The position numbers and the translations under genes are program-made. A DNA stretch of 64,000 nt from Closterium sp. NIES-65 (lineage: Eukaryota; Streptophyta; Zygnematophyceae; Desmidiales; Closteriaceae). This document shows, piece by piece, positions 1-64,000 of this stretch. Within the stretch, counting starts at the first letter, position 1. Each line of letters begins with the position of its first letter. The DNA lies in assembly GCA_948144175.1 (NCBI GenBank), contig CANXME010001453.1, forward strand, positions 3,224,001 through 3,288,000. Direction: 5' to 3'. The notes below the pieces were generated by a model. The model searched no databases, was not told the DNA's origin, and saw nothing but the letters and a program-made list of their open reading frames with translations.

Positions 1-766
1 CTTGAGACGAAGTGACGGCCGGACGTGGAGCCGAACCGATTCAAATAGGCACCTCGTCAAATTCTGAACCTGAAGCTCATGTTACCATTACTGTTCTCGC
101 GTAATGGTTTCGCTGGAACTCTGTGCGATCTGGATCAGGCATTTTTGGGCAAACGAAGTTACACGAGATGCTTAAATAATGAAACGCAATCAGCAACGTA
201 GCTAGCTTCGTCAATCTCCGTGATGTCTCGTGGAAACTGATGATTCTATGGTAACCTGTTAGCCCTTGGGAAGGTCGATCGCTACGCATTATTCAAACGA
301 TCAGGCCCTTGCTCCTGGAAAAAAATGCTCACATCGTAAGGCACCTAGCAGTCAACTCTGTTAGCTGTCTAGCAGGTGTGTTGTGTAGAACCCTCCTGCT
401 GCTGCTGGTCCAGTTATAACATAATCCGTCACGTGCAATACCGGGAGTCTAAGCGGTCATTTCGTTCTCTGAAGGATTTTGGATTTGAGGCTCCTGAGTT
501 GCACGGTCATTTCTTACGCCACCCTGATTTCGCCCTACGCATCCCGCGTTTCGCTTCGCGAAGAACTTGCTCGTTCGCCATTCGCTCAGCTTGACAAACG
601 TAGCTTTCGCGCTTCGCGCTCCTTGCTTAACGTCGCCACTCCGTGCCTTTTGAGGTGACTCTTGAGTCCACCCAACGGTCACTTTCGGAGCTACCCATTC
701 CGCGCGTTCCAATCCCTCCCACGAAATCAAAGTAGAAAATCCAGCCTCGTATTCGCTATATCGGGG
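1..766. other. 5' intergenic / upstream region of CPSF73
   Basis: No gene is recognised here. Short open frames on both strands look random. Around 540-630 the sequence is CG-rich with small inverted pieces. Two degraded relatives of the window's palindrome family are visible near 485-500 and 646-665. The last few hundred bases presumably hold the CPSF73 promoter and 5' UTR, but I see no convincing core promoter motif. Confidence 0.5.
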
Positions 767-3700
767 ATGGCGAAGCGCAAGGAGGATCCGTTACAAGCAG
801 AGGACGCGCACGACAAGCTGGAGCTGATGCCGCTGGGCGCGGGCAACGAAGTGGGGCGGTCGTGCGTGTTCATGTCGTACAAGGGCAAGAACGTGCTGGT
901 AATCACTCCCTAGGCGCCTCATTTTTGTCGTATATGGGCAAGAACGTGCTGGTAATGGCCCTTAGGTGCAGCTGATGCCTGTAGGGGCAACCAACTGGGG
1001 CGGTCGTGCGTGTTCATGTCGTACAAGGGCAAGAACGTGCTGGTGAGGGCAAGAACGTGCTGGTGAGGGCAAGCACGTGCTGGTGAGGGCTAGCACGTGC
1101 TGGTGAGGGCTAGCACGTGCTGGTGAGGGCAAGCACGTGCTGGTGAGGGCTAGCACGTGCTGGTGAGGGCTAGCACGTGCTGGTGAGGGCAAGCACGTGC
1201 TGGTGAGGGCTAGCACGTGCTGGTGAGGGCAAGCACGTGCTGGTGAGGGCAAGCACGTGCTGGTGAGGGCAAGCACGTGCTGGTTATGGCTCTTCAGTTC
1301 GAATGTGGCATTCACCCTGCATGCTCTACTCAGGCATCGCTGGGCTGCCCGCCTTTGGTCACCTGCCTAGTTTCCATCCCCTTTCACCCCACTCAATCCC
1401 CTTCCACCGCACCCAACCCTTTCCCCACTGCCAGTTCGACTGTGGCATTCATCCCGCGTACTCTGGCATTGCCGGGCTGCCCTTCTTTGGTCACCTGCCT
1501 TCTTTCCATCCCCTTCCCCCCCACTCAATCCCCTTCCACCGCATCCAATCCCCTTCCACCGCACCCAACCCTCTTCGCACTGCCAGTTTGACTGTGGCAT
1601 TCACCCCGCCTACTCGGGCATCGCCGGGCTGCCCTTCTTTGACGAGATCGACCCCTCCTGTATTGACGTGCTGCTCGTCACGCAGTGAGTGCTGTTGACT
1701 GCCGTTGACTTGAGTTGACTCGAGTTGACTTGTTGACCTTGGTGTGCTTCTGGGCTGCCCTTCTTTGATGAGATCGACCCCTCCTGTATCGACGTGCTGC
1801 TGGTGACGCAGTGAGTGCTGCTGACTGCCGTTGACTTGAGTTGACTCATGTTGACTCACTGAGTGCTGCTGCCCTTCTTTGATGAGATCGACCCCTCCTG
1901 TGTGGACGTGCTGCTGGTGACTCAGTGAGTGTTGAATCCTTTCTGCTGCGTTGACATGAGTTGACTCGTGTTGACTCACTGAGTGCTGCTGGGCTGCCCT
2001 TCTTTGACGAGACCAACCCCTCCTGTGTTGACGTGCTGCTGGTTACGCGGTGAGTGCGGTCTTCTTGCTGTGTTTACCCTCGTTGAGTTAACTTGCAGTG
2101 AGTGCTGCTTCCTTTCTGCTGCGTTTACTTGAGTTTGCCTAACTTCGTTATGGGCGCCTCATAACGTCTTCTCCCGTTCTCTCCCGTTCCCTCCCCTCCC
2201 CTCCCCTCCCCTCCCCTCCCCTCCCCTCCCCTCCCCTCCCCTCCGCCATCAGCTTTCATCTCGACCATGCCGCGTCACTGCCTTACTTTCTCTCTAAGGT
2301 ACAACCCGCTATCTGCTTGCACGGTGTGCTGTGAGTGTGAGATGTCTCCATCTATGGATGGTCACTGCAAGCTATATTTGAGGCGCCTAAAAAATAACCT
2401 GCTTGCACGGTGTGCTATGCTTGTGGGGGGGGTGGTGTACTGGGCATGTGAGATGTCTATGGATGGTTACTGCAAGCGTGTGGAAGTCTTTTGAGGCGCC
2501 TCAAAAGGTGTACTGGGCATGTGAGATGTCGATGGATGGTTACTGCAAGCGTGTGGAAGTCTTTTGAGGCGCCTCAAAAGGTGTACTGGGCATGTGAGAT
2601 GTCGATGGATGGTTACTGCAAGCGTGTGGAAGTCTTTTGAGGCGCCTCAAAAGGTGTACTGGGCATGTGAGATGTCGATGGATGGTTACTGCAAGCGTGT
2701 GGAAGTCTTTTGAGGCGCCTCAAAAGGTGTACTGGGCATGTGAGATGTCTATGGATGGTTACTGCAAGCGTGTGGAAGTCTTTTGAGGCGCCTCAAAAGG
2801 TGTACTGGGCATGTGAGATGTCTATGGATGGTTACTGCAAGCGTGTGGAAGTCTTTTGAGGCGCCTCAAAAGGTGTACTGGGCATGTGAGATGTCGATGG
2901 ATGGTTACTGCAAGCGTGTGGAAGTCTTTTGAGGCGCCTCAAAAGGTGTTCTGGGCATGTGAGATGTCTATGGATGGTTACTGCAAGCGTGTGGAAGTCT
3001 TTTGAGGCGCCTCAAAAGGTGTACTGAGCATGTGAGATGTCTATGGATGGTTACTGCAAGCGTGTGGAAGTCTTTTGAGGCGCCTCAAAAGGTGTACTGG
3101 GCATGTGAGATGTCTATGGATGGTTACTGCAAGCGTGTGGAAGTCTTGGAAGGAGATGAATGCTAATTCATCAGGGCTTCTGTTGGTGATGCTTGCTTTT
3201 TTCCCTTGTTCTGATGTTGCTTCTTCCGCAGCGGCCCCTTCTGCTCCTACTCCCCGCAGCAGACCAATGTCGTACCAATGGCTTCATGCCAGGACGAGTC
3301 TTAATGATTCATGCATGCAACAGAAGTTTATTTTTGAGACGTCTCAAAAATCAACTTTCTACACGTGCCTTCCGCTCCTACTCTCCGCAGACCAATGTCG
3401 TACCAATGTCGCTCATGCTAGGACGAGTCTTAATGATTCATGCCAGGACGAGTCTTAATGATTCATGCATGCAACAGAAGTCGTGTACTGGCGGGCTGCT
3501 GCTGCTGCTGCTGCGGTGCGAGTATCAAGATTCATGTTGGGAGTTGCAGCAAAAACGATCTCAACAGAAGTCGTGTACTGGCGGGCTGCTGCTGCTGCGA
3601 TGCGAGTCGGCACAGCAGCAGTCTAATTTTGAGGCGCCTCAATATTAGAAGTCGTGTACTGGCTGCTGTGCGAGTCAACACAGCAAGGTGGCTGTGGATG

Positions 3701-6700
3701 ATGCTCCCTTGTCTGCCTCCCTTCCCCTACCCTCCCACTGCCCTCCCACCCCCACCTCACTCCACCGCACCCCACCTCCTCCCTCTATCGCCTGCTGCTG
3801 TCTGATTTCGTGCGAGTCAGCAAGGTGGCTGTGGATGATGCTTGCTTTCTTTCCTCTGTTCTGTTGTCTCTTTTTCCCTGGCCCCTTTCCCTCCAACCCT
3901 CACAGACCAACTTCCAGGGGCGGGTGTTCAAGACCCATGCCACGAAAGCCGTCTATCGCCTGCTGCTCTCTGATTTCGTGCGAGTCAGCAAGGTGGCTGT
4001 TGAAGATGCTCCCTTGTCTGCCTCCCTTCCCCTACCCTCCCACTGCCCCTCCACCCCTACCTTGCTCCACCGCACCCCACCTCCTCCCTCTTCAGACCAA
4101 CTTCCAGGGACGCGTGTTCATGACCCATGCCACCAAGGCCGTCTATCGCCTGCTGCTCTCTGACTTCGTGCGAGTCAGCAAGGTGGCTGTGGATGATGCC
4201 CTGTTCACGGAGCAAGACATTCAACAGAGCATGGAGAAGATTGAGGTGAGTGCGAGCGGTTGAGGGAGTGAGTGAGTGGGTGAGTAAGGGAGAAAGTGAA
4301 AGGGGGGGAAAGTCAGCAAGGTGGCTGTGGATGATGCCCTGTTCACGGAGCAAGATATCCAGCAGAGCATGGAGAAGATCGAGGTGGGTGCGAGTGAGGG
4401 AGTGAGTGAGGGAGTGAGTGAGTGAGGGAGTGAGTGGGTGAGTGAGGGAGTGAGTGGGTGAGTGAGTCAACAAATGAGTGAACGAGTGAGTGAAGTAGGG
4501 AGTCAGCAAGGCGGCTGTGGGTGATGCGCTGTTCACGGAGGAAGATGTCTAGCAGAGCATGGAGACGACTTTTGAGGCGCCTCAAAAAGCTTCTGAGAAT
4601 TCTAAAAAAACTGAGGCGCCTCAAAAGGCTTTTGAGAATTCTAAAAAAACTGAGGCGCCTCAAAAGGCTTTTGAGAATTCTAAAAAAACTGAGGCGCCTC
4701 AAAAGGCTTTTGAGAATTCTAAAAAAACTGAGGCGCCTCAAAAGGCGGCTGTGGGTGATGCGCTGTTCACGGAGGAAGATGTCCAGCAGAGCATGGAGAA
4801 GATCGAGGCGAGGGGGAGTGAGGGAGAGTGAGTGAGGGAGTGAATGAGGGAGTGAGTGAGGGAGCGTACGAGGTGAGAAAGGTGGCTGTGGATGATGCGC
4901 TGTTTACGCAAGAAGATGTCCAGGAGCATGGAGAAGATCGAGGTGAGGGGGAGTGAGGGAGAGTGAGTGAGGGAGTGAGTGAGGGAGTGAGTGAAGGGGG
5001 AGTCAGCAAGGTGGCTGTGGAAGATGCTCTGGCATGCTGAATGGCATCAAGTTCTGGTGCTACACGGCGGCAGCTATGTTAAAGAGGTGACTTTTGAGTC
5101 GACTGAAAAGTAACTTCTGGTGCTACACGGCGGCAGCTATGTTAAAGAGGTGACTTTTGAGTCGACTGAAAAGTAACTTCTGGTGCTACACGGCAGCAGC
5201 TATGTTAAAGAGGTGACTTTTGAGTCGACTGAAAAGTAACTTCTGGTGCTACACGGCAGCAGCTATGTTAAAGAGGTGACTTTTGAGTCGACTGATAAGT
5301 AACTTCTGGTGCTACACGGCAGCAGCTATGTGCCACATGCTTTCTCTCACTCCCCCCTTTGTCGCGCCCAAAAATCGACTTATCACCGGCAGCTATACAG
5401 CGGCACAGCGGCAGCTATGTGCGGCAGCTATGTGCGGCAGCTATGTGCGGCAGCTTTGTGCGGCAGCTTTGTGCCACATGCTTTCTCTCACTCCCCGATT
5501 CATACCCCACCCCACCAGGTGATCGATTTCCACCAGATTCACGAGGTGAACGGCTTCAAGCTCTGGTGCTACACGGTGGGGCACGTGCTGGGAGCTCCTT
5601 TCATTGGTCTTCCATTCAGTGCTAACCCCTCCGTCCGTGGCCTTTCCTTTCCTTACCCTCATGTCAGGTGATTGATTTCCACCAGATTCACGAGGTTAAC
5701 GGCATCAGGTTCTGGTGCTACACGGCGGGGCACCTGCTGGGAGCTGGAGCGAGTTGGCAGCACCTTTCACTCAGTGCTTCCACCTCCTTCCTCTCTCTGT
5801 CTTTCCTTGCCCTCATTTCAGGTGATAGATTTCCACCAGATTCACGAGGTGAATGGTATCAAGTTCTGGTGCTACACGACAGGCAGGGCACGTGCTGGGA
5901 TCGGCCGTGCTGCTCCTTTTTCCATTCCACATGCTTTGTCTTTTTTCCCTCCCTTGCTGCTCCTTTATTCCTCCCAGGTCATCGACTTTCACCAGATTCA
6001 CGAGGTGAATGGTATCAAGTTCTGGTGCTACACGGCGGGGCACGTGATGGGAGCAACGTGGCTTGAGTGCTAACCCCCGTCTTCCTCCGTCTTTATGTTC
6101 CTCGCTCCCAGGTCATTGATTTCCACCAGATTCACGAGGTGAACGGTATCAAGTTCTGGTGCTACACGGCGGGGCACGTGCTGGGAGCAGCCATGTTCGC
6201 GGTGGATATAGCGGGAATCAGGGTGCTCTATACGGGGGATTACTCGCGCGAGGAGGACCGCCACTTGAGAGCAGCCGAAGTGCCGCCCTTCTCTCCGGAC
6301 CTCTGCGTCATTGAGTCAACGTTTGGTGTACAGGTGCGTCTTGGTGGATTTTGACTTCCTATACTGCTACTTGAGACAGCTAGGGTCAGCAGGGGAAGGA
6401 GGAGGACCGCCACTTGAGAGCAGCCGAAGTGCCGCCCTTCTCTCCTGACCTCTGCGTGATCGAGTCAACGTTCGGCGTGCAGGTAAGATTTGGTGATGGT
6501 TCCTTCTCAGAGGGTGCTCTATACGGGGGATTACTCGCGCGATGAGGACCGCCACTTGCGGGCAGCCGAAGTGCCGCCCTTCTCGCCGGACCTCTGCGTC
6601 ATCGAGTCAACCTTCGGCGTGCAGGTGAAATCAGGCTGTTCTTACACGGCTCATGCAGAAAGGCGGAGGACCGGCACTTGCGGGCAACTGAGCCAAAGTG

Positions 6701-9700
6701 CCGCCGTTCGGTGATCTCCCAACTTCTTCATCATTGAGTCCACCTTCGGCATGCAGGTGAGATCAGGTTCTCAAGGCACGTTGGTCATACGTCCAGTGTT
6801 GATACGGAGAGGAGGACGAGGAGGACCGGCACTTGGGGCGGCAGAAGTGCCGCCCTTCTCTCTGGACCTCTGCATCATTGAGTCCACCTTTGGTGTGCAG
6901 ATGAGTCTTGGTGGCTCTTTCTTTGTATGCAGGTGAGATCGGGGAAGTGAGAGAGCACCGTTTTCTCGATTGTGTCGTCGGCACGGTGCTGAACGGAAGG
7001 AGGGTGCTCATCATCCCAGCGTTCGTCCTGGGCTGGGCAGTGAATCTCCCTAGCTCGCCCCTGGCTGGGCTGGGCCGAGCATAGAAGCTACTGCTCCTGT
7101 GCACTGGGCAGTGAATCTCCCGCTGCTGCTCTTTCTGAACGACCACTCCCCTCCTTGTTTCACTACCACCGTCCCTCCCACCCACCCACCTCCTCTCCCT
7201 CCACCTCACTTCACCCAACCACAGAATCACGAGCCACGGGAGGTGAGAGAACGCCGCTTTCTAGACTTTGTCGTGGGAACGGTGCTGAACGGAGGGAGGG
7301 TGCTCATCCCAGCATTCGCCCTGGGCCGGGCGCACTGAAGCTGCTGCTGATTCTCTACCCGTCGCCCGCTCTTCTCTCTCCCAGTCGCAGATCCACGAGC
7401 CACGGGAAGTGAGAGAACGCCGCTTCCTCGACTTCGAGTTGACTTTCGAGTTGAATTTTGAGTCGACTCAAAAGTGAGAGAACGTCGCTTCCTCACCTTC
7501 GTTGTCAGAACAGTGCTGAACGGAGGGAGGGTGCTCATTCCCGCGTTCGCCCTCGGCCGGGCCCAGGAGCTGCTGCTGATTCTGGACGAGCCGAGCACTC
7601 ACCTCCTTGTTTCACCGGCTCTCTTCCCCTCTTTCTCTCCTTCTCTCTTTCTCTCCTTCTCTCTTTCTCTCCTTCTCTCTTCTCTCTTTCTCTCCTTCTC
7701 TCTTTCTCTCCTTCTCTCTTTCTCTCCTTCTCTCTTTCTCTCCTTCTCTCTTTCTCTCCTTCTCTCTTTCTCTCTCCTTCTCTCTTTCTCTCCTCTCTTT
7801 CTCTCCTTCTCTCTTTCTCTCCTTCTCTCTTTCTCTCCTTCTCCTTCTCTCTTTCTCTCCTTCTCTCTTTCTCTCCTTCTCTCTTTCTCTCCTTCTCTCT
7901 TTCTCTCCTTCTCTCTTTCTCTCCTTCTCTCTTTCTCTCCTTCTCTCTTTCTCTCCTTCTCTCTTTCTCTCCTTCTCTCTTTCTCTCCTTCTCTCTTTCT
8001 CTCCTTCTCTCTTTCTCTCCTTCTCTCTTTCTCTCCTTCTCTCTTCTCTTTCTCTCCTTCTCTCTTTCTCTCCTTCTCTCTTTCTCTCCTTCTCTCTTTC
8101 TCTCCTTCTCTCTTTCTCTCCTTCTCTCTTTCTCTCCTTCTCTCTTTCTCTCCTTCTCTCTTTCTCTCCTTCTCTCTTTCTCTCCTTCTCTCTTTCTCTC
8201 CTTCTCTCTTTCTCTCCTCTCTTTCTCTCCTTCTCTCTTTCTCTCCTCTCTCTTTCTCTCCTTCTCTCTTTCTCTCCTTCTCTCTTTCTCTCCTTCTCTC
8301 TTTCTCTCCTTCTCTCTTTCTCTCCTTCTCTCTTTCTCTCCTTCTCTCTTTCTCTCCTTCTCTCTTTCTCTCCTTCTCTCTTTCTCTCCTTCTCTCTTTC
8401 TCTCCTTCTCTCTTTCTCTCCTCTCTTTCTCTCCTTCTCTCTTTCTCTCCTCCTCTCTTTCTCTCCTTCTCTCTTTCTCTCCTTCTCTCTTTCTCTCCTT
8501 CTCTCTTTCTCTCCTCTCTTTCTCTCCTTCTCTCTTTCTCTCCTTCTCTCTTTCTCTCCTTCTCTCTTTCTCTCCTTCTCTCTTTCTCTCCTTCTCTCTT
8601 TCTCTCCTTCTCTCTTTCTCTCCTTCTCTCTTTCTCTCCTTCTCTCTTTCTCTCCTTCTCTCTTTCTCTCCTTCTCTCTTTCTCTCCTTCTCTCTTTCTC
8701 TCCTTCTCTCTTTCTCTCCTTCTCTCTTTCTCTCCTTCTCTCTTTCTCTCCTTCTCTCTTTCTCTCCTTCTCTCTTTCTCTCCTTCTCTCTTTCTCTCCT
8801 TCTCTCTTCTCTCCTTCTCTCTTTCTCTCCTTCTCTCTTTCTCTCCTTCTCTCTTTCTCTCCTTCTCTCTTTCTCTCCTTCTCTTCTCTCTTTCTCTCCT
8901 TCTCTCTTTCTCTCCTTCTCTCTTTCTCTCCTTCTCTCTTTCTCTCCTTCTCTCTTTCTCTCCTTCTCTCTTTCTCTCCTTCTCTCTTTCTCTCCTTCTC
9001 TCTTTCTCTCCTTCTCTCTTTCTCTCCTTCTCTCTTTCTCTCCTTCTCTCTTTCTCTCCTTCTCTCTTTCTCTCCTTCTCTCTTTCTCTCCTTCTCTCTT
9101 TCTCTCCTTCTCTCTTTCTCTCCTTCTCTCTTTCTCTCCTTCTCTCTTTCTCTCCTTCTCTCTTTCTCTCCTTCTCTCTTTCTCTCCTTCTCTCTTTCTC
9201 TCCTTCTCTCTTTCTCTCCTTCTCTCTTTCTCTCCTTCTCTCTTTCTCTCCTTCTCTCTTTCTCTCCTTCTCTCTTTCTCTCCTTCTCTCTTTCTCTCCT
9301 TCTCTCTTCTCTCTTTCTCTCCTTCTCTCTTTCTCTCCTTCTCTCTTTCTCTCCTTCTCTCTTTCTCTCCTTCTCTCTTTCTCTCCTCTCTTTCTCTCCT
9401 TCTCTCTTTCTCTCCTTCTCTCTTTCTCTCCTTCTCTCTTTCTCTCCTTCTCTCTTTCTCTCCTTCTCTCTTTCTCTCCTTCTCTCTTTCTCTCCTTCTC
9501 TCTTTCTCTCCTCTCTTTCTCTCCTTCTCTCTTTCTCTCCTTCTCTCTTTCTCTCCTTCTCTCTTTCTCTCCTTCTCTCTTTCTCTCCTTCTCTCTTTCT
9601 CTCCTTCTCTCTTTCTCTCCTTCTCTCTTTCTCTCCTTCTCTCTTTCTCTCCTTCTCTCTTTCTCTCCTTCTCTCTTTCTCTCCTTCTCTCTTTCTCTCC

Positions 9701-12700
9701 TTCTCTCTTTCTCTCCTTCTCTCTTTCTCTCCTTCTCTCTTTCTCTCCTTCTCTCTTTCTCTCCTTCTCTCTTTCTCCTCACTCAACCACAGATCCACGA
9801 GCCACGGGAAGTGAGGGAGCGTCGATTTCTCGACTTTGTCGTGGGAACGGTGTTGAACGGAGGGAGGGTGCTCATCCCGGCGTTCGCCCTGGGGCGAGCG
9901 CAGGAGCTGCTGCTCATTCTGGACGAGCACTGGAGGGGCCATCCGGAGGTGCAGCACGTGCCGCTGCTCTATGCGTCGCCCCTCGCAAGGAAAACTATGG
10001 TCGTGTATCGGTGAGTGGGAGTGGTTCACAGGGGTTAGAGCGGTGGTGAGCGGTGCAGTGCGGTGCTGTGCTGTAGTGGTGGCTGGAGCTGCTTCTGATT
10101 CTGGACGAGCACTGGAGGGGCCACCCCGAGGTGCAGCACGTGCCGTTGCTCTATGCCTGTCCGCTTGCAAGGAAAACCATGGTGGTGTATCGGTGAGTGA
10201 CACACATCGTGGTGGTGAGGGGTGCAGAGCGGTCTTGTGCTGCGTCCCAAGGTGCAGCACGTGCCACTGCTCTATGCCTCCCCTCTCGCCTGCAAGACTA
10301 TGGTGGTGTACCGGTGAGTGAGGGAGAAAGTGATAGGAGTGAGTGAGTGAGGGAGAAAGTGATCGGAGTGAGTGAGTGAGGGAGAAAGTGATCGGAGTGA
10401 GTGAGTGAGGGAGAAAGTGATAGGAGTGAGTGAGTGAGGGAGAAAGTGATAGGAGTGAGTGAGTGAGGGAGAAAGTGATAGGAGTGAGTGAGTGAGGGAG
10501 AAAGTGATAGGAGTGAGCGAGTGAGGGAGAAAGTGATAGGAGTGAGCGAGTGAGGGAGAAAGTGATAGGAGTGAGCGAGTGAGGGAGAAAGTGATAGGAG
10601 TGAGTGAGTGAGGGAGAAAGTGATAGGAGTGAGTGAGTGAGGGAGAAAGTGATAGGAGTGAGTGAGTGAGGGAGAAAGTGATAGGAGTGATCGCATTCAA
10701 CAACCGCTTTTGAATGCTCTGCAATGCTGAAGTGTGATAAGCAACCGCATCTGCATACCCAATTGCCAAATGAAAATTCCTATTGTTCCTCCAGAAAACA
10801 CTTCTGTGTGCCTCCTCTTTTTTCCAGTTTATCGAGCCTCAGAGTCTCGATTAACTCTGAATTTTCAACTCTGAGTTGCATCCAACTCAGATGGTCCCCG
10901 TTTTCCCACTCTCTTTCCCTTTGTTCTCTCGTCCCAGCACTTACCTAAGCGCCATGAACGACCGCATTCGCGAGCAAGCGGAAGTCTCCAACCCGTTTGA
11001 CTTCCGGTTCATCAAGTCGCTGAGGAGCATTGCTGAATTTGAGGACACGGGGCCGGCTGTGGTCATGGCTAGCCCGGGTGGGCTGCAGAGCGGTCTATCC
11101 CGTCAGCTATTCGACATGTGGTGCCAGGATGCCAGGTGATAGATTGCAGGGTAAAGGGAAGAAGGGAAATTGTGTTGAAGGTGCTGAGGAGCATTGCTGA
11201 ATTCGAGGACACGGGCCCTTCTGTGGTCATGGCTAGTCCGGGCGGGCTGCAGAGCGGGCTGTCACGCCAGCTGTTGGACATGCGGTGCCAGGATGCGAGG
11301 TGGAGGAGCGCCCTCCTGGACCCTCCCCTCCATCGCTCTATTTCACCCACCCTCCTGGACCCTCCCCTCCATCGCTCTATTTCACCCACCCCCTCCCCTC
11401 CATCGCTCTATTTCACCCACCCCCTCCCCTCCATCGCTCTATTTCACCCACCCTCCTGGACCCTCCCCTCCATCGCTCTATTTCACCCACCCTCCTGGAC
11501 CCTCCCCTCCATCGTTCTATTTCACCCACCCTCCCTTCTCCCTCTTCCCCGCTCCCTCTCATCTGTCCCCTTCCCGTTCTTCCCCCCAGGAACACGTGCT
11601 TGATCCCAGGGTATGTGGTTGAAGGCACCTTAGCCAAGACCATTCTGAGCAAGCCCAATGAGGTGACCCTTCAATCCAGCGCCACCGTCCCTCTCTCTTT
11701 TCTTCTCTTTCCCCCCACCCGGTACCGTTCCCCCAGGAACACATGCCTGATCCCAGGGTACGTGGTAGAGGGCACGCTAGCCAAGACCATTCTGAGCGAG
11801 CCCAACGAGGTGACTCTCCAATCCGGTGCCACCGTCCCTCTCCGCATGAAGGTCCACTACGTGTCCTTCGCAGCCCACGCCGACTACCCGCAGACCTCCC
11901 ACTTTCTGGAGCAGATCCGTCCCCCCCACATCGTGCTGGTTCACGGGGAGGCGCACGAGATGGCACGGCTTAAAGCCAAGCTTGCGCTGCATTTCAAGGA
12001 CTCGCCGGCCCCGCCGAGTATTCACACCCCGAAGAATTGCCAGGGCGTGGAGTTTTTTTTCAAGGGGGAGAAGATTGCGAAGGTGGTGGGGAGGATTGCG
12101 GAGAATGGGGGGGTTATGGCTCCTGATGGGGAGGAGGATGGGGAGGGGGGGGGTGGTGATGCTGCTGCTGCCGGTACTGGTGCTGGTGATAGTGGTGGTG
12201 GTGCTGCTGCTCCGGCAATCAAAGCAGCAGAGGTTACGGGAGGGCTGGTAGCATCAAGCAACCCATCGAGCAAAGCAGGCGCCACCCAAGCAACTACAGG
12301 AGCAGGAGCAGCAGGGGGAGGAGCAACAGGGGGAGGTGCAATGGCGGGATGTGCAACAGAGGCAGCTGAACCAACAGGGGGAGCAGCAGCAGGGCGCACT
12401 ATAAGTGGGCTGCTAGTGCGCAAGGGCTTTAACTACCAGCTACTAGACCCTCAGGACCTCCCCTCCTACACCTCCCTTGGACTCGGCACCGTGGTTCAGA
12501 GGCAGTCCGTACCCTTTATAGGCCCGTTCGAACCCATTATAAGGCGCCTGGAGATGCTGTTCGACTCGGTCGTGCTTATAAAGGATGCTGGCGTGCCTGC
12601 AGTGCAGGTGCATGAGAAGGTGATTGTAGCGAGGGAGGGGGAAGACAGGGTGGTGCTGCAGTGGGCGTCCGAGCCTGTGGGAGATATGCTGGCGGATTCG

Positions 12701-13324
12701 ATTGTGGCTCTGATTCTACAGCTGGAATCCGGGCGGCAAACTGGCAAGGACCTGACGCTGCTGATGTCAGCAGGAGGAGGGAGAGGAGGAAGAGGAGTGA
12801 AGGTGGAAGGTGGGGGAAGGGAGGGAGGAGAGAAGGTGGTGAAGGGAGAGGAACTAGACGACAAGACAGGTGCTTTGGTTGTCGGAGAGAGCGATAAGAA
12901 GAGGAAAGAGAAGGGCGAGGAGGGCGGAGGAGGCAAGGAGGAAATTCAAGAGGAGGGGAAGGAGGAAGCTAAATCGAAGGCTATTGCGAAGGGAGAGGAG
13001 GGACAAGGAGATGGAGAGGGAGAGGGAGAGGGAGAGGGGGAGGAAGGAGGGAAGTGGAGGTGGCTTAGAGAGGACGAGATGAAGCACTTGGAGCGAGTGC
13101 TAGAGAGTATGTTTGGCGGAGTGAGGAGGGTCGGCGAGGAGGGGTTGAGAGTGAGTGTGGATGGGGTGGAGGTGAGTGTGAGAGTGGGGGAGGAGGGAGG
13201 GGAGGTGGAGTGTGTGGAGGAGGGGCTGAGGAAGAGAGTGAGGGAGGCTGTGAACCGGTTTCTAGCAGCTGTTCGCCCTATCCCTTCGCCCGTTGGTTCT
13301 GGCGTAGGCTTGAAGAAAAGTTAG
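767..13324 (+). CDS. CPSF73-I: CPSF73-I, cleavage and polyadenylation specificity factor 73 kDa subunit (8 exons)
   Basis: This is the metallo-beta-lactamase/beta-CASP endonuclease that cuts pre-mRNA before polyadenylation, in the nuclear CPSF complex. Proposed exons are 767-898, 1587-1684, 2253-2298, 4096-4245, 6112-6333, 9793-10010, 10938-11135 and 11737-13324. All junctions are GT-AG and the phases agree, giving 2652 nt or 883 aa. The zinc motif HFHLDH is residues 77-82 and spans the exon 2/3 junction. Further ligands are H164 (AGHVLG), D185 (YTGDYS), H402 (SFAAHADY) and H424 ([12 protein letters not shown]), each six residues after the human CPSF3 position, so the enzyme should be active. 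The protein is longer than human CPSF3 (684 aa) because of a Gly/Ala-rich insert after the nuclease core and an acidic Lys/Glu/Gly-rich insert in the C-terminal domain. The start at 767 gives an N-terminus of the usual length before the conserved [11 protein letters not shown]. Introns carry many partial exon copies, so alternative minor splice products are possible. Confidence 0.93.
926..1284 (+). repeat. Exon 1 3'-end copies and 20-bp splice-donor array (CPSF73 intron 1)
   Basis: After exon 1 there is a short copy of its last codons with a donor (926-956), then a longer copy (about 967-1042), then about 13 tandem 20-bp units to 1284. Each unit contains the exon 1 end and its 5' splice site (GTGCTG followed by GTGAGG). 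A degraded palindrome (TAGGCGCCTCAT) lies between the real exon 1 and the first copy at about 911. The array multiplies potential donors, all in the same local context. Confidence 0.85.
1297..2052 (+). repeat. Partial tandem copies of CPSF73 exon 2
   Basis: Two copies with acceptor and 5' exon part ([11 protein letters not shown]...) begin at 1297 and 1433. The complete exon is 1587-1684. Three copies of the 3' part with donor ([14 protein letters not shown]) follow, ending near 1813, 1927 and 2051. The last would give Arg instead of the catalytic His of HFHLDH if spliced to exon 3, so it is unlikely to be the functional donor. Confidence 0.8.
2188..2244 (+). repeat. CCCTC microsatellite in the polypyrimidine tract before exon 3
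   Basis: A run of CTCCC units directly precedes the acceptor of exon 3 at 2252. It forms an extended polypyrimidine tract. Confidence 0.8.
2435..3148 (+). repeat. 73-bp tandem array with GGCGCC palindromes (CPSF73 intron 3)
   Basis: Ten near-identical units start at 2435, 2508, 2581 and so on to 3092, with an exact 73-bp period. Nine copies of the palindrome TTTTGAGGCGCCTCAAAA lie between units (first at 2489-2506). The last unit has no palindrome, so the order is unit-palindrome-unit. A few single-base variants (for example TCTATGG versus TCGATGG) are shared between units. Confidence 0.93.
3193..4095 (+). repeat. Decayed 5' copies of CPSF73 exon 4
   Basis: Degraded versions of the exon 4 acceptor and 5' part (cognate of [15 protein letters not shown]) occur near 3265-3320, 3395-3480 and, better preserved, at about 3905-4010. 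Smaller pieces of the SKVAVDDA segment occur at about 3683-3715 and 3815-3845. Palindromes with centres GACGTC (3332-3349) and GGCGCC (about 3627-3644) separate copies. Confidence 0.7.
4311..5035 (+). repeat. 3' copies of CPSF73 exon 4 with donors
   Basis: Copies of the [23 protein letters not shown] segment, most followed by a donor, lie at about 4311-4383, 4501-4566, 4745-4808, 4868-4943 and (short) 5001-5030. GAGTGAGTGAGG-type microsatellites grow from several of the donors. Confidence 0.8.
4567..4744 (+). repeat. 39-bp array alternating GGCGCC and GAATTC palindromes
   Basis: Palindromic GAGGCGCCTC cores start at 4574, 4613, 4652, 4691 and 4730, with an exact 39-bp period. Between them lies a second, weaker palindrome, TTTTGAGAATTCTAAAA. 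The array separates two copies of the exon 4 3' segment. Confidence 0.9.
5052..5330 (+). repeat. 63-bp array with GTCGAC palindromes and an exon 5 fragment
   Basis: Five units start at 5052, 5115, 5178, 5241 and 5304. Each carries a small piece of exon 5 (coding FWCYT) followed by GTGACTTTTGAGTCGACT and a near-palindromic right arm. Confidence 0.88.
5390..6111 (+). repeat. 5' copies of CPSF73 exon 5 with acceptors
   Basis: Four copies of acceptor plus the segment coding [15 protein letters not shown] begin at about 5520, 5670, 5822 and 5979, ahead of the complete exon at 6112. A short GGCAGCTATGTGC-type microsatellite lies at 5390-5470. Confidence 0.87.
6390..6930 (+). repeat. 3' copies of CPSF73 exon 5 with donors
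   Basis: Copies of the [18 protein letters not shown] segment and the following IESTFGVQ plus donor lie at about 6395-6482, 6510-6624, 6660-6753 and 6815-6900. The third is the most degraded. Confidence 0.85.
6930..7615 (+). repeat. 5' copies of CPSF73 exon 6
   Basis: Partial copies of the [20 protein letters not shown] region lie near 6935-7030, 7222-7340, 7385-7435 and 7475-7600. The last pair are direct repeats separated by a TTTTGAGTCGACTCAAAA palindrome at 7456-7473 with degraded flanking versions. Confidence 0.82.
7630..9779 (+). repeat. 2.15-kb polypyrimidine satellite, 16-bp unit
   Basis: The unit is CTTTCTCTCCTTCTCT or a phase of it, repeated well over one hundred times with occasional shorter units. 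It ends 13 bp before the acceptor of exon 6 (9792). It is pure pyrimidine on the plus strand, so it could form triplex DNA. It has no stop codon in most frames, which creates several spurious giant open frames. Its length may be uncertain because such arrays assemble poorly. Confidence 0.95.
10080..10315 (+). repeat. 3' copies of CPSF73 exon 6
   Basis: Two copies of the segment ending in ARKTMVVYR with donor lie at about 10085-10193 and 10248-10313, after the intact exon 6 (9793-10010). Confidence 0.85.
10311..10690 (+). repeat. 29-bp minisatellite growing from a duplicated donor
   Basis: About 13 units of 29 bp (GTGAGTGAGGGAGAAAGTGAT core) begin exactly at the donor of the last exon 6 copy. 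Confidence 0.9.
11180..11736 (+). repeat. Exon 7 3' copy, 40-bp array and exon 8 5' copy (CPSF73 intron 7)
   Basis: 11180-11301 repeats the 3' half of exon 7 ([11 protein letters not shown]...) with a donor. About 11305-11540 holds about six 37-40-bp pyrimidine-rich units. 11590-11690 repeats acceptor plus the 5' part of exon 8 ([19 protein letters not shown]). The intact exon 8 starts at 11737. Confidence 0.85.
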
Positions 13325-13730
13325 CCAGCCAGGAATGCTGTACCCCTGGTTTGAGGAAGAGGGAAAGTAGGGGAGGCTGTGAACCGGTTTCTAGCAGCTG
13401 TTCGCCCTATCCCTCCGCCCGTTGGCTCTGCTGTAGGCTTGAAGAAAAGTTAGCCAGCCAGGAATGCTGTGCCCCTGGTTTGAGGAAGAGGGAAAGTAGG
13501 GGAGGCTGTGAACCGGTTTCTAGCAGCTGTTCGCCCTATCCCTCCGCCCGTTGGCTCTGCCGTAGGCTTGAGAAACTGTTAGCCAGTCAGGAATGCTGTG
13601 CCCCTGGTTTGAGGAAGAGAGGAAGGGAGTTTGTGAACCGGTTTTGAGCAGCCGTCCGCCCTAGCCCTCCGCCTGTTGGCCCTGCCGTAGGGTTGAGGAA
13701 AGGTTAGGCTGGCCTGGCTGGCACTAATGT
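13325..13730 (+). repeat. Tandem copies of the CPSF73 last-exon 3' end
   Basis: Three further copies of the segment coding the C-terminal [13 protein letters not shown] region follow the stop codon at 13322-13324, with a period of about 129 bp. They presumably lie in the 3' UTR or downstream. They decay with distance from the gene. Confidence 0.85.
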
Positions 13731-13982
13731 TTCCTTGGTTGGAGTAGTGGGATGAGGTGTGTGGAGGGGGAGAGGGAGAGACTCGAGGAAGTTGTTAACT
13801 CTGTACAAATTTATCAACGGTTTCAAAAAAAATGGAACGATGATCTCCAACAGTGCAGATGATTGCCTGCAATGCTAGCCTCGGTAATAAGTACTGAGCA
13901 TGAGGCCGTGAAACCGAAATACCGTAGTTGATTTTGTGACCATGTTGAATTGATTAGTATTAGTTTGCATTTCCGGTAGCGT

Positions 13983-14054
13983 GGTCCCATGATCTAGCGG
14001 TTATGATGTCAGACTCTGAATCTGAATGCCCGAGTTCAATTCTCGGTGGGACCT
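13983..14054 (+). tRNA. tRNA-Gln, anticodon CTG
   Basis: A full cloverleaf is visible. The acceptor stem is GGTCCCA with TGGGACC, the D arm starts TGATCTAGCGG, and the anticodon stem TCAGA/TCTGA encloses the loop CTCTGAA with anticodon CTG. The T arm is CCCGAG-TTCAATT-CTCGG. No intron is present and CCA is not encoded. A short T-rich stretch follows at 14054-14070. Internal A and B boxes are the expected Pol III promoter. Confidence 0.95.
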
Positions 14055-14289
14055 TCTTGAAAATTTATAATTCCGCCCCTTGTTGCTGTGGGTGGGTGTG
14101 TGTTCACACTGCACGCATGCATCCACCTTCTTCATAAACAAACTGCCCTTCACTAGCCCATATTCTGCTCACCAGTCGATGAATACGTGACTGGCAGATG
14201 GCACTCTTTATTTGTGTGGGTCTAATACTCCAACATGTTAACCGCAATCCATGAGGAGGAACCATCATAAGTTGTCACAACCACAAAAT

Positions 14290-14880
14290 TGTCACAGGTC
14301 ACTGGTCTCCCAGCCCAGCACTGCCTGCTACGCTGCCTGCTACACTGCCTGCTACACTGCCATCACAGCATCTACAGCCAGCAAGAAGTTTTCATCCACC
14401 TCCCCGTGCCCGTGCATGCGCTAAACGATTAAACCTACTATTCTCCCAGCACTGCCTGCTACACTGCCATCACAGCATCTACAGCCAGCAGGAAGTTCTC
14501 ATCCACCTCCCCATGCCAGCCCATACACCCATTATCCATAGTGCCATGTCCAGCTACGGTTTGCGCCCAGTGACTTGCCTCACTCCTCTCCCAGGACCTC
14601 TTTCCATGCTGCGGCCACCTCATCTACAGCCAGCAGAAAAATTTCATCCACCTTCCCATGCGCATCCATGGCATGTGCAAAGTCTACCACGCTCAGAAAA
14701 GGGAGCTGTGCCCACCCATGCGCCCATCCATGCACCTAATGACTTGACCCGCTACTCTCCAAGCACTCCTTTCCACGCTGCCTTCACCCCATCTACAGCT
14801 TGCAAAAAGTTCTCATCTACCTTGCCTTGCGCATCGATGGCATGTGCAAAGTCCACGAGCCTCAGAGACGGGGGATAGCT
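14290..14880 (-). pseudogene. Decayed downstream copies of the IPK2 terminal exon
   Basis: On the minus strand, remnants of the segment coding SLRLVDFAHAIDAQGKVDENF and the following residues occur at about 14770-14870, 14585-14695, 14450-14535 and 14320-14400. They are increasingly degraded away from the gene. Confidence 0.75.
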
Positions 14881-14905
14881 GTGTCCACTCACTTGACTAC
14901 ACTCA

Positions 14906-17900
14906 CTACTCTCCCAGCACCGCCTTCCATGCAGCCATCACTCCATCCACAGCCTCTAGGAAGTTCTCATCTACCTTGCCTTGCGCATCGATGGCATGTG
15001 CAAAGTCCACGAGCCTCAGAGAGGGAGGGTGGGCAGCACCCCTTCCCGCCTCCTTCCCTTCTTCCCTTGCCTCTGCCCCTTCGTGTTCAGATGTGTTGGC
15101 CTCGTAAATCAACAGGATAGAGGCTGAGAAGAAGTGGAAGGAGGTTTGCTGGGCGAACCTGTGAGGAAGCAATGGTGGGAATGAGTGGAAGGTGTGAGAG
15201 TGGGAGGGGGAGCATGGGTGCTGCTGTTGTTATCCTTGCAACTGAGGAGGATAGAAGAGGAGAACCCATAGAAGGAGGCAAAAAAGTTCGTCAAGCGGAG
15301 GTTGCTGGACAAAAAGGTTCAGTACAAAAACGCTCACCAGTCCCTCAGTGTCTGCAGCTGCGCCAACAGCCCTCCCTCTCCACTCAAAACGCCTCTCATT
15401 CTCTCCTTCGCCTCCGCACTGAGAGAACCAGCAGCAGCAGCAAGAGCAGTAGTAGCATTGCCAGCACCACCAGCAGCAGCGGCAATAGCATCGACGGCAG
15501 GGGCGTCAGCGGTGGGAGTCAGGGAGAAGAAGAGGCGGAAGACAGCTGGCATCTGCTGATTGGTCAGGTTCTGGCACCACTTGCGGTCAGCCCTCCACAT
15601 GGCGCCAGTGCTGCTGTCTTGTACCTGCATGCCCGCCACCCTGTAGCCCAGCGTTCCACTCGTGGTGGTGGCGTCTTTGACCCTGTCAACGCACAGGCAG
15701 GGGGAGAGAGGAACTGGATTAAGAATCTGAGACTTTTTTCCAGCCCTAAGCACCCCTCCAGATGGCGCCAGTGCTGCTGTCGTGCACCTGCATGCCCGCT
15801 ACTCTATAGCCCAGCGTGCCCGAGGTGGTGGTGGTTGCGTCTTTGGCCCTGTACGTGCATGCAGCACACACCGGGAGAAACAAAGGAAGGATAGATCGAA
15901 AAGAGCGCAAGATGGAAGAGGGGCAGGAGGACAGCTGGGTCAGATGACACAACCACATGGCGCCAGTGCTGCTGCCATGCCCCTGCATACCCGCTACTCT
16001 TGACTGGAACCTGGAGAACCTGAAGTGGCGGTGGCTTCTTTGACCCTGTCAACGCACGAGCCGGGAGGGTTTGAAAGGGCAGTGGGGTTGGTCTTAGACT
16101 GACAGCACCCTTCCACATGGCGCAAGTGCAACTGTCGTGCGTGCATCTGCATGACCGCTACTCTTGACTGGAACCTGGAGAACCTGAAGTGGCGGTGGCT
16201 TCTTTGACCCTGTCAACGCACGAGCTGGGAGAAGCAAAGGAGGGGGGGACTGTAAAGGCAGGAGGGTTTCGCTTAGACAGAGAGCAGCAGCCCTCCATAT
16301 GGCGTCAGTGCTGCTATCGTGCACCTGCATGCCCGCTAACCTCTACCCCAGCGTTTCCCCACGCTTCTGTTACCCTGCTGCTATCATACACCTCTTTGTC
16401 CACACCCTGCTGCGGTGGTGACGTCTTTGCCTTTGCGCGTGTGTACTTTTGAGTCGACTCAATAGGCGACTTTTGAGTCGACTCAGAAGCGAGGGGGATT
16501 TGCCTTTGAGGGAGATTCACCAGCAGCTGCTATCATCCACCTCTTTGCCCACACCCTGCTGCGGTGGTGCCGTCTTTGCCTTTGTGTGTGTGTACATAGC
16601 TAGGGAATGGGGCAGGAAAAGGAAGGGAGAAAGCGGCTTTGAATAATGTGCTTGACTGGAATTCGGAAGAGGTTTGAAAGAGGCTCATGAGCATTGTGTG
16701 AAAAGAGTACTTTTGAGACGTCTCAAAAGTACTATTTTTACACGTGAATTTGGAAGAGGCTTGAAAGAGGCTCACAAGCATTTGTCGATGTATTTCTGCG
16801 GAGCCCCTTCATACCATGTCTTGCGCCCCATCTGCTTCCCAGAGTGTGGAGGGGGGAGTGGGGAGGGGAGGTAGGAGGTAAGAGGAGGGAGGGGGGAATT
16901 GGGGAGGGGACACACAGATTAAGACAGGGTAAGCTAGCTGGCACATGCTGTAGGTTAGAAGGCAACTTCTAAGGCGGCTCAAAAGTAAACTGGCTGGCAC
17001 ATGCCGTGCATGTACTTTTCAAGAGCCCATGCACATGCACCCTTAATACCATGTCTCGCACCCTGTCTGCTTGCAGGAAAGGTGGAACGGAACGGAATCA
17101 CCTTGATAATTTGCACAGTGCCCATGCATGACTCATTATCATGTGTTCTCACATGCCCCTCTCACCTTGATATCCATGATGCATGGCTTGGTGTAATTCC
17201 TTGTAAGGTCCTCCATTACAAGAAACTGTGATGTATGAATGAGCAAGTAATACACCATCATACAGCCATCGCATCGCAAATCCAGCACACACTATCATGC
17301 ATGCACCCAGCCTTGAAAGCATGCACACACATATACCACACAGTTACACATTCACACATGCCCACGCTTACACACATCCACACACGTGGGTGCATGCCAG
17401 GTCAACATACTCGGAAGCCCATGGTTGCACAAACAGTTGGTCACAATGTTGGGAGTTTTGAGGCACCACAATGAGATATTGACGTTCAAAATGGATTGCC
17501 GTCAACGATGACGTCAATGTTGACGTATTGGAGATCGAGGAATGCAGGGTGAGTAGGGCAAGTGGGAACGTGGAGGAGAGGTGAAGATGAAAGGAGGAGA
17601 GGCGAGGAGAGGAGGAGAGGGGGGGAGGGGGAGACGAGGAGAAAGGGAGAGGAGTGGAGGAAAGGAGGAGAGGAAGGGAGGAGGCGAGGAGGATAGAGAA
17701 GTGTAGAACGAATTGGGGAGGGAGGGAAGGGTGAGAGGAGTACAGAGGAGTTGAGAGGAGTCAAGGAAGAAACGTATCCAGAAAACGAATCAGGGATTGA
17801 TGGATTGGAGAAAACTAAGAAATCAGACAACAAAGGTAGAACTTGACATGCTTGGTCCGTTGTGACAGTGTAAAGGTCTAATGGTACTGTTATCTCAAGA

Positions 17901-19204
17901 GTGTGTGCATGAGGACGGGTCGCTTGAGATATTAACATGGGTGCATGAGGTTATCTCTGACCCTAACATTGGTCCTTGGACCAAGGTCACAGGGAGCGGG
18001 TGAATGGGGGGAGGATCGTGGGAGGATATTGACTGGTGTAAGCTGTTGCTCTGTCCCTCCTTCCTCCCCGCTTGAATCCGCAGCACCACCAGCAGCAGCA
18101 ACAGCAGCGGCAGCCGAAGCAGAGGCAGCGGCAACAGCGCCAGAAGCAAGAGCAGCAGACGGCGTGTGTGACGGCGGCAGCAGCACCTCCTTACTCCCGT
18201 GGCACGCGGGAAACATGGCTTTAATCTCCGCAGGTATAGACGTGTCCGCAGCGATCCGCGTGTAGAATTTTAGCTCCTTTTCGCCACGTTCGCCTGCTTG
18301 CATGGGTTTATAAAAGCATCCCGAGTCGTCCACTAGCGAACCCTGTCGGCCCTCTGTTGGAATTGGAGACGGAAACGGAGAATTGTGGAAGTACTGCAGG
18401 AAAGTGTCAAGAACGGAAGTGAAACGCCACGACAAGCCTAGTCAACAATAAACCTCCAACACTAGCAAGAACTGATTTATCTACCCCGTAAAATTAAACG
18501 AATAATCCCTCTTTGCCCGCTCACCCTCGAAACGGTGACCAAACACCTGGAAGTCAATCTAGATATTTCTCTAAAGAAAACCTCCCACATCCCAGTTCCT
18601 CCCAGGTGATCCACCTTAGCACCCTCTCCCTGTCTCTTCCCCTTTTCCCCTCGATCTTCCGCCACTCCCTCTCCCTCTCCCCCTTTCCCAACGCACTCGC
18701 CGTCACCTATCCTCCCCGCACCCCCTTCGCCCTCCCCACGCTCCCCTTGCTCACCCTCGAAGCGGTAACCAGCCACCTGGTGATCCGCGGGTTGCGGCAA
18801 ACCCCCTGCTCCCATTCCCCCTTTCCCCCCCCACACACACCCTCTCCTCCGCCCTCCCTTCCCCTTCCCGCTTCCCCCGTCGCTCATCCTCGAAGCGGTG
18901 ACCAGCCACCTGGTGCTCCGCGGGTTGCGGCAGATCCCCTTCTCCCTCACCCCCCTTCCCGCCCTCTCCCCTTCCCCCTCACCCCCCTTCCCCCTCCCCC
19001 TTCCCTCTTACCCCAGGATTCGCTCACCGTCGAAGCAATGACCAGCCAGCTGGTGCTCCGCGGGTTGCGGCAGAACCCATTCTCCCATTCCTCCCCTTCC
19101 CCACTTTCCACCCAACCCCCCTCCCTCCCTTCCCCTTCCCGCTTCCCCCTTCGCTCACCCTCGAAGCGGTGACCGGCCACCTGGTGCTCCGCGGGTTTCA
19201 GCAT
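14906..19204 (-). CDS. IPK2: Inositol polyphosphate multikinase, IPK2-type (6 exons)
   Basis: This enzyme phosphorylates Ins(1,4,5)P3 and InsP4 to InsP5, supplying higher inositol phosphates. Minus-strand exons are 19204-19159 (MLKPAEHQVAGHRFE), 18353 to about 17968 (LVDDSGCFYKPMQAGERGEKELKFY), 17225-17166 (FLVMEDLTRNYTKPCIMDIK), 16831-16776 (MGRKTWYEGAPQKYIDKC), 15682-15338 and 15158-14906. The family signature PxxxDxKxG is formed across the exon 3/4 junction (PCIMDIK-MG). FHFFSASILLIYE and LVDFAHA are the expected C-terminal catalytic elements. Phases agree, and with the exon 2 donor at 17968 the product is 381 aa, longer than the Arabidopsis enzymes because of an Ala/Ser-rich insert in exon 2. 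That donor is the least certain part of the model. Many exon copies are interspersed. The start is the only exon 1 copy with an ATG. Confidence 0.87.
15752..16600 (-). repeat. Partial copies of IPK2 exon 5 5' part
   Basis: Minus-strand copies of acceptor plus the segment coding KDATTTSGTLGYRVAGMQV lie at about 15755-15855, 15955-16055, 16110-16215, 16290-16430 and 16520-16580, upstream (in gene direction) of the intact exon at 15338-15682. Two TTTTGAGTCGACTCA palindromes (16447 and 16471) separate the last two. Confidence 0.8.
16660..16800. repeat. Direct repeats flanking a GACGTC palindrome (IPK2 intron 4)
   Basis: Two copies of GGAAGAGG(T/C)TTGAAAGAGGCTCA lie at about 16666-16690 and 16750-16775. 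Between them is a perfect 28-bp palindrome (16707-16734), core TTTTGAGACGTCTCAAAA. The right copy runs into IPK2 exon 4; the left one carries only its last few bases. Confidence 0.85.
16965..17085 (-). pseudogene. Degraded copy of IPK2 exon 4
   Basis: On the minus strand at about 17035-17083 an acceptor is followed by a decayed version of the MGRKTWYEGA segment, now with a stop. A weak palindrome relative lies at about 16966-16985. Confidence 0.6.
17240..17940. other. IPK2 intron 2: CA-rich and GA-rich stretch
   Basis: No gene is seen. 17280-17400 is rich in CACA; 17560-17770 is purine-rich (GAGGAG). Some TGACGT repeats lie at 17475-17530. Confidence 0.5.
18500..19085 (-). repeat. Copies of IPK2 exon 1 with donors
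   Basis: Minus-strand copies of the segment coding PAEHQVAGHRFEG plus donor GTGAGC lie at about 19030-19075, 18893-18940, 18760-18808 and (shorter) 18520-18550. None has an ATG; the corresponding codon is replaced in a LPQPAEHQ context. Pyrimidine-rich spacers separate them. Confidence 0.87.
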
Positions 19205-20136
19205 TCTGCCTGCCAGCCGATTATTCCGTGACGCGTTAACGTTATACTGCGTGGATGCGAGGATGTTCTAGCGATAAAAGTGTGTCGCAACGCAAAGCGA
19301 ACTACAATGATGAGAAGGCACCTCTCGCCTACTGCTACTCCCACACACACGATGTCAGAAAATAGCGAGCAGCTCCACGCGTTTCTCAGGTTCTATGTCG
19401 TGTCTATTGCTGGTAAAGCATCAGGCGAGATTCTTATCCTGTGTAATTGAATCTGGACGGATAGGCGGCTGGGACAGAGAAAGCATTCGCCTACAAAGCT
19501 AGCATTGGGAATTACGGAATGCATTTGGGAGTTCTAGGCTGTATCTGCGCTCCCTGGATCTCTTATCGCGTTCAGTTCCGTGTATTTTGTGTTTCGTGCG
19601 AGGAGCTCCGTACTAAGGGCGGGGCGAGCGCGTTCGTTTATTGCTGGTGTACAGCTCATTATGAGCGATTACTCTCGTTGTGACACGGTTTTAAACGGTA
19701 ATTTTTAGGAAACGCTGTGAACCGTCTGGAATCCTTTTGCGCCACGACGGATGAGCTGTACAGACGTGATAAATGAACGCACGTGTTTGTTTCAAATTCC
19801 GTTTGTTACAAATTTGGTATCTCAGAAATCGACATTTGAGATGTTCCGAACAGGCGAATCAGGCTGATGCGCCTGCAGAACGCTGCGTGTGGTTCGTTTT
19901 TTTCTCCGCCAAATAGCTTCGTTGGGTGTGTGCGATTTTCCCCGCCATTAGCATAAGCGCTAGTGAGAGCTTTATGTTAAGCAATGTAATCTACAAAGCC
20001 TATACATTAGCTGGTCTTTCGAACTCGCATACAGCCTTTAGTTTGACGCAGAAGGGTCTTCAAATACAAATAACCAGTATCAAAAATCACATGGCATCAT
20101 CATATGGCCAGGTAAAAAACCATAGAAGGCACCAAA
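19205..20136. other. Intergenic: IPK2 promoter side and FAS1 3' side
   Basis: No coding region is recognised. The segment contains the upstream region of IPK2 (minus strand) and the downstream region of the fasciclin gene. A long imperfect inverted repeat is described separately. Confidence 0.5.
19629..19781. repeat. Imperfect inverted repeat, about 31-bp arms
   Basis: The left arm is 19629-19659 and the right arm 19751-19781. GTACAGCTCAT pairs exactly with ATGAGCTGTAC and the outer GCGTTC.TTTAT pairs with ATAAA.GAACGC. The loop is about 91 bp. It could be a small foldback/MITE-like element or a structured transcript; nothing more can be said. Confidence 0.6.
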
Positions 20137-21741
20137 TTAGTCATTAGTAGAATGAGAAGGCCCACCAGGAAGGCTTGAAATGTTAGACAACACATAAGAA
20201 TTGTAACTGCTTACCTTGCATCTGATTCGATAAGTCAGCAAGGCCAATAGAACCATAAGACACGCGCCACTGATGGTTGTTGTCGAGAAACTTGGTTTGA
20301 CTCGAGCTGCATAGACACGCAATTCTCAAGTGACCACTTCTGGAATGGATGACAGGAGATATAGATTCCCGAAATAGCACAGAAACAGGGCAAGACTACA
20401 GGACTGGACATATGGACAAAGGGAACAACGAATCATACAGTAGGGACCGGAATTGGACAGGGACAGGGCCCACACTGAAGTCTTACCAAAAGTTTGCCTG
20501 TCCAAGAATGCATTTAGAGTCTGCTCGATTTGTTTAATGTCATGAGCTGCAGCATCATCAAACCCTTGGTTTGAATCTTCCTTCCAAATCCTTCCTTCAC
20601 CCCAACCCCCTCTCTCCCTCCTCTTGCTTGCATCACCCTTCTCCTTCTTACTATTATCTACACTCACACTCCCTCCCAGCAGTGAGGGTAGCAGCACTCC
20701 CTCTACAGTGTACACTACCAGGCGCCGCGTGACTACAGTGGCACCCACTGTTACAGCCACACTCGACACATCCCCTCTCGATAAAGCCCCATTCAACACA
20801 GGCACACCTCCCGGATCGATACTCGATACAGGCACATTGGATACACTGAATCTAAGCCCAGAGGATGCGAGACTAAGGCGAGTGCCCTGCAGCGACCTAT
20901 GCTCGCCGCGCCACTGCAGGAGGGAAACCCTAGATGGGATCACGTGGCACAGGGCTATCTCCCTCAGGACCTCCTGTCTCTCTGCCGAACCTAGCTGTTC
21001 GGACGAGTCCTTCCATCTCTCTGCCGACCCTAGCTGTTGGGACGAGTCCTGCCGCAACCCACCCAGCTGCTGCTCGTTCGGAATACCCAGCTGCGCTTTT
21101 AAACTCTCCCCTCTTCTCGCTCCTTGTTGTGTCGCCCTTAGTTTTCTTGCAAATGCCGCATTGTTTTGGCGATTCCTGGGGAGTAGCGCCGAGGCCTCCA
21201 GTCTCTGCAGCACCAAGGGGAGCACCAACGGTAGCAGGGCCGCTAGTGCCGAATCCGACGGGGCGAGCACGGTCGCATTGCTGCGCCGCAGGCGGCGGTG
21301 AATTTCCGGCAGCACGCCCGCGACGCCCAGCAGCCGCTTGAACCCCGTGGGTCCCGCTTCGCCCAGCTCCAGCAGCACGTCTCCTGGAATAGCGCGTTTG
21401 CGCGTGCCAGCGCGAGTATGATTGGAGAGAGTGTGATTGTAGCTGAAGTTGTTCTCTTCTGTCCTTCCCCCACTCCGTCGCCCCGTTCTACTGCTCTCCC
21501 CCGCCATTCCCCCACTCTCCTCCGCCATTTCTTTGGTGATTTCCGCCATGTCGTTGTTCTCTCCCCTGATTTCCCGCTCATTCCCGCCATTCAAGCTCAT
21601 TTCCGCTAACCCCTCGCTCCCGTCCGCCATGCGCTGGCGACTTTCCGGTAATTGCTCTCCACCCGGCTGCCCTCCGCGCGCCGACTGCATTCGCGCAAGA
21701 AGCAGCGCAATAGCTAAACCGCGGATACCCCGTGGAAACAT
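20137..21741 (-). CDS. Fasciclin-like (FAS1 domain) secreted or anchored protein
   Basis: Two exons are proposed: 21741-20487 and 20306-20137, with donor GTAAGA and acceptor TGCAG, giving 474 aa. Residues 1-23 (MFPRGIRGLAIALLLARMQS...) look like a signal peptide. A low-complexity region with several NxS/T sites follows. From about residue 118 a FAS1 domain is visible: LGVAGVLPEIHRRL, TVLAPSDSALAALLP, a central VLREIALCHVIP strand and the C-terminal LVVYTVEGVLLPS motif. The second exon encodes a hydrophobic stretch (ISGACLMVLLALLTY) that could be a membrane anchor. Such proteins act in cell adhesion or the extracellular matrix. The C-terminus is uncertain: without splicing the first frame would run to 20326. 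No exon duplication or palindrome is seen here, unlike in the neighbours. Confidence 0.7.
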
Positions 21742-22638
21742 TCAGAACTTAAGTCAAGAATTTCTAGGAATGTATAGTAATAGCTCATGTGGTGGCGCGG
21801 CAAATAGTCGCCAGGACCGCAATCACCTTGACCATTTAGTATCATGGGCCAGTCTTCCGTGAGTGCCGCGAATTGGTGGGGGGTGCAAAATCCCACCACA
21901 GAATGTCCACGAAAGGACTCGATATTACTGTACTACAGTACTGTGTCCCCCCCCGCCACCCCAAATGTTGTGCTATGATTATATAAAATGTGTTTTTTCA
22001 TGACCAACCCGATCAATTTGATATTTGCACCCTCCTTTCCCATTCTTCCCTTGGCACCCCGTTACAGTCACCTTCATCCACAGATTCGCATATCACTTTC
22101 ATGTGGCCCGTGGTTTTTGTGATTCAACAGACTTGCTTCTCATTGCGGACCAAGGTCCTCCACGCTGGCTCCTTTGAATGAGTTTCTCGGTTCGCGGGAG
22201 GGCGGTGGTATTTTAATCGGTGAGTTCCGCAGGAGCTTTGATGGAAATCTGAGACGCGGCGTCTGTTGCATATGAATGTGTGCTGGCGCGAATCCGTCGG
22301 CAATCTCGAGGCTCTCTGCGTTCCGTCGAACATGCCATTCGTGATCGTTTAGGATACGGCCTCAATAAGGCATACGCGTTAGAGAACTCTTAGATAATGT
22401 CATTGGCTGCGGTCTTCTCGCTCAGTAAGCCACTCATTCGAGGTTAAAATAACCGAATTTTACTCATTCCTTTGACCGGGGCCAACCGGGATTGAAAGGA
22501 AGCAAGATTCGCGAACACCGAGATTCGCTATTCGCCATTGGTGATCCCCTCTTATCACATGTAACTGCGTTTCATTCTCGGCTCTTCCGACCGCAGTCAA
22601 ACGCAATCAACCACTGTCAACCGCACTGAACCGCGGCA
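21742..22638. promoter_or_regulatory. Bidirectional promoter region between FAS1 and WDR48
   Basis: The two genes are divergent, with starts about 900 bp apart. AT-rich segments occur at 21910-22030 and 22380-22480. Direct repeats CAATCAACC and GTCAACCGCACTGAACC lie just upstream of WDR48. No clear TATA box was assigned. Confidence 0.45.
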
Positions 22639-25600
22639 ATGCATCGGTCGACGAGCGCGGGAGCCATGTCGACCATGGCGACTGGCGGAGGGGCCATGGC
22701 GAGGCCCCGCAAGGAGCGGAAAGTCACGTTCGTCGTGCGAGACTCTGACGACACCACCGTGAGTTGAGAACGTAGAATAGAGTAAAAAAAGCAATCAACC
22801 GTTTTCAACCGCACTGGACCACGGCAATGCATCGGTGTGACTGGCGGTGGGACCATGGCGAGGCCCCGCAAGGAGCGGAAGGTCACGTTCGTCGTGCGCG
22901 GCTCGGATAATACCACCGTGAGTTGGAGATGCATAATAGAGTCATGATTATTGCCAGCTGGAGACCTTAAACTCGAATATAACGTTAATGAGGTACCCAG
23001 ACGTTCCTTGCCTCCAATGACCTGTCTGTCATTATCGCCGCAGATCCCTCCTTAACCCCTCTTAGTTTTCAACACCCTTCCCCACCCCCCACACCCCACC
23101 CCCCCTTCCCCCCAAACTCTGGTTCTCATTTCTTACTTGTCACCTTTCATCAGTCACCTTTACATATTGCACCCCTCATTATCCCCCCTCACCTCCGATC
23201 CTTGCCCCTTATCCCTCATAGCTCTTCTGTACCCCTCGTCATGCGCACCATGAGCATGGGGCACGGAGAATGTTCGCTTGACCTCGCACTAGGTCGCACT
23301 GCCGCTTCTATTTTGTTCCATCACCATCCTCCCCTCTCCCTCCTCATCCTTCCCCGACTCAAACGCCCAACTCCCCCACTCTCGCCTTCTACAGCATCCC
23401 TCCCATTGCTTCCTGCTCTTCCCCCTTTTCCCCCATCCCCTGATTCCTGCCCCCACCTGCGCAGCACTGTGCTGGCGTCAACAGTGTATGCCTCGCCCCT
23501 CCTGCCACGTCAGCATGGTACCTGCACCAGCAGGGACCCAGATCGCCCCACTCTCACCCACACTCACATTCCCACGGCCACAATAGAAGCAGCAATGATG
23601 GTGATTATAACGAGGAGGCTTTCATCGAGGATTTAGTGTTCACAGGAAGCCGGGACGGAACCATAAAGCGGTGGAGGGTTCCGGTAGGCTCGGCGGGTTC
23701 CAGAGCTGCAGAGGAGGATCGGTACGGGAGGGGGAACGGAGGTGCGGTAGCTTTAACACAAAGAGGAGTATATGAGACGACGTTTGAGTCGCATACAGAC
23801 TGGGTGAATGATGTGGTGCTGGTGGGGGAGGACACGCTCGTCTCATGCTCCTCCGATGGCTCTCTCAAGGTGAGCCTGTCGCTCACGCATGGTTGCAGCA
23901 AGCCAGTCGTTCAGAGCATTGCTTTGCACGTGTAGAGTTGACTCAGGTGACGTTCGAGTCGCATACAGACTGGGTGAATGATGTGGTGCTGGTGGGATTA
24001 GACACGCTCGTCTCATGCTCCTCCGATGGATCCCTCAAGGTGAGTTGTTCACGCATGGTTGTGGCATGTCAGTCGTTCAGAGCATTGCACGTGTAGAGTT
24101 GACTCAGGGGACATTCGAGCCACATACAGACTGGGTGAATGACGTGGTGTTAGTGGGGGCGGACACGCTCGTCTCCTGGTCCTTTTCTCCAAGGGGCGAG
24201 TGCACCAACACCCACGCTGCTTGCAGCATCATCCCACCATCACCCTGCAGCACCCATGTTTTGGCAGCAGTGTCTTCCCAGCTGTCCCCAAAACCCCTTT
24301 TCTTCTGTCCTCCTTGTGTGCATGCGCATCTTGTGTGCACACACCAGACATGGAAGGCGTTTTCCCCAAGGGGCGAGTGCACCGACACCCTGTGGCACCC
24401 GTGTGCTCTCAATCTATCTACTAAGCTGTCCCTACAATCCCCTTTTCCCCCACGCCCTCCTTGTGTGCATTCATGTGTGCACGAATTAGACATGGAAGGC
24501 CTTTTCCCCAAGGGGCGAGTGCACCGACACACTGCGGCACCACAGCGACTACGTCATCGCTCTCGCTGCCGCCCGCGATGTAAGTAGCACCATGCTCGCC
24601 TCTCCCCTTCTCTAGTAACTGTAGCACTGTGGCACCACAGCGACTACGTCATCGCTCTCGCTGCCGCCCGCGATGTAAGTAGCACCATGCTCGCCTCTCC
24701 CCTCTCTTAGTAACAGCAGCACTGCGGCACCACAGCGACTACGTGATTGCTCTCGCTGCCGCCCGCGATGTGGGTGTCATGCTCACCTTTGCCCCTAATA
24801 GTAACAGCACTGCAGCATGCATGCAGTGCAGCAGCACTCGGGCACCACAACGACGACAGTCTTCGCTCTTGCTGGCAGCGTCGTCCCAGCAACTACCTCT
24901 CCCCTCTCTCCTGCGCCCCCCTCTCTCCTGCGCCCCCCTTCCTCCTGCGCCCCCCTTCCTCCTGCGCCCCCCTCTCTCCCGCGCCCCCCTCCCTCCTCTT
25001 CCCCCTCGTCCACAGGTTCTTCTAGTGGCATCAACGGGTCTCGGTTCAGCAGCACAGCCACTCACCTGGTCAGGAGGGTCTCTCCCCTCTTGCCCTCCCT
25101 TCTCCTACCCTATCCTCGTCAACACATTTCCATCTCTCTCCCCTCTCCCCCCACCCGTCCACAGGTTTCTCCAGTGGCTTCAGAGCTGCTCGTTTGGGAC
25201 CTCGCAGCAGCACAGCCACTCACCTGATCATGGGGGTCTCTCCCTCCTCTCTTCCCCTCCTTCTCCTACCCTCTCCGTATCAATCAACACAGTCCCCTCT
25301 CTTTCCCCTATCCCCTTTCTCCTCAGGTCCCTCTTGTGGCATCAGCCGGTCTTGGCTCAGAGCTGTTCATCTGGGACTTAGCAGCAGCACAGCCTCTCAC
25401 CTGGTCAGGGGGGTCTCTCCCCCATACCTCCTCTTCTCCCCCTTCTTCCTCCTCCTCCGGCCCCCCTGCTTCCGCGTCTACCGCTTCCCCTGCTACCTCT
25501 GCTGCTGCTTCGGGGCTAGGGGGAGGCAGTACAGGCTCAGGAGCAGGGGGAGCGGGGGGAGCAGGTGGAGCGGGGGGAGCGGGGGGGGCGGGGGGAACAA

Positions 25601-28600
25601 CAGGGGGGACAGGAGTGGGTTCAGCTGCGGGGCCGGTAGTCGGGGTATATTCTCCAGTGCCGGCCAAGGGGCATAAGGACTCGGTGTATTCTGTGGCGAT
25701 GAACAGTGCCGGGAGTGTGGTGGTTTCGGGCGGCACAGAGAAGGTGGTTCGCGTGTGGGACCCTCGCACAGGGACCAAGCAAATGAAACTAAAGGGACAT
25801 ACGGAGAATATTAGAGCTCTTGCTATCGACCCCACTGGCAGGTGAGTGGCAGATAACAAGAGAGGGAAAGGAGAGGGCATGAGTGGGACCCTCGCACGGG
25901 GACCAAGCAGATGAAGCTGAAAGGGCACACGGAGAACATTAGAGCTCTGGCTGTTGATTGATTCCACATGCAGGTGAGTGGCAGATAAGAGGGAACGGAG
26001 AGGGCATGCGTGGGACTCTCGCACGGGGACCAAGCAGATGAAACTAAAGGGACATACGGAGAATATTAGAGCTCTGGCTGTTGATTCTACGGGCAGGTGA
26101 GCGACTGTTGACCCTATGGGGGGAAAAGATCAGGAGGATGGTGGTGGTGTGCGCGTGTGGGACCCTCGCACAGGGACCAAGCAGATGAAGCTAAAGGGGC
26201 ACGCGGAGAATATCAGGGCACTTGCTATCGAGCCCTCAGGCAGGTGAGTGGCTGTTGATTGATCATGCTGGGGTGTGTAAGGGAAACGAGAGAGGGTATG
26301 AAGGGGAGAAGGTGGTCCGCGTGTGGGACCCTCGCACAGGGACCAAGCAGATGACGCTGAAAGGGCACACGGAGCACATCAGGGCTGTTGCTGTTGATCC
26401 CACTGGCAGGTGAGTGGCTTTGTGGTAAGGTGAGGCAAGGCGTGTTTTGAGACGTCTCAAAACACTTCTTCAAACACGTGGTAAGGTGAGGCAAGGCGTG
26501 TTTTGAGACGTCTCAAAACACTTCTTCAAACACGTGGTAAGGTGAGGCAAGGCGTGTTTTGAGACGTCTCAAAACACTTCTTCAAACACGTGGTAAGGTG
26601 AGGCAAGGCGTGTTTTGAGACGTCTCAAAACACTTCTTCAAACACGTGGTAAGGTGAGGCAAGGCGTGTTTTGAGACGTCTCAAAACACTTCTTCAAACA
26701 CGTGGTAAGGTGAGGCAAGGCGTGTTTTGAGACGTCTCAAAACACTTCTTCAAACACGTGGTAAGGTGAGGCAAGGCGTGTTTTGAGACGTCTCAAAACA
26801 CTTCTTCAAACACGTGGTAAGGTGAGGCAAGGCGTGTTTTGAGACGTCTCAAAACACTTCTTCAAACACGTGGTAAGGTGAGGCAAGGCGTGAGAGGAGG
26901 TGGTGGTGGGCATCCTGTGTGGGATGGGATGGGACCCATGGGTGCCAAGAAGATGAAGCTGAAAGGGCACACGGAGAATATTAGAGCACTGGCTGTTGAT
27001 CCGACTGGCAGGTAATTGGCTCTATGCTGTGGTAGGTCGTGTGTGAGTTTATGTTGGGCGATGGAATGGACCCCATGCTGACTTTCGAGTCCACTCAGAA
27101 GTCACTTTGTGTTGTGTGTTTGTTGGGGGGGCGTGGAGGTGCGCAGCGTGTGTGTGTGTGCGTGCACGAAACCATTCACCCAAGTAGGTACAGTCTCTCT
27201 TCCAACTCAACGCATCTTCTCCCTCCCTCCCCCTCCTCTCACACCCCATTGCAGGTTCTGCTTGTCCGGCTTCTCCGACTCAATCATCTGATGGGTCAGC
27301 ATCAAATAGCTACGATTGCTCTCGATTGAAACCGTCTGTTTTCTCTCCCTCCCTCCCCCTCCTCTCACACCCCATTGCAGTTTCTGTGTGTCCGGCTCCC
27401 CCGACTCAATCATCTGATGGGTCAGCATCAAATAGCTACGATCGCTCCCGGTTCAAACCGTCTGTTTTCTCTCCCTCCCTCCCCATCCCTCTTCTCACAC
27501 ACGCCATTGCAGGTTCTGTTTGTCCGGCTCCTCCGACTCAATTATCCGGTGAGCTCTTTCAAAACGCCTAAACCTTTGAGACGTCTCAAAACCTGTCTCG
27601 GACTCAAATCATCTGGTGCACACTAGAAGCTTCTAAGCCCGTTTCTTTATCTGGAGTGTCAAACAGTAGAGACAATGGCTCCTTTTGCACGGATTTAGTT
27701 AGTCAATCATCTGAGAAGTCACCGGCGCCGCCGTGCCACTCGCACAGAAGTGACTTTTGAGTCGGCTCTAAAGTCACCTTGTTAAACAGTAGAGATAATT
27801 CATCTGGAAAGTCACTGTGCCACTCGCACAGAAGTACCCCCTGTTCGGTGTGTCTCTGTGTGTGTTTCCCCTAAACTCGACTTCCCTCTTGACTCTTGGC
27901 TTTCCCAGCCTGTGGGACCAGGGGCAGCAGCGCTGTGTGTGTGCACTCCAACGCCGTCCATACAGACTTGACTCGCTGTGGGCTGTGCACCTGCTCACTG
28001 CCTCACCCTGCTCCTGCTTCCCTGTGTTTTGAGACGTCTCAAAACACCTAGAGCAGCAGCGCTGTGTGTGTGCACTCCAACGCCGTCCATACAGACTCGA
28101 CTCGGTGGGGGCTGTGCACCTGCTCACTGCCTCACCCTGCTCCTTCTCCCTGTGTGCTTCGTTCTCCTTGGTGCAGGCTGTCTGTGCCGCTGTGGGACCT
28201 AGGGCAGCAGCACTGCGTGCACTCATACACGGTGCACTGTGCCCTGTGCACAGGGTGTTTCAGCCAACTATGCCCCTGCTTTCTTTTCTCTGCGTGAATT
28301 CTCCCAGGTTATGAGGCCTGGGCCAGCAGCGCTGTGTCACTCATACGCAGTGCATACAGACTCGGTGTCGGCTGTGCGGTGCACTCATGTGCGTTTTTTT
28401 TCGTGCTTCTGTTTGTTTCTCCTTGATTTCACACCCCCTTCCCTTCACAGCCTGTGGGACCTGGGCCAGCAGCGCTGTGTGCACTCGTACGCGGTGCACA
28501 CAGACTCAGTGTGGGCTGTGCGGTGTGCACTCTGACTCATGTGTGCGAGTGTTCTCTCCCTCTCTCCTTTTTTCTCCTGGACACAGCCTGTGGGACCTGG

Positions 28601-31600
28601 GCCAGCAGCGCTGTGTGCACTCGTACGCGGTGCACACAGACTCAGTGTGGGCTGTGGCAGCCAATGAGGAGTTCACACGTGTCTACAGCGGGGGCAGAGA
28701 TGCATGTGTGAGTGCCGTGTGTGTGTGGGCGAGTGTTTGTGTGTGGGGGGGGGCGCGAGTGTGTGTGTGTGTGTGTGTGTGTCAAAGGAGTGGGCGACGA
28801 GTGGGCCAAAGGGGGGCGCGAGTGTTTGTGTGGGGGGGGGGGGGAGGGGCGACAAGTGGGCCAAAGGAAGAAGGTCCGCGTGTGTGTTTGTGTCTGTATA
28901 TGTGTGTGGGTCGGTGATTGTTTGCGTGGTGTGAGTGGGTGTGTGAGTGGGTGTGTGAATGTGTGTGTGTTCGATGGGTCTCGTCTCCTTGCTCTTTGCT
29001 TCCTCACCTTCTCTCTTGCCGCTCTTTTCTTGCTCACCCCAGTATTCGCACGTCTATGCCACCGATCTGATTGAACAAGTGTTTTGAGACGTCTCAAAAC
29101 ACTTCTTGCTCACCCCAGTATTCGCACGTCTACGCCACCGATCTGGCCACACGGGAAAGCATCCTATTGGCCAGGGAGGATCGCCCCTCATTCTGTTCTG
29201 ATGGGTATCTGAACTCCCTATGTCTCCTGTTTCCCCCCTTTCATTCCTCACCCTCCCAGGTCTACGCCACCGATCTGGCCACGCGGGAAAGCATCCTATT
29301 GGCCAAGGAAGATCGCTCCTCATTCCGTTTGTTCTGATGGGTATCTGAACTCCCTGTGCTTTCTGCTCGCCCCCCTTTCCATGCTCACCATCCCAGGTCT
29401 ATGTAACTGAGGTCGTTTTTGAGGCGCCTCAAAAACGACCTTTCCATGCTCACCCTCCCAGGTCTATGTAACTGATCTCGCCACGCGGGAAAGTATTTTA
29501 TCGGCCAAGGAGGGTCACCCCTCATCCTTTTCTGATGGGTCTCAACTCAAAGTCCCTTGGCTTCCTGTTTTCCCCCTTCCATTAAACATCGTCTCAGGTC
29601 TACGTCACCGATCTCGCCACGCGGGAAAGCATCCTATTGGCCAAGGAGGATCGCCCCGTGCTCCACCTGGCGTTACAGCCTGGCGGGGAGAGAGGGGGAA
29701 AGGGGAGAGGGGGAAGGGAGGACAGAAGAGAAGGGGAGAGGAGAGGAGGAGGAGGAGGAGGAGGAGGAGTGATAGAGAGACGGCTGGATTGTGACAGGAT
29801 GTGGGTTAGCACTTCTGCCTCGTCTGTCCGGTGTTGGCCTGCTGACTCTGCTGCTTTGACAGGCGGGACCGGGGACGCATGGGTAGGGGAGGACGGGGAG
29901 AAGGCAGCAAGGAGGGTGGCGGGTGGGGTGGAGGAGCAAGTGACTGGAGCAGCAGCAGCGCAAGCAGACTGCGGAGGAGATGAGGCAAGAAGAGGGGCGG
30001 GAGCAGGAGAGGAGGAGGGGGGCGTGTCACCGAATGGTCCGGTGTTCTGTGCGAGTCCTGACCTCTCTGCCAGCACATTCATCGCCAGCAGCCTTGGGGT
30101 GTCCCGCGCCCGAGCCAGCGTGGAAAGCTCTTTCTCTCTGGTGAGTGAAGTGCACTCCAATCTCCCTCCCCTCCACCCTCCACTGGGTCACCGAATGGAC
30201 CGATGTTCTGTGCGAGTCCTGACCTCTCCGCCAGCACATTCGTCGCCAGCAGCCTTGGGATGTCTCGTGCTCGAGCTAGCGTGGAGAGCTCTTTCTCTCT
30301 GGTGGGTGGGGCGCATTCAACTCTTCTCTTGCTTGCAAAGGCATGTCACCGGATGGGTCTTTCGTCTGTGCGAGTGCTTTTGAGAAGTCTCAAAATTACC
30401 ATCAACGCATTCAACTCTCCTCTTGCTTGCAAAGGCATGTCACCGGATGGGTCTTTCGTCTGTGCGAGTGCTGACCTCTCCGCTCGAGCTAGTGTGGAAG
30501 GCTCTTTCACACTGTTAACTGAAGAAGATTCACCTCAGAAACTCCCTCCTCTGTCGGGTGGAATGCTCTCCTGCTCTGTTGATTCAAATGCGCACTCTCC
30601 TGCTTGCTTCCGCTCTCCTGCTTGCTTTTGCTCCCCTGCTTGCATCTGCCCTTCTTCCTTCTTTTACCCATGTTCTCCACTCCCCTTCTCCCCTGGGATG
30701 CCATCATCCCCTGTGTGCGCTCATCCCCTGTGTGCGCTCATCCCCTGTCTCCTTTCTCTTTCCTCTTTCCTCTTTCCTCTTTTGCCTCACTCCCCACTCT
30801 CCTCTCCCCTCTCCAATTTCTTCTCTTCCCCCCGCTTTTCCAGGTTCCTCTATTCGCTCATCCCATTGCCACCATCTGTTGCACGCACCACACCCATCAC
30901 ATGCCATGCCCGTCTAAAGACAGACTGACTGTCTTGCTTTTCTCCCCTCTCCCCTTCTGCTCTCCCCCTCTCCTACTTGTCCAGGTTCCCCTATTCCCCC
31001 ATCCGATCGCCGCCATCCTTGGCACCGCACCCATCACACGCCATGCCATACTGAACGACAGGCGGCACGTGCTCACGCGGGTGAGAATTGTGTGTGGGTG
31101 TTTGGAACTTCCGTGCGCTTTTGTGTTGTGCATGTGTGCGTGCGCGTGTGGGTCTGAGTGTTTACTGGTGTTGACACAACCAGCATCCATCACACGCCAT
31201 GCAATTCTGAACGACAGACGGCACGTGCCCACTCGGGTAAGGATTGGGGGTGGTTGGATGTGTGTTGTGCGCCTGTGGGGGTGGTTGGATGTGTGTTGTG
31301 CGCCTGTGGGGGTGGTTGGATGTGTGTTGTGTGCCTGTGGGGGTGGTTGGATGTGTGTTGTGTGCCTGTGGGGGTGGTTGGATGTGTGTTGTGTGCCTGT
31401 GGGGGTGGTTGGATGTGTGTTGTGTGCCTGTGGGGGTGGTTGGATGTGTGTTGTGCGCCTGTGGGGGTGGTTGGATGTGTGTTGTGTGCCTGTGGGGGTG
31501 GTTGGATGTGTGTTGTGTGCCTGTGGGGGTGGTTGGATGTGTGTTGTGTGCCTGTGGGGGTGGTTGGATGTGTGTTGTGCGCCTGTGGGGGTGGTTGGAT

Positions 31601-34600
31601 GTGTGTTGTGTGCCTGTGGGGGTGGTTGGATGTGTGTTGTGTGCCTGTGTGCACGTGGGTCTGAGTGCTTGAGTGCTTACCGGTGTTGGAACAACCAACA
31701 CCCATCGCACGCTTTGCAATTTGCAACAACAGACGGCACATGCCCTGCCCACCCGGGTGAGTGAGCCTCATGCATACTTGGATGAATATGTGCGTTAGTG
31801 TGGGTGTGGGTGCCGGGTAAGTGGGTTGTGATTGGTCTGTGCACACGCCACACCATTCTAAACGACATAATCCAGAATCCAGATGGCATGTCCTCACCCG
31901 GGTGAGTGAGCCTCATGTATGCTGGATGAGTATGTGTTTGCGTTAGTGTGGGTGCAGGTGGGTTGGATTGGGTCTGTGCACAAGCCACACCATTTTGAAT
32001 GACGTGCGGCATGTGCTCACCTCACTCAGTGACCTTCTAACATTCATTTGCCTCTCTTCCTTCTCTCTCTTCCACGCACGCACTCTCCCCCTACCCACCA
32101 TCCCCATTCTTGTCCCCTAACGCCGGCACACATCCTCCTCCCTTCACCCCTCCACTTAGGACGAGGGAGGTGTGGTGAAGCTGTGGGAGATCACCCGGGG
32201 AGCTGTTGTTGCCAACTACGGGGTGGTGAGTGGTGCATGGTGCTAGCAGCGTGTGATGCTACCGTGCACGCTGCTACAGTGCATGGTACACGCTGTTTTA
32301 GTTGGAGGTGTGGTGTGGTCTGTGGGAAATCACCCGGGGAGCTGTTGTTGCCAGCTACGGGGTGGTGAGTGAGTGGTGCATGCATGCTGCAACAGTGCGT
32401 GATGCTTCAGTGCATGTTGCTGTAGATACGCGGTGTACAGGTCCATATATGGCCTGCCATGGCGCCCAGTGGTACAGGTCCATATATGGCCTGCCATGGC
32501 GCCCAGTGGTACAGTGCACGATAATGTGCTGTAGTGCATTCAGCTGACCAGGGACCATGCACGAAGTTTGCTATTTTTCCAGGATTGTTTTAGGCGTCTC
32601 AAAAGTGACGAAGCACAAAGTCGGGTCGTGTTTTGCCAGGTTCCGTTTTCCATCTCCGTCTTGACTTTTAACACCTGGCACTTCTCTGTCTTTGTCCTTG
32701 TCTGGTGCAGGTGTCATTTGAAGAAAAAGAAAAAGAGCTCTTTGAAATGGTACGTCATGATGATGGATTGATACATACCCTCACTCACTCACTCATGCAC
32801 TCACCCACTCACTCACTCACCCAGTCATTCACTCACTCACTCACCCAGTCACGCTCTCACTCACTGGCTCGCTCACTCCCATCGGACCTGTGATTTGGCT
32901 TCCCTCAATCTCACCTCCTCAACCCTCACAACTCAACCCCTTCGTTAGCCCACCTCTCCCACTCATCAGAACAGCGCGAGCCTCCCTGTTGTTCTCAGTG
33001 GACCTCCGCTTTGGCTACCTTTCAGCACCGCTCTTCTTCCTTCCTCAACCCCCTCTCACCCCTCTCCATCCCTCACTACCCCTCTCAACACTAGATCAGC
33101 GTGAGCCCGTGGTTCTCAGTGGACCTCCGCTTTGGCTAGCACCTAGCACCTCTCTGCTCCCCCCCTCCCACCTCACCCCTCTCAACCCCTCTCAACCCCT
33201 TGCACCCCTTTCAACACCAGATCAGCGTAAGCCCGTGGTTCTCAGTGGACCTCCGCTTTGGCTGTCTATCACTGCACCTGGAGTGCCCGCAGTGCTTCTC
33301 TGCTGAGATTTATGCCACAGACTTGGACGTGCCGGGAGCATCTGAAGACCTTAAGGTATAGCAAGTCTCGAACGTGCATAGGGGGAGAGTGTGTGTGAGC
33401 GTGCAGGAAAGAAGGTGTGGGTTTACCCTCTTGCCTCTCACTGCACCTGGAGTGCCCGCAGTGCTTCTCTGCTGAGATCTACGCCACAGACTTGGACGTG
33501 CCAGGAGCATCTGAAGACCTCAAGGTATAGCAAGTCTCGAACGTGCATAGGGGGAGAGTGTGTGTGAGCGTGCAGGAAAGAAGGTGTGGGTTTACCCTCT
33601 TGCCTCCCTGTGCACCTGGAGTGCCCGCAGTGGAGAAGGGGGGGGGGGGAGGGTTGGGTGGGGGGTACAAGGTGCAGGTACGTGCACAGCTCACCCTCTC
33701 GCCTCTCACTGCACCTGGAGTGCCCGCAGTGCTTCTCGGCTGAGATCTACGCCACAGACTTGGACGTACCAGGGGCGTCTCAAGACCTCAAGGTGAGGCG
33801 GGTAGTGCATGTATGTAACTGGTACGGCCACTCACCTGCCTCTCTCGCCTCTCGCTGCACCTGGAGTGCCCGCAGTGCTTCTCACCTGAGATCTACACCA
33901 CTGACCTGGACGTGCTGGGGGCGTCTGAAGACCTCAAGGTGAGTGAGTGTGTTAGTGTGCAAGGTGCAGGTACATGTGCAAGGTGCAGGTACATGTGCAA
34001 GGTGCAGGTACATGTGCAAGGTGCAGGTACATGTGCAAGGTGCAGGTACATGTGCAAGGTGCAGGTACATGTGCAAGGTGCAGGTACATGTGCAAGGTGC
34101 AGGTACATGTGCAAGGTGCAGGTACATGTGCAAGGTGCAGGTACATGTGCAAGGTGCAGGTACATGTGCAAGGTGCAGGTACATGCACAAAGCTCACTCT
34201 CCCGCCTCTCGCTGCACCTGGAGTGCCCACAGTGCTTCTCAGCTGAGATCTACACCACTGACCTGGACGTACCAGGGGCGTCTGAAGACCTCAAGGTGAG
34301 GAGAGCGCTGAGTGTACGTCGTACGCAAACTTAGGCCATCGTAGGTAGGGTGCGTGCTGGCACCGCACCCTACCCCGCCCCACCCCACCCCACTCCCCTT
34401 GGCGTGCCCCCAATGCTTCTCTGCTGAGCGACTTTCCCCTACTCGCCTCTCCCTTACCCTCCTTTTTCCATGGCCAGTTGAACCTTGGTCAGCAAGCTCC
34501 AAGCGGCCTGCTCTGGCCATGGCTCAACAGGGGGAGTTACCCTGCCCTCCCGTGCACCCTTTCCCTTACTCGAATTTCCCTTGCCTGCCCGCCTCTCCCT

Positions 34601-35131
34601 TGCTCTCCTTTTCCCATGGCCAGTTGAACCTGGGGCAGCAAACTCCAAGCGGCCTGCTCTGGCCATGGCTTATTTAGAAGGAGGTGCCTCAACCTCCTGT
34701 CCACCCTCCCTAACCCTTAAGTTCCTAATGGTTTCCCTCCCACGACCCCCACCACCATCTGAACCTGGGTCAACAAGCCCTAAGAGGCCTGCTATGGCCC
34801 TGGCTCAACAAGAAGAGACCGCTCTTTTCGCACTCTCCTTCACCCTTTGTTCCCTCAACCTTTTTTCTCTCACCTCTCTCACCACCACCAGTTGAACCTG
34901 GGTCAACAAACCCTAAGAGGCCTGCTATGGCCATGGCTCAACGAGAAGAGACTTCCTCCCGTGCACTCCTCCCACACACCCGCCTCCCTCACTCCCTCCT
35001 CCTCCCTCACTCACCCCGCTTATCCCTCCTCCGCCACAACCACTGCTACCACTACCTCCTCTTCCTCCTCTTCCAATGCACACACCGGGTTAAGACGGTC
35101 TGCCTCTGCTGCAGCTGCCACAGCAGCAGTG

Positions 35132-35188
<57 letters not shown>

Positions 35189-37799
35189 ACATCAATCCCA
35201 GCAGCAACAGAAGCAGCAGAAGCACAAGGGAGGGCAGTGGGGCCAGCAGGAGAAGGAGCAGGAGCGGGAGGAGGAGTAAGATCAGGAGCAGGAGGAGCAG
35301 TAGCAGCATCTACGTCAGAAGAGGAGGGAGAAGAGGACGTGTTATCCGGCCTACTCCCCTCCTTCGAGTTCCCCAGCCAGTTCCCGCCCTCTATAATCAC
35401 AGAGGGCCCTCAGTTTGGCCCGTGGCGGCGGCGGGTTGTGACTCTAGCAGCGGACGGGGCGGGGTGGGAGGAAGCGAGGCTGCTGCTGCCTGGCTGGTGT
35501 GCTGACTGCGTGTGGAACGACCGACTGCCCCAGCGGGACCCTAGCAAGTAAGAGCCTGAAATTCCCACTTGATACAACAAAACCAGTCATCAGACTTTGC
35601 CTCAGGTGGGTAGGAAGAAGTGAGGCTGCGCTGCTGCTCCTGGGGTGGTGTGCTGATTGCGTGTGGAACGACCGACTGCTCCAGAGGGACCCCAGCTTCC
35701 CACTCAACAACCGATGAGACTCATAGTTATGGTCACAGAGGGTCCTCAGTCGGGCCTGTGGCGGCTTTTGCGTCGACTCAGTCAAAAGTCACCTCATTTT
35801 GAGTCGACTCAGTCAAAAGTCACCTCATTCTGAGTCGACTCAGTCAAAATTCACCTCATTCTAAGTCGACTCTAAATTCAACAACCGATGAGACTCATAT
35901 GTATAGTCACAGAGGGTCCTCGGTTGGGCCTGTGGCGGTGCAGGGTTGTGACTTGTGAGGCGCCTCAAAATCATCACAGAGAACCCTCAGTTCGGGCCAT
36001 GGCGGTGCGAAGTTGTGTGGCGTGGCGTGGCGTGGCGGCGCAACGACTAGTTTTGAAGCATATGTATAAAGTTTCGACCTGGATCCGCAGGTGACTCGTC
36101 CTACTCCAACAGGTAACTTGTCCTAATGGCAGAGCTTAGGCTAGTAGGGATAGTAGGTAAGAAATCGTTTATTCAAACCTGAGCGTACGCGCGTTTCGGC
36201 CGGTGGCCTTCATCAGCGCTCTCAAAACGAAGTTGTGTGGTGTGGCGTGGCGTGGCGTGGCGTGGCGTGGCGTGGCGGCGCAACGACATGCTATTCTGGT
36301 CTGGCTCGTTACACTCGAACCAGTAGACCGAAGTTGTGTGACCCTTACACAACACCTCGCCTTCCCTCCTTCCCTTTCACCTATCGTCCTGCCCATCTCC
36401 CACTCCCCCGCTTGCCACGCCCATCCCCAACCCGAAACCCACAGATGCATTTCTACCTGCAGCCCTTGATGGATCGCAACTGCCCAGCCCTTTGAAGCTC
36501 ACCTCCTTGCCCTCCCTTTTTGCCCCCAACCCCCCTTTTACTCCTCCCCTCCCGCCCCATAGCTGCAGCTTCTGCTTGCAGCCGTTGGATGGCTCACAGC
36601 TAGGAGACTAGCCAAAAATTGCGAAGCAAGCGAAGGAGGTTCGAAGAACTTTAAAGCTCACCTCCCTTTCCTCCCATCGTGCCCCCCAACCCCCAACCCA
36701 CCAACCCCCCCTCTCTCCCCCACAGGTGCAGCTTCTACCTGCAACCCTTCGATGGCTCGCAGCTGCGGCTATTTCAAAGGCCACCTTCCTTCCCCGCCTC
36801 TATTCTTCCCCAAAACCCACTCTTCCTTTCCGTATGTGCTCCTATACCCCACCTCTCTCCCCCCTCCAACCCACAGGTGCAGCTTCTACCTGCAACCCCT
36901 GGATGGCTCACAGCTGCGGCCTCTGACACAGAACAAGCTGAGCGCTCCCAAGATTCTCAAAATCCTCAAGGTATGCTGGATAGACATTGGTGGGTGGTGG
37001 GCAGTGGAAAGGGAGGGCCCAAGCCCGAGATGGGGGAAGGGTATGACCCAGAACAAGCTGAGCGCTCCCAAGATTCTCAAAATCCTCAAGGTAAGGTGGA
37101 TGCTGGATGGGAGGCAGGGGGGAAGAGAAGGGCGTTATGGTGCGAGAAAGTGAGAAGGAGGGCGATGGCATGACGCAGAACAGGCTGAGTGCAGGGGTGG
37201 GTTGTGGACAGGGAAAGGGCGTGACATGGAAGGGCAAGAAAAAAAGAAAGAGGAAAAAAAAATCATCATCTTCTTTCCTGATGTCTCTGTTGCAGGCGAT
37301 GAGCTACGTGCAGGAGAAGCTTGAATCACCGCTTTGCAATCTGAATATTGATTACAAATGTTTACAAATCCGCCAGTTCCTCCTCTCATGTGTGCGTGCA
37401 GGTGATGAGCTATGTGCGGGAGAAGCTGGGATTGGATGACTTGCAAGAGGAAGAGGAGGAGAGCGGAGGGGGGATGAAGGGGAGAGCAGGTGGGCCAGTA
37501 GGACCCCTGGCCCCTCCTGTGGTGGTTGAGATTTTCTGCAATAATCAGGTGAGCCTCAGAATGGGATATCTAATCAGGTGAGCTTGTTTGCTTGATATCT
37601 GTAAAAATCAACTAACATCCAGGCTAATGCTGTGTTAATGTCCAGCGCATGGTCAATAATATGTATTGTTTTCTGTGTCTTTCTCCCTCCATGGCAGCTT
37701 CTCAAGCCGGAGATGAGCTTGGCCACGGTTCGCACATACATTTGGAAGAAGTCTGAAGACCTTGCCCTTTTCTATCGCCTTGCCGCTTCAACTCTGTAG
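22639..37799 (+). CDS. WDR48: WDR48/UAF1 homologue, plant LRS1-like WD40 protein (15 exons)
   Basis: The WD40 scaffold WDR48/UAF1 activates deubiquitinases of the USP1/USP12/USP46 group; the plant form is the closer match. Exons are 22639-22758, 23465-23869, 24490-24579, 25327-25841, 27513-27548, 28587-28707, 29598-30140, 30985-31080, 32160-32225, 32711-32749, 33221-33355, 34892-35547, 36877-36970, 37402-37548 and 37698-37799. All are GT-AG with agreeing phases: 3165 nt, 1054 aa. Landmarks are [101 protein letters not shown] and [12 protein letters not shown]. The C-terminal part has [32 protein letters not shown] and the end [20 protein letters not shown], the C-terminal ubiquitin-like region. 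It is longer than relatives because of Gly/Ala-rich (exon 4), Glu/Gly-rich (exon 7) and poly-Ala/Ser (exon 12) inserts. Most exons have partial tandem copies in the flanking introns. Confidence 0.93.
22800..22925 (+). repeat. Second copy of WDR48 first exon and 5' UTR
   Basis: This copy repeats the 5' UTR (ACCGCACTG.ACC.CGGCAATGCATCGG), part of exon 1 and the donor. An ATG at 22855 opens 63 nt ending at 22917 before GTGAGTTG, in the same phase as exon 1. It could serve as an alternative first exon giving a 21-residue N-terminus ([20 protein letters not shown]...). Confidence 0.75.
22930..23464. other. WDR48 intron 1, pyrimidine-rich, no exon copies seen downstream of 22925
   Basis: The sequence is C- and T-rich with no recognisable gene or repeat. 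It leads into the polypyrimidine tract and acceptor at 23464. Confidence 0.5.
23936..24740 (+). repeat. 3' copies of WDR48 exon 2 and copies of exon 3
   Basis: Copies of the [28 protein letters not shown] segment with donor lie at 23943-24041 and 24098-24180 (the latter runs into exon 3-like sequence). Exon 3 5' pieces ([12 protein letters not shown]) occur at about 24182-24215 and 24350-24395 before the intact exon. 3' pieces ([14 protein letters not shown] plus donor) follow at about 24630-24673 and 24728-24770. Confidence 0.82.
24830..25326 (+). repeat. 5' copies of WDR48 exon 4 in pyrimidine-rich intron 3
   Basis: After a CTCCTGCGCCCCCCT-type microsatellite (24900-25000), partial copies of acceptor plus the [21 protein letters not shown] segment occur at about 25015-25070 and 25165-25230. 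The intact exon begins at 25327. Confidence 0.75.
25880..27015 (+). repeat. 3' copies of WDR48 exon 4 and 56-bp palindrome array
   Basis: Copies of the [29 protein letters not shown] segment with donor lie at about 25886-25977, 26008-26099, 26153-26245, 26310-26411 and 26930-27013. From 26422 to 26890 there are eight 56-bp periods. Each holds a perfect 24-bp palindrome (core TTTTGAGACGTCTCAAAA, first at 26445-26462, last at 26837-26854) between copies of GTGGTAAGGTGAGGCAAGGC. Confidence 0.92.
27075..27810 (+). repeat. Copies of WDR48 exon 5 and palindromes
   Basis: Upstream acceptor-bearing copies of the 12-residue exon lie at 27253-27293 and 27381-27421, each diverged or stop-bearing. A partial copy lies at 27596-27620, after the intact one (27513-27548). 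Palindrome relatives lie at about 27083-27100, 27574-27592 and 27755-27772. The last is inside an almost perfect 30-bp inverted repeat between direct copies of the GTGCCACTCGCACAGAAGT segment. Confidence 0.8.
27908..28520 (+). repeat. 5' copies of WDR48 exon 6
   Basis: Copies of the [22 protein letters not shown] segment, several with an acceptor, begin at about 27910, 28053, 28190, 28310 and 28452; the intact exon is 28587-28707. The first two are separated by a GTGTTTTGAGACGTCTCAAA palindrome at 28024-28047. Confidence 0.85.
28720..28975 (+). repeat. TG-rich microsatellite in WDR48 intron 6
   Basis: GTGTGTG and GTGGGG runs start at the exon 6 donor. Two larger copies of GAGTGGGC..C(A/G)AAGGGGGGCGCGAGTGT-like sequence are included. 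Confidence 0.7.
29030..29560 (+). repeat. 5' copies of WDR48 exon 7 with palindromes
   Basis: Copies of acceptor plus [15 protein letters not shown] begin at about 29042, 29118, 29260, 29397 and 29461; the intact exon begins at 29598. A 28-bp perfect palindrome (GACGTC centre, 29077-29104) separates copies 1 and 2. A 30-bp perfect palindrome (GGCGCC centre, 29411-29440) separates copies 4 and 5, whose direct-repeat arms are about 37 bp long. Confidence 0.92.
30180..30540 (+). repeat. 3' copies of WDR48 exon 7
   Basis: Copies of the [28 protein letters not shown] segment lie at about 30190-30300, 30340-30375 and 30435-30520. The last two are the ends of 68-bp direct repeats, separated by a palindrome-like spacer (30378-30395, centre GAAGTC). 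Confidence 0.85.
30840..32030 (+). repeat. Copies of WDR48 exon 8 and a 31-bp minisatellite
   Basis: A degraded upstream acceptor copy lies at 30844-30930. Downstream 3' copies ([15 protein letters not shown] plus donor) lie at about 31184-31236, 31692-31756, 31846-31900 and 31982-32020. Between the first two, about 31247-31655 is an array of about 13 units of 31 bp (TGGTTGGATGTGTGTTG core) that begins just after a donor. Confidence 0.88.
32226..32710 (+). repeat. Exon 9 copy, 36-bp duplication and a palindrome (WDR48 intron 9)
   Basis: 32314-32363 repeats the 3' part of exon 9 ([13 protein letters not shown]) with donor. About 32438-32513 is a 36-bp direct tandem duplication (GTACAGGTCCATATATGGCC...). 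A palindrome relative (TTTTAGGCGTCTCAAAA) lies at about 32588-32604. Confidence 0.75.
32770..33220 (+). repeat. CTCA microsatellite and 5' copies of WDR48 exon 11
   Basis: 32778-32880 is CTCACTCA-rich. Copies of the segment WFSVDLRFG with acceptor lie at about 32968-33025 and 33090-33140, before the intact exon at 33221. Confidence 0.8.
33430..34440 (+). repeat. 3' copies of WDR48 exon 11 and a 19-bp minisatellite
   Basis: Copies of the [20 protein letters not shown] segment and donor lie at about 33440-33530, 33608-33635 (short), 33705-33793, 33855-33939 and 34207-34296; a remnant lies at 34400-34430. Between copies, 33958-34190 is about 12 units of the 19-bp GTGCAAGGTGCAGGTACAT repeat, starting just after a donor. 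Confidence 0.9.
34475..34891 (+). repeat. 5' copies of WDR48 exon 12
   Basis: Acceptor plus LNLGQQ...GLLWPWL copies begin at about 34480, 34622 and 34762; the intact exon begins at 34892. Confidence 0.82.
35121..35185 (+). repeat. GCA trinucleotide repeat inside WDR48 exon 12
   Basis: A GCAGCA run codes for poly-Ala in the WDR48 frame and lies in a non-conserved linker. It may vary in length. Confidence 0.85.
35590..36010 (+). repeat. 3' copies of WDR48 exon 12 with palindrome arrays
   Basis: A 3' copy ([15 protein letters not shown]) lies at about 35605-35695. Copies of the region coding ITEGPQ.GPWRRRV occur at about 35728-35765, 35905-35950 and 35972-36015. The first two are separated by a GTCGAC palindrome cluster (35765-35880) and the next two by a GGCGCC palindrome (about 35952-35970). 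Confidence 0.85.
36008..36290. repeat. GTGGC arrays flanking an inserted segment
   Basis: Direct repeats of CGAAGTTGTGTGG, (CGTGG)n and CGGCGCAACGAC lie at about 36008-36047 and 36229-36286, with different CGTGG copy numbers. Between them is a segment of about 180 bp unlike its surroundings. It starts with GTTTTGA and ends with TCTCAAAAC, and carries the hammerhead motif. Confidence 0.75.
36181..36221 (-). ncRNA. Type I hammerhead self-cleaving ribozyme candidate
   Basis: On the minus strand, reading from 36221 to 36181: stem I arms GAGCG and CGCUC (5 perfect pairs) enclose the conserved core CUGAUGA, then one extra A. Stem II is GGCC/GGCC with loop ACC, followed by GAAA. Stem III is very short: A-U, C-G and G-C pairs closed by a 2-nt loop, within ACGCGCGU. 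The cleavage triplet is GUA, an allowed NUH. Every core nucleotide is present. Short self-complementary stem III is known from hammerheads of Penelope-like elements, which cleave as dimers. The extra A after CUGAUGA is the one departure from the simplest consensus. It lies antisense in WDR48 intron 12. Confidence 0.75.
36440..36780 (+). repeat. 5' copies of WDR48 exon 13
   Basis: Acceptor plus the [11 protein letters not shown] segment, in variable preservation, occurs at about 36444-36495, 36562-36605 and 36727-36775 before the intact exon (36877-36970). Confidence 0.82.
37035..37335 (+). repeat. 3' copies of WDR48 exon 13 and 5' copy of exon 14
   Basis: [15 protein letters not shown] with donor is repeated at 37046-37090; a short TQNRLSA piece lies at about 37173-37190. 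Acceptor plus AMSYVQEKL at 37295-37325 copies the start of exon 14 (37402). Confidence 0.85.
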
Positions 37800-38561
37800 C
37801 TATGATTTTGAAATTATTTTGTTAATTCCGTTCTTAGGTAGTGCCTAATGCCTCCATTATGTTGGGATGATGGTGATGGCTTCCATCAATATTAGACTCA
37901 TCTGAAAGAGAATCAAGAGATTTTGATTATCGAGTGCGTTATTTGTGGTAATTCGGTACTAGGAATCTGCGATATAGGAGCGTCACTGTCAGCAGGTTCC
38001 GCTGCTTCTGTGGAAGCCTGCAAACGTGGCTGCTTATTTTTCACTTGCTGCCACGCAAAATTCAAGCAAACCATCCGAGCGACGCGTGGTAGGAAACCTA
38101 GCGACGTGGCATCGGATCTTGAGGCGCCTCGCGGAACACGTGTTCATGACGTGTCTGTTACCACGTCGTGTTCCTTTCCCGGCCTCAAGCTCTGACGTTT
38201 CCAAGGGTCCGCCCGGCAGTGCAAAGCTTCCGCCCGCCACTTCCCCAACCTTCTGCACGACAGGGCACAACCCTCTGCGACATCCTGCGCAACCTCCCGC
38301 GCAACCTCCCGCCTGCCTGATCAAAGTGGCGGGGAGCGCGACATTCCCAATGGTGAAATTTCCTGCACACTAGTTTCTAGGAGCTTCTCATTTCAACGGC
38401 TGTCTTCAGGCTTCCTGCAAAAGCCATTCAGGTGGTAGTCGCCGTTTGTGGTAGCTAAGACTCGAGGGCTCGCTCGTGTTTCTGCGCAGCATAGTTACCG
38501 CTGTTACCACCATCACCATCACCACCAACAGTACCCCCATTCTCAGACACAGACGCTAGTC
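37800..38561 (+). promoter_or_regulatory. Upstream region of the LHC-like gene with clustered ACGT elements
   Basis: Between 38100 and 38170 there are several ACGT-core sites: GACGTGG (about 38103), a G-box CACGTG in the palindrome GAACACGTGTTC (38137-38142), TGACGTG and CACGTCG. G-boxes are common bZIP/bHLH/HY5-type light-responsive sites in plants. A GAGGCGCCTC core lies beside them (about 38121). The distance to the start codon is about 420 bp. The start of the region holds the WDR48 3' UTR. Confidence 0.4.
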
Positions 38562-39131
38562 ATGGCTTCCGCTCTCGCCGCGTCGTCGCTGTCGTCCCGC
38601 ATTTCCACCAGTCTAGCGTCGGCGCTTCCTAGACACGTCAGCAGCAGCCGCGTCTCGCGGCTCGTCGTCAGAGCGTCCAGCGATGACGAGGAATTCGAGG
38701 CTCGTCTGGAGCGCCTAAGGCGGAAGAACGCGAGCGGAACGGGGAAAAAGGCGGAGGAGCGGAAAGCTAAGGCCAGCGGAGACGCTCCGCCTGCTTCCTC
38801 CTCGTCATCCGCTTCCTCCACGTCAGACGCCACGTCAGCAGCTGCAGAAGCAGCTAAAATCGCCGAGATCCTGCCTCCTCTTCCACTGAAGGATCCCATG
38901 TCCGACGGGCTACCAGTTTCGCTCGGATTTTCTGCGTACACGGAGAGATTGAGCGGACGGCTCGCAGCCATTGGATTGGCTGCTCTTGTCTCGGTGGAGC
39001 TCGCATCCGGATCGTCCATTTTGGAGTATCACGACGGCGCGACGATCGCGGTGCAGGTGTATTTTCTCCTAGGGCTTGGCGCGCTCTACGTGAAGTACGA
39101 GAAGGACAAGGCGAGCGTTCTGCCGAAATAG
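38562..39131 (+). CDS. LHC-like (HLIP/SEP/ELIP superfamily) chloroplast thylakoid protein
   Basis: An intronless gene of 189 aa. The N-terminus (MASALAASSLSSRISTSLAS..., up to about VVRAS at residue 39) is a typical Ser/Arg-rich chloroplast transit peptide with few acidic residues, so the ATG at 38562 is preferred over an in-frame one at 38448. A charged, Ala/Ser-rich middle follows. At residues 128-146 is a chlorophyll-binding-like helix motif, ERLSGRLAAIGLAALVSVE, resembling the ExxxGRxA motif of LHC-family helices. A second hydrophobic segment follows (IAVQVYFLLGLGALYV). Relatives act in photoprotection or pigment-protein assembly. The family assignment rests on one motif and is moderate; another small thylakoid protein family is possible. 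No exon copies or palindromes occur in the gene. Confidence 0.6.
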   Translation: MASALAASSLSSRISTSLASALPRHVSSSRVSRLVVRASSDDEEFEARLERLRRKNASGTGKKAEERKAKASGDAPPASSSSSASSTSDATSAAAEAAKIAEILPPLPLKDPMSDGLPVSLGFSAYTERLSGRLAAIGLAALVSVELASGSSILEYHDGATIAVQVYFLLGLGALYVKYEKDKASVLPK

Positions 39132-39153
39132 GTCTGACATTGCAATTTTGATC

Positions 39154-39159
39154 AATAAA
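39154..39159 (+). terminator. Polyadenylation signal AATAAA of the LHC-like gene
   Basis: AATAAA lies 23 bp after the stop codon at 39131, within an A-run. The position is plausible for 3'-end formation, though the A-run could also be chance. Confidence 0.5.
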
Positions 39160-39319
39160 AAAAAAAATAGAATGCAAGGTACAAACGTATTCGAGGTTAA
39201 GTGTGTCTCGCCGTTTTTCAACAACGCTGTTATTTCCATAATAATACGAACTGAGATAATGTGCTCGAAAATTCCATATAGAGAGTGACATATCCAAATG
39301 AAGCAGCGGTATTGTCAGT

Positions 39320-40200
39320 CTACTTACTTGTTTCCCTCTCCCCTCATATTCACAACCCCCGTCCTGCCCTTCTTCCACTCTCTCTCATTACCCTTCCTTT
39401 ACCCCCTTCCGCCATTTCCGCCCCCCTCCCTCCCTCGTCTCCCCTCTCCTACCCCCTCCCTCTCTTCCCCCCTCCCCTCTCCTCCCCCCTCTCCCCTCTC
39501 CTCCCCCTCCCCTCTCCTCCCCGCTCTCCACGTACTGCGAATCCAACTCCTTCCCTCTCACCTTACCTGTCATCTCCTTTTCAATCTTCTATGTGTCTTA
39601 TCAATCACCCACAACCCCAGCCTTCACCCTCGTTTTTTCTTTCTCGCGTTTCTCTCTCTCACTGACTACCTCTCTCACCCTTCCCCTCGTCCCCTCGTGT
39701 GAGGAACCTGCCTCTTGCTTTTCTCATCTCCAACTCCATCCCTCTCTTCACTCTATCTCCTCCCCCCCTCCTTTACTCCCCTCTTCACTCTCTTCCCCCA
39801 TCCTCTCCCCTCCTCTCCCCATCCTCTCCCATCCTCTCCCCTCTCCTCTCCTCTCCCCTCCTCTCCTCTCCTCTCCCCTCCTCTCCCCTCCTCTCCCCTC
39901 CTCCCCTATCTTTTCTCCTCCTCTCCTCTCCTCTCCTCTCCCCTCCTCCCCCCTCCTCTCGCCTCCTCTCCCCTCCTCCCCCCTCCTCTCGCCTCCTCTC
40001 CCCTCCTCTCGCCTCCTCTCCCTTCCTCTCGCCTTAGCTCCCCTCCTCTCTCCTCCCCACCCCTCCTCTCCCCTCCTCTCCCCTCCTTTCCCCTCCTCTC
40101 CCCTCCTTTTCCCTCCTCTCCCCTCCTCTTCCCTCCTCTTCCCTCCTCTTCCCTCCTATCCCCTCCTCTTCCCTCTCCTCTTCCATCCATCTCTACAATC
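39320..40200. repeat. CT-rich low-complexity tract
   Basis: CTCCCCTCCTCTCC-type sequence runs for most of 880 bp. All open frames here are low-complexity Ser/Pro/Leu and are not believed. Confidence 0.9.
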
Positions 40201-40217
40201 TCTCGTCCTTCTTCTTG

Positions 40218-40430
40218 GCCTGCTATCCCTTCGTCCCAGTCTTCACACCTGTCTACAGTATACCGTCACCACCATCACCTCCCCCCAAAATACCCCACAC
40301 TCTCTCTTCCTACTTCCTGCCTCCTATCCCTTAGTCCCAGTTGTCACACCTATCAGCAGTAACCCTGTTACCACCATCACCTCCCCCATAAATACCCTAC
40401 ACTCTTCCTTCCTACACCCTGATCCTCCTA
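40218..40430. repeat. Host tandem repeat of about 105 bp, left of the transposon
   Basis: Two units (about 40218-40320 and 40321-40428) share TATCCCTT.GTCCCAG, CACACCT, ACCACCATCACCT and ACACTCT.CTTCCTAC blocks. The series resumes at 55074 on the other side of the inserted transposon. Confidence 0.8.
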
Positions 40431-41439
40431 CCGTATTCTCCCGGATAAAACACCCTAGGGTATTATGAAAACCACTGGGAAAAAATGGGGGGGTCTTCTC
40501 AAAGGAAAATCCTACATAATAACAGCGTCTTATTATATAGTAAAATTTTTTTATCAAGTAGAAAACATGTGAAACAAAATCAGGGACCTGACTACACTTC
40601 AAGATTGTTGACCAGTGCCGCAAAACCGGGTATACAAGGATAACGTGACTGCCCACTGGAAGCTGCCACGTGGCAAATTCAAGTGGGCAATTCTGACACT
40701 TGATAGGGTGAAAACAAAGCCAATTGAGTGGCGAGGGTGCATGCAACTGTCAAGGCCAGAATCGCGCACGGAGATGTGTTCTTACTCTACCAATCACTTC
40801 TTGACTGGTTTAGTCACGTGTCTATACCTCATGTTAGAACGTCATTTTCACCTATTGAGAAAGCTTGCTTTCTTTCTTATCAATTGGCATCGTTCTCTTT
40901 ACAAATGGCGTATTACAACATTTGCATCATCGTTCGACATAAGCTAGTGCGGACTAATAACACTAGCTATTATGTACCCTATCCAAGTGGCATTAGCAAG
41001 GCGGTTTACACTGGGGTGGGTGGTGGGAATGTTGAGTGAGCCGTTTGAAAATTGAGAAACGTGGGTGGAGGGAAATGAGCTCCAACCCACGGTTTTTGTA
41101 GTTGGAGAAGGGCGTTTAGCGCGCTTCGACGATGCCAATTGTGCAGTACAAGCAGCTTCGCTTTCACAATACACAATTTTAAAAAACACTACATGTGTGT
41201 TTAAAAATTATAATATTGGACCACTTGCAGCGGAAGATTTGCCAGCGAGACGATAGTGAAATTGTGGGAGGGGGGATATCTTGGCAAATTCTAAGTGAAA
41301 GTACACGCGAAATTTCACCTAGAAAACAATTCTCGCGATATCTTCCCGTAAGGAATCGGACTCGTTAACAGCTATAATATGAATCTATAAGAAAAACGGG
41401 GTGTTATAGAAAATCACCCCAAAAGGGGGGGTATAGTAC

Positions 41440-42766
41440 TGTTAGAATCGGTAGGCTTAGGAGCCTAGGGTAGAAGGAGAATGACGAAAGAGAAGAAGAG
41501 GGTTGTTCACTATGGAGAGGGTCACAACATATAGGGTAGGAAAGGGGGTACACCACCAAACAGGATATCACGATAACTACACCAACGCTAGAACTACATG
41601 CAGTTATAACAACATAATTCTGACATCCCCCCTTAACTGCATGCAGGAATAGCAAAGTGCAGAACACAAACTGCAGGTGTACTCAAAGCAACAGCACGCA
41701 AGAGCAATGACAACCAGTGCAGTAGTGGCAGAAACAACTGCAGTAAGCCCTGAGGCAAGAAAGAAACAAAGAGAAGGTGCATGTGGCGCAGGTCGCCTGG
41801 AGAGCGGCGTACGGCGGCAACAAGCGGCGGCACAGCAGGCTCAACGGCAGCACCTGCCGCTCAACAGCAAAGAAAGACGAATGAAGAGAGAGTGGCGTCA
41901 GGGGCTGCAACTGTAGGTGCCACGGTAGCAGCGGGCGACAGCTGCAGATGCATGGCTGCTGTTTTCGCCGATCTCTCTTACCCTCCATTAACCTCTCTCA
42001 TCCCCCCTGAACCGCTCTCTCCCCCCCCCCCAACAGCACCAAGTGCTGCAAGGAGAGAGGAAGAGGGAAGGGAGGGACGGCCTGCTCGTGGTTCACACCC
42101 GCCACCCCACGTCTCCCCCTCCCCCCCTCCCCACGACAGAAGTCGCGGAAGGGAGGGTGGGTGGGGCGGGCGGCGGTAGCTGCTGCTGCTGGCGCGAGCG
42201 GTGGCGCCTGGCGCTGGCGTTGGGCGCAGGTGCTGGCGCCGGCGGTCCGCGCTGGCGCTCGCGGGTGGCCGTGGCGCTGGCGCTCGTCGCTGGAGTCCGC
42301 GGAGGCGCCTGGCGAGGCGCTGGGCGGGCTGCGCGCGGTCGAAACGGGTCGCGCATCGACGGGACAGGCTGCGCGCGGGGCAGAACGAGCTGCGCGCAAG
42401 GGAAAACGGGTTCTTCGCAGGGGAAAATCGGGCTGCGCGCAGTGCATATCGGGTAGAAAAGCAGGGCGACGACGGGACGGGACGTGCAGGCGCTCCAGGC
42501 GCCTTAACGGATGGTGCAGCAGCCATGTCTTAAAAAAAAAATATGAACTTAGGTCCTTAGGAAGAACCTGCTCTGTACCATGTTAGAATCGGTAGGCTTA
42601 GGAGCCTAGGGTAGAAGGAGAATGACGAAAGAGAAGAAGAGGGTTGTTCACTATGGAGAGGGTCACAACATATAGGGTAGGAAAGGGGGTACACCACCAA
42701 ACAGGATATCACGATAACTACACCAACGCTAGAACTACATGCAGTTATAACAACATAATTCTGACA
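41440..42766 (-). mobile_element. Short non-autonomous LTR retroelement (TRIM/LARD-like)
   Basis: Two 186-bp LTRs (41440-41625 and 42581-42766) appear identical. They start TGTTAG and end CTGACA, and the flanking duplication is AGTAC. A primer site resembling TGGTACAGAGC lies next to the right LTR on the minus strand and a purine tract (AAGGGGGGA) next to the left one. The interior of about 950 bp is GC-rich with no retroviral-type gene. It was presumably mobilised by a related autonomous element. It looks young and structurally whole as a non-coding element. Confidence 0.88.
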
Positions 42767-42835
42767 AGTACAAATGGGGTCGGATATAACACCCACCCCG
42801 TATTAGCTGTTGGGCTGAAAAAGGCCCTAAGGATC

Positions 42836-45800
42836 TGTCAAATGTTGTAGCCTGTAGTGAGGTTTGTCTTAGGGGGTACAGAAGTTAGGGTTTGTCATAT
42901 GTAACCCAACCAACATCAATGGACACACCATTCCTCATTCTGACATGGTATCAGCTAGGTTAGGATCCTGTGGGATCCCGTTCCTCCGTTCTCCGTTCGT
43001 ACCTCCCGAGCCTGATCCTACCTCTCGTTCGTACCAGTTCCGTTGTTACCGAGCCTAGCGCCCTTTCCCCCGTCGCTTAGCGCCCTTTCTCCCCGTCGCC
43101 TAATCCCCCCCCCCCCCCCCCCCCCCCCCCCCGTCGCGTCGCGCCCTTTCCCCCCCCCCGTCACGCCCTTTCCCCCCGTCGCGTCGCGCCCGTTCCCCCC
43201 GTCGCGTCGTGCCCGCCTGTTCCCCCCCCCGTCCCGTCGCCCTGTCCCGTCGCGTCGCCCTACCCCGTCCCGTCACCCTGTCCCGTCCCGTCGCCCTGTC
43301 CCGTCGGAGGTAGTGGGGGTGCTGTTGCGACTGGGGGTGGTGGGAGTGCAGCGTCTGGAGAGACCCCTCGTGCAGCGGCTGGTGACTCCACTGCACCTGC
43401 TGGTGGCGGCGACCTCCGAGCTCGTCAGTCGCCTCCTGTACTGCCGGCCCCGCTAGGTGGAGCAGCGGCGTGGTACCAGGCTCAGCGTCAGCAGCACCTT
43501 CAGCAGCAGCAGCAGCCCCTTTCCTCCCAGCAGCCTCAGCAGCAGCAGCGTCAGCAGCTGGCTCCGGGGTCGGGGCTGCGTCAGCCCCAGCGCGGTGCGG
43601 CTTACCCTCCCTGCCCCTACCAGGTTCAGACAGGTCCTCGTCGGGGCCACCCTTGTGGCCGCTTTCACCCCCCTGGTCAGTGCTTTGCTCAGCTCACTGA
43701 CACGGTCCGGTTGACCTACGGGGTTGGCGGTCCTGCTCCTGACTGGCTTCCTCTGGTTCAGCGCTACGGCTCCGCTCTGTGGGGCATGTCTGCTGAGCAG
43801 TTAGTTGATCTGATTAGTGCTCCTCATGCTATGTATCCTGTTGTTGACTCTAGTGTTTCTGACTCTGTTTACTCTGGTGTTGTTAGCTTAGGTGCTAGTC
43901 TTGCTCAGTTGCCTGTTGCTAGTGTAGGTACTTGTGTAGACTCTAGACCAGCGACTACCTCAGGGGACGCTTCGCTGTCGTTCACACTGGACTCTGGAGC
44001 CTCCCACTGCTTCTTTCGGGACAGCACGACACTTACACCACTTCCTGCGCCTGTTTCTGTAGCGTTGGCTGATCCCACTACGGGACCAGTCACTGCCCGT
44101 CACACTACCACTTTACCGTGTCCTGCTGCTCCCTCCGGGTCTCTCACTGGGTTTCACGTCCCCTCGTTCTCCCGGAACTTGGTGGGCGTGCGACCCCTCG
44201 TGAGTCAGCACGTGGGTGTGTGGTTTGAGCCTTCTGGAGAGACTGCGGTGTGTGTTGACGGAGACTCTTACCAGCCTCTTGCTACCTTTACTGCTGAGCC
44301 GGGCTCGGGTCTCTACACTCTTCACACTGGCCCGCGTGCGCCGCAGCAGCAGCCGCAGCAGCAGCAGCACCCGCAGCCGCAGCAGCAGCAGCAGCAGCAG
44401 CAGCAGCACCAGCGGCCGCACCAGCAGCCCCCCCTACTGCCACTGCCCCCGGTTCCCCCCCCCGTTCGGGTCCCCGTGTCTCACCAGGTTGCTTCGTCCC
44501 CCCAGGTGTCTGTGTCGTGTCAGGTTCCTACGTCTGTTCCAATCGCTGCGTCGTGCTCCTGCCGGTCGCTTGCCCACCCCACCGTTCTGTGGCACCACCG
44601 GATGGGGCACCCGTCCCTTCCTCGTCTACGCGCTATGTCTAGTCAGCGTCTTGTCCTAGGCCTCCCACGTGTCTTGCCGTCGCTGCCGCCTTCGCTTGCG
44701 CCGCCGTGTCGTCCCTGCGTCGAGGGTAGGCTGCGCGCCACCCCTCACTCCTCCTCCCTTCGTCCGGCCACCGAGCCTTTTGAGACGCTTCACTTGGACG
44801 TCTGGGGCCCCGCCCCTCGTCTAGGCCCTGAGCGTGAGCGTTACTTTCTGGTGGTCGTTGACGACTTCTCCCGCTACACCACAGTGTTCCCACTGGCGAA
44901 GAAGTCTGAGGTGACTTCTACGCTGATCAGGTGGATGCTCACCACCGAGGACACTCGTGGTCGTCGTGTCAGCTGTCTCCACTCCGATCGTGGGGGTGAG
45001 TTTCGCTCCGGCATTCTCGCTGGATTCTGTCACGAGCAGGGCATTCGTCAGTCCTGGACGCTTCCAGAGTCCCCACAGCAGAATGGGGTTGCTGAGCGCC
45101 GCATAGGCCTGGTCATGGAGATCGTCCGCACCTCCCTGACTCACGCCTGTGCCCCCCATTTTCTGTGGCCCTACGCGGTCAGGTACGCCGCGCACCAGCT
45201 GAACCTCTGGCCACGTGTCTCTCGACCAGAGGTTTCACCGACCAGTCTTTGGACAGGGTCCCCTGGTGTTGCGTCGCGGTTTCGTGTCTGGGGGTGCTTG
45301 GCTCTTGTCCGCGACACCTCCGCGGACAAGCTCTCGCCTCGTGCCGTCCCCTGTGTCTTCCTTGGTTTCCCTGAGGACTCCTCTGACTTCACCTTTTACC
45401 ACCCTCCCTCTCACCGGTTCTTTGACTCCCGTGACGTCCGTTTCGAGGAGTCCACTCCGTACTACGTCAGGTACCCCAGTCGAGGTCTCCCGGTTCCTCC
45501 TCCCCCCCTCTTCCTGACTGCCGCTCCCCCTCCTGCTCCCCTGGTACAGCCTCCCCCCCCTGGCCCAGCCCCGTCAGGTGTGTCCCAGGCTACCCCTCCT
45601 CCTTCGGTAGCCCCTCCGGTACAGCCTCCCTCCCCACAGTCCTCCTCGCAGCGTGCCGCTGGTGCTAGCTCTCGAGAGGTTGGTGCTGCGCCTGTTCCTG
45701 TACCGGTTTCTGGTTCTGGGGGTGCTGGAGTTGGAGCTGGTGTTGGAGCTGGAGGTGGAGCTGGAGTAGGCACTGGAGTTTCTGGTTCTGGGGGTGCTGG

Positions 45801-48767
45801 AGTTGGAGCTGGAGTTTCTGGTTCTGGAGTTGGAGCTGACCCGGTGGGTGCAGAGGACTCTTGTCGTCCGGGAGCCGGTGCTGGCCGCGCGGACTCTGGG
45901 GGTGCTCCCTCTGGGGGTGAGGGTGCGCCTGCTTCGGGTTCTGGTGCGCCTGGGTCTGGAGCTGGTGTTAGTGCTGCCTCTGGGGGTGGTGCGCCTGGTT
46001 CTTCGGGGGTTGACTCTGGAGCTGCCGCTGCTTCGGACACTACTCCGCCCCCCCCACCCCTACCCGACTAGGCACCAGGCTCGTGTTCGCCGTGCGCGTG
46101 ACGAGCAGCTGGAGTTGGAGAGAGAGGAGAGGGAGTTACAGCGGCTGGCGGAGCAGCAGCAGCAGCAGATGGACCCGCAGGAGCAGCAGTCCCAGCAGCA
46201 GCCGCGTCCGCAGCAGCAGCAGTCGCAGCAGCAGCAGCAGCAGCCACTTCCTCCTCCTGTCTCGGGTCTTCGGGCCCTTGGTCTCCCCTCCCCTTCTCCT
46301 CCCTCCTCCGCCTCTCCTCCTGTCTACGGTCCCACGTTTCCTCCGCCTGACTGCTCCCCCGCTGTTTTCTCTAGTTCTCCGCCTTTGTCCTCTCCTCCTC
46401 CGTCTCGTTCTTGGGCTACTCGTCGCTCCCCTCGTGCTCGTCCCTCGTCTCCTGTTCCCTTCACTGACCTTCGTACTGCCTTACTTTGTTCCAGTCCACC
46501 TCGTCCGTCTCAGTCTGTGCTTCCGTCTCCTCCTGAGTCGGCCCTCACCGTGTCGCTCCCTGCTCCTGTCACTGACTACTACCGCACGCACCGTCCTGTT
46601 CTCTCTCGTGTTCTCGCCTCTCTTGTTACTCACCCTCGTGCCTCTGTGTCCTCTGTGTCTGCTCTTACTGCCGCGGTTACTGACTTTGCCGCTACCCGCC
46701 GCCTTGACTACGCCACCACGCTTGTGGCTGCTCCTCCTACCAGTCCTCTGGCCGTCGGGGGTGTGTCTGCCCTTGGCTGTGACGCCCTAGAGGACAGGCA
46801 GTTTGAGCTAGAGTTCCTGGCGGCCGCTTCCCCTCATCTCTGTACCATGCTCCTCGCCCCTGAGGGTGACCCCGACGCCCTTGACATTCCGACTCCTCGC
46901 ACTTACGCTGAGGCAGTGTCAGGGCCTTGGGCATCTCAGTGGAGAGCTGCCATGGACGCAGAGATGGCCTCCTACAGATCCACAGGCACCTACGTCGATG
47001 AGGTTCCCCCCCCTGGGGCGAACGTAGTCGACGGCATGTGGATCTACAGGGTGAAGCGGCCACCGGGATCTCCCCCGGTCTTCAAGGCGCGCTACGTGGC
47101 TAGAGGTTTCAGTCAGCGCGAGGGAGTTGACTTCTTTCAGACCTTCGCACCTACCCCAAAGATGACCACTCTTCGGGTGTTACTACACGTAGCAGCACAG
47201 AGAGACTACGAGTTACACTCTCTTGACTTCTCCACTGCTTTCCTTCAGGGCAGCCTACACGAGGAGGTCTGGTTGCGTCGTCCCTCGGCCTTCACTGACA
47301 CTTTCCCTCCTGGGACCCAGTGGAGGCTGAGGCGACCTGTTTACGGTCTTCGCCAGGCCCCTCGCGAGTGGCACGACACTCTGCGTTCTACCCTCTCTGG
47401 CCTTGGGTTCCAGCCGTCTTCTGCCGACCCGTCGCTGTTTGTTCGTCGTGGCTCCACACCGTTCTTTGTTCTGGTCTACGTCGACGACCTCGTTTTCGCC
47501 ACTCCGGACAGGGTTGCTTTGGCAGACGTGAAGTCCGAACTGCAGAAGAGACACACGTGCACTGATCTTGGTGAGCTGCGCCACTACCTTGGCCTGCAGA
47601 TCACCAGGGACAGAGCCGCTCGCACCATTACACTCTCACAGTCACACATGGTGCAGCAGGTCCTTCAGCGGTTCGGGCTTCAGCACTCCACCGTACAGCG
47701 CACACCTCTCGCTGTTGACCACAGACCCACTGGTCCCTTTCCTGACGAGCCGTTTGAGCCTAGTGGTCCCTACGCAGAGCTTGTGGGTTGCCTCATGTAC
47801 CTGATGACTTGTACTCGCCCGGACCTCGCCTTCCCTCTCAGCATCCTTGCGCGCTTTGTTGCGCCAGGGAGACATCGTCCTGTTCACTGGACGGCAGCTG
47901 TGAGGGTGGCGAAGTACCTAGCGACTACATCAGGCGTGGGGCTAGTTCTTGGAGGGCAGCAGTCTGTCGTACTCACTGGTCACTGTGACTCCTCTTACGC
48001 TGACGACGCTGAGACTCACAGGTCTACTCAGGGGTACTGTTTCAGTCTGGGTTCTGGAGCTGTTTCCTGGCGTTCCACGCGCTCCTCTTCTGTCTCGACC
48101 TCTACAGCTGAGGCTGAGATTTACGCTGGTGCCATGGCGGCACAGGAGTTGCGGTGGTTGACCTTCTTGCTCGCCGACCTTGGTGAGCGGCCGAGCTCTG
48201 CACCGACCTTGTTTACTGACAACAAGGCGTCGATCCTCCTCTGTCGTGAGCCGCGACTGGAGAGCAGAGTGAAGCACATTCACGTCAGGTACTTTCTTCT
48301 GCGAGAGTTGCAGAGACGTGGACAGGCTCGCTTCGAGTTCGTGGAGTCCGAGGCCAACACTGCAGACATCTTCACGAAGGCGCTTCCGCCTTGTGACCAC
48401 CAGAGGTGTTGTGTGCAGTTAGGCCTTGTTGACACAGGTTCTAGTCATGTGTAGACTTGAGTTTATTGCCTGCTTCGTCTGTACACTTGCTATATATACT
48501 TGTGATCTCTTGGACTGGCCTTGTGGCCACTGTTGCTTGTGCTCAGAGTGTGTGGTGACGTTGTGATCCACCCTGAGCTTTGTTTTCTTTTGGACTGGTC
48601 TTGTAACCGTACTCTTTTTGATTTTGCTAGACACCCCTCACTTAGGCTATGGGGGTGTGTCAAATGTTGTAGCCTGTAGTGAGGTTTGTCTTAGGGGGTA
48701 CAGAAGTTAGGGTTTGTCATATGTACCCCAACCAACATCAATGGACACACCATTCCTCATTCTGACA
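42836..48767 (+). mobile_element. Ty1/Copia retrotransposon nested in the left LTR of the preceding element
   Basis: LTRs of only 110 bp lie at 42836-42945 and 48658-48767. They start TGTCAAATG and end TCTGACA, are almost identical, and are flanked by a GGATC duplication. A primer site TGGTATCAGC follows the left LTR; a purine tract (TATGGGGGTG) precedes the right one. Parts in order: short Gln-rich gag-like region (about 43.3-43.9 kb), protease (LDSGASHC, about 44.0), integrase (HHRMGHPSLP, SDRGGEFR, QNGVAERR, about 44.5-45.5), Pro/Gly-rich linker, then reverse transcriptase (VYVDDLVF) and RNase H (about 46.9-48.4). Long open frames remain, with roughly one break at most visible. Very young. 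A 28-base C-run lies at 43105-43132. Confidence 0.92.
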
Positions 48768-51700
48768 GGATCTTTACAGAGGATAACTCTGGGTAGGATA
48801 CTTTGTAATAGCGGAAGCGTTTAATGAAGCTTTGTGAACCGACCTTGCACTGGTGTGTGAGAGCAAAGTAGATTAAATTATATTGAAAGGATACAAGCTT
48901 ATATAATAATACAGGGAATATGAAGAGATACGGTTATAACTACTTTTACTGTTGTTGTTGCGGTTCGATACAGTGCGACTCGGGCAACTGCTCTGTAACG
49001 AGTCAGTTGTGTGTCCTTAACTGTCGCGCTGTTCTTGTCAGGTCAAGGGTCAGCGACCTTTGACTTTCGCGTAACTTCCTGCAGCCGATTCAACCTCCGA
49101 GGGTTGACTCGCAGGTGCTTCGGTGTAGGTTGCCTCGTTTCTGGTGCAATGTTTTGACACTACTGAAACGTTTAAGTTCCATTGTTTCCAACACTCCCCT
49201 TCGCTTCTGGAGTGTCGCTACTGGTGACGTGGCTCTGTCCAGTCAGCAGCATGCAGTATTCGAACTTCTGCTTTCCGAGCTTCTTGGTCAAGTAATCGGC
49301 TGCCATCTCAGACGTGGGACAGTATGACAGTTCGAGTTTCCCCTTCTCGATCTCGTCCTTCACGAAGAAATAGCGCAGGGCAATGTGTTTCGTCCTGTTT
49401 GCGAAGCCGTTCTTGTTGGCGATGCGAATTGCTGACTGGTTGTCGCAGAACACGGTGAAGCTGGGTAACTCGGCTAACTTCGCTTCTTCCAGCAGTTCGC
49501 GAAGGTAAAGTCCCTCCTTGGTGGCTGAGCAGAGTGCGATATATTCCGCTTCAGCTGAAGACAGTGCGATTAACTCCTGCTTACTCGACTGCCAGGAGAT
49601 AGGACCGATAGGCTCGAGGCGGTAGACATAGCTGGTGCGTGAGCGCCTATTGTCGGTGTCGCTGGCGTGATCGGCGTCGACGTAGCCGATTAGCTTGGTC
49701 GGTGTAGTTGCGTTTTTGTGATAAGTTAGTCCGATCGTCGCGGTGCTGACAAAGTAGTGGAGAGCGCGATCGAGTTCCACCAGATGCTCTGCTTCAGGCT
49801 TCTTGAGATAGGTGGCGAGCTGACTCGCGGAGTAGGATAAGTCGGGACGGCATGTGACTGCTGCGAAGAGAAGACACCCGAGCTTCTTCTGATAGTCGCG
49901 TATGCCGGCAGGCTTGAGTAGAATAGATCGTTCCTTTTCGGTTCCTGACGTGTAGCGGTAAGGCGTGGAGAGGGCGCTTGGTGTGAGACCGAAGCGTTTC
50001 GCGATGGTGTCGGCGTATTTCTCGGCGCTGAGGTAGATCGCGTCCTTCCCTTCTCGGATGTTGAGTCCGAGATATTGCGTGACGGTAGATGAGACGGTGA
50101 GGGTAAGGTCCTTCTGCAGCTCCCCTTCGAACCACGTGGCGATGCCGTCGGTTGACCCAATGTAGAGGAGATCGTCCACGTAGACGATCAGGAGAACGTA
50201 GTCGCTTCCCTTTGTGAGGCGGTACATGCCCTGGTCATGCGGGAGTTGTTTAAAACCGATGCGGATAAGGCGGGTGTGCAGGTACTGCTGCCACAGTCGC
50301 GGTGCCTGCTTGATCCCGTAGAGCGACTTAAGCAGCTGACAGACTTGATTGGGTTCACCGTGGGAGCCGTGCGGGAGCTCGACGAAGATTTCTGCATCCA
50401 CAGGTGCGTAGAGAAAAGCGTTTGCGACGTCGATTTGTCGCAGTTTCTTTTTCTTCATGGCGGCGATGGCGATGAGGATTCGGAGTGAGGTGTGACGGCT
50501 GACCGGAGCGAAGGTTTCGGTGTAGTCTCTTCCGAGCTCCTGGTCAAAGCCGCGCACGACCCAGCGAGCTTTGAATTTGTCGATGGTGCCGTCAGCTTTC
50601 GTCTTCACACGGAAGACCCACTTCCCGGTAAGGATGGTCTTATTTTGTGCTACGCCGATGGGAACGATTTTCCAGGTGTTGCGCTCCTCCAGTGCCTTCA
50701 GATCTTTGTCCATGGCTTCACGCCATTTCTCCCTATGTTCCCCCCCCAGAGCCTGTTGAACCGTCGCAGGCTCTTTAGGAATGGCGGCGCCATGGACTGC
50801 AGTGACGAGTCCAAGGATTTGGAGGCCACTCTGTGTGTAGCGGGGGAGTGTGCCGGGGAGAGTGTTGTCCTCAGGATAGGCTGCTTCGTCTCCCTCTTCT
50901 GGATTAGGTATGAAGTTTGGTCCTATGCGTTCAGCTTCGTCGGTGTTGACTCTTGCAGGTGTTACGTAACCGTTGTCGGCAAAATGGTAGTAGATTTCGG
51001 CGTTGTTACTATCGCGCGGGTTTTCGTCATCCATGGGGACGTTGACGGAGCAGTACGGGAGTGGTCCGGCTGCTTCCGAGGCTCCTTCCACGTTCTGCTC
51101 GTCCCAGTCAGCTTCGTCTTCTGCCGATGCGAAGGCTCGGTTGCCACGGAAACCACCTGTGGGGTCTCGGTTCTCGTCCAGGTTGGCAAGATAAGTTTGC
51201 ATGGTGAGTCGTTCGTAGAAGATGATGTCACGTGCTGCCACTGTTTCCTTCGTGTGGACGTCAAAGATTTTCCATGCGTTGTAGTGTTTTTCGATGCCCA
51301 GGTGTAGCCCCCACTGTGCTCGTTGCGAAAATCGGCCGGCCCGTGCAGATGGTGGTCGGTACTGTACCATGCACCCAAAAACTCGTAACATTTTTGTGTT
51401 GCCCAATTTCCCGGTCCACAGCAAATGCGGTGATGCGTTGTTCGGGAGTGACGACGAGGAGAGCAAGTTGTGTAGCATTACTGCGTGGTCCATCGCTTCT
51501 GGCCACTGGTGGTTGGGAAGCCGCATGCCACGTAACAGTTTCCGTATGGTGTTTTGGAGGGTCCTGTTCAGCCTTTCTGCTACACCCTGTTGTTGATGGG
51601 CGTAAGGAAGGGAGATGAGGCGCTTGATGCCTTTCTCAGCCAGGTAGTTCTTGAACCTCGTCGAGGTATATTCTCCTCCTCCGTCCGTTTGGAAGCTTTT

Positions 51701-52400
51701 TAACTTGACGCCCGATTCCCGCTCTGCTACGGGAAACCACGCGACGAACGCCTCGAACGCCATATCTTTGCTTGGGAGATTCAGGTGCCAGACGTAGCGT
51801 GTTGCGGCGTCGATGAAGGTAATCGTGTAGAGGTACGTATTCTGCCCTGGTTCACGGTTGTACAGGATGTCGCTGTACACCTTTTCGAGTGGTGTGTAAT
51901 CTGGTGCACTTGGGTTGTGGCGCGATGGGAACGGTTGATGAGGTAGGTCTCCTTCTGGGCAGGTGAAGCATGTGCCGCGCACGCGTTGGAGTTCTTGTCC
52001 GTTGGTTAATAGGAGTGAGTCTTTGTCGAGCACTCCTGCTCGTATTGTGCTGTTTAACACTGTGTTGCTTGGATGTCCCATTCTTGCGTGCTAGGTTGCT
52101 TCGTCGGCACGGTGTCCGGGTGATCGTCGGTACAGATCCGAGTTGGAGTAAAAGCTGGTGGTGAAGTTGGGGCTGTGATAAAACTCTCGTGGTGCTGGCT
52201 GAAACTGTTGTGCAGGTGTCGGTGAAGCGTCGTCAACGAGGACTGGTGCCGTTGAAGGACCAGCGACTGGTGTTGTTGTTGGTGCCGTTGTTGTCTGTGC
52301 TGCTGCCGATGTTGTTCCTGTTGCTCCCGATGTTGTCTCTGCTGCTGAGTTGGTGTGATGTTTCTCAGTAGAATAGTATACGCCATCATCGATTGATACG

Positions 52401-53938
52401 TGTCAGAATAATATATAAATCTATATATTGTTTTGTAACTGCCTGTAGTGTAGACTACTGTAGTTATATAATGTTCTGTTGTGGTGGTACACCTTTCATC
52501 TTGCCTATTTGTACTGCTCGCTCTATAGTGAAACCTCTCTTTGTTGAAACTTTCTCGACTCTCCTAACCCTACTCTCTCGAGCTCGATCTCTACTACTCA
52601 ACTCACTATGGCTTCTATGCCTTCCTACTAAGAACGTTTCTTCACATGTTATCAGAGTGAGGTTCCTATCCTAGGACCTAATTTTTTTTTTCCCATGGGC
52701 CCACCACTTCTCGTTCCTGCCATGGCGCTCGTCGCGGCCTCCCAAGCACCCGTTCAGCCGCTAGGCGTGAAGTCGCGCTTGGCGGGTCTAGGTCTGTTCG
52801 TCGCGGCCCCAGTCGGCGGCCCCGTCGTCTGCCCATCGCGCCCTCCTGCAACCTCGTCACGCCCGGTCGCGGCCCCGAACGTCTGCATCGACGGTCGCTT
52901 TGAGGGGAGACGGCGGGTGTGGCGGCCGAGTTACTTCAGCCGCCGATCGCACCCCCTGCCCCGCCCTCCCGTCGACAATGCGGCTGCTACCGCTGCAGCT
53001 GCCTCGCAAGCGACGACGAGCTGTGCGCAGGCGCTCGTCGCGGCACCTGTTGCACCCACCCGTTACTCCCCCTTCCTACCCGAAAGCTCACCAACCCCAC
53101 CCGAGCCCGCTGCCGTTTTCTTCCACTGTGGACGACGGTGTGGAGGGGGGGGAGGGGGAGACGCGAGGGTGGTTGACGCCCCTCTGTTCGCTACTGCACG
53201 TGCAACAGTGTGGGGGGGAGGCTTTGGGGAGGCGGGTGTGAGCAAGAAGCTGCCGCCCCTCCTCTCTCTCTCACTGCCGCACGTGCCGCTGTGGGGGGGG
53301 GAGTGAGGGGGCGACGGAAGTCAGCCGGTCATCTGCTGCTGACGCCAGCTGCTGCCGTGGCACCTCCAGCTACCGCCCCTGCTACCACCTACCTTTTTTT
53401 TGTTGTCTCTGTTTTTTGCTACCTTGTGCTGGGGCCTGCAGGTGCTGCCGTAGAGCCGCTACTGTCCTGCTGCATGTTGCAGCCATAGAGCCTGCTCCTC
53501 AGGCGACCTGCCGCCCCACCACCTCCTACTGTTTTTACCTTGGTAAAGGGGTTGGTACAGCTGGATCTGCCATCACTGCACCTGTTGTCACTGCACTTGC
53601 CTGTTGCTATGATTTCCGCTGCGGCCTGTTTGGTGTACCCCATTATGGGGGCGTTGACTGCATATTCTTCCCTACAGGCACTTATGGGGGCGTGTCAGAA
53701 TAATATATAAATCTATATATTGTTTTGTAACTGCCTGTAGTGTAGACTACTGTAGTTATATAATGTTCTGTTGTGGTGGTACACCTTTCATCTTGCCTAT
53801 TTGTACTGCTCGCTCTATAGTGAAACCTCTCTTTGTTGAAACTTTCTCGACTCTCCTAACCCTACTCTCTCGAGCTCGATCTCTACTACTCAACTCACTA
53901 TGGCTTCTATGCCTTCCTACTAAGAACGTTTCTTCACA
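52401..53938 (+). mobile_element. Non-autonomous LTR retroelement, 1.5 kb, nested in the Copia element
   Basis: Two 246-bp LTRs (52401-52646 and 53693-53938) appear identical, start TGTCAGAATA and end TTCTTCACA, and are flanked by ATACG. A primer site like TGTTATCAGAG follows the left LTR and a purine tract (TTATGGGGGCG) precedes the right. The interior codes only for low-complexity Ala/Pro-rich frames. It looks very young and structurally whole as a non-coding element. Confidence 0.9.
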
Positions 53939-55073
53939 ATACGTATACTGCTGCTTCTCATACTGTGTGCCGTTTGCTGGATACTGCAGGGATCCGTCGA
54001 AGAAACCGAGTATCTGCGCGCCCTCCATCATTAGCTCGAATTCAAAGGACCAGGTGAAGAAGTCCTTTCCGTCAAAAGGTCTTGATGTTTGCAGTTTCAA
54101 GACATGCGCGAATTGCGACTGAACTTGTAATGCGTCCATTGGTTTGTCTTGCGCAGGTGGAGGTTGAGGCAGGAAGCTGATCGACCCGCGCTCGTACGGG
54201 GCGAAGGTGGGTTGCTGCTGTTGATTCCCTCGCGCATATGACGACCCATCAAGGCTCATGGGTGTCGCTCCGTTGTTGCTGTTGTGTGTCTGTGCAGGTC
54301 CCGACTGCTGGTGTTGCTCGTAGAAGGACATGAAGGAGAAGAATTTCTCCATCATGCTCTGATCAAAGTCAGAAGGATGGTTCGTGGGGGTCTCGGTTGA
54401 CGTTCCCCTTGGTCTTGCTGCCGTGCCTTCCTCTGTCTGCAGGCCAGAGGCTGGCGGTGGAGTAGGAGTAGTGCCCGAGGAGCCATTAGGGGAGCTCCTT
54501 TCCTTGTTTGTTGCCATGTCTTGTAATGATCTTGAAAAGGTAGAGTTTCCCCTGTTTGCTCTCATACCATGTTGGGCTGAAAAAGGCCCTAAGGATCTTT
54601 ACAGAGGATAACTCTGGGTAGGATACTTTGTAATAGCGGAAGCGTTTAATGAAGCTTTGTGAACCGACCTTGCACTGGTGTGTGAGAGCAAAGTAGATTA
54701 AATTATATTGAAAGGATACAAGCTTATATAATAATACAGGGAATATGAAGAGATACGGTTATAACTACTTTTACTGTTGTTGTTGCGGTTCGATACAGTG
54801 CGACTCGGGCAACTGCTCTGTAACGAGTCAGTTGTGTGTCCTTAACTGTCGCGCTGTTCTTGTCAGGTCAAGGGTCAGCGACCTTTGACTTTCGCGTAAC
54901 TTCCTGCAGCCGATTCAACCTCCGAGGGTTGACTCGCAGGTGCTTCGGTGTAGGTTGCCTCGTTTCTGGTGCAATGTTTTGACACTGCTGAAGCGTTTAA
55001 GTTCCATTGTTTCCAACATTAGCTACCCGGGGGTGTACAATTACGGGGGGGTGTTTTATCCGGGAGAATACGG

Positions 55074-55278
55074 TATCCCTTAGTCCAAGTCGTCACACCT
55101 GTCAGCAATAGCCCTGTCAGCACCATCACCTTCCTTTTAAATACCCTACACTCTCCCTTCCTACACCTTGATCCTCCTATCCCTTCAACCCACTCATCTT
55201 CACCTATAAGCAGTAACTTAGTCTTTCCCGTCACCCCCATACCTATGCCCTGGCCCCTACCTTGACCATACTCTGTTC
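55074..55278. repeat. Host tandem repeat of about 105 bp, right of the transposon
   Basis: One full unit (about 55074-55182) and a diverging one (55183-55270) continue the series seen at 40218-40430, with the same shared blocks. The second contains the empty target site used to define the transposon ends. Confidence 0.8.
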
Positions 55279-58200
55279 TGTTGGGCTGAGTGCCCTTTAG
55301 GATCTTTGGTAAAGTTAAAGTCTGAGTAAAGTGATGTAGTAGCGGAAGCGTTTTAAGTAAGGTACTTGAACCACCTTGCGCTAGTATGTGAGGGCAAAGT
55401 AAGTTGATTAAAACAAAGAGATACAATGATATATATATGAATACAGATAATATGAGGAGACATTATAACTACTTTTACTGTTGCGGTTCGATACAGTGCG
55501 ACTCGGGCAACTCCTCAATGTCGAGTCAGTTGTGTGTCCTTGCTGTCACGCTGCATTTGTCAGGTCAAAGGTCGCTGACCTTTGACTTTCGCGTAACCTC
55601 CAGCGGTTACATCAACCTCCGAGGGTTGACTCGCTGGTGCCTCCATATGCGCTGCTTCGCTTGTGTCTTGGTGTTTCGACACGACAGAGGCGCTTAAGAT
55701 TGTTTGTTCCCAACACTCCCCTTCGCTTCTGGAGTGTCGCTTATGGTGACGTGGCTTTGTCCAGTCAGCAGCATACAGTACTCGAACTGCTGTTTTCCGA
55801 GCTTCTTGGTCAAGTAGTCAGCTGCCATCTCGGACGTGGGACAGTAGGATAGTTCAAGTTTCCCCTTCTCGATCTCGTCTTTCACGAAGAAATATCCCAG
55901 GGCGATATGCTTCGTTCTGTTCGCGAATCCACTTTTGTTGGCGATGCGAATCGCAGATTGGTTGTCGCAGAACAGAGCAAAGTTGGGTAACTTGGCTAGC
56001 TTCGCTTCTTCCAGCAGCTCGCGAAGATAGAGTCCTTCCTTGGTGGCTGAGCAGAGTGCAATATATTCTGCTTCAGCTGACGAGAGAGGGATTAGTTCTT
56101 GCTTGCTCGATTACTAGGAGATCGGTCCGATAGGTTCGAGGCGGTAGATGTAGCCAGTGCGGGAGCGCCTATTGTCTGAGTCGCCAGCGTGATCGTCGTC
56201 GACGTAGCCGATTAATTTCGTCGGTGTAGTTGTGTTCTTGTAGTAGGTCAGACCGATCGTAGAGGTACTGACGAAGTAGTGGAGAGCGCGGTCGAGCTCC
56301 GCCAAGTGTTCTGCTTCAGGTCTTTTGAGGTAGGTGGCGAGTTGGCTTGCGGAGTAGGATAGATGTGGGCGGCAGGTGACGGCTGCAAAGAGAAGGCAGC
56401 CCAGCTTTCTTTGGTAGTCGCGTATCCCGGCGGATTTGAGTAGAGAGGATCCTTCATTGTGGTTTCCTGTCGTGTAGCGGTAGGGCGTAGAGATGGTGGT
56501 AGGTGTGAGCGCGAAGCGTTTGGCAATGGTGTCGGCGTACTTAGCGGCGTTGAGGTAGATCGCGCCTTCTTCTTCCCGAATGTTTAAGCCGAGATACTGT
56601 GTGACGCTCGAGGAGACCGTGAGTGTGAGGTCCTTCTGTAGCTCCCCTTCGAACCAGGTGGTGATGTCGTCAGTAGAGCCGATGTAGAGTAAGTCGTCTA
56701 CGTAGACGATCAACAGAATGTAGTCGGTGTCTTTGGTGAGTCGGTACATCCCTTGATCGTGAGGCAGTTGATGAAATCCGATGCGAGTGAGGCGAGCGTG
56801 TAGGTACTGTTGCCATAGCCGCGAAGCTTGCTTGATGCCGTAGAGTGATTTCAGCAGTTGACAGACTTGGTTCGGTTCCCCGTGGGTACCATGTGGGAGC
56901 TCGACGAAGATTTCCGCGTCGACAGGTGCGTAGAGGAACGCGTTGGCGACATCGATTTGCCGTAGCTTCTTCTTCTTCATAGCGGCGATCGCGAGGAGAA
57001 TTCGAAGTGAGGTATGTCGGCGGACCGGGGCGAATGTCTCGGTGAAGTCCCGTCCGTGCTCTTGATCGAATCCACGCACAACCCAGCGTGCTTTGAATTT
57101 CTCAATTGTGTCGTCTGCTTTCGTTTTAATGCGGAAGACCCATTTCCCAGTGAGAATGGTCTTATTCCTTGCCACGCTGATGGGGACAACTTTCCAGGTG
57201 TTCCGTTCCTCCAGCGTCTTTAACTCTCTGTCCATGGCTTCACGCCATTTTTCCCTGTGTTCCCCCCCTAGATCCTCCTGAACCGTCGCAGGCTCCTTAG
57301 GTAGAGAGGTGCCGTGGACTGCGGTGACGAGGTCGAGAATCTGCAGTCCAGTCTGTGAGTAGCGGGGAAGAGTTGTGTCCTCGGGATAAGCTGCTTCATC
57401 TCCCGCTTCTGGGTCGGGTATGAAATTCGGCCCTATCCGTTCTGCTTCGTTGGTGTTGCCTGTCGCAGGTGTTACGTAACCGTTGTCGGCGAAGTGGTAG
57501 AAGACTTCGGCGTTGGCGCTTTCGCGAGGGTTGTTTTCGTCCATGGGGACGTTGACGGAGCAAAACGGGAGAGGTCCGGCATCTTCTGATGCGTTGTCCA
57601 CATTCTGCTCGTCCCAGTCTGCTTCGTCCGCTGCTGAGGCGAAGGCTCGGTCACCACGAAACCACCTCTGGGATCTTCATTTTCGTGCAAGTTGGCAAGG
57701 TACGTTTGAAGCGTGAGTCGTTCGTAGAAAATTACGTCACGTGCTGCTACTGTTTCCTTGGAGTGGACGTCGAAGATTTTCCACGCGTTGTAGTTCTTTT
57801 CGATGCCGAGGTGTAGACCCCACTGTGCGTGTTGTGAAAATCTTCCTGCTCGTGCTTCTGGGGGTCGGTACTGTACCATGCACCCGAAAACTCGTAACAT
57901 TTTTGTGCTGCCCTGTTTCCCTGTCCACAGCAGATGCGGTGACGCGTTGTTCGGAAGTGAAGACGACGACATCAAGTTGTGCAGCATGACGGCGTGGTCC
58001 ATTGCTGCAGGCCACTGGTGGTTGGGTAGCCGCATGCCACGTAACAGTTTGCGCATGCTGTTCTACAGAGTCCTGTTCATTCTTTCTGCCACACCTTGCT
58101 GCTTATGGGCGTAGGGAAGAGAGAGGAGCTGCTTGATTCTCCTTTCCGCCAGGTACTGCTTGAATCGCTGAGAAGTGTATTCTCCCCCTCCGTCTAACTG

Positions 58201-61200
58201 GAAGCTTTTCAGTTGTGCGCCCGACTCTCTCTCTGCTACTGGTAACCAGGCAGCGAAGGCTGCGAGTGCCATGTCGCGACTGGGTAGGTTTAGGTGCCAG
58301 ACGTAACGGGTGGCGGCGTCGATGAAGGTGATCGTGTAGTTGTATGTAACTTGTCCTGGTTCCCGATTGAAAAGAATATCGCTGTACACCTTCTCGAGTG
58401 GTGCGTACGCGGGTGCGCTCGGGTTGTGATGAGGAATGAACGGCCGATGTGGTAAGTCAGCTTCGGGGCAGGTAAGACAAGTTCCTCGTGCTCGTTGAAG
58501 TTCTTTGCCGTCGAGTAGTAGTAATGAGTCCTTGTCAAGGACTCCTGCTCTTATTGTGTTGTTTAACACAGTGTTGCTTGGGTGTCCCATGCGTGCGTGC
58601 CACATGTCTTCGGACGCGCGGTATTCGGGTGAGCGTTGATACGCGTCGGAGCTGGAGTAGAAGCTGGCGATGAAGTTTGCGCTTCTGTGGACTTCCCGTT
58701 GAGTTGGATTCAGCTGCTGTGCGGGTGTTGGTGGTGCTTCGTCAACGAGGACTGGTGTCGTTGTTCCTGCTGCTGCCGACGATGTTTCTGCTGCTGCCGA
58801 TGTTGTCTCTACTGCTGCTGATGTTGTCTCTGCTGCTGCTGATGTTGTTTTTGCTGCTGCCGATGTTGTCTCTGCTGCTGCCCAATGTTGTATTGTTACT
58901 AACGCACATGTTCGTTCTGCTTCAGGAATGGTATGTGAATACCAGAAGCCTTCCGGACTGAAGTCGGGGTCGAGATCCGGCGGGTGCGTCCAGGATGTGA
59001 AGGTGACGATCCCGTCACTGTCTGCGGTGCCCAGGTCTGGGACGAAGTCGAGGACGAAGACATTGTTCTTCAGAATCGTCTTTCCGATGTAGAGGCCGCC
59101 CTTCCCGTGGTACAGTTTAAACTCCTGGGTGGTACTGTCGGCTTCCAGATGTATGCTTTTCGCCATCAACTGACTGACGCTCAGTAAGTTGTAGCCAAGT
59201 CCTTCTGCTATCACGACTTTTGACATCTGCAGTACGACATTCGTCTTTCGTGACTGAAGTTGCACTACCCCTTGTCGTTGTGTGCGCAGGTTCTGGTTAT
59301 TGGCGACAGTGATGACGACTTCTCGTTGAAGTTGGTGCTCGCCTTGAACGAAACGTCCTGAGGAACACATGTGTTGTGCTCAGCAACTGTCCAAGAACCA
59401 TGTATCCTTCCCGGACGGCTCGCTTTGGGCGATGGCGGCGTACGTCGGGTTTGGTTGAAGTGACTCGCGGCGAGGCGTACTGTTGTCGAATTGTTCTTCT
59501 GGTGAGTAATATGGTGGTGATCCAGTTGTGCAGGAGTCACTCTGCCTTGCCATGCAGCTGACGATGTTTCTTGTTTCTTTTGCAAGTTGTCCCGTTGATG
59601 TTGTTGAGACGTGGACTGAAGTTGTCGGGTTTGCTTGCGTTGAAGTGACTTGACTGCTTGAAGGGCGAAGTTGGCGTTGTCGATTTGGGCAGTGCGTACG
59701 AGGATGCCCTGAAGTCTTGCAGAGGTGGCAGAACGGAGGTATGAATTTTGGTCGATTGTTGTTGTTGTAGCGCCGTTGAGTGTGAAACACGAATTCGGGC
59801 ATTGACACCTTTCTCCTTTGTCGTTCTTCTTGCAGGTCCATGTCTTGCTGTTCGGCGTGGATTTCGGCGCAAAGTGCCGCTTCAGAGATTTTCCCGTGGG
59901 CTCGTAGTATGGCGCGAGTGGAGCGCCAGTGAGGACCAAGACCGCCGATGACAACCGTGACGAAGGCGTCCTCTGAAATCAATCCTCCACATCGAAGAAG
60001 CTTGTCGCGCAGCTCGCGGCAGCGGCTGATATACGCCATTCCCTTCTCGCCCGATTTCATTTCGATGGTAGTTAGCTGCGCCATTAACCGACTTTGGTTT
60101 ACGCTGTCTGTTACTTGATACAGGGTCTTCAAGTGATTGTACGCGAGCTCCGCGGAGTTGCCGTAGCCTCGGTAAGCCCGAATGTTTTGTTGTTGAGATG
60201 GAGTGATGTTCCTCAACAGTATCGTGTACGCCATCATTGATTGATAGGTGTACTGCTGCTTCTCATACTGTGTGCCGTTTGTTGGGTATGGCAGGGACCC
60301 GTCGAAGAAGCCGAGGATTTGCGCTCCTTCCATCATCAGTTCAAATTCGAATGACCAGGAGAAGAAGTCCTTCCCGTCGAAGGGTTTTGTCGTTTGCAGT
60401 TTTAGAAAGTGCGCGAACTGCGACTGAACTTGTAGTGCGTCCAACGTTCTCTCTTGTCCCGGTGCAGGTTGTGGTTGTGGCATGAAGCTGACGCAGCCGC
60501 GCTGAGGCTCGTACGGAGCGAAGGTAGGTTGCTGTTGTTGATTCCCGCGTGCGTAGGATGAGCCATCGAGACTCATGGGCGTCACGTTGTTGTTGTTGCT
60601 GCTGTTGTTTGATTGCACAGGTCCTCCTTGCTGATGCTGCTCGTAGAAGGACATGAAGGAGAAGAATTTCTCCATCATGCTTGGATCGAAGCCCACGCCT
60701 TGGTTTGCGGGTGTTTCAGTAGACCCAGCTGCCGGTCTCTTTGCTGTCCCTTCCTCTGTCTTTAGGCCAGAGGCAGGAGGTGGAGTAGGAATAGTACCAG
60801 GAGAGCCGTTGGAGGAGCTCCTCTCCTTTCTAGTAGACATATCTCTTGGTGTATTAAGTATTGAGAAGGAAATGATTTAACTCTAACCTGCTCTGATACC
60901 ATGTTGGGCTGAGTGCCCTTTAGGATCTTTGGTAAAGTTAAAGTCTGAGTAAAGTGATGTAGTAGCGGAAGCGTTTTAAGTAAGGTACTTGAACCACCTT
61001 GCGCTAGTATGTGAGGGCAAAGTAAGTTGATTAAAACAAAGAGATACAAGGATATATATATATGAATACAGATAATATGAGGAGACATTATAACTACTTT
61101 TACTGTTGCAGTTCGATACAGTGCGACTCGGGCAACTGCTCAATGTCGAGTCAGTTGTGTGTCCTTGCTGTCGCGCTGCATTTGTCAGGTCAAAGGTCGC

Positions 61201-61340
61201 TGACCTTTGACTTTCGCGTAACCTCCAGCGGTTACATCAACCTCCGAGGGTTGACTCGCTGGTGCCTCCATATGCGCTGCTTCGCTTGTGTCTTGGTGTT
61301 TCGACACGACAGAGGCGCTTAAGATTGTTTGTTCCCAACA
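55279..61340 (-). mobile_element. Ty1/Copia retrotransposon, sister family of the 42.8-55.0 kb element
   Basis: LTRs of about 438 bp lie at 55279-55715 and 60902-61340, start TGTTGGGCTG and end TCCCAACA, and are flanked by TGTTC. A canonical primer site TGGTATCAGAGC lies beside the right LTR. On the minus strand, gag is at about 59.4-60.8 kb (with a zinc-knuckle-like segment), then protease, integrase (GHPSNTVLNNTIRAGVL, DGGGEYTS) and reverse transcriptase plus RNase H (YVDDLLYIG) between about 55.7 and 59.4 kb. It is broken, with about three or four breaks. LTRs differ by roughly one per cent, so it is young but slightly older than the others. Confidence 0.92.
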
Positions 61341-61345
61341 TGTTC

Positions 61346-61955
61346 AACCTCTCAGCAATCCATCCCTGGAAATTTAGCAAATTGCTGCATCTTACAGCAT
61401 AGAAAGGTGTCTCTGCTCACAACATTTTGGTGAACATCCTCGTAACTGCTTACCGGTACGATAGATGGTATCAAGCTTGTCGGGGGTCACAGCAGCAGCT
61501 TAGACTAATCATACATATGCCCACTCGGATACCGTATCTGTAATGCTGCCTGCAGCTCACATTGAAGTATCTCAAGACACCTTAGTGCATTCAAAACGAA
61601 TGGAAGTTATGCGGTTTAGCAGATGCTACAGAGCCGATACAAAGCCACAAGTCACAGCGACACGCATGCTCAACCTCTTGACCAGCATCATCCTCTTATC
61701 AAAGATACCACCACTACCGCCATCCCTCCACAAGAAACAGTCCCAATCTACCAGTAAAAAGAAGAGGCCCTGTAAAAAGCCATGGTCACCAACTCCCTCC
61801 ACACCCCTTTCGTCATCAACCTACGGTACCTACCCACCCATTGTCGCTTTATTGCCCCTTCCGGCTCTTTCCACCTTCTACAAGTCATGAGGATGACTGT
61901 AGTGGAGCTTAGTTGGCCACTGGACGATGTCTACTGACCGAAACAGCTCAACAAG
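61346..61955. other. Intergenic, no gene recognised
   Basis: Only short frames without recognisable motifs are present. The region probably belongs to the downstream flank of HPPD. Confidence 0.5.
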
Positions 61956-62810
61956 TAACCCGTGCCAGACAAAACCCTCCAGACCCCCGTCGATCATCAT
62001 AACACCTTCCTTCCCACCCACTGTAGCTCCAGCCACAAGTCACACATATGGCTCCCCTGTCATCCAGACGGCATCTAATCACCGAATCAGCTCAACATGT
62101 TGCCCGTGCTAGATGGAACCCTCCACACCACCTTCCTCATCATAACACCTTCCCACCCACTGTAGCTGCAGCCACAACTCAGAAATATGGCTCCCCTGTC
62201 ATCCAGACGACATCTAGTCACCGAATCAGCTCAACAGGTTGCCCGACGCCTGTGCTAGACGGAACCCTCCACACCACCTTCCATAACACCTTCCCACCCA
62301 CTGTAGCTGCAGCCACAAGTCAGAAATATGGCTCCCCTGTCATCCAGACGACATCTAGTCACCGAATCAGCTCAACAGGTTGCCCGACGCCCGTGCTAGA
62401 CGGAACCTTCCACACCACCTTCCTCATCATAACACCTTCCCACCCACTGTAGCTGCAGCCACAAGTCAGAAATATGGCTCCCCTGTCATCCAGACGACAT
62501 CTGGTCACCGAATCAGCTCAACATGTTGCCCGTGCTAGACGGAACCTTCCACACCACCTTCCTCGTCAATAACCTTCTTTCCAAAGTAGCACTGTTTTAC
62601 AAGTCACGGATATGCCTTGGTTGGCGTCTGAACGACGTCTAGTGACCGGACGAGCTACAACAGGTCCCCTTCCCTGTGCCAAGCCCACCACGCCTCCCTT
62701 CCAACTGCGCATAATGAATACACCCTGGAAGGTGTCTGAACTGTGTCTAACGATCGGAAGAGCTCCAGCAGATTTCCTGTGCCGAACAATCCAAACCCCC
62801 ACTTTCCTCT
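61956..62810 (-). pseudogene. Graded decayed copies of the HPPD last exon
   Basis: On the minus strand, about seven copies of the GTGNLLELFRSLDTVQT segment follow the intact last exon. The nearest (62730-62800) still codes GLFGTGNLLELFRSLDTVQT. The next (about 62600-62700) is diverged. Four or five between about 61960 and 62560 have stops and a period of roughly 110-150 bp. Confidence 0.8.
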
Positions 62811-62815
62811 TAAAA

Positions 62816-64000
62816 TCACGGGTACACCTTGGAAGGTGTCTGAACCGTGTCTAACGATCGGAAGAGCTCCAGCAGGTTTCCTGTGCCGAACCCACCACAC
62901 CCCCCACGAGGAAACTGCTGCATGGGAACGGCTTGAAGACCCTTCTTCACTCCCACCCTCTGAAGAATCTCAATGAAGACCGTGGGCCTGTGGGACGGGA
63001 GGGGGGTGGGGAAGGGAGGGATAAGAGACACGTGTCAGAAACTGGAATAATAAGTGGTAAAAGTGCTGTAGGGAAGTTGAGGGAACTGATTCCCAACCTC
63101 TGACGAAATCTCAATGAACAGCGTGCGCCTGTGGGACGGGAAAGAGGAGGGGATGGAGGGAGGAGGGAGGAGGGAGGAGGGAGGGAGGAAACATGTCAGG
63201 AAATGGGATGATGGGTGGGGAACTGCTGCACAGGAACGGCTTGAAGGCCCTTCTTCACTCCCCCCTCTGAAGAATCTCAATGAAGACCGTGGGCCTGAGG
63301 GCAGGTAAAGGTGAAGGAGAGAAAGGACGGAAGAGACATGTCGAGGAATGGGATGATCGAAGGGTGGGTACGGCCTTGGGGCCTTCTTCCTCACTCCCAC
63401 CACCCCTTGTAGAATCGCAATGAACACGGTGGGCCTGTGGGAGGGAGGGGAAGAGGGCAGGGAGGGAGGAAACATGGCAATGACTAGGAACGGCCTTGAC
63501 ACCCTTCTCTTCACTCCCACCACCCCTTGACGAATCTGAACGAACACGGTGGGCCTGCCTGCGGCGAGGGAAAGGAGGAATGGTGGGTGGGGAGAGGGGG
63601 AAAGGACTGGGATGATTGGATCTCTCACCTGTCCCCCATAGGAGCAGTGAAGATCTGCAGCAGCACTCCCCCAGCATCCACGAGAATCCCCAACTCCTCA
63701 TACTCCCCCATCTAACCTTGTAACAGATATAAAAGTGATAGAAAAACGCACACATTTCCCCTCTGACCTGTCCCCAATGGAAGCAGCGAGAATTTGAAGC
63801 AGCACTCCCCCAGCATCCGCATCCACGAGGATTCCCAACTCCTCCTACCCCCCCATCTCCTAACCTTCTAACAGATGGAAAAGTGTGAAAAAAAGGCACA
63901 CATTTCCCCTCTGACCTGTCCCGAATCGGAGCAGTGAGGATTTGAAGCAGCACTCCCCCCAGCATCCACATCCACCAGAACCCCCAACCCAACTCCTCAT
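62816..64000 (-). CDS. HPPD: 4-hydroxyphenylpyruvate dioxygenase, C-terminal part (truncated by window edge)
   Basis: HPPD converts 4-hydroxyphenylpyruvate to homogentisate, for tyrosine breakdown and plastoquinone/tocopherol synthesis. Two intact minus-strand exons are assigned: 63711-63629 (YEELGILVDAGGVLLQIFTA, ending GDR) and 62987-62816 (PTVFIEILQR...GGCGGFGTGNLLELFRSLD, stop at 62816). Phases agree (83 nt, then 172 nt). The Glu in FIEILQR is the third iron ligand of the family. The C-terminal helix sequence is shorter than in Arabidopsis. Upstream exons lie beyond 64000. The usual two His ligands are therefore not visible. Confidence 0.82.
63000..63625 (-). repeat. 5' copies of the HPPD last exon
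   Basis: Acceptor plus the segment coding PTVFIEI occurs at about 63095-63135, 63255-63295, 63385-63437 and 63505-63560, each followed by diverged sequence. Purine-rich GGGAGGAGGGA stretches separate them. Confidence 0.78.
63750..64000 (-). repeat. Copies of the HPPD penultimate exon
   Basis: Diverged copies of the ILVDAGGVLLQIFTAP region with a donor lie at about 63766-63850 and 63918-63995. The one at 63629-63711 is the best preserved. Confidence 0.75.

Follow-up and report, generated by a model that had tools for sequence, protein, structure and literature searches.

Direct copies of local sequence abut a palindrome family

Short palindromes of a single family recur in a 64-kb stretch of DNA from Closterium sp. 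NIES-65 (referred to here as the window), many of them between two direct copies of the surrounding sequence, which raises the question of whether the palindrome gives rise to the duplication or arrives together with it. We use D for a direct copy of local sequence, P for the palindromic insert, and D-P-D for P lying between two D. Family matches with up to three mismatches numbered 48 in the window, as compared with a mean of 0.15 in shuffled sequence, and all 24 perfect 18-bp palindromes found there were family members, confirming that the family is real. The original prediction described an 18-bp palindrome with three centres, GGCGCC, GACGTC and GTCGAC. The core and these centres stood, but a fourth centre, GAATTC, has to be added, and the 18-mer, judged from the arms described below, is the core of a longer palindrome. 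Its setting in host genes, also proposed earlier, is a fair description for the window, where exact cores number 12 in 0-8 kb, one in 16-24 kb, 11 in 24-32 kb and none elsewhere.

Intron-rich host genes are found in the first 36 kb of the window, among them what we take, by eye, to be a CPSF73-like and a WD40-repeat gene. An intronless open reading frame encoding a fasciclin domain lies on the minus strand at 20326-21738; it has three relatives among 8,000 candidates scored, all from Closterium (68, 74 and 47% identity). Copia open reading frames are present in parts of 43-61 kb.

The loci are given below in window coordinates, with differences in a sister contig where these were seen.

2434..3147: array of 73-bp units, each about 55 bp of local sequence and a GGCGCC palindrome (18-20 bp); nine full palindromes; the sister contig has one unit more
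3237..3443: D-P-D; D 3237-3314, P about 3315-3367 (GACGTC class; right arm complete as far as CACGTG), D 3368-3443
3566..3685: old D-P-D; P at 3627 (GGCGCC, arms TCTAAT/ATTAGA), D at 71% identity
4509..4799: mixed GGCGCC/GAATTC array between two D; D about 4509-4565, array 4567-4742, D about 4743-4799 (by eye); the sister-contig array is shorter by 78 bp
5052..5331: GTCGAC palindromes in an array with a 63-bp unit
7407..7501: D-P-D; D 7407-7436, P (GTCGAC) 7437-7471, D 7472-7501
16377..16595: D-P-P-D; D of 70 bp, GTCGAC palindromes at 16447 and 16471 with filler, D of 70 bp
16659..16782: D-P-D; D of 37 bp, 50-bp GACGTC insert with 10 of 12 variable arm positions paired, D of 37 bp
26422..26892: array of eight 56-bp units (D GTGGTAAGGTGAGGCAAGGCGTG plus GACGTC insert with full right arm) and a last D; only one D, without a palindrome, in the sister contig
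27733..27835: P at 27755, flanked by decayed copies
27924..28155: D-P-D; D of 104 bp, P (GACGTC) 28028-28052, D of 103 bp
29027..29145: D-P-D; D of 43 bp, P 29070-29102 (ATTGAACAAGTG subfamily, with an inherited arm mismatch), D of 43 bp
29374..29475: D-P-D; D of 37 bp, P (GGCGCC), its arms AGGTCGT/ACGACCT perfect and its last bases shared with D, D of 37 bp
30312..30472: D-P-D; D of 67 bp, P 30379-30405 (centre GAAGTC), D of 67 bp; 94 bp absent in the sister contig, which keeps one D
35704..35938: GTCGAC array between two D; D of 61 bp, array 35765-35877 (31-bp period), D of 61 bp
35907..36017: D-P-D; D of 44 bp, P (GGCGCC) at 35953, D of 44 bp, 78% identity

Most of the loci that had been named as clear cases proved to be so. 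Identity between the abutting copies was 90% at 7456, 89% at 16711, 95% at 28027, 98% at 29082, 97% at 29417 and 99% at 30378, while 56 of 61 bases matched at 35765-35880 and 35 of 45 at 35952, and the arrays at 2435, 5052 and 26422 showed abutting direct copies. Two of the named loci fell short: the copies at 27755 match less well (45 bp at 73%, including an exact piece of 19 bp), and at 4567 the aligner gave nothing, the copies that flank the array being seen only by eye. Weak copies were present at 27574 (18/22) and 16967 (19/22), and the aligner found no abutting copies at 32587.

The family and its flanking copies across the genome

We searched a single assembly of 874 Mb in 2,400 contigs, in which the window is C1450:3224001-3288000. 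The core with an NCGN centre, TTTTGAGNCGNCTCAAAA, had 24,964 exact copies and its reversed control none; cores with any centre numbered 30,327, against four for the control. In a hand tally of 50 matches listed, from the first contigs only, the centre was TCGA in 22, ACGT in 12, GCGC in 10, AATT in two and a non-palindromic variant in four. Eleven exact matches in IMG/VR had short arms without flanking copies, as would occur by chance, and a viral origin was rejected. A known RNA family was likewise rejected, the gathering threshold having returned only one tRNA in the window.

Sixty non-array places were picked by hand from pattern listings, with their flanks unseen at the time of choice. Exclusion of four in which the script recognised no core (L072, L081, L082, L084) and of two near-duplicates left 54 loci, among which at least two sister pairs probably remain. 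With element words masked, abutting copies were found at 42 of these 54, as compared with 45 of 2,862 mismatched-flank pairs, in which the left flank of one locus is paired with the right flank of another; the other 12 loci showed no duplication. Set against control sites in this way, palindromes lie mostly inside duplications and not outside them, and their placement at the junctions of direct duplications holds genome-wide. Taken separately, the three sets of 20 loci gave 15, 13 and 17 with abutting copies and 2, 0 and 37 of 380 control pairs, respectively; at least four loci of the 17/20 set are sister copies of others, and the control value of 37 is inflated because element sequence is present in the flanks.

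In the set fetched first, which includes the window, abutting copies occurred at 38 of 45 single-palindrome loci and at 707 of 4,000 random positions (590 of 3,000 in an earlier version of the test), a background that is high because the DNA of the window is rich in tandem repeats. A harsh complexity filter reduced these figures to 18 of 45 loci and 151 of 3,000 random positions, and was set aside as too harsh because some perfect copies (for example, L018 4206) were lost.

The length of D in the pooled set was 13-87 bp, with a median of 44 bp; it was 13-104 bp in the 30 loci from the first set whose copies are at least 85% identical, and older, diverged D reach 136 bp. Identity between copies runs from about 66% to 100%, a spread that suggests insertions of many ages. 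No nick-site motif was seen by eye at the D borders of 30 loci. AGGT was present in 3 of 30 D, compared with 4.2 at random; this lack of enrichment gave splice-site rescue no support as an explanation.

Architecture of the arms

Of 55 distinct arms in the GACGTC class, 18 have CACGTG at an offset of exactly 27 bases from the centre; no other offset is represented by more than two. Genome-wide, CACGTG followed by 12 bases and TTTTGAGAC was present on 610 + 678 arms, with none in the control. Among the 55 distinct variants listed, position 6 of these 12 bases is A in all and position 7 is G in 51; the other positions vary, and C is rare. In the GTCGAC class, GTGACTTTTGAGTC had 3,411 + 3,772 matches in the genome (control, five), a perfect palindrome of 28 bp was present in 1,013 copies, and CATGGTAACGAGGTGACTTTTGAGTC in 46. 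Outward of CATGGTAACGAGGTGACTTTTGAGTC, in 20 copies of which at least four are sister copies, the arm continues roughly as GTGTCGTGTGC, with TGC in 20 of 20 and, at each of the eight positions that follow, one base predominating in 11-18 of 20. The GTCGAC-class arm thus extends up to about 37 bp as seen on one side. No copy with both arms of 37 bp was seen, and we infer a complete palindrome of about 74 bp for this class. A fixed full length of 54 bp, which we had considered for the insert, was dropped because GTCGAC arms continue beyond CCATGG.

Some copies are compound, with cores 48 bp apart that share CACGTG (L026 1453/1501) or about 47 bp apart that share CCATGG (L105). Such copies, and the extension of GTCGAC-class arms past the inner hexamer, could be accommodated if the cores were places where the two ends of a longer element, whose terminal repeats end in CTCAAAA, abut each other in a circle or head to tail, and if fragments around such junctions had been captured. 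Isolated half-cores are then expected as the outer ends of linear copies, but lone half-cores were near background (31 in 148 kb as compared with about 18 expected, seven of the 31 being in arrays or partial elements), and no long element was noticed in the DNA examined. We consider this origin of the cores very improbable.

The arms vary strongly from locus to locus, yet remain complementary. Over 25 pairs in 14 GACGTC elements, selected for the presence of both arms and therefore favouring pairing, 87% of cells were paired, as compared with 73% on shuffling and 38-54% on sliding. Cells changed on both sides numbered 51 against 17.4 in shuffled arms, and the covariation score was 0.408 against 0.133 (shuffled) and 0.073-0.125 (slid); a first set of nine elements had given 0.407 against 0.137. 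The number of pairs with a change on both sides showed no excess in the 14 elements (10, shuffled 9.5). Changes in the stem are mostly full Watson-Crick swaps, with a few G-U pairs. For two full GACGTC elements, folding predicts hairpins that are almost perfect (-31.8 and -40.4 kcal/mol; z -8.6 and -10.7).

In one subfamily, an unpaired C/G position in the arms is common to 29082 and three loci elsewhere (L038, L042 and L045), and a 40-base piece of it recurs on many contigs at 93-100% identity. Copies therefore descend from masters, and the arms are not redrawn at each move; regeneration of perfect arms at every move is ruled out by the inherited mismatch.

Empty sites in a sister contig

A sister contig (C697) differs from the window by 49 mismatches in 9,157 aligned bases. 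At window position 30378 it lacks exactly 94 bp, corresponding to one D of 67 bp and P of 27 bp, and at 26422 a single D is present, all eight palindromes being absent. Conversely, a palindrome cluster at about window position 5660 is present only in the sister contig, and the lengths of arrays differ between the two. Counted by hand, the stretches compared contain 20 loci or arrays, of which 17 are common to both. In neighbouring paralogous exon units of the same gene, inspected by eye, the sequence is continuous across the 30378 position with no insert, so that gain is favoured over loss. Recombination between the two copies of D could also produce a precise empty site. No second copy of the 27-base insert at 30378 was found in the assembly as an exact donor, which counts against a simple copy model. 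Taken together, the empty sites suggest that the palindromes are tiny mobile inserts that duplicate 13 to about 100 bases of target.

These sites bear on the reading offered by the original prediction, in which the palindrome is the scar of a duplication process: a nuclease or integrase cuts a pre-existing palindrome, or fold-back synthesis creates one in break repair, and the flanking duplication follows. Palindromes are prone to breakage, and the complementarity of the arms is what fold-back would yield. Both routes become less likely because the palindrome itself arrives. An enzyme acting at the palindrome does not agree with the sister contig, in which palindrome and second copy are jointly absent at 30378 and 26422, leaving two empty sites without a palindrome. 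Fold-back synthesis should give perfect arms each time, yet the C/G mismatch is inherited. In addition, tens to hundreds of unlinked copies have conserved arm motifs at a distance from the core, namely CACGTG, CATGGTAACGAGG and the AG of positions 12-13. We regard a duplication scar of either kind as improbable.

Palindromic sequences can also be adapters or fold-back chimaeras, and the family could in principle be an artefact of assembly or library preparation. The range of ages represented by D identities of about 66-100%, the loci common to both sister contigs and the many sequence subfamilies leave such an origin a practically negligible probability.

Trimming of the arms and structure of the junctions

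The arms end at many points, and among roughly 100 CACGTG arms listed, one element was exact at both ends (C62:1415207/1415234). At 20 GTCGAC/GAATTC loci the arms were shortened on both sides. Trimming proceeds from the outside and rarely reaches into the core, lone half-cores being near background as noted above. Analysis of the 40 junctions of these 20 loci showed microhomology of at least one base in 11, which is about chance, blunt joining in 11, one to three filler bases in 10 and more filler in eight. The junctions look like plain end joining of a shortened duplex.

Two-sided trimming is also where retroposition meets difficulty. If a LINE-type reverse transcriptase copied a small hairpin RNA into DNA at a nick, D would be left as variable target-site duplications, and duplications of variable length are usual in target-primed reverse transcription; the near-perfect hairpins predicted for two full GACGTC elements and the few G-U pairs in the covarying stem fit an RNA intermediate as well. 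However, 5' truncation should often end within the core, and here both arms are trimmed and the core rarely is. Moreover, neither a tail nor a constant 3' end was seen, and most stem changes are full Watson-Crick swaps. Retroposition is in our judgement unlikely, though it deserves to be kept in view.

Another route would begin with a single strand. An enzyme of the HUH/Y1 type might attach a hairpin strand to the 5' end of a nick, after which the free 3' end would copy 13-100 bases by strand displacement and ligation would yield D-P-D, much as bacterial REP elements are moved by RAYTs. The arrangement D-P-D would follow directly from a nick and limited displacement synthesis, the predicted hairpin provides a suitable structure, and palindromic mobile elements of such size exist in bacteria (PMC3733652). 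In the Closterium copies, however, the two arms are alike in architecture and neither end is marked off by an asymmetric tag of the GTAG kind, and we think single-strand transposition unlikely too. The polarity of trimming in the asymmetric subfamilies ATTGAACAAGTG and ATTGAAGAAGTG would discriminate among capture of a duplex, retroposition and HUH transposition.

A proposed route of insertion

We favour, with moderate confidence, a mechanism in which the palindromes are very short non-coding, non-autonomous inserts that enter widely staggered breaks and thereby generate long, variable target duplications. The insert would be the palindrome as a whole; its arms measure 27 bp or more in the GACGTC class, and in the GTCGAC class they extend to about 37 bp, as seen on one side. 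The strands of the target would be cut 13 to about 104 bp apart, and fill-in of both overhangs would double the stretch between the cuts. The palindrome, with its outer arms nibbled, would then be ligated between the two copies of D by end joining. It may travel as a duplex whose central 18 bp are rarely nibbled, probably because they are held and shielded by a dimeric protein. The direction of change would be gain, and the doubled flanks could later allow some sites to expand into tandem arrays.

To our knowledge, a DDE transposase is unfit to produce target copies of 13-104 bp without a fixed length, and we know of no transposon class or transposase that gives a target duplication of this kind. 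The mode of insertion of this short palindromic mobile repeat may therefore be categorically new. We put forward, tentatively and with less than even confidence, a broader possibility, that the palindrome represents mobile DNA of a categorically new kind. Free of coding sequence and carried, in effect, as a protein-held duplex with its core shielded and its arms expendable, it would enter chromosomes by widely staggered breaks and end joining, with no fixed transposase geometry, and would keep generating tandem duplications of 10-100 bp, and arrays, within the genes of this relative of land plants. If the mechanism is correct, an insert of some 50-75 bp without coding capacity has multiplied to about 30,000 exact cores within a single nuclear genome, and would constitute a natural, sequence-marked record of staggered-break repair. 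Genes would also gain small tandem duplications and arrays from it, and introns might grow by the same means, and sister contigs that differ in an insertion would make its direction and rate directly testable.

Relation to known repeats and duplications

Among the literature titles and abstract beginnings found, none describes the feature, in agreement with the earlier statement that it is not a known transposon, LTR or satellite. MITEs and other TIR DNA transposons have inverted repeats, no open reading frame and a target duplication of fixed length. The Closterium family resembles them in its terminal inverted repeats (paired as described above in the 14 selected elements), the lack of an open reading frame and the presence of a target duplication. 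It differs in that no spacer separates the arms, the length of the target duplication is not fixed (13-104 bp), and the outer termini are mostly lost, the single element with both ends exact among roughly 100 arms listed being the exception. Like LINE-mobilised, SINE-like retroposons, the family shows a variable target duplication; unlike them, it has two-sided trimming, at 20 GTCGAC/GAATTC loci, and a rarely cut core in place of a constant 3' end or tail with 5' truncation.

Nearest in form are the palindromes of Volvox organelles and the REP elements of bacteria. The mitochondrial and plastid genomes of Volvox carteri contain short palindromic repeats of 11-77 nt (average 50 nt) in many related classes, which form hairpins, are thought to be selfish and fill organelle spacers and introns, their nuclear copies being called inert (PMC2670323). 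By word count, the main text of that paper contains neither 'target site' nor 'direct repeat'. Both families are short hairpin repeats with several related classes in an alga of the green lineage, the Closterium family having arms of 27 to about 37 bp, four centres and 55 arm variants among those listed. Unlike the Volvox repeats, the copies described in Closterium belong to the nuclear genome, where they sit in contigs of up to megabase size and in intron-rich genes; long target copies flank them, and their presence varies between sister contigs. The stem 'palindrom' is absent from the main text of a paper on Closterium genome size (PMC10407611).

REP elements are palindromes of 20-40 bp, present in very many copies, thought to be non-autonomous and marked by a one-sided GTAG or CGTC tag (PMC3733652), in a paper whose main text contains, by word count, neither 'duplication' nor 'target site'. 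The Closterium family shares with this REP/RAYT system, as described there, the short palindromes, the very high copy number and the presumed non-autonomy. In contrast, it is symmetric on both arms, shows no one-sided GTAG or CGTC tag and is flanked by D of 13-104 bp.

Introners, for which families with flanking repeats of 3-9 bp have been described (PMC9860276), are likewise short dispersed inserts in the genes of algae, some of them with target duplications. The D of Closterium are long, in contrast, and AGGT is not enriched in them. Finally, small tandem duplications below 100 bp are known to form when nicks on opposite strands are followed by fill-in and NHEJ (PMC8355091). The Closterium loci resemble these in the variable D of under about 100 bp and in junctions that look like the product of end joining. 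A recurrent palindrome does not feature in what that paper describes, and the constant, specific palindrome at the joint is what is new in Closterium.

Distribution of cores and intragenic repeats

All 24 exact copies of the 18-bp palindromic core in the window were found in its first 32 kb, with 12 in the segment from 0 to 8 kb, one between 16 and 24 kb and 11 between 24 and 32 kb. No exact core was detected in the window beyond the first 32 kb, a part that includes the copia ORFs. Across the whole genome, exact cores occur at a mean of ∼29 per Mb.

The host genes of the window contain head-to-tail units of exon plus intron, each ∼100–240 bp long and present in two to five copies, and the palindrome is absent between most neighbouring units of this kind.

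Repeated sequences in the window
1628–2059, exon + intron units, host gene
5516–6190, exon + intron units, host gene
6220–6770, exon + intron units, host gene
7619–9777, pyrimidine unit of 16 bases, CTCTCTTTCTCTCCTT, repeated in an array of 2.1 kb adjoining the CPSF73-like gene
23792–24183, exon + intron units, host gene
25755–26258, exon + intron units, host gene
27218–27546, exon + intron units, host gene
33269–34300, exon + intron units, host gene

Elsewhere in the assembly, the palindrome loci L042 (2071) and L043 (2268), on two sister contigs, differ in length by 318 bp, equivalent to about three copies of a ∼106-bp unit, and intragenic unit number therefore changes fast.

Decayed and compound palindromes

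Two decayed GGCGCC palindromes fall outside the strict pattern, one at 873–956, flanked by two direct copies (31 bp, 94%), and one seen by eye at about 2150–2170. The centres TTGA, TCAA and ACAT, among the core sites listed on contigs C6 and C9, look like a central CpG decayed from C to T, and this sequence signature hints that the core may be methylated.

Compound copies were also observed. Locus L026 carries two cores 48 bp apart (1453–1501) with the arm hexamer CACGTG in common, and locus L105 (minus strand, about 180–230) carries two cores ∼47 bp apart that share CCATGG. Both appear as if elements had been joined end to end at the common hexamer.
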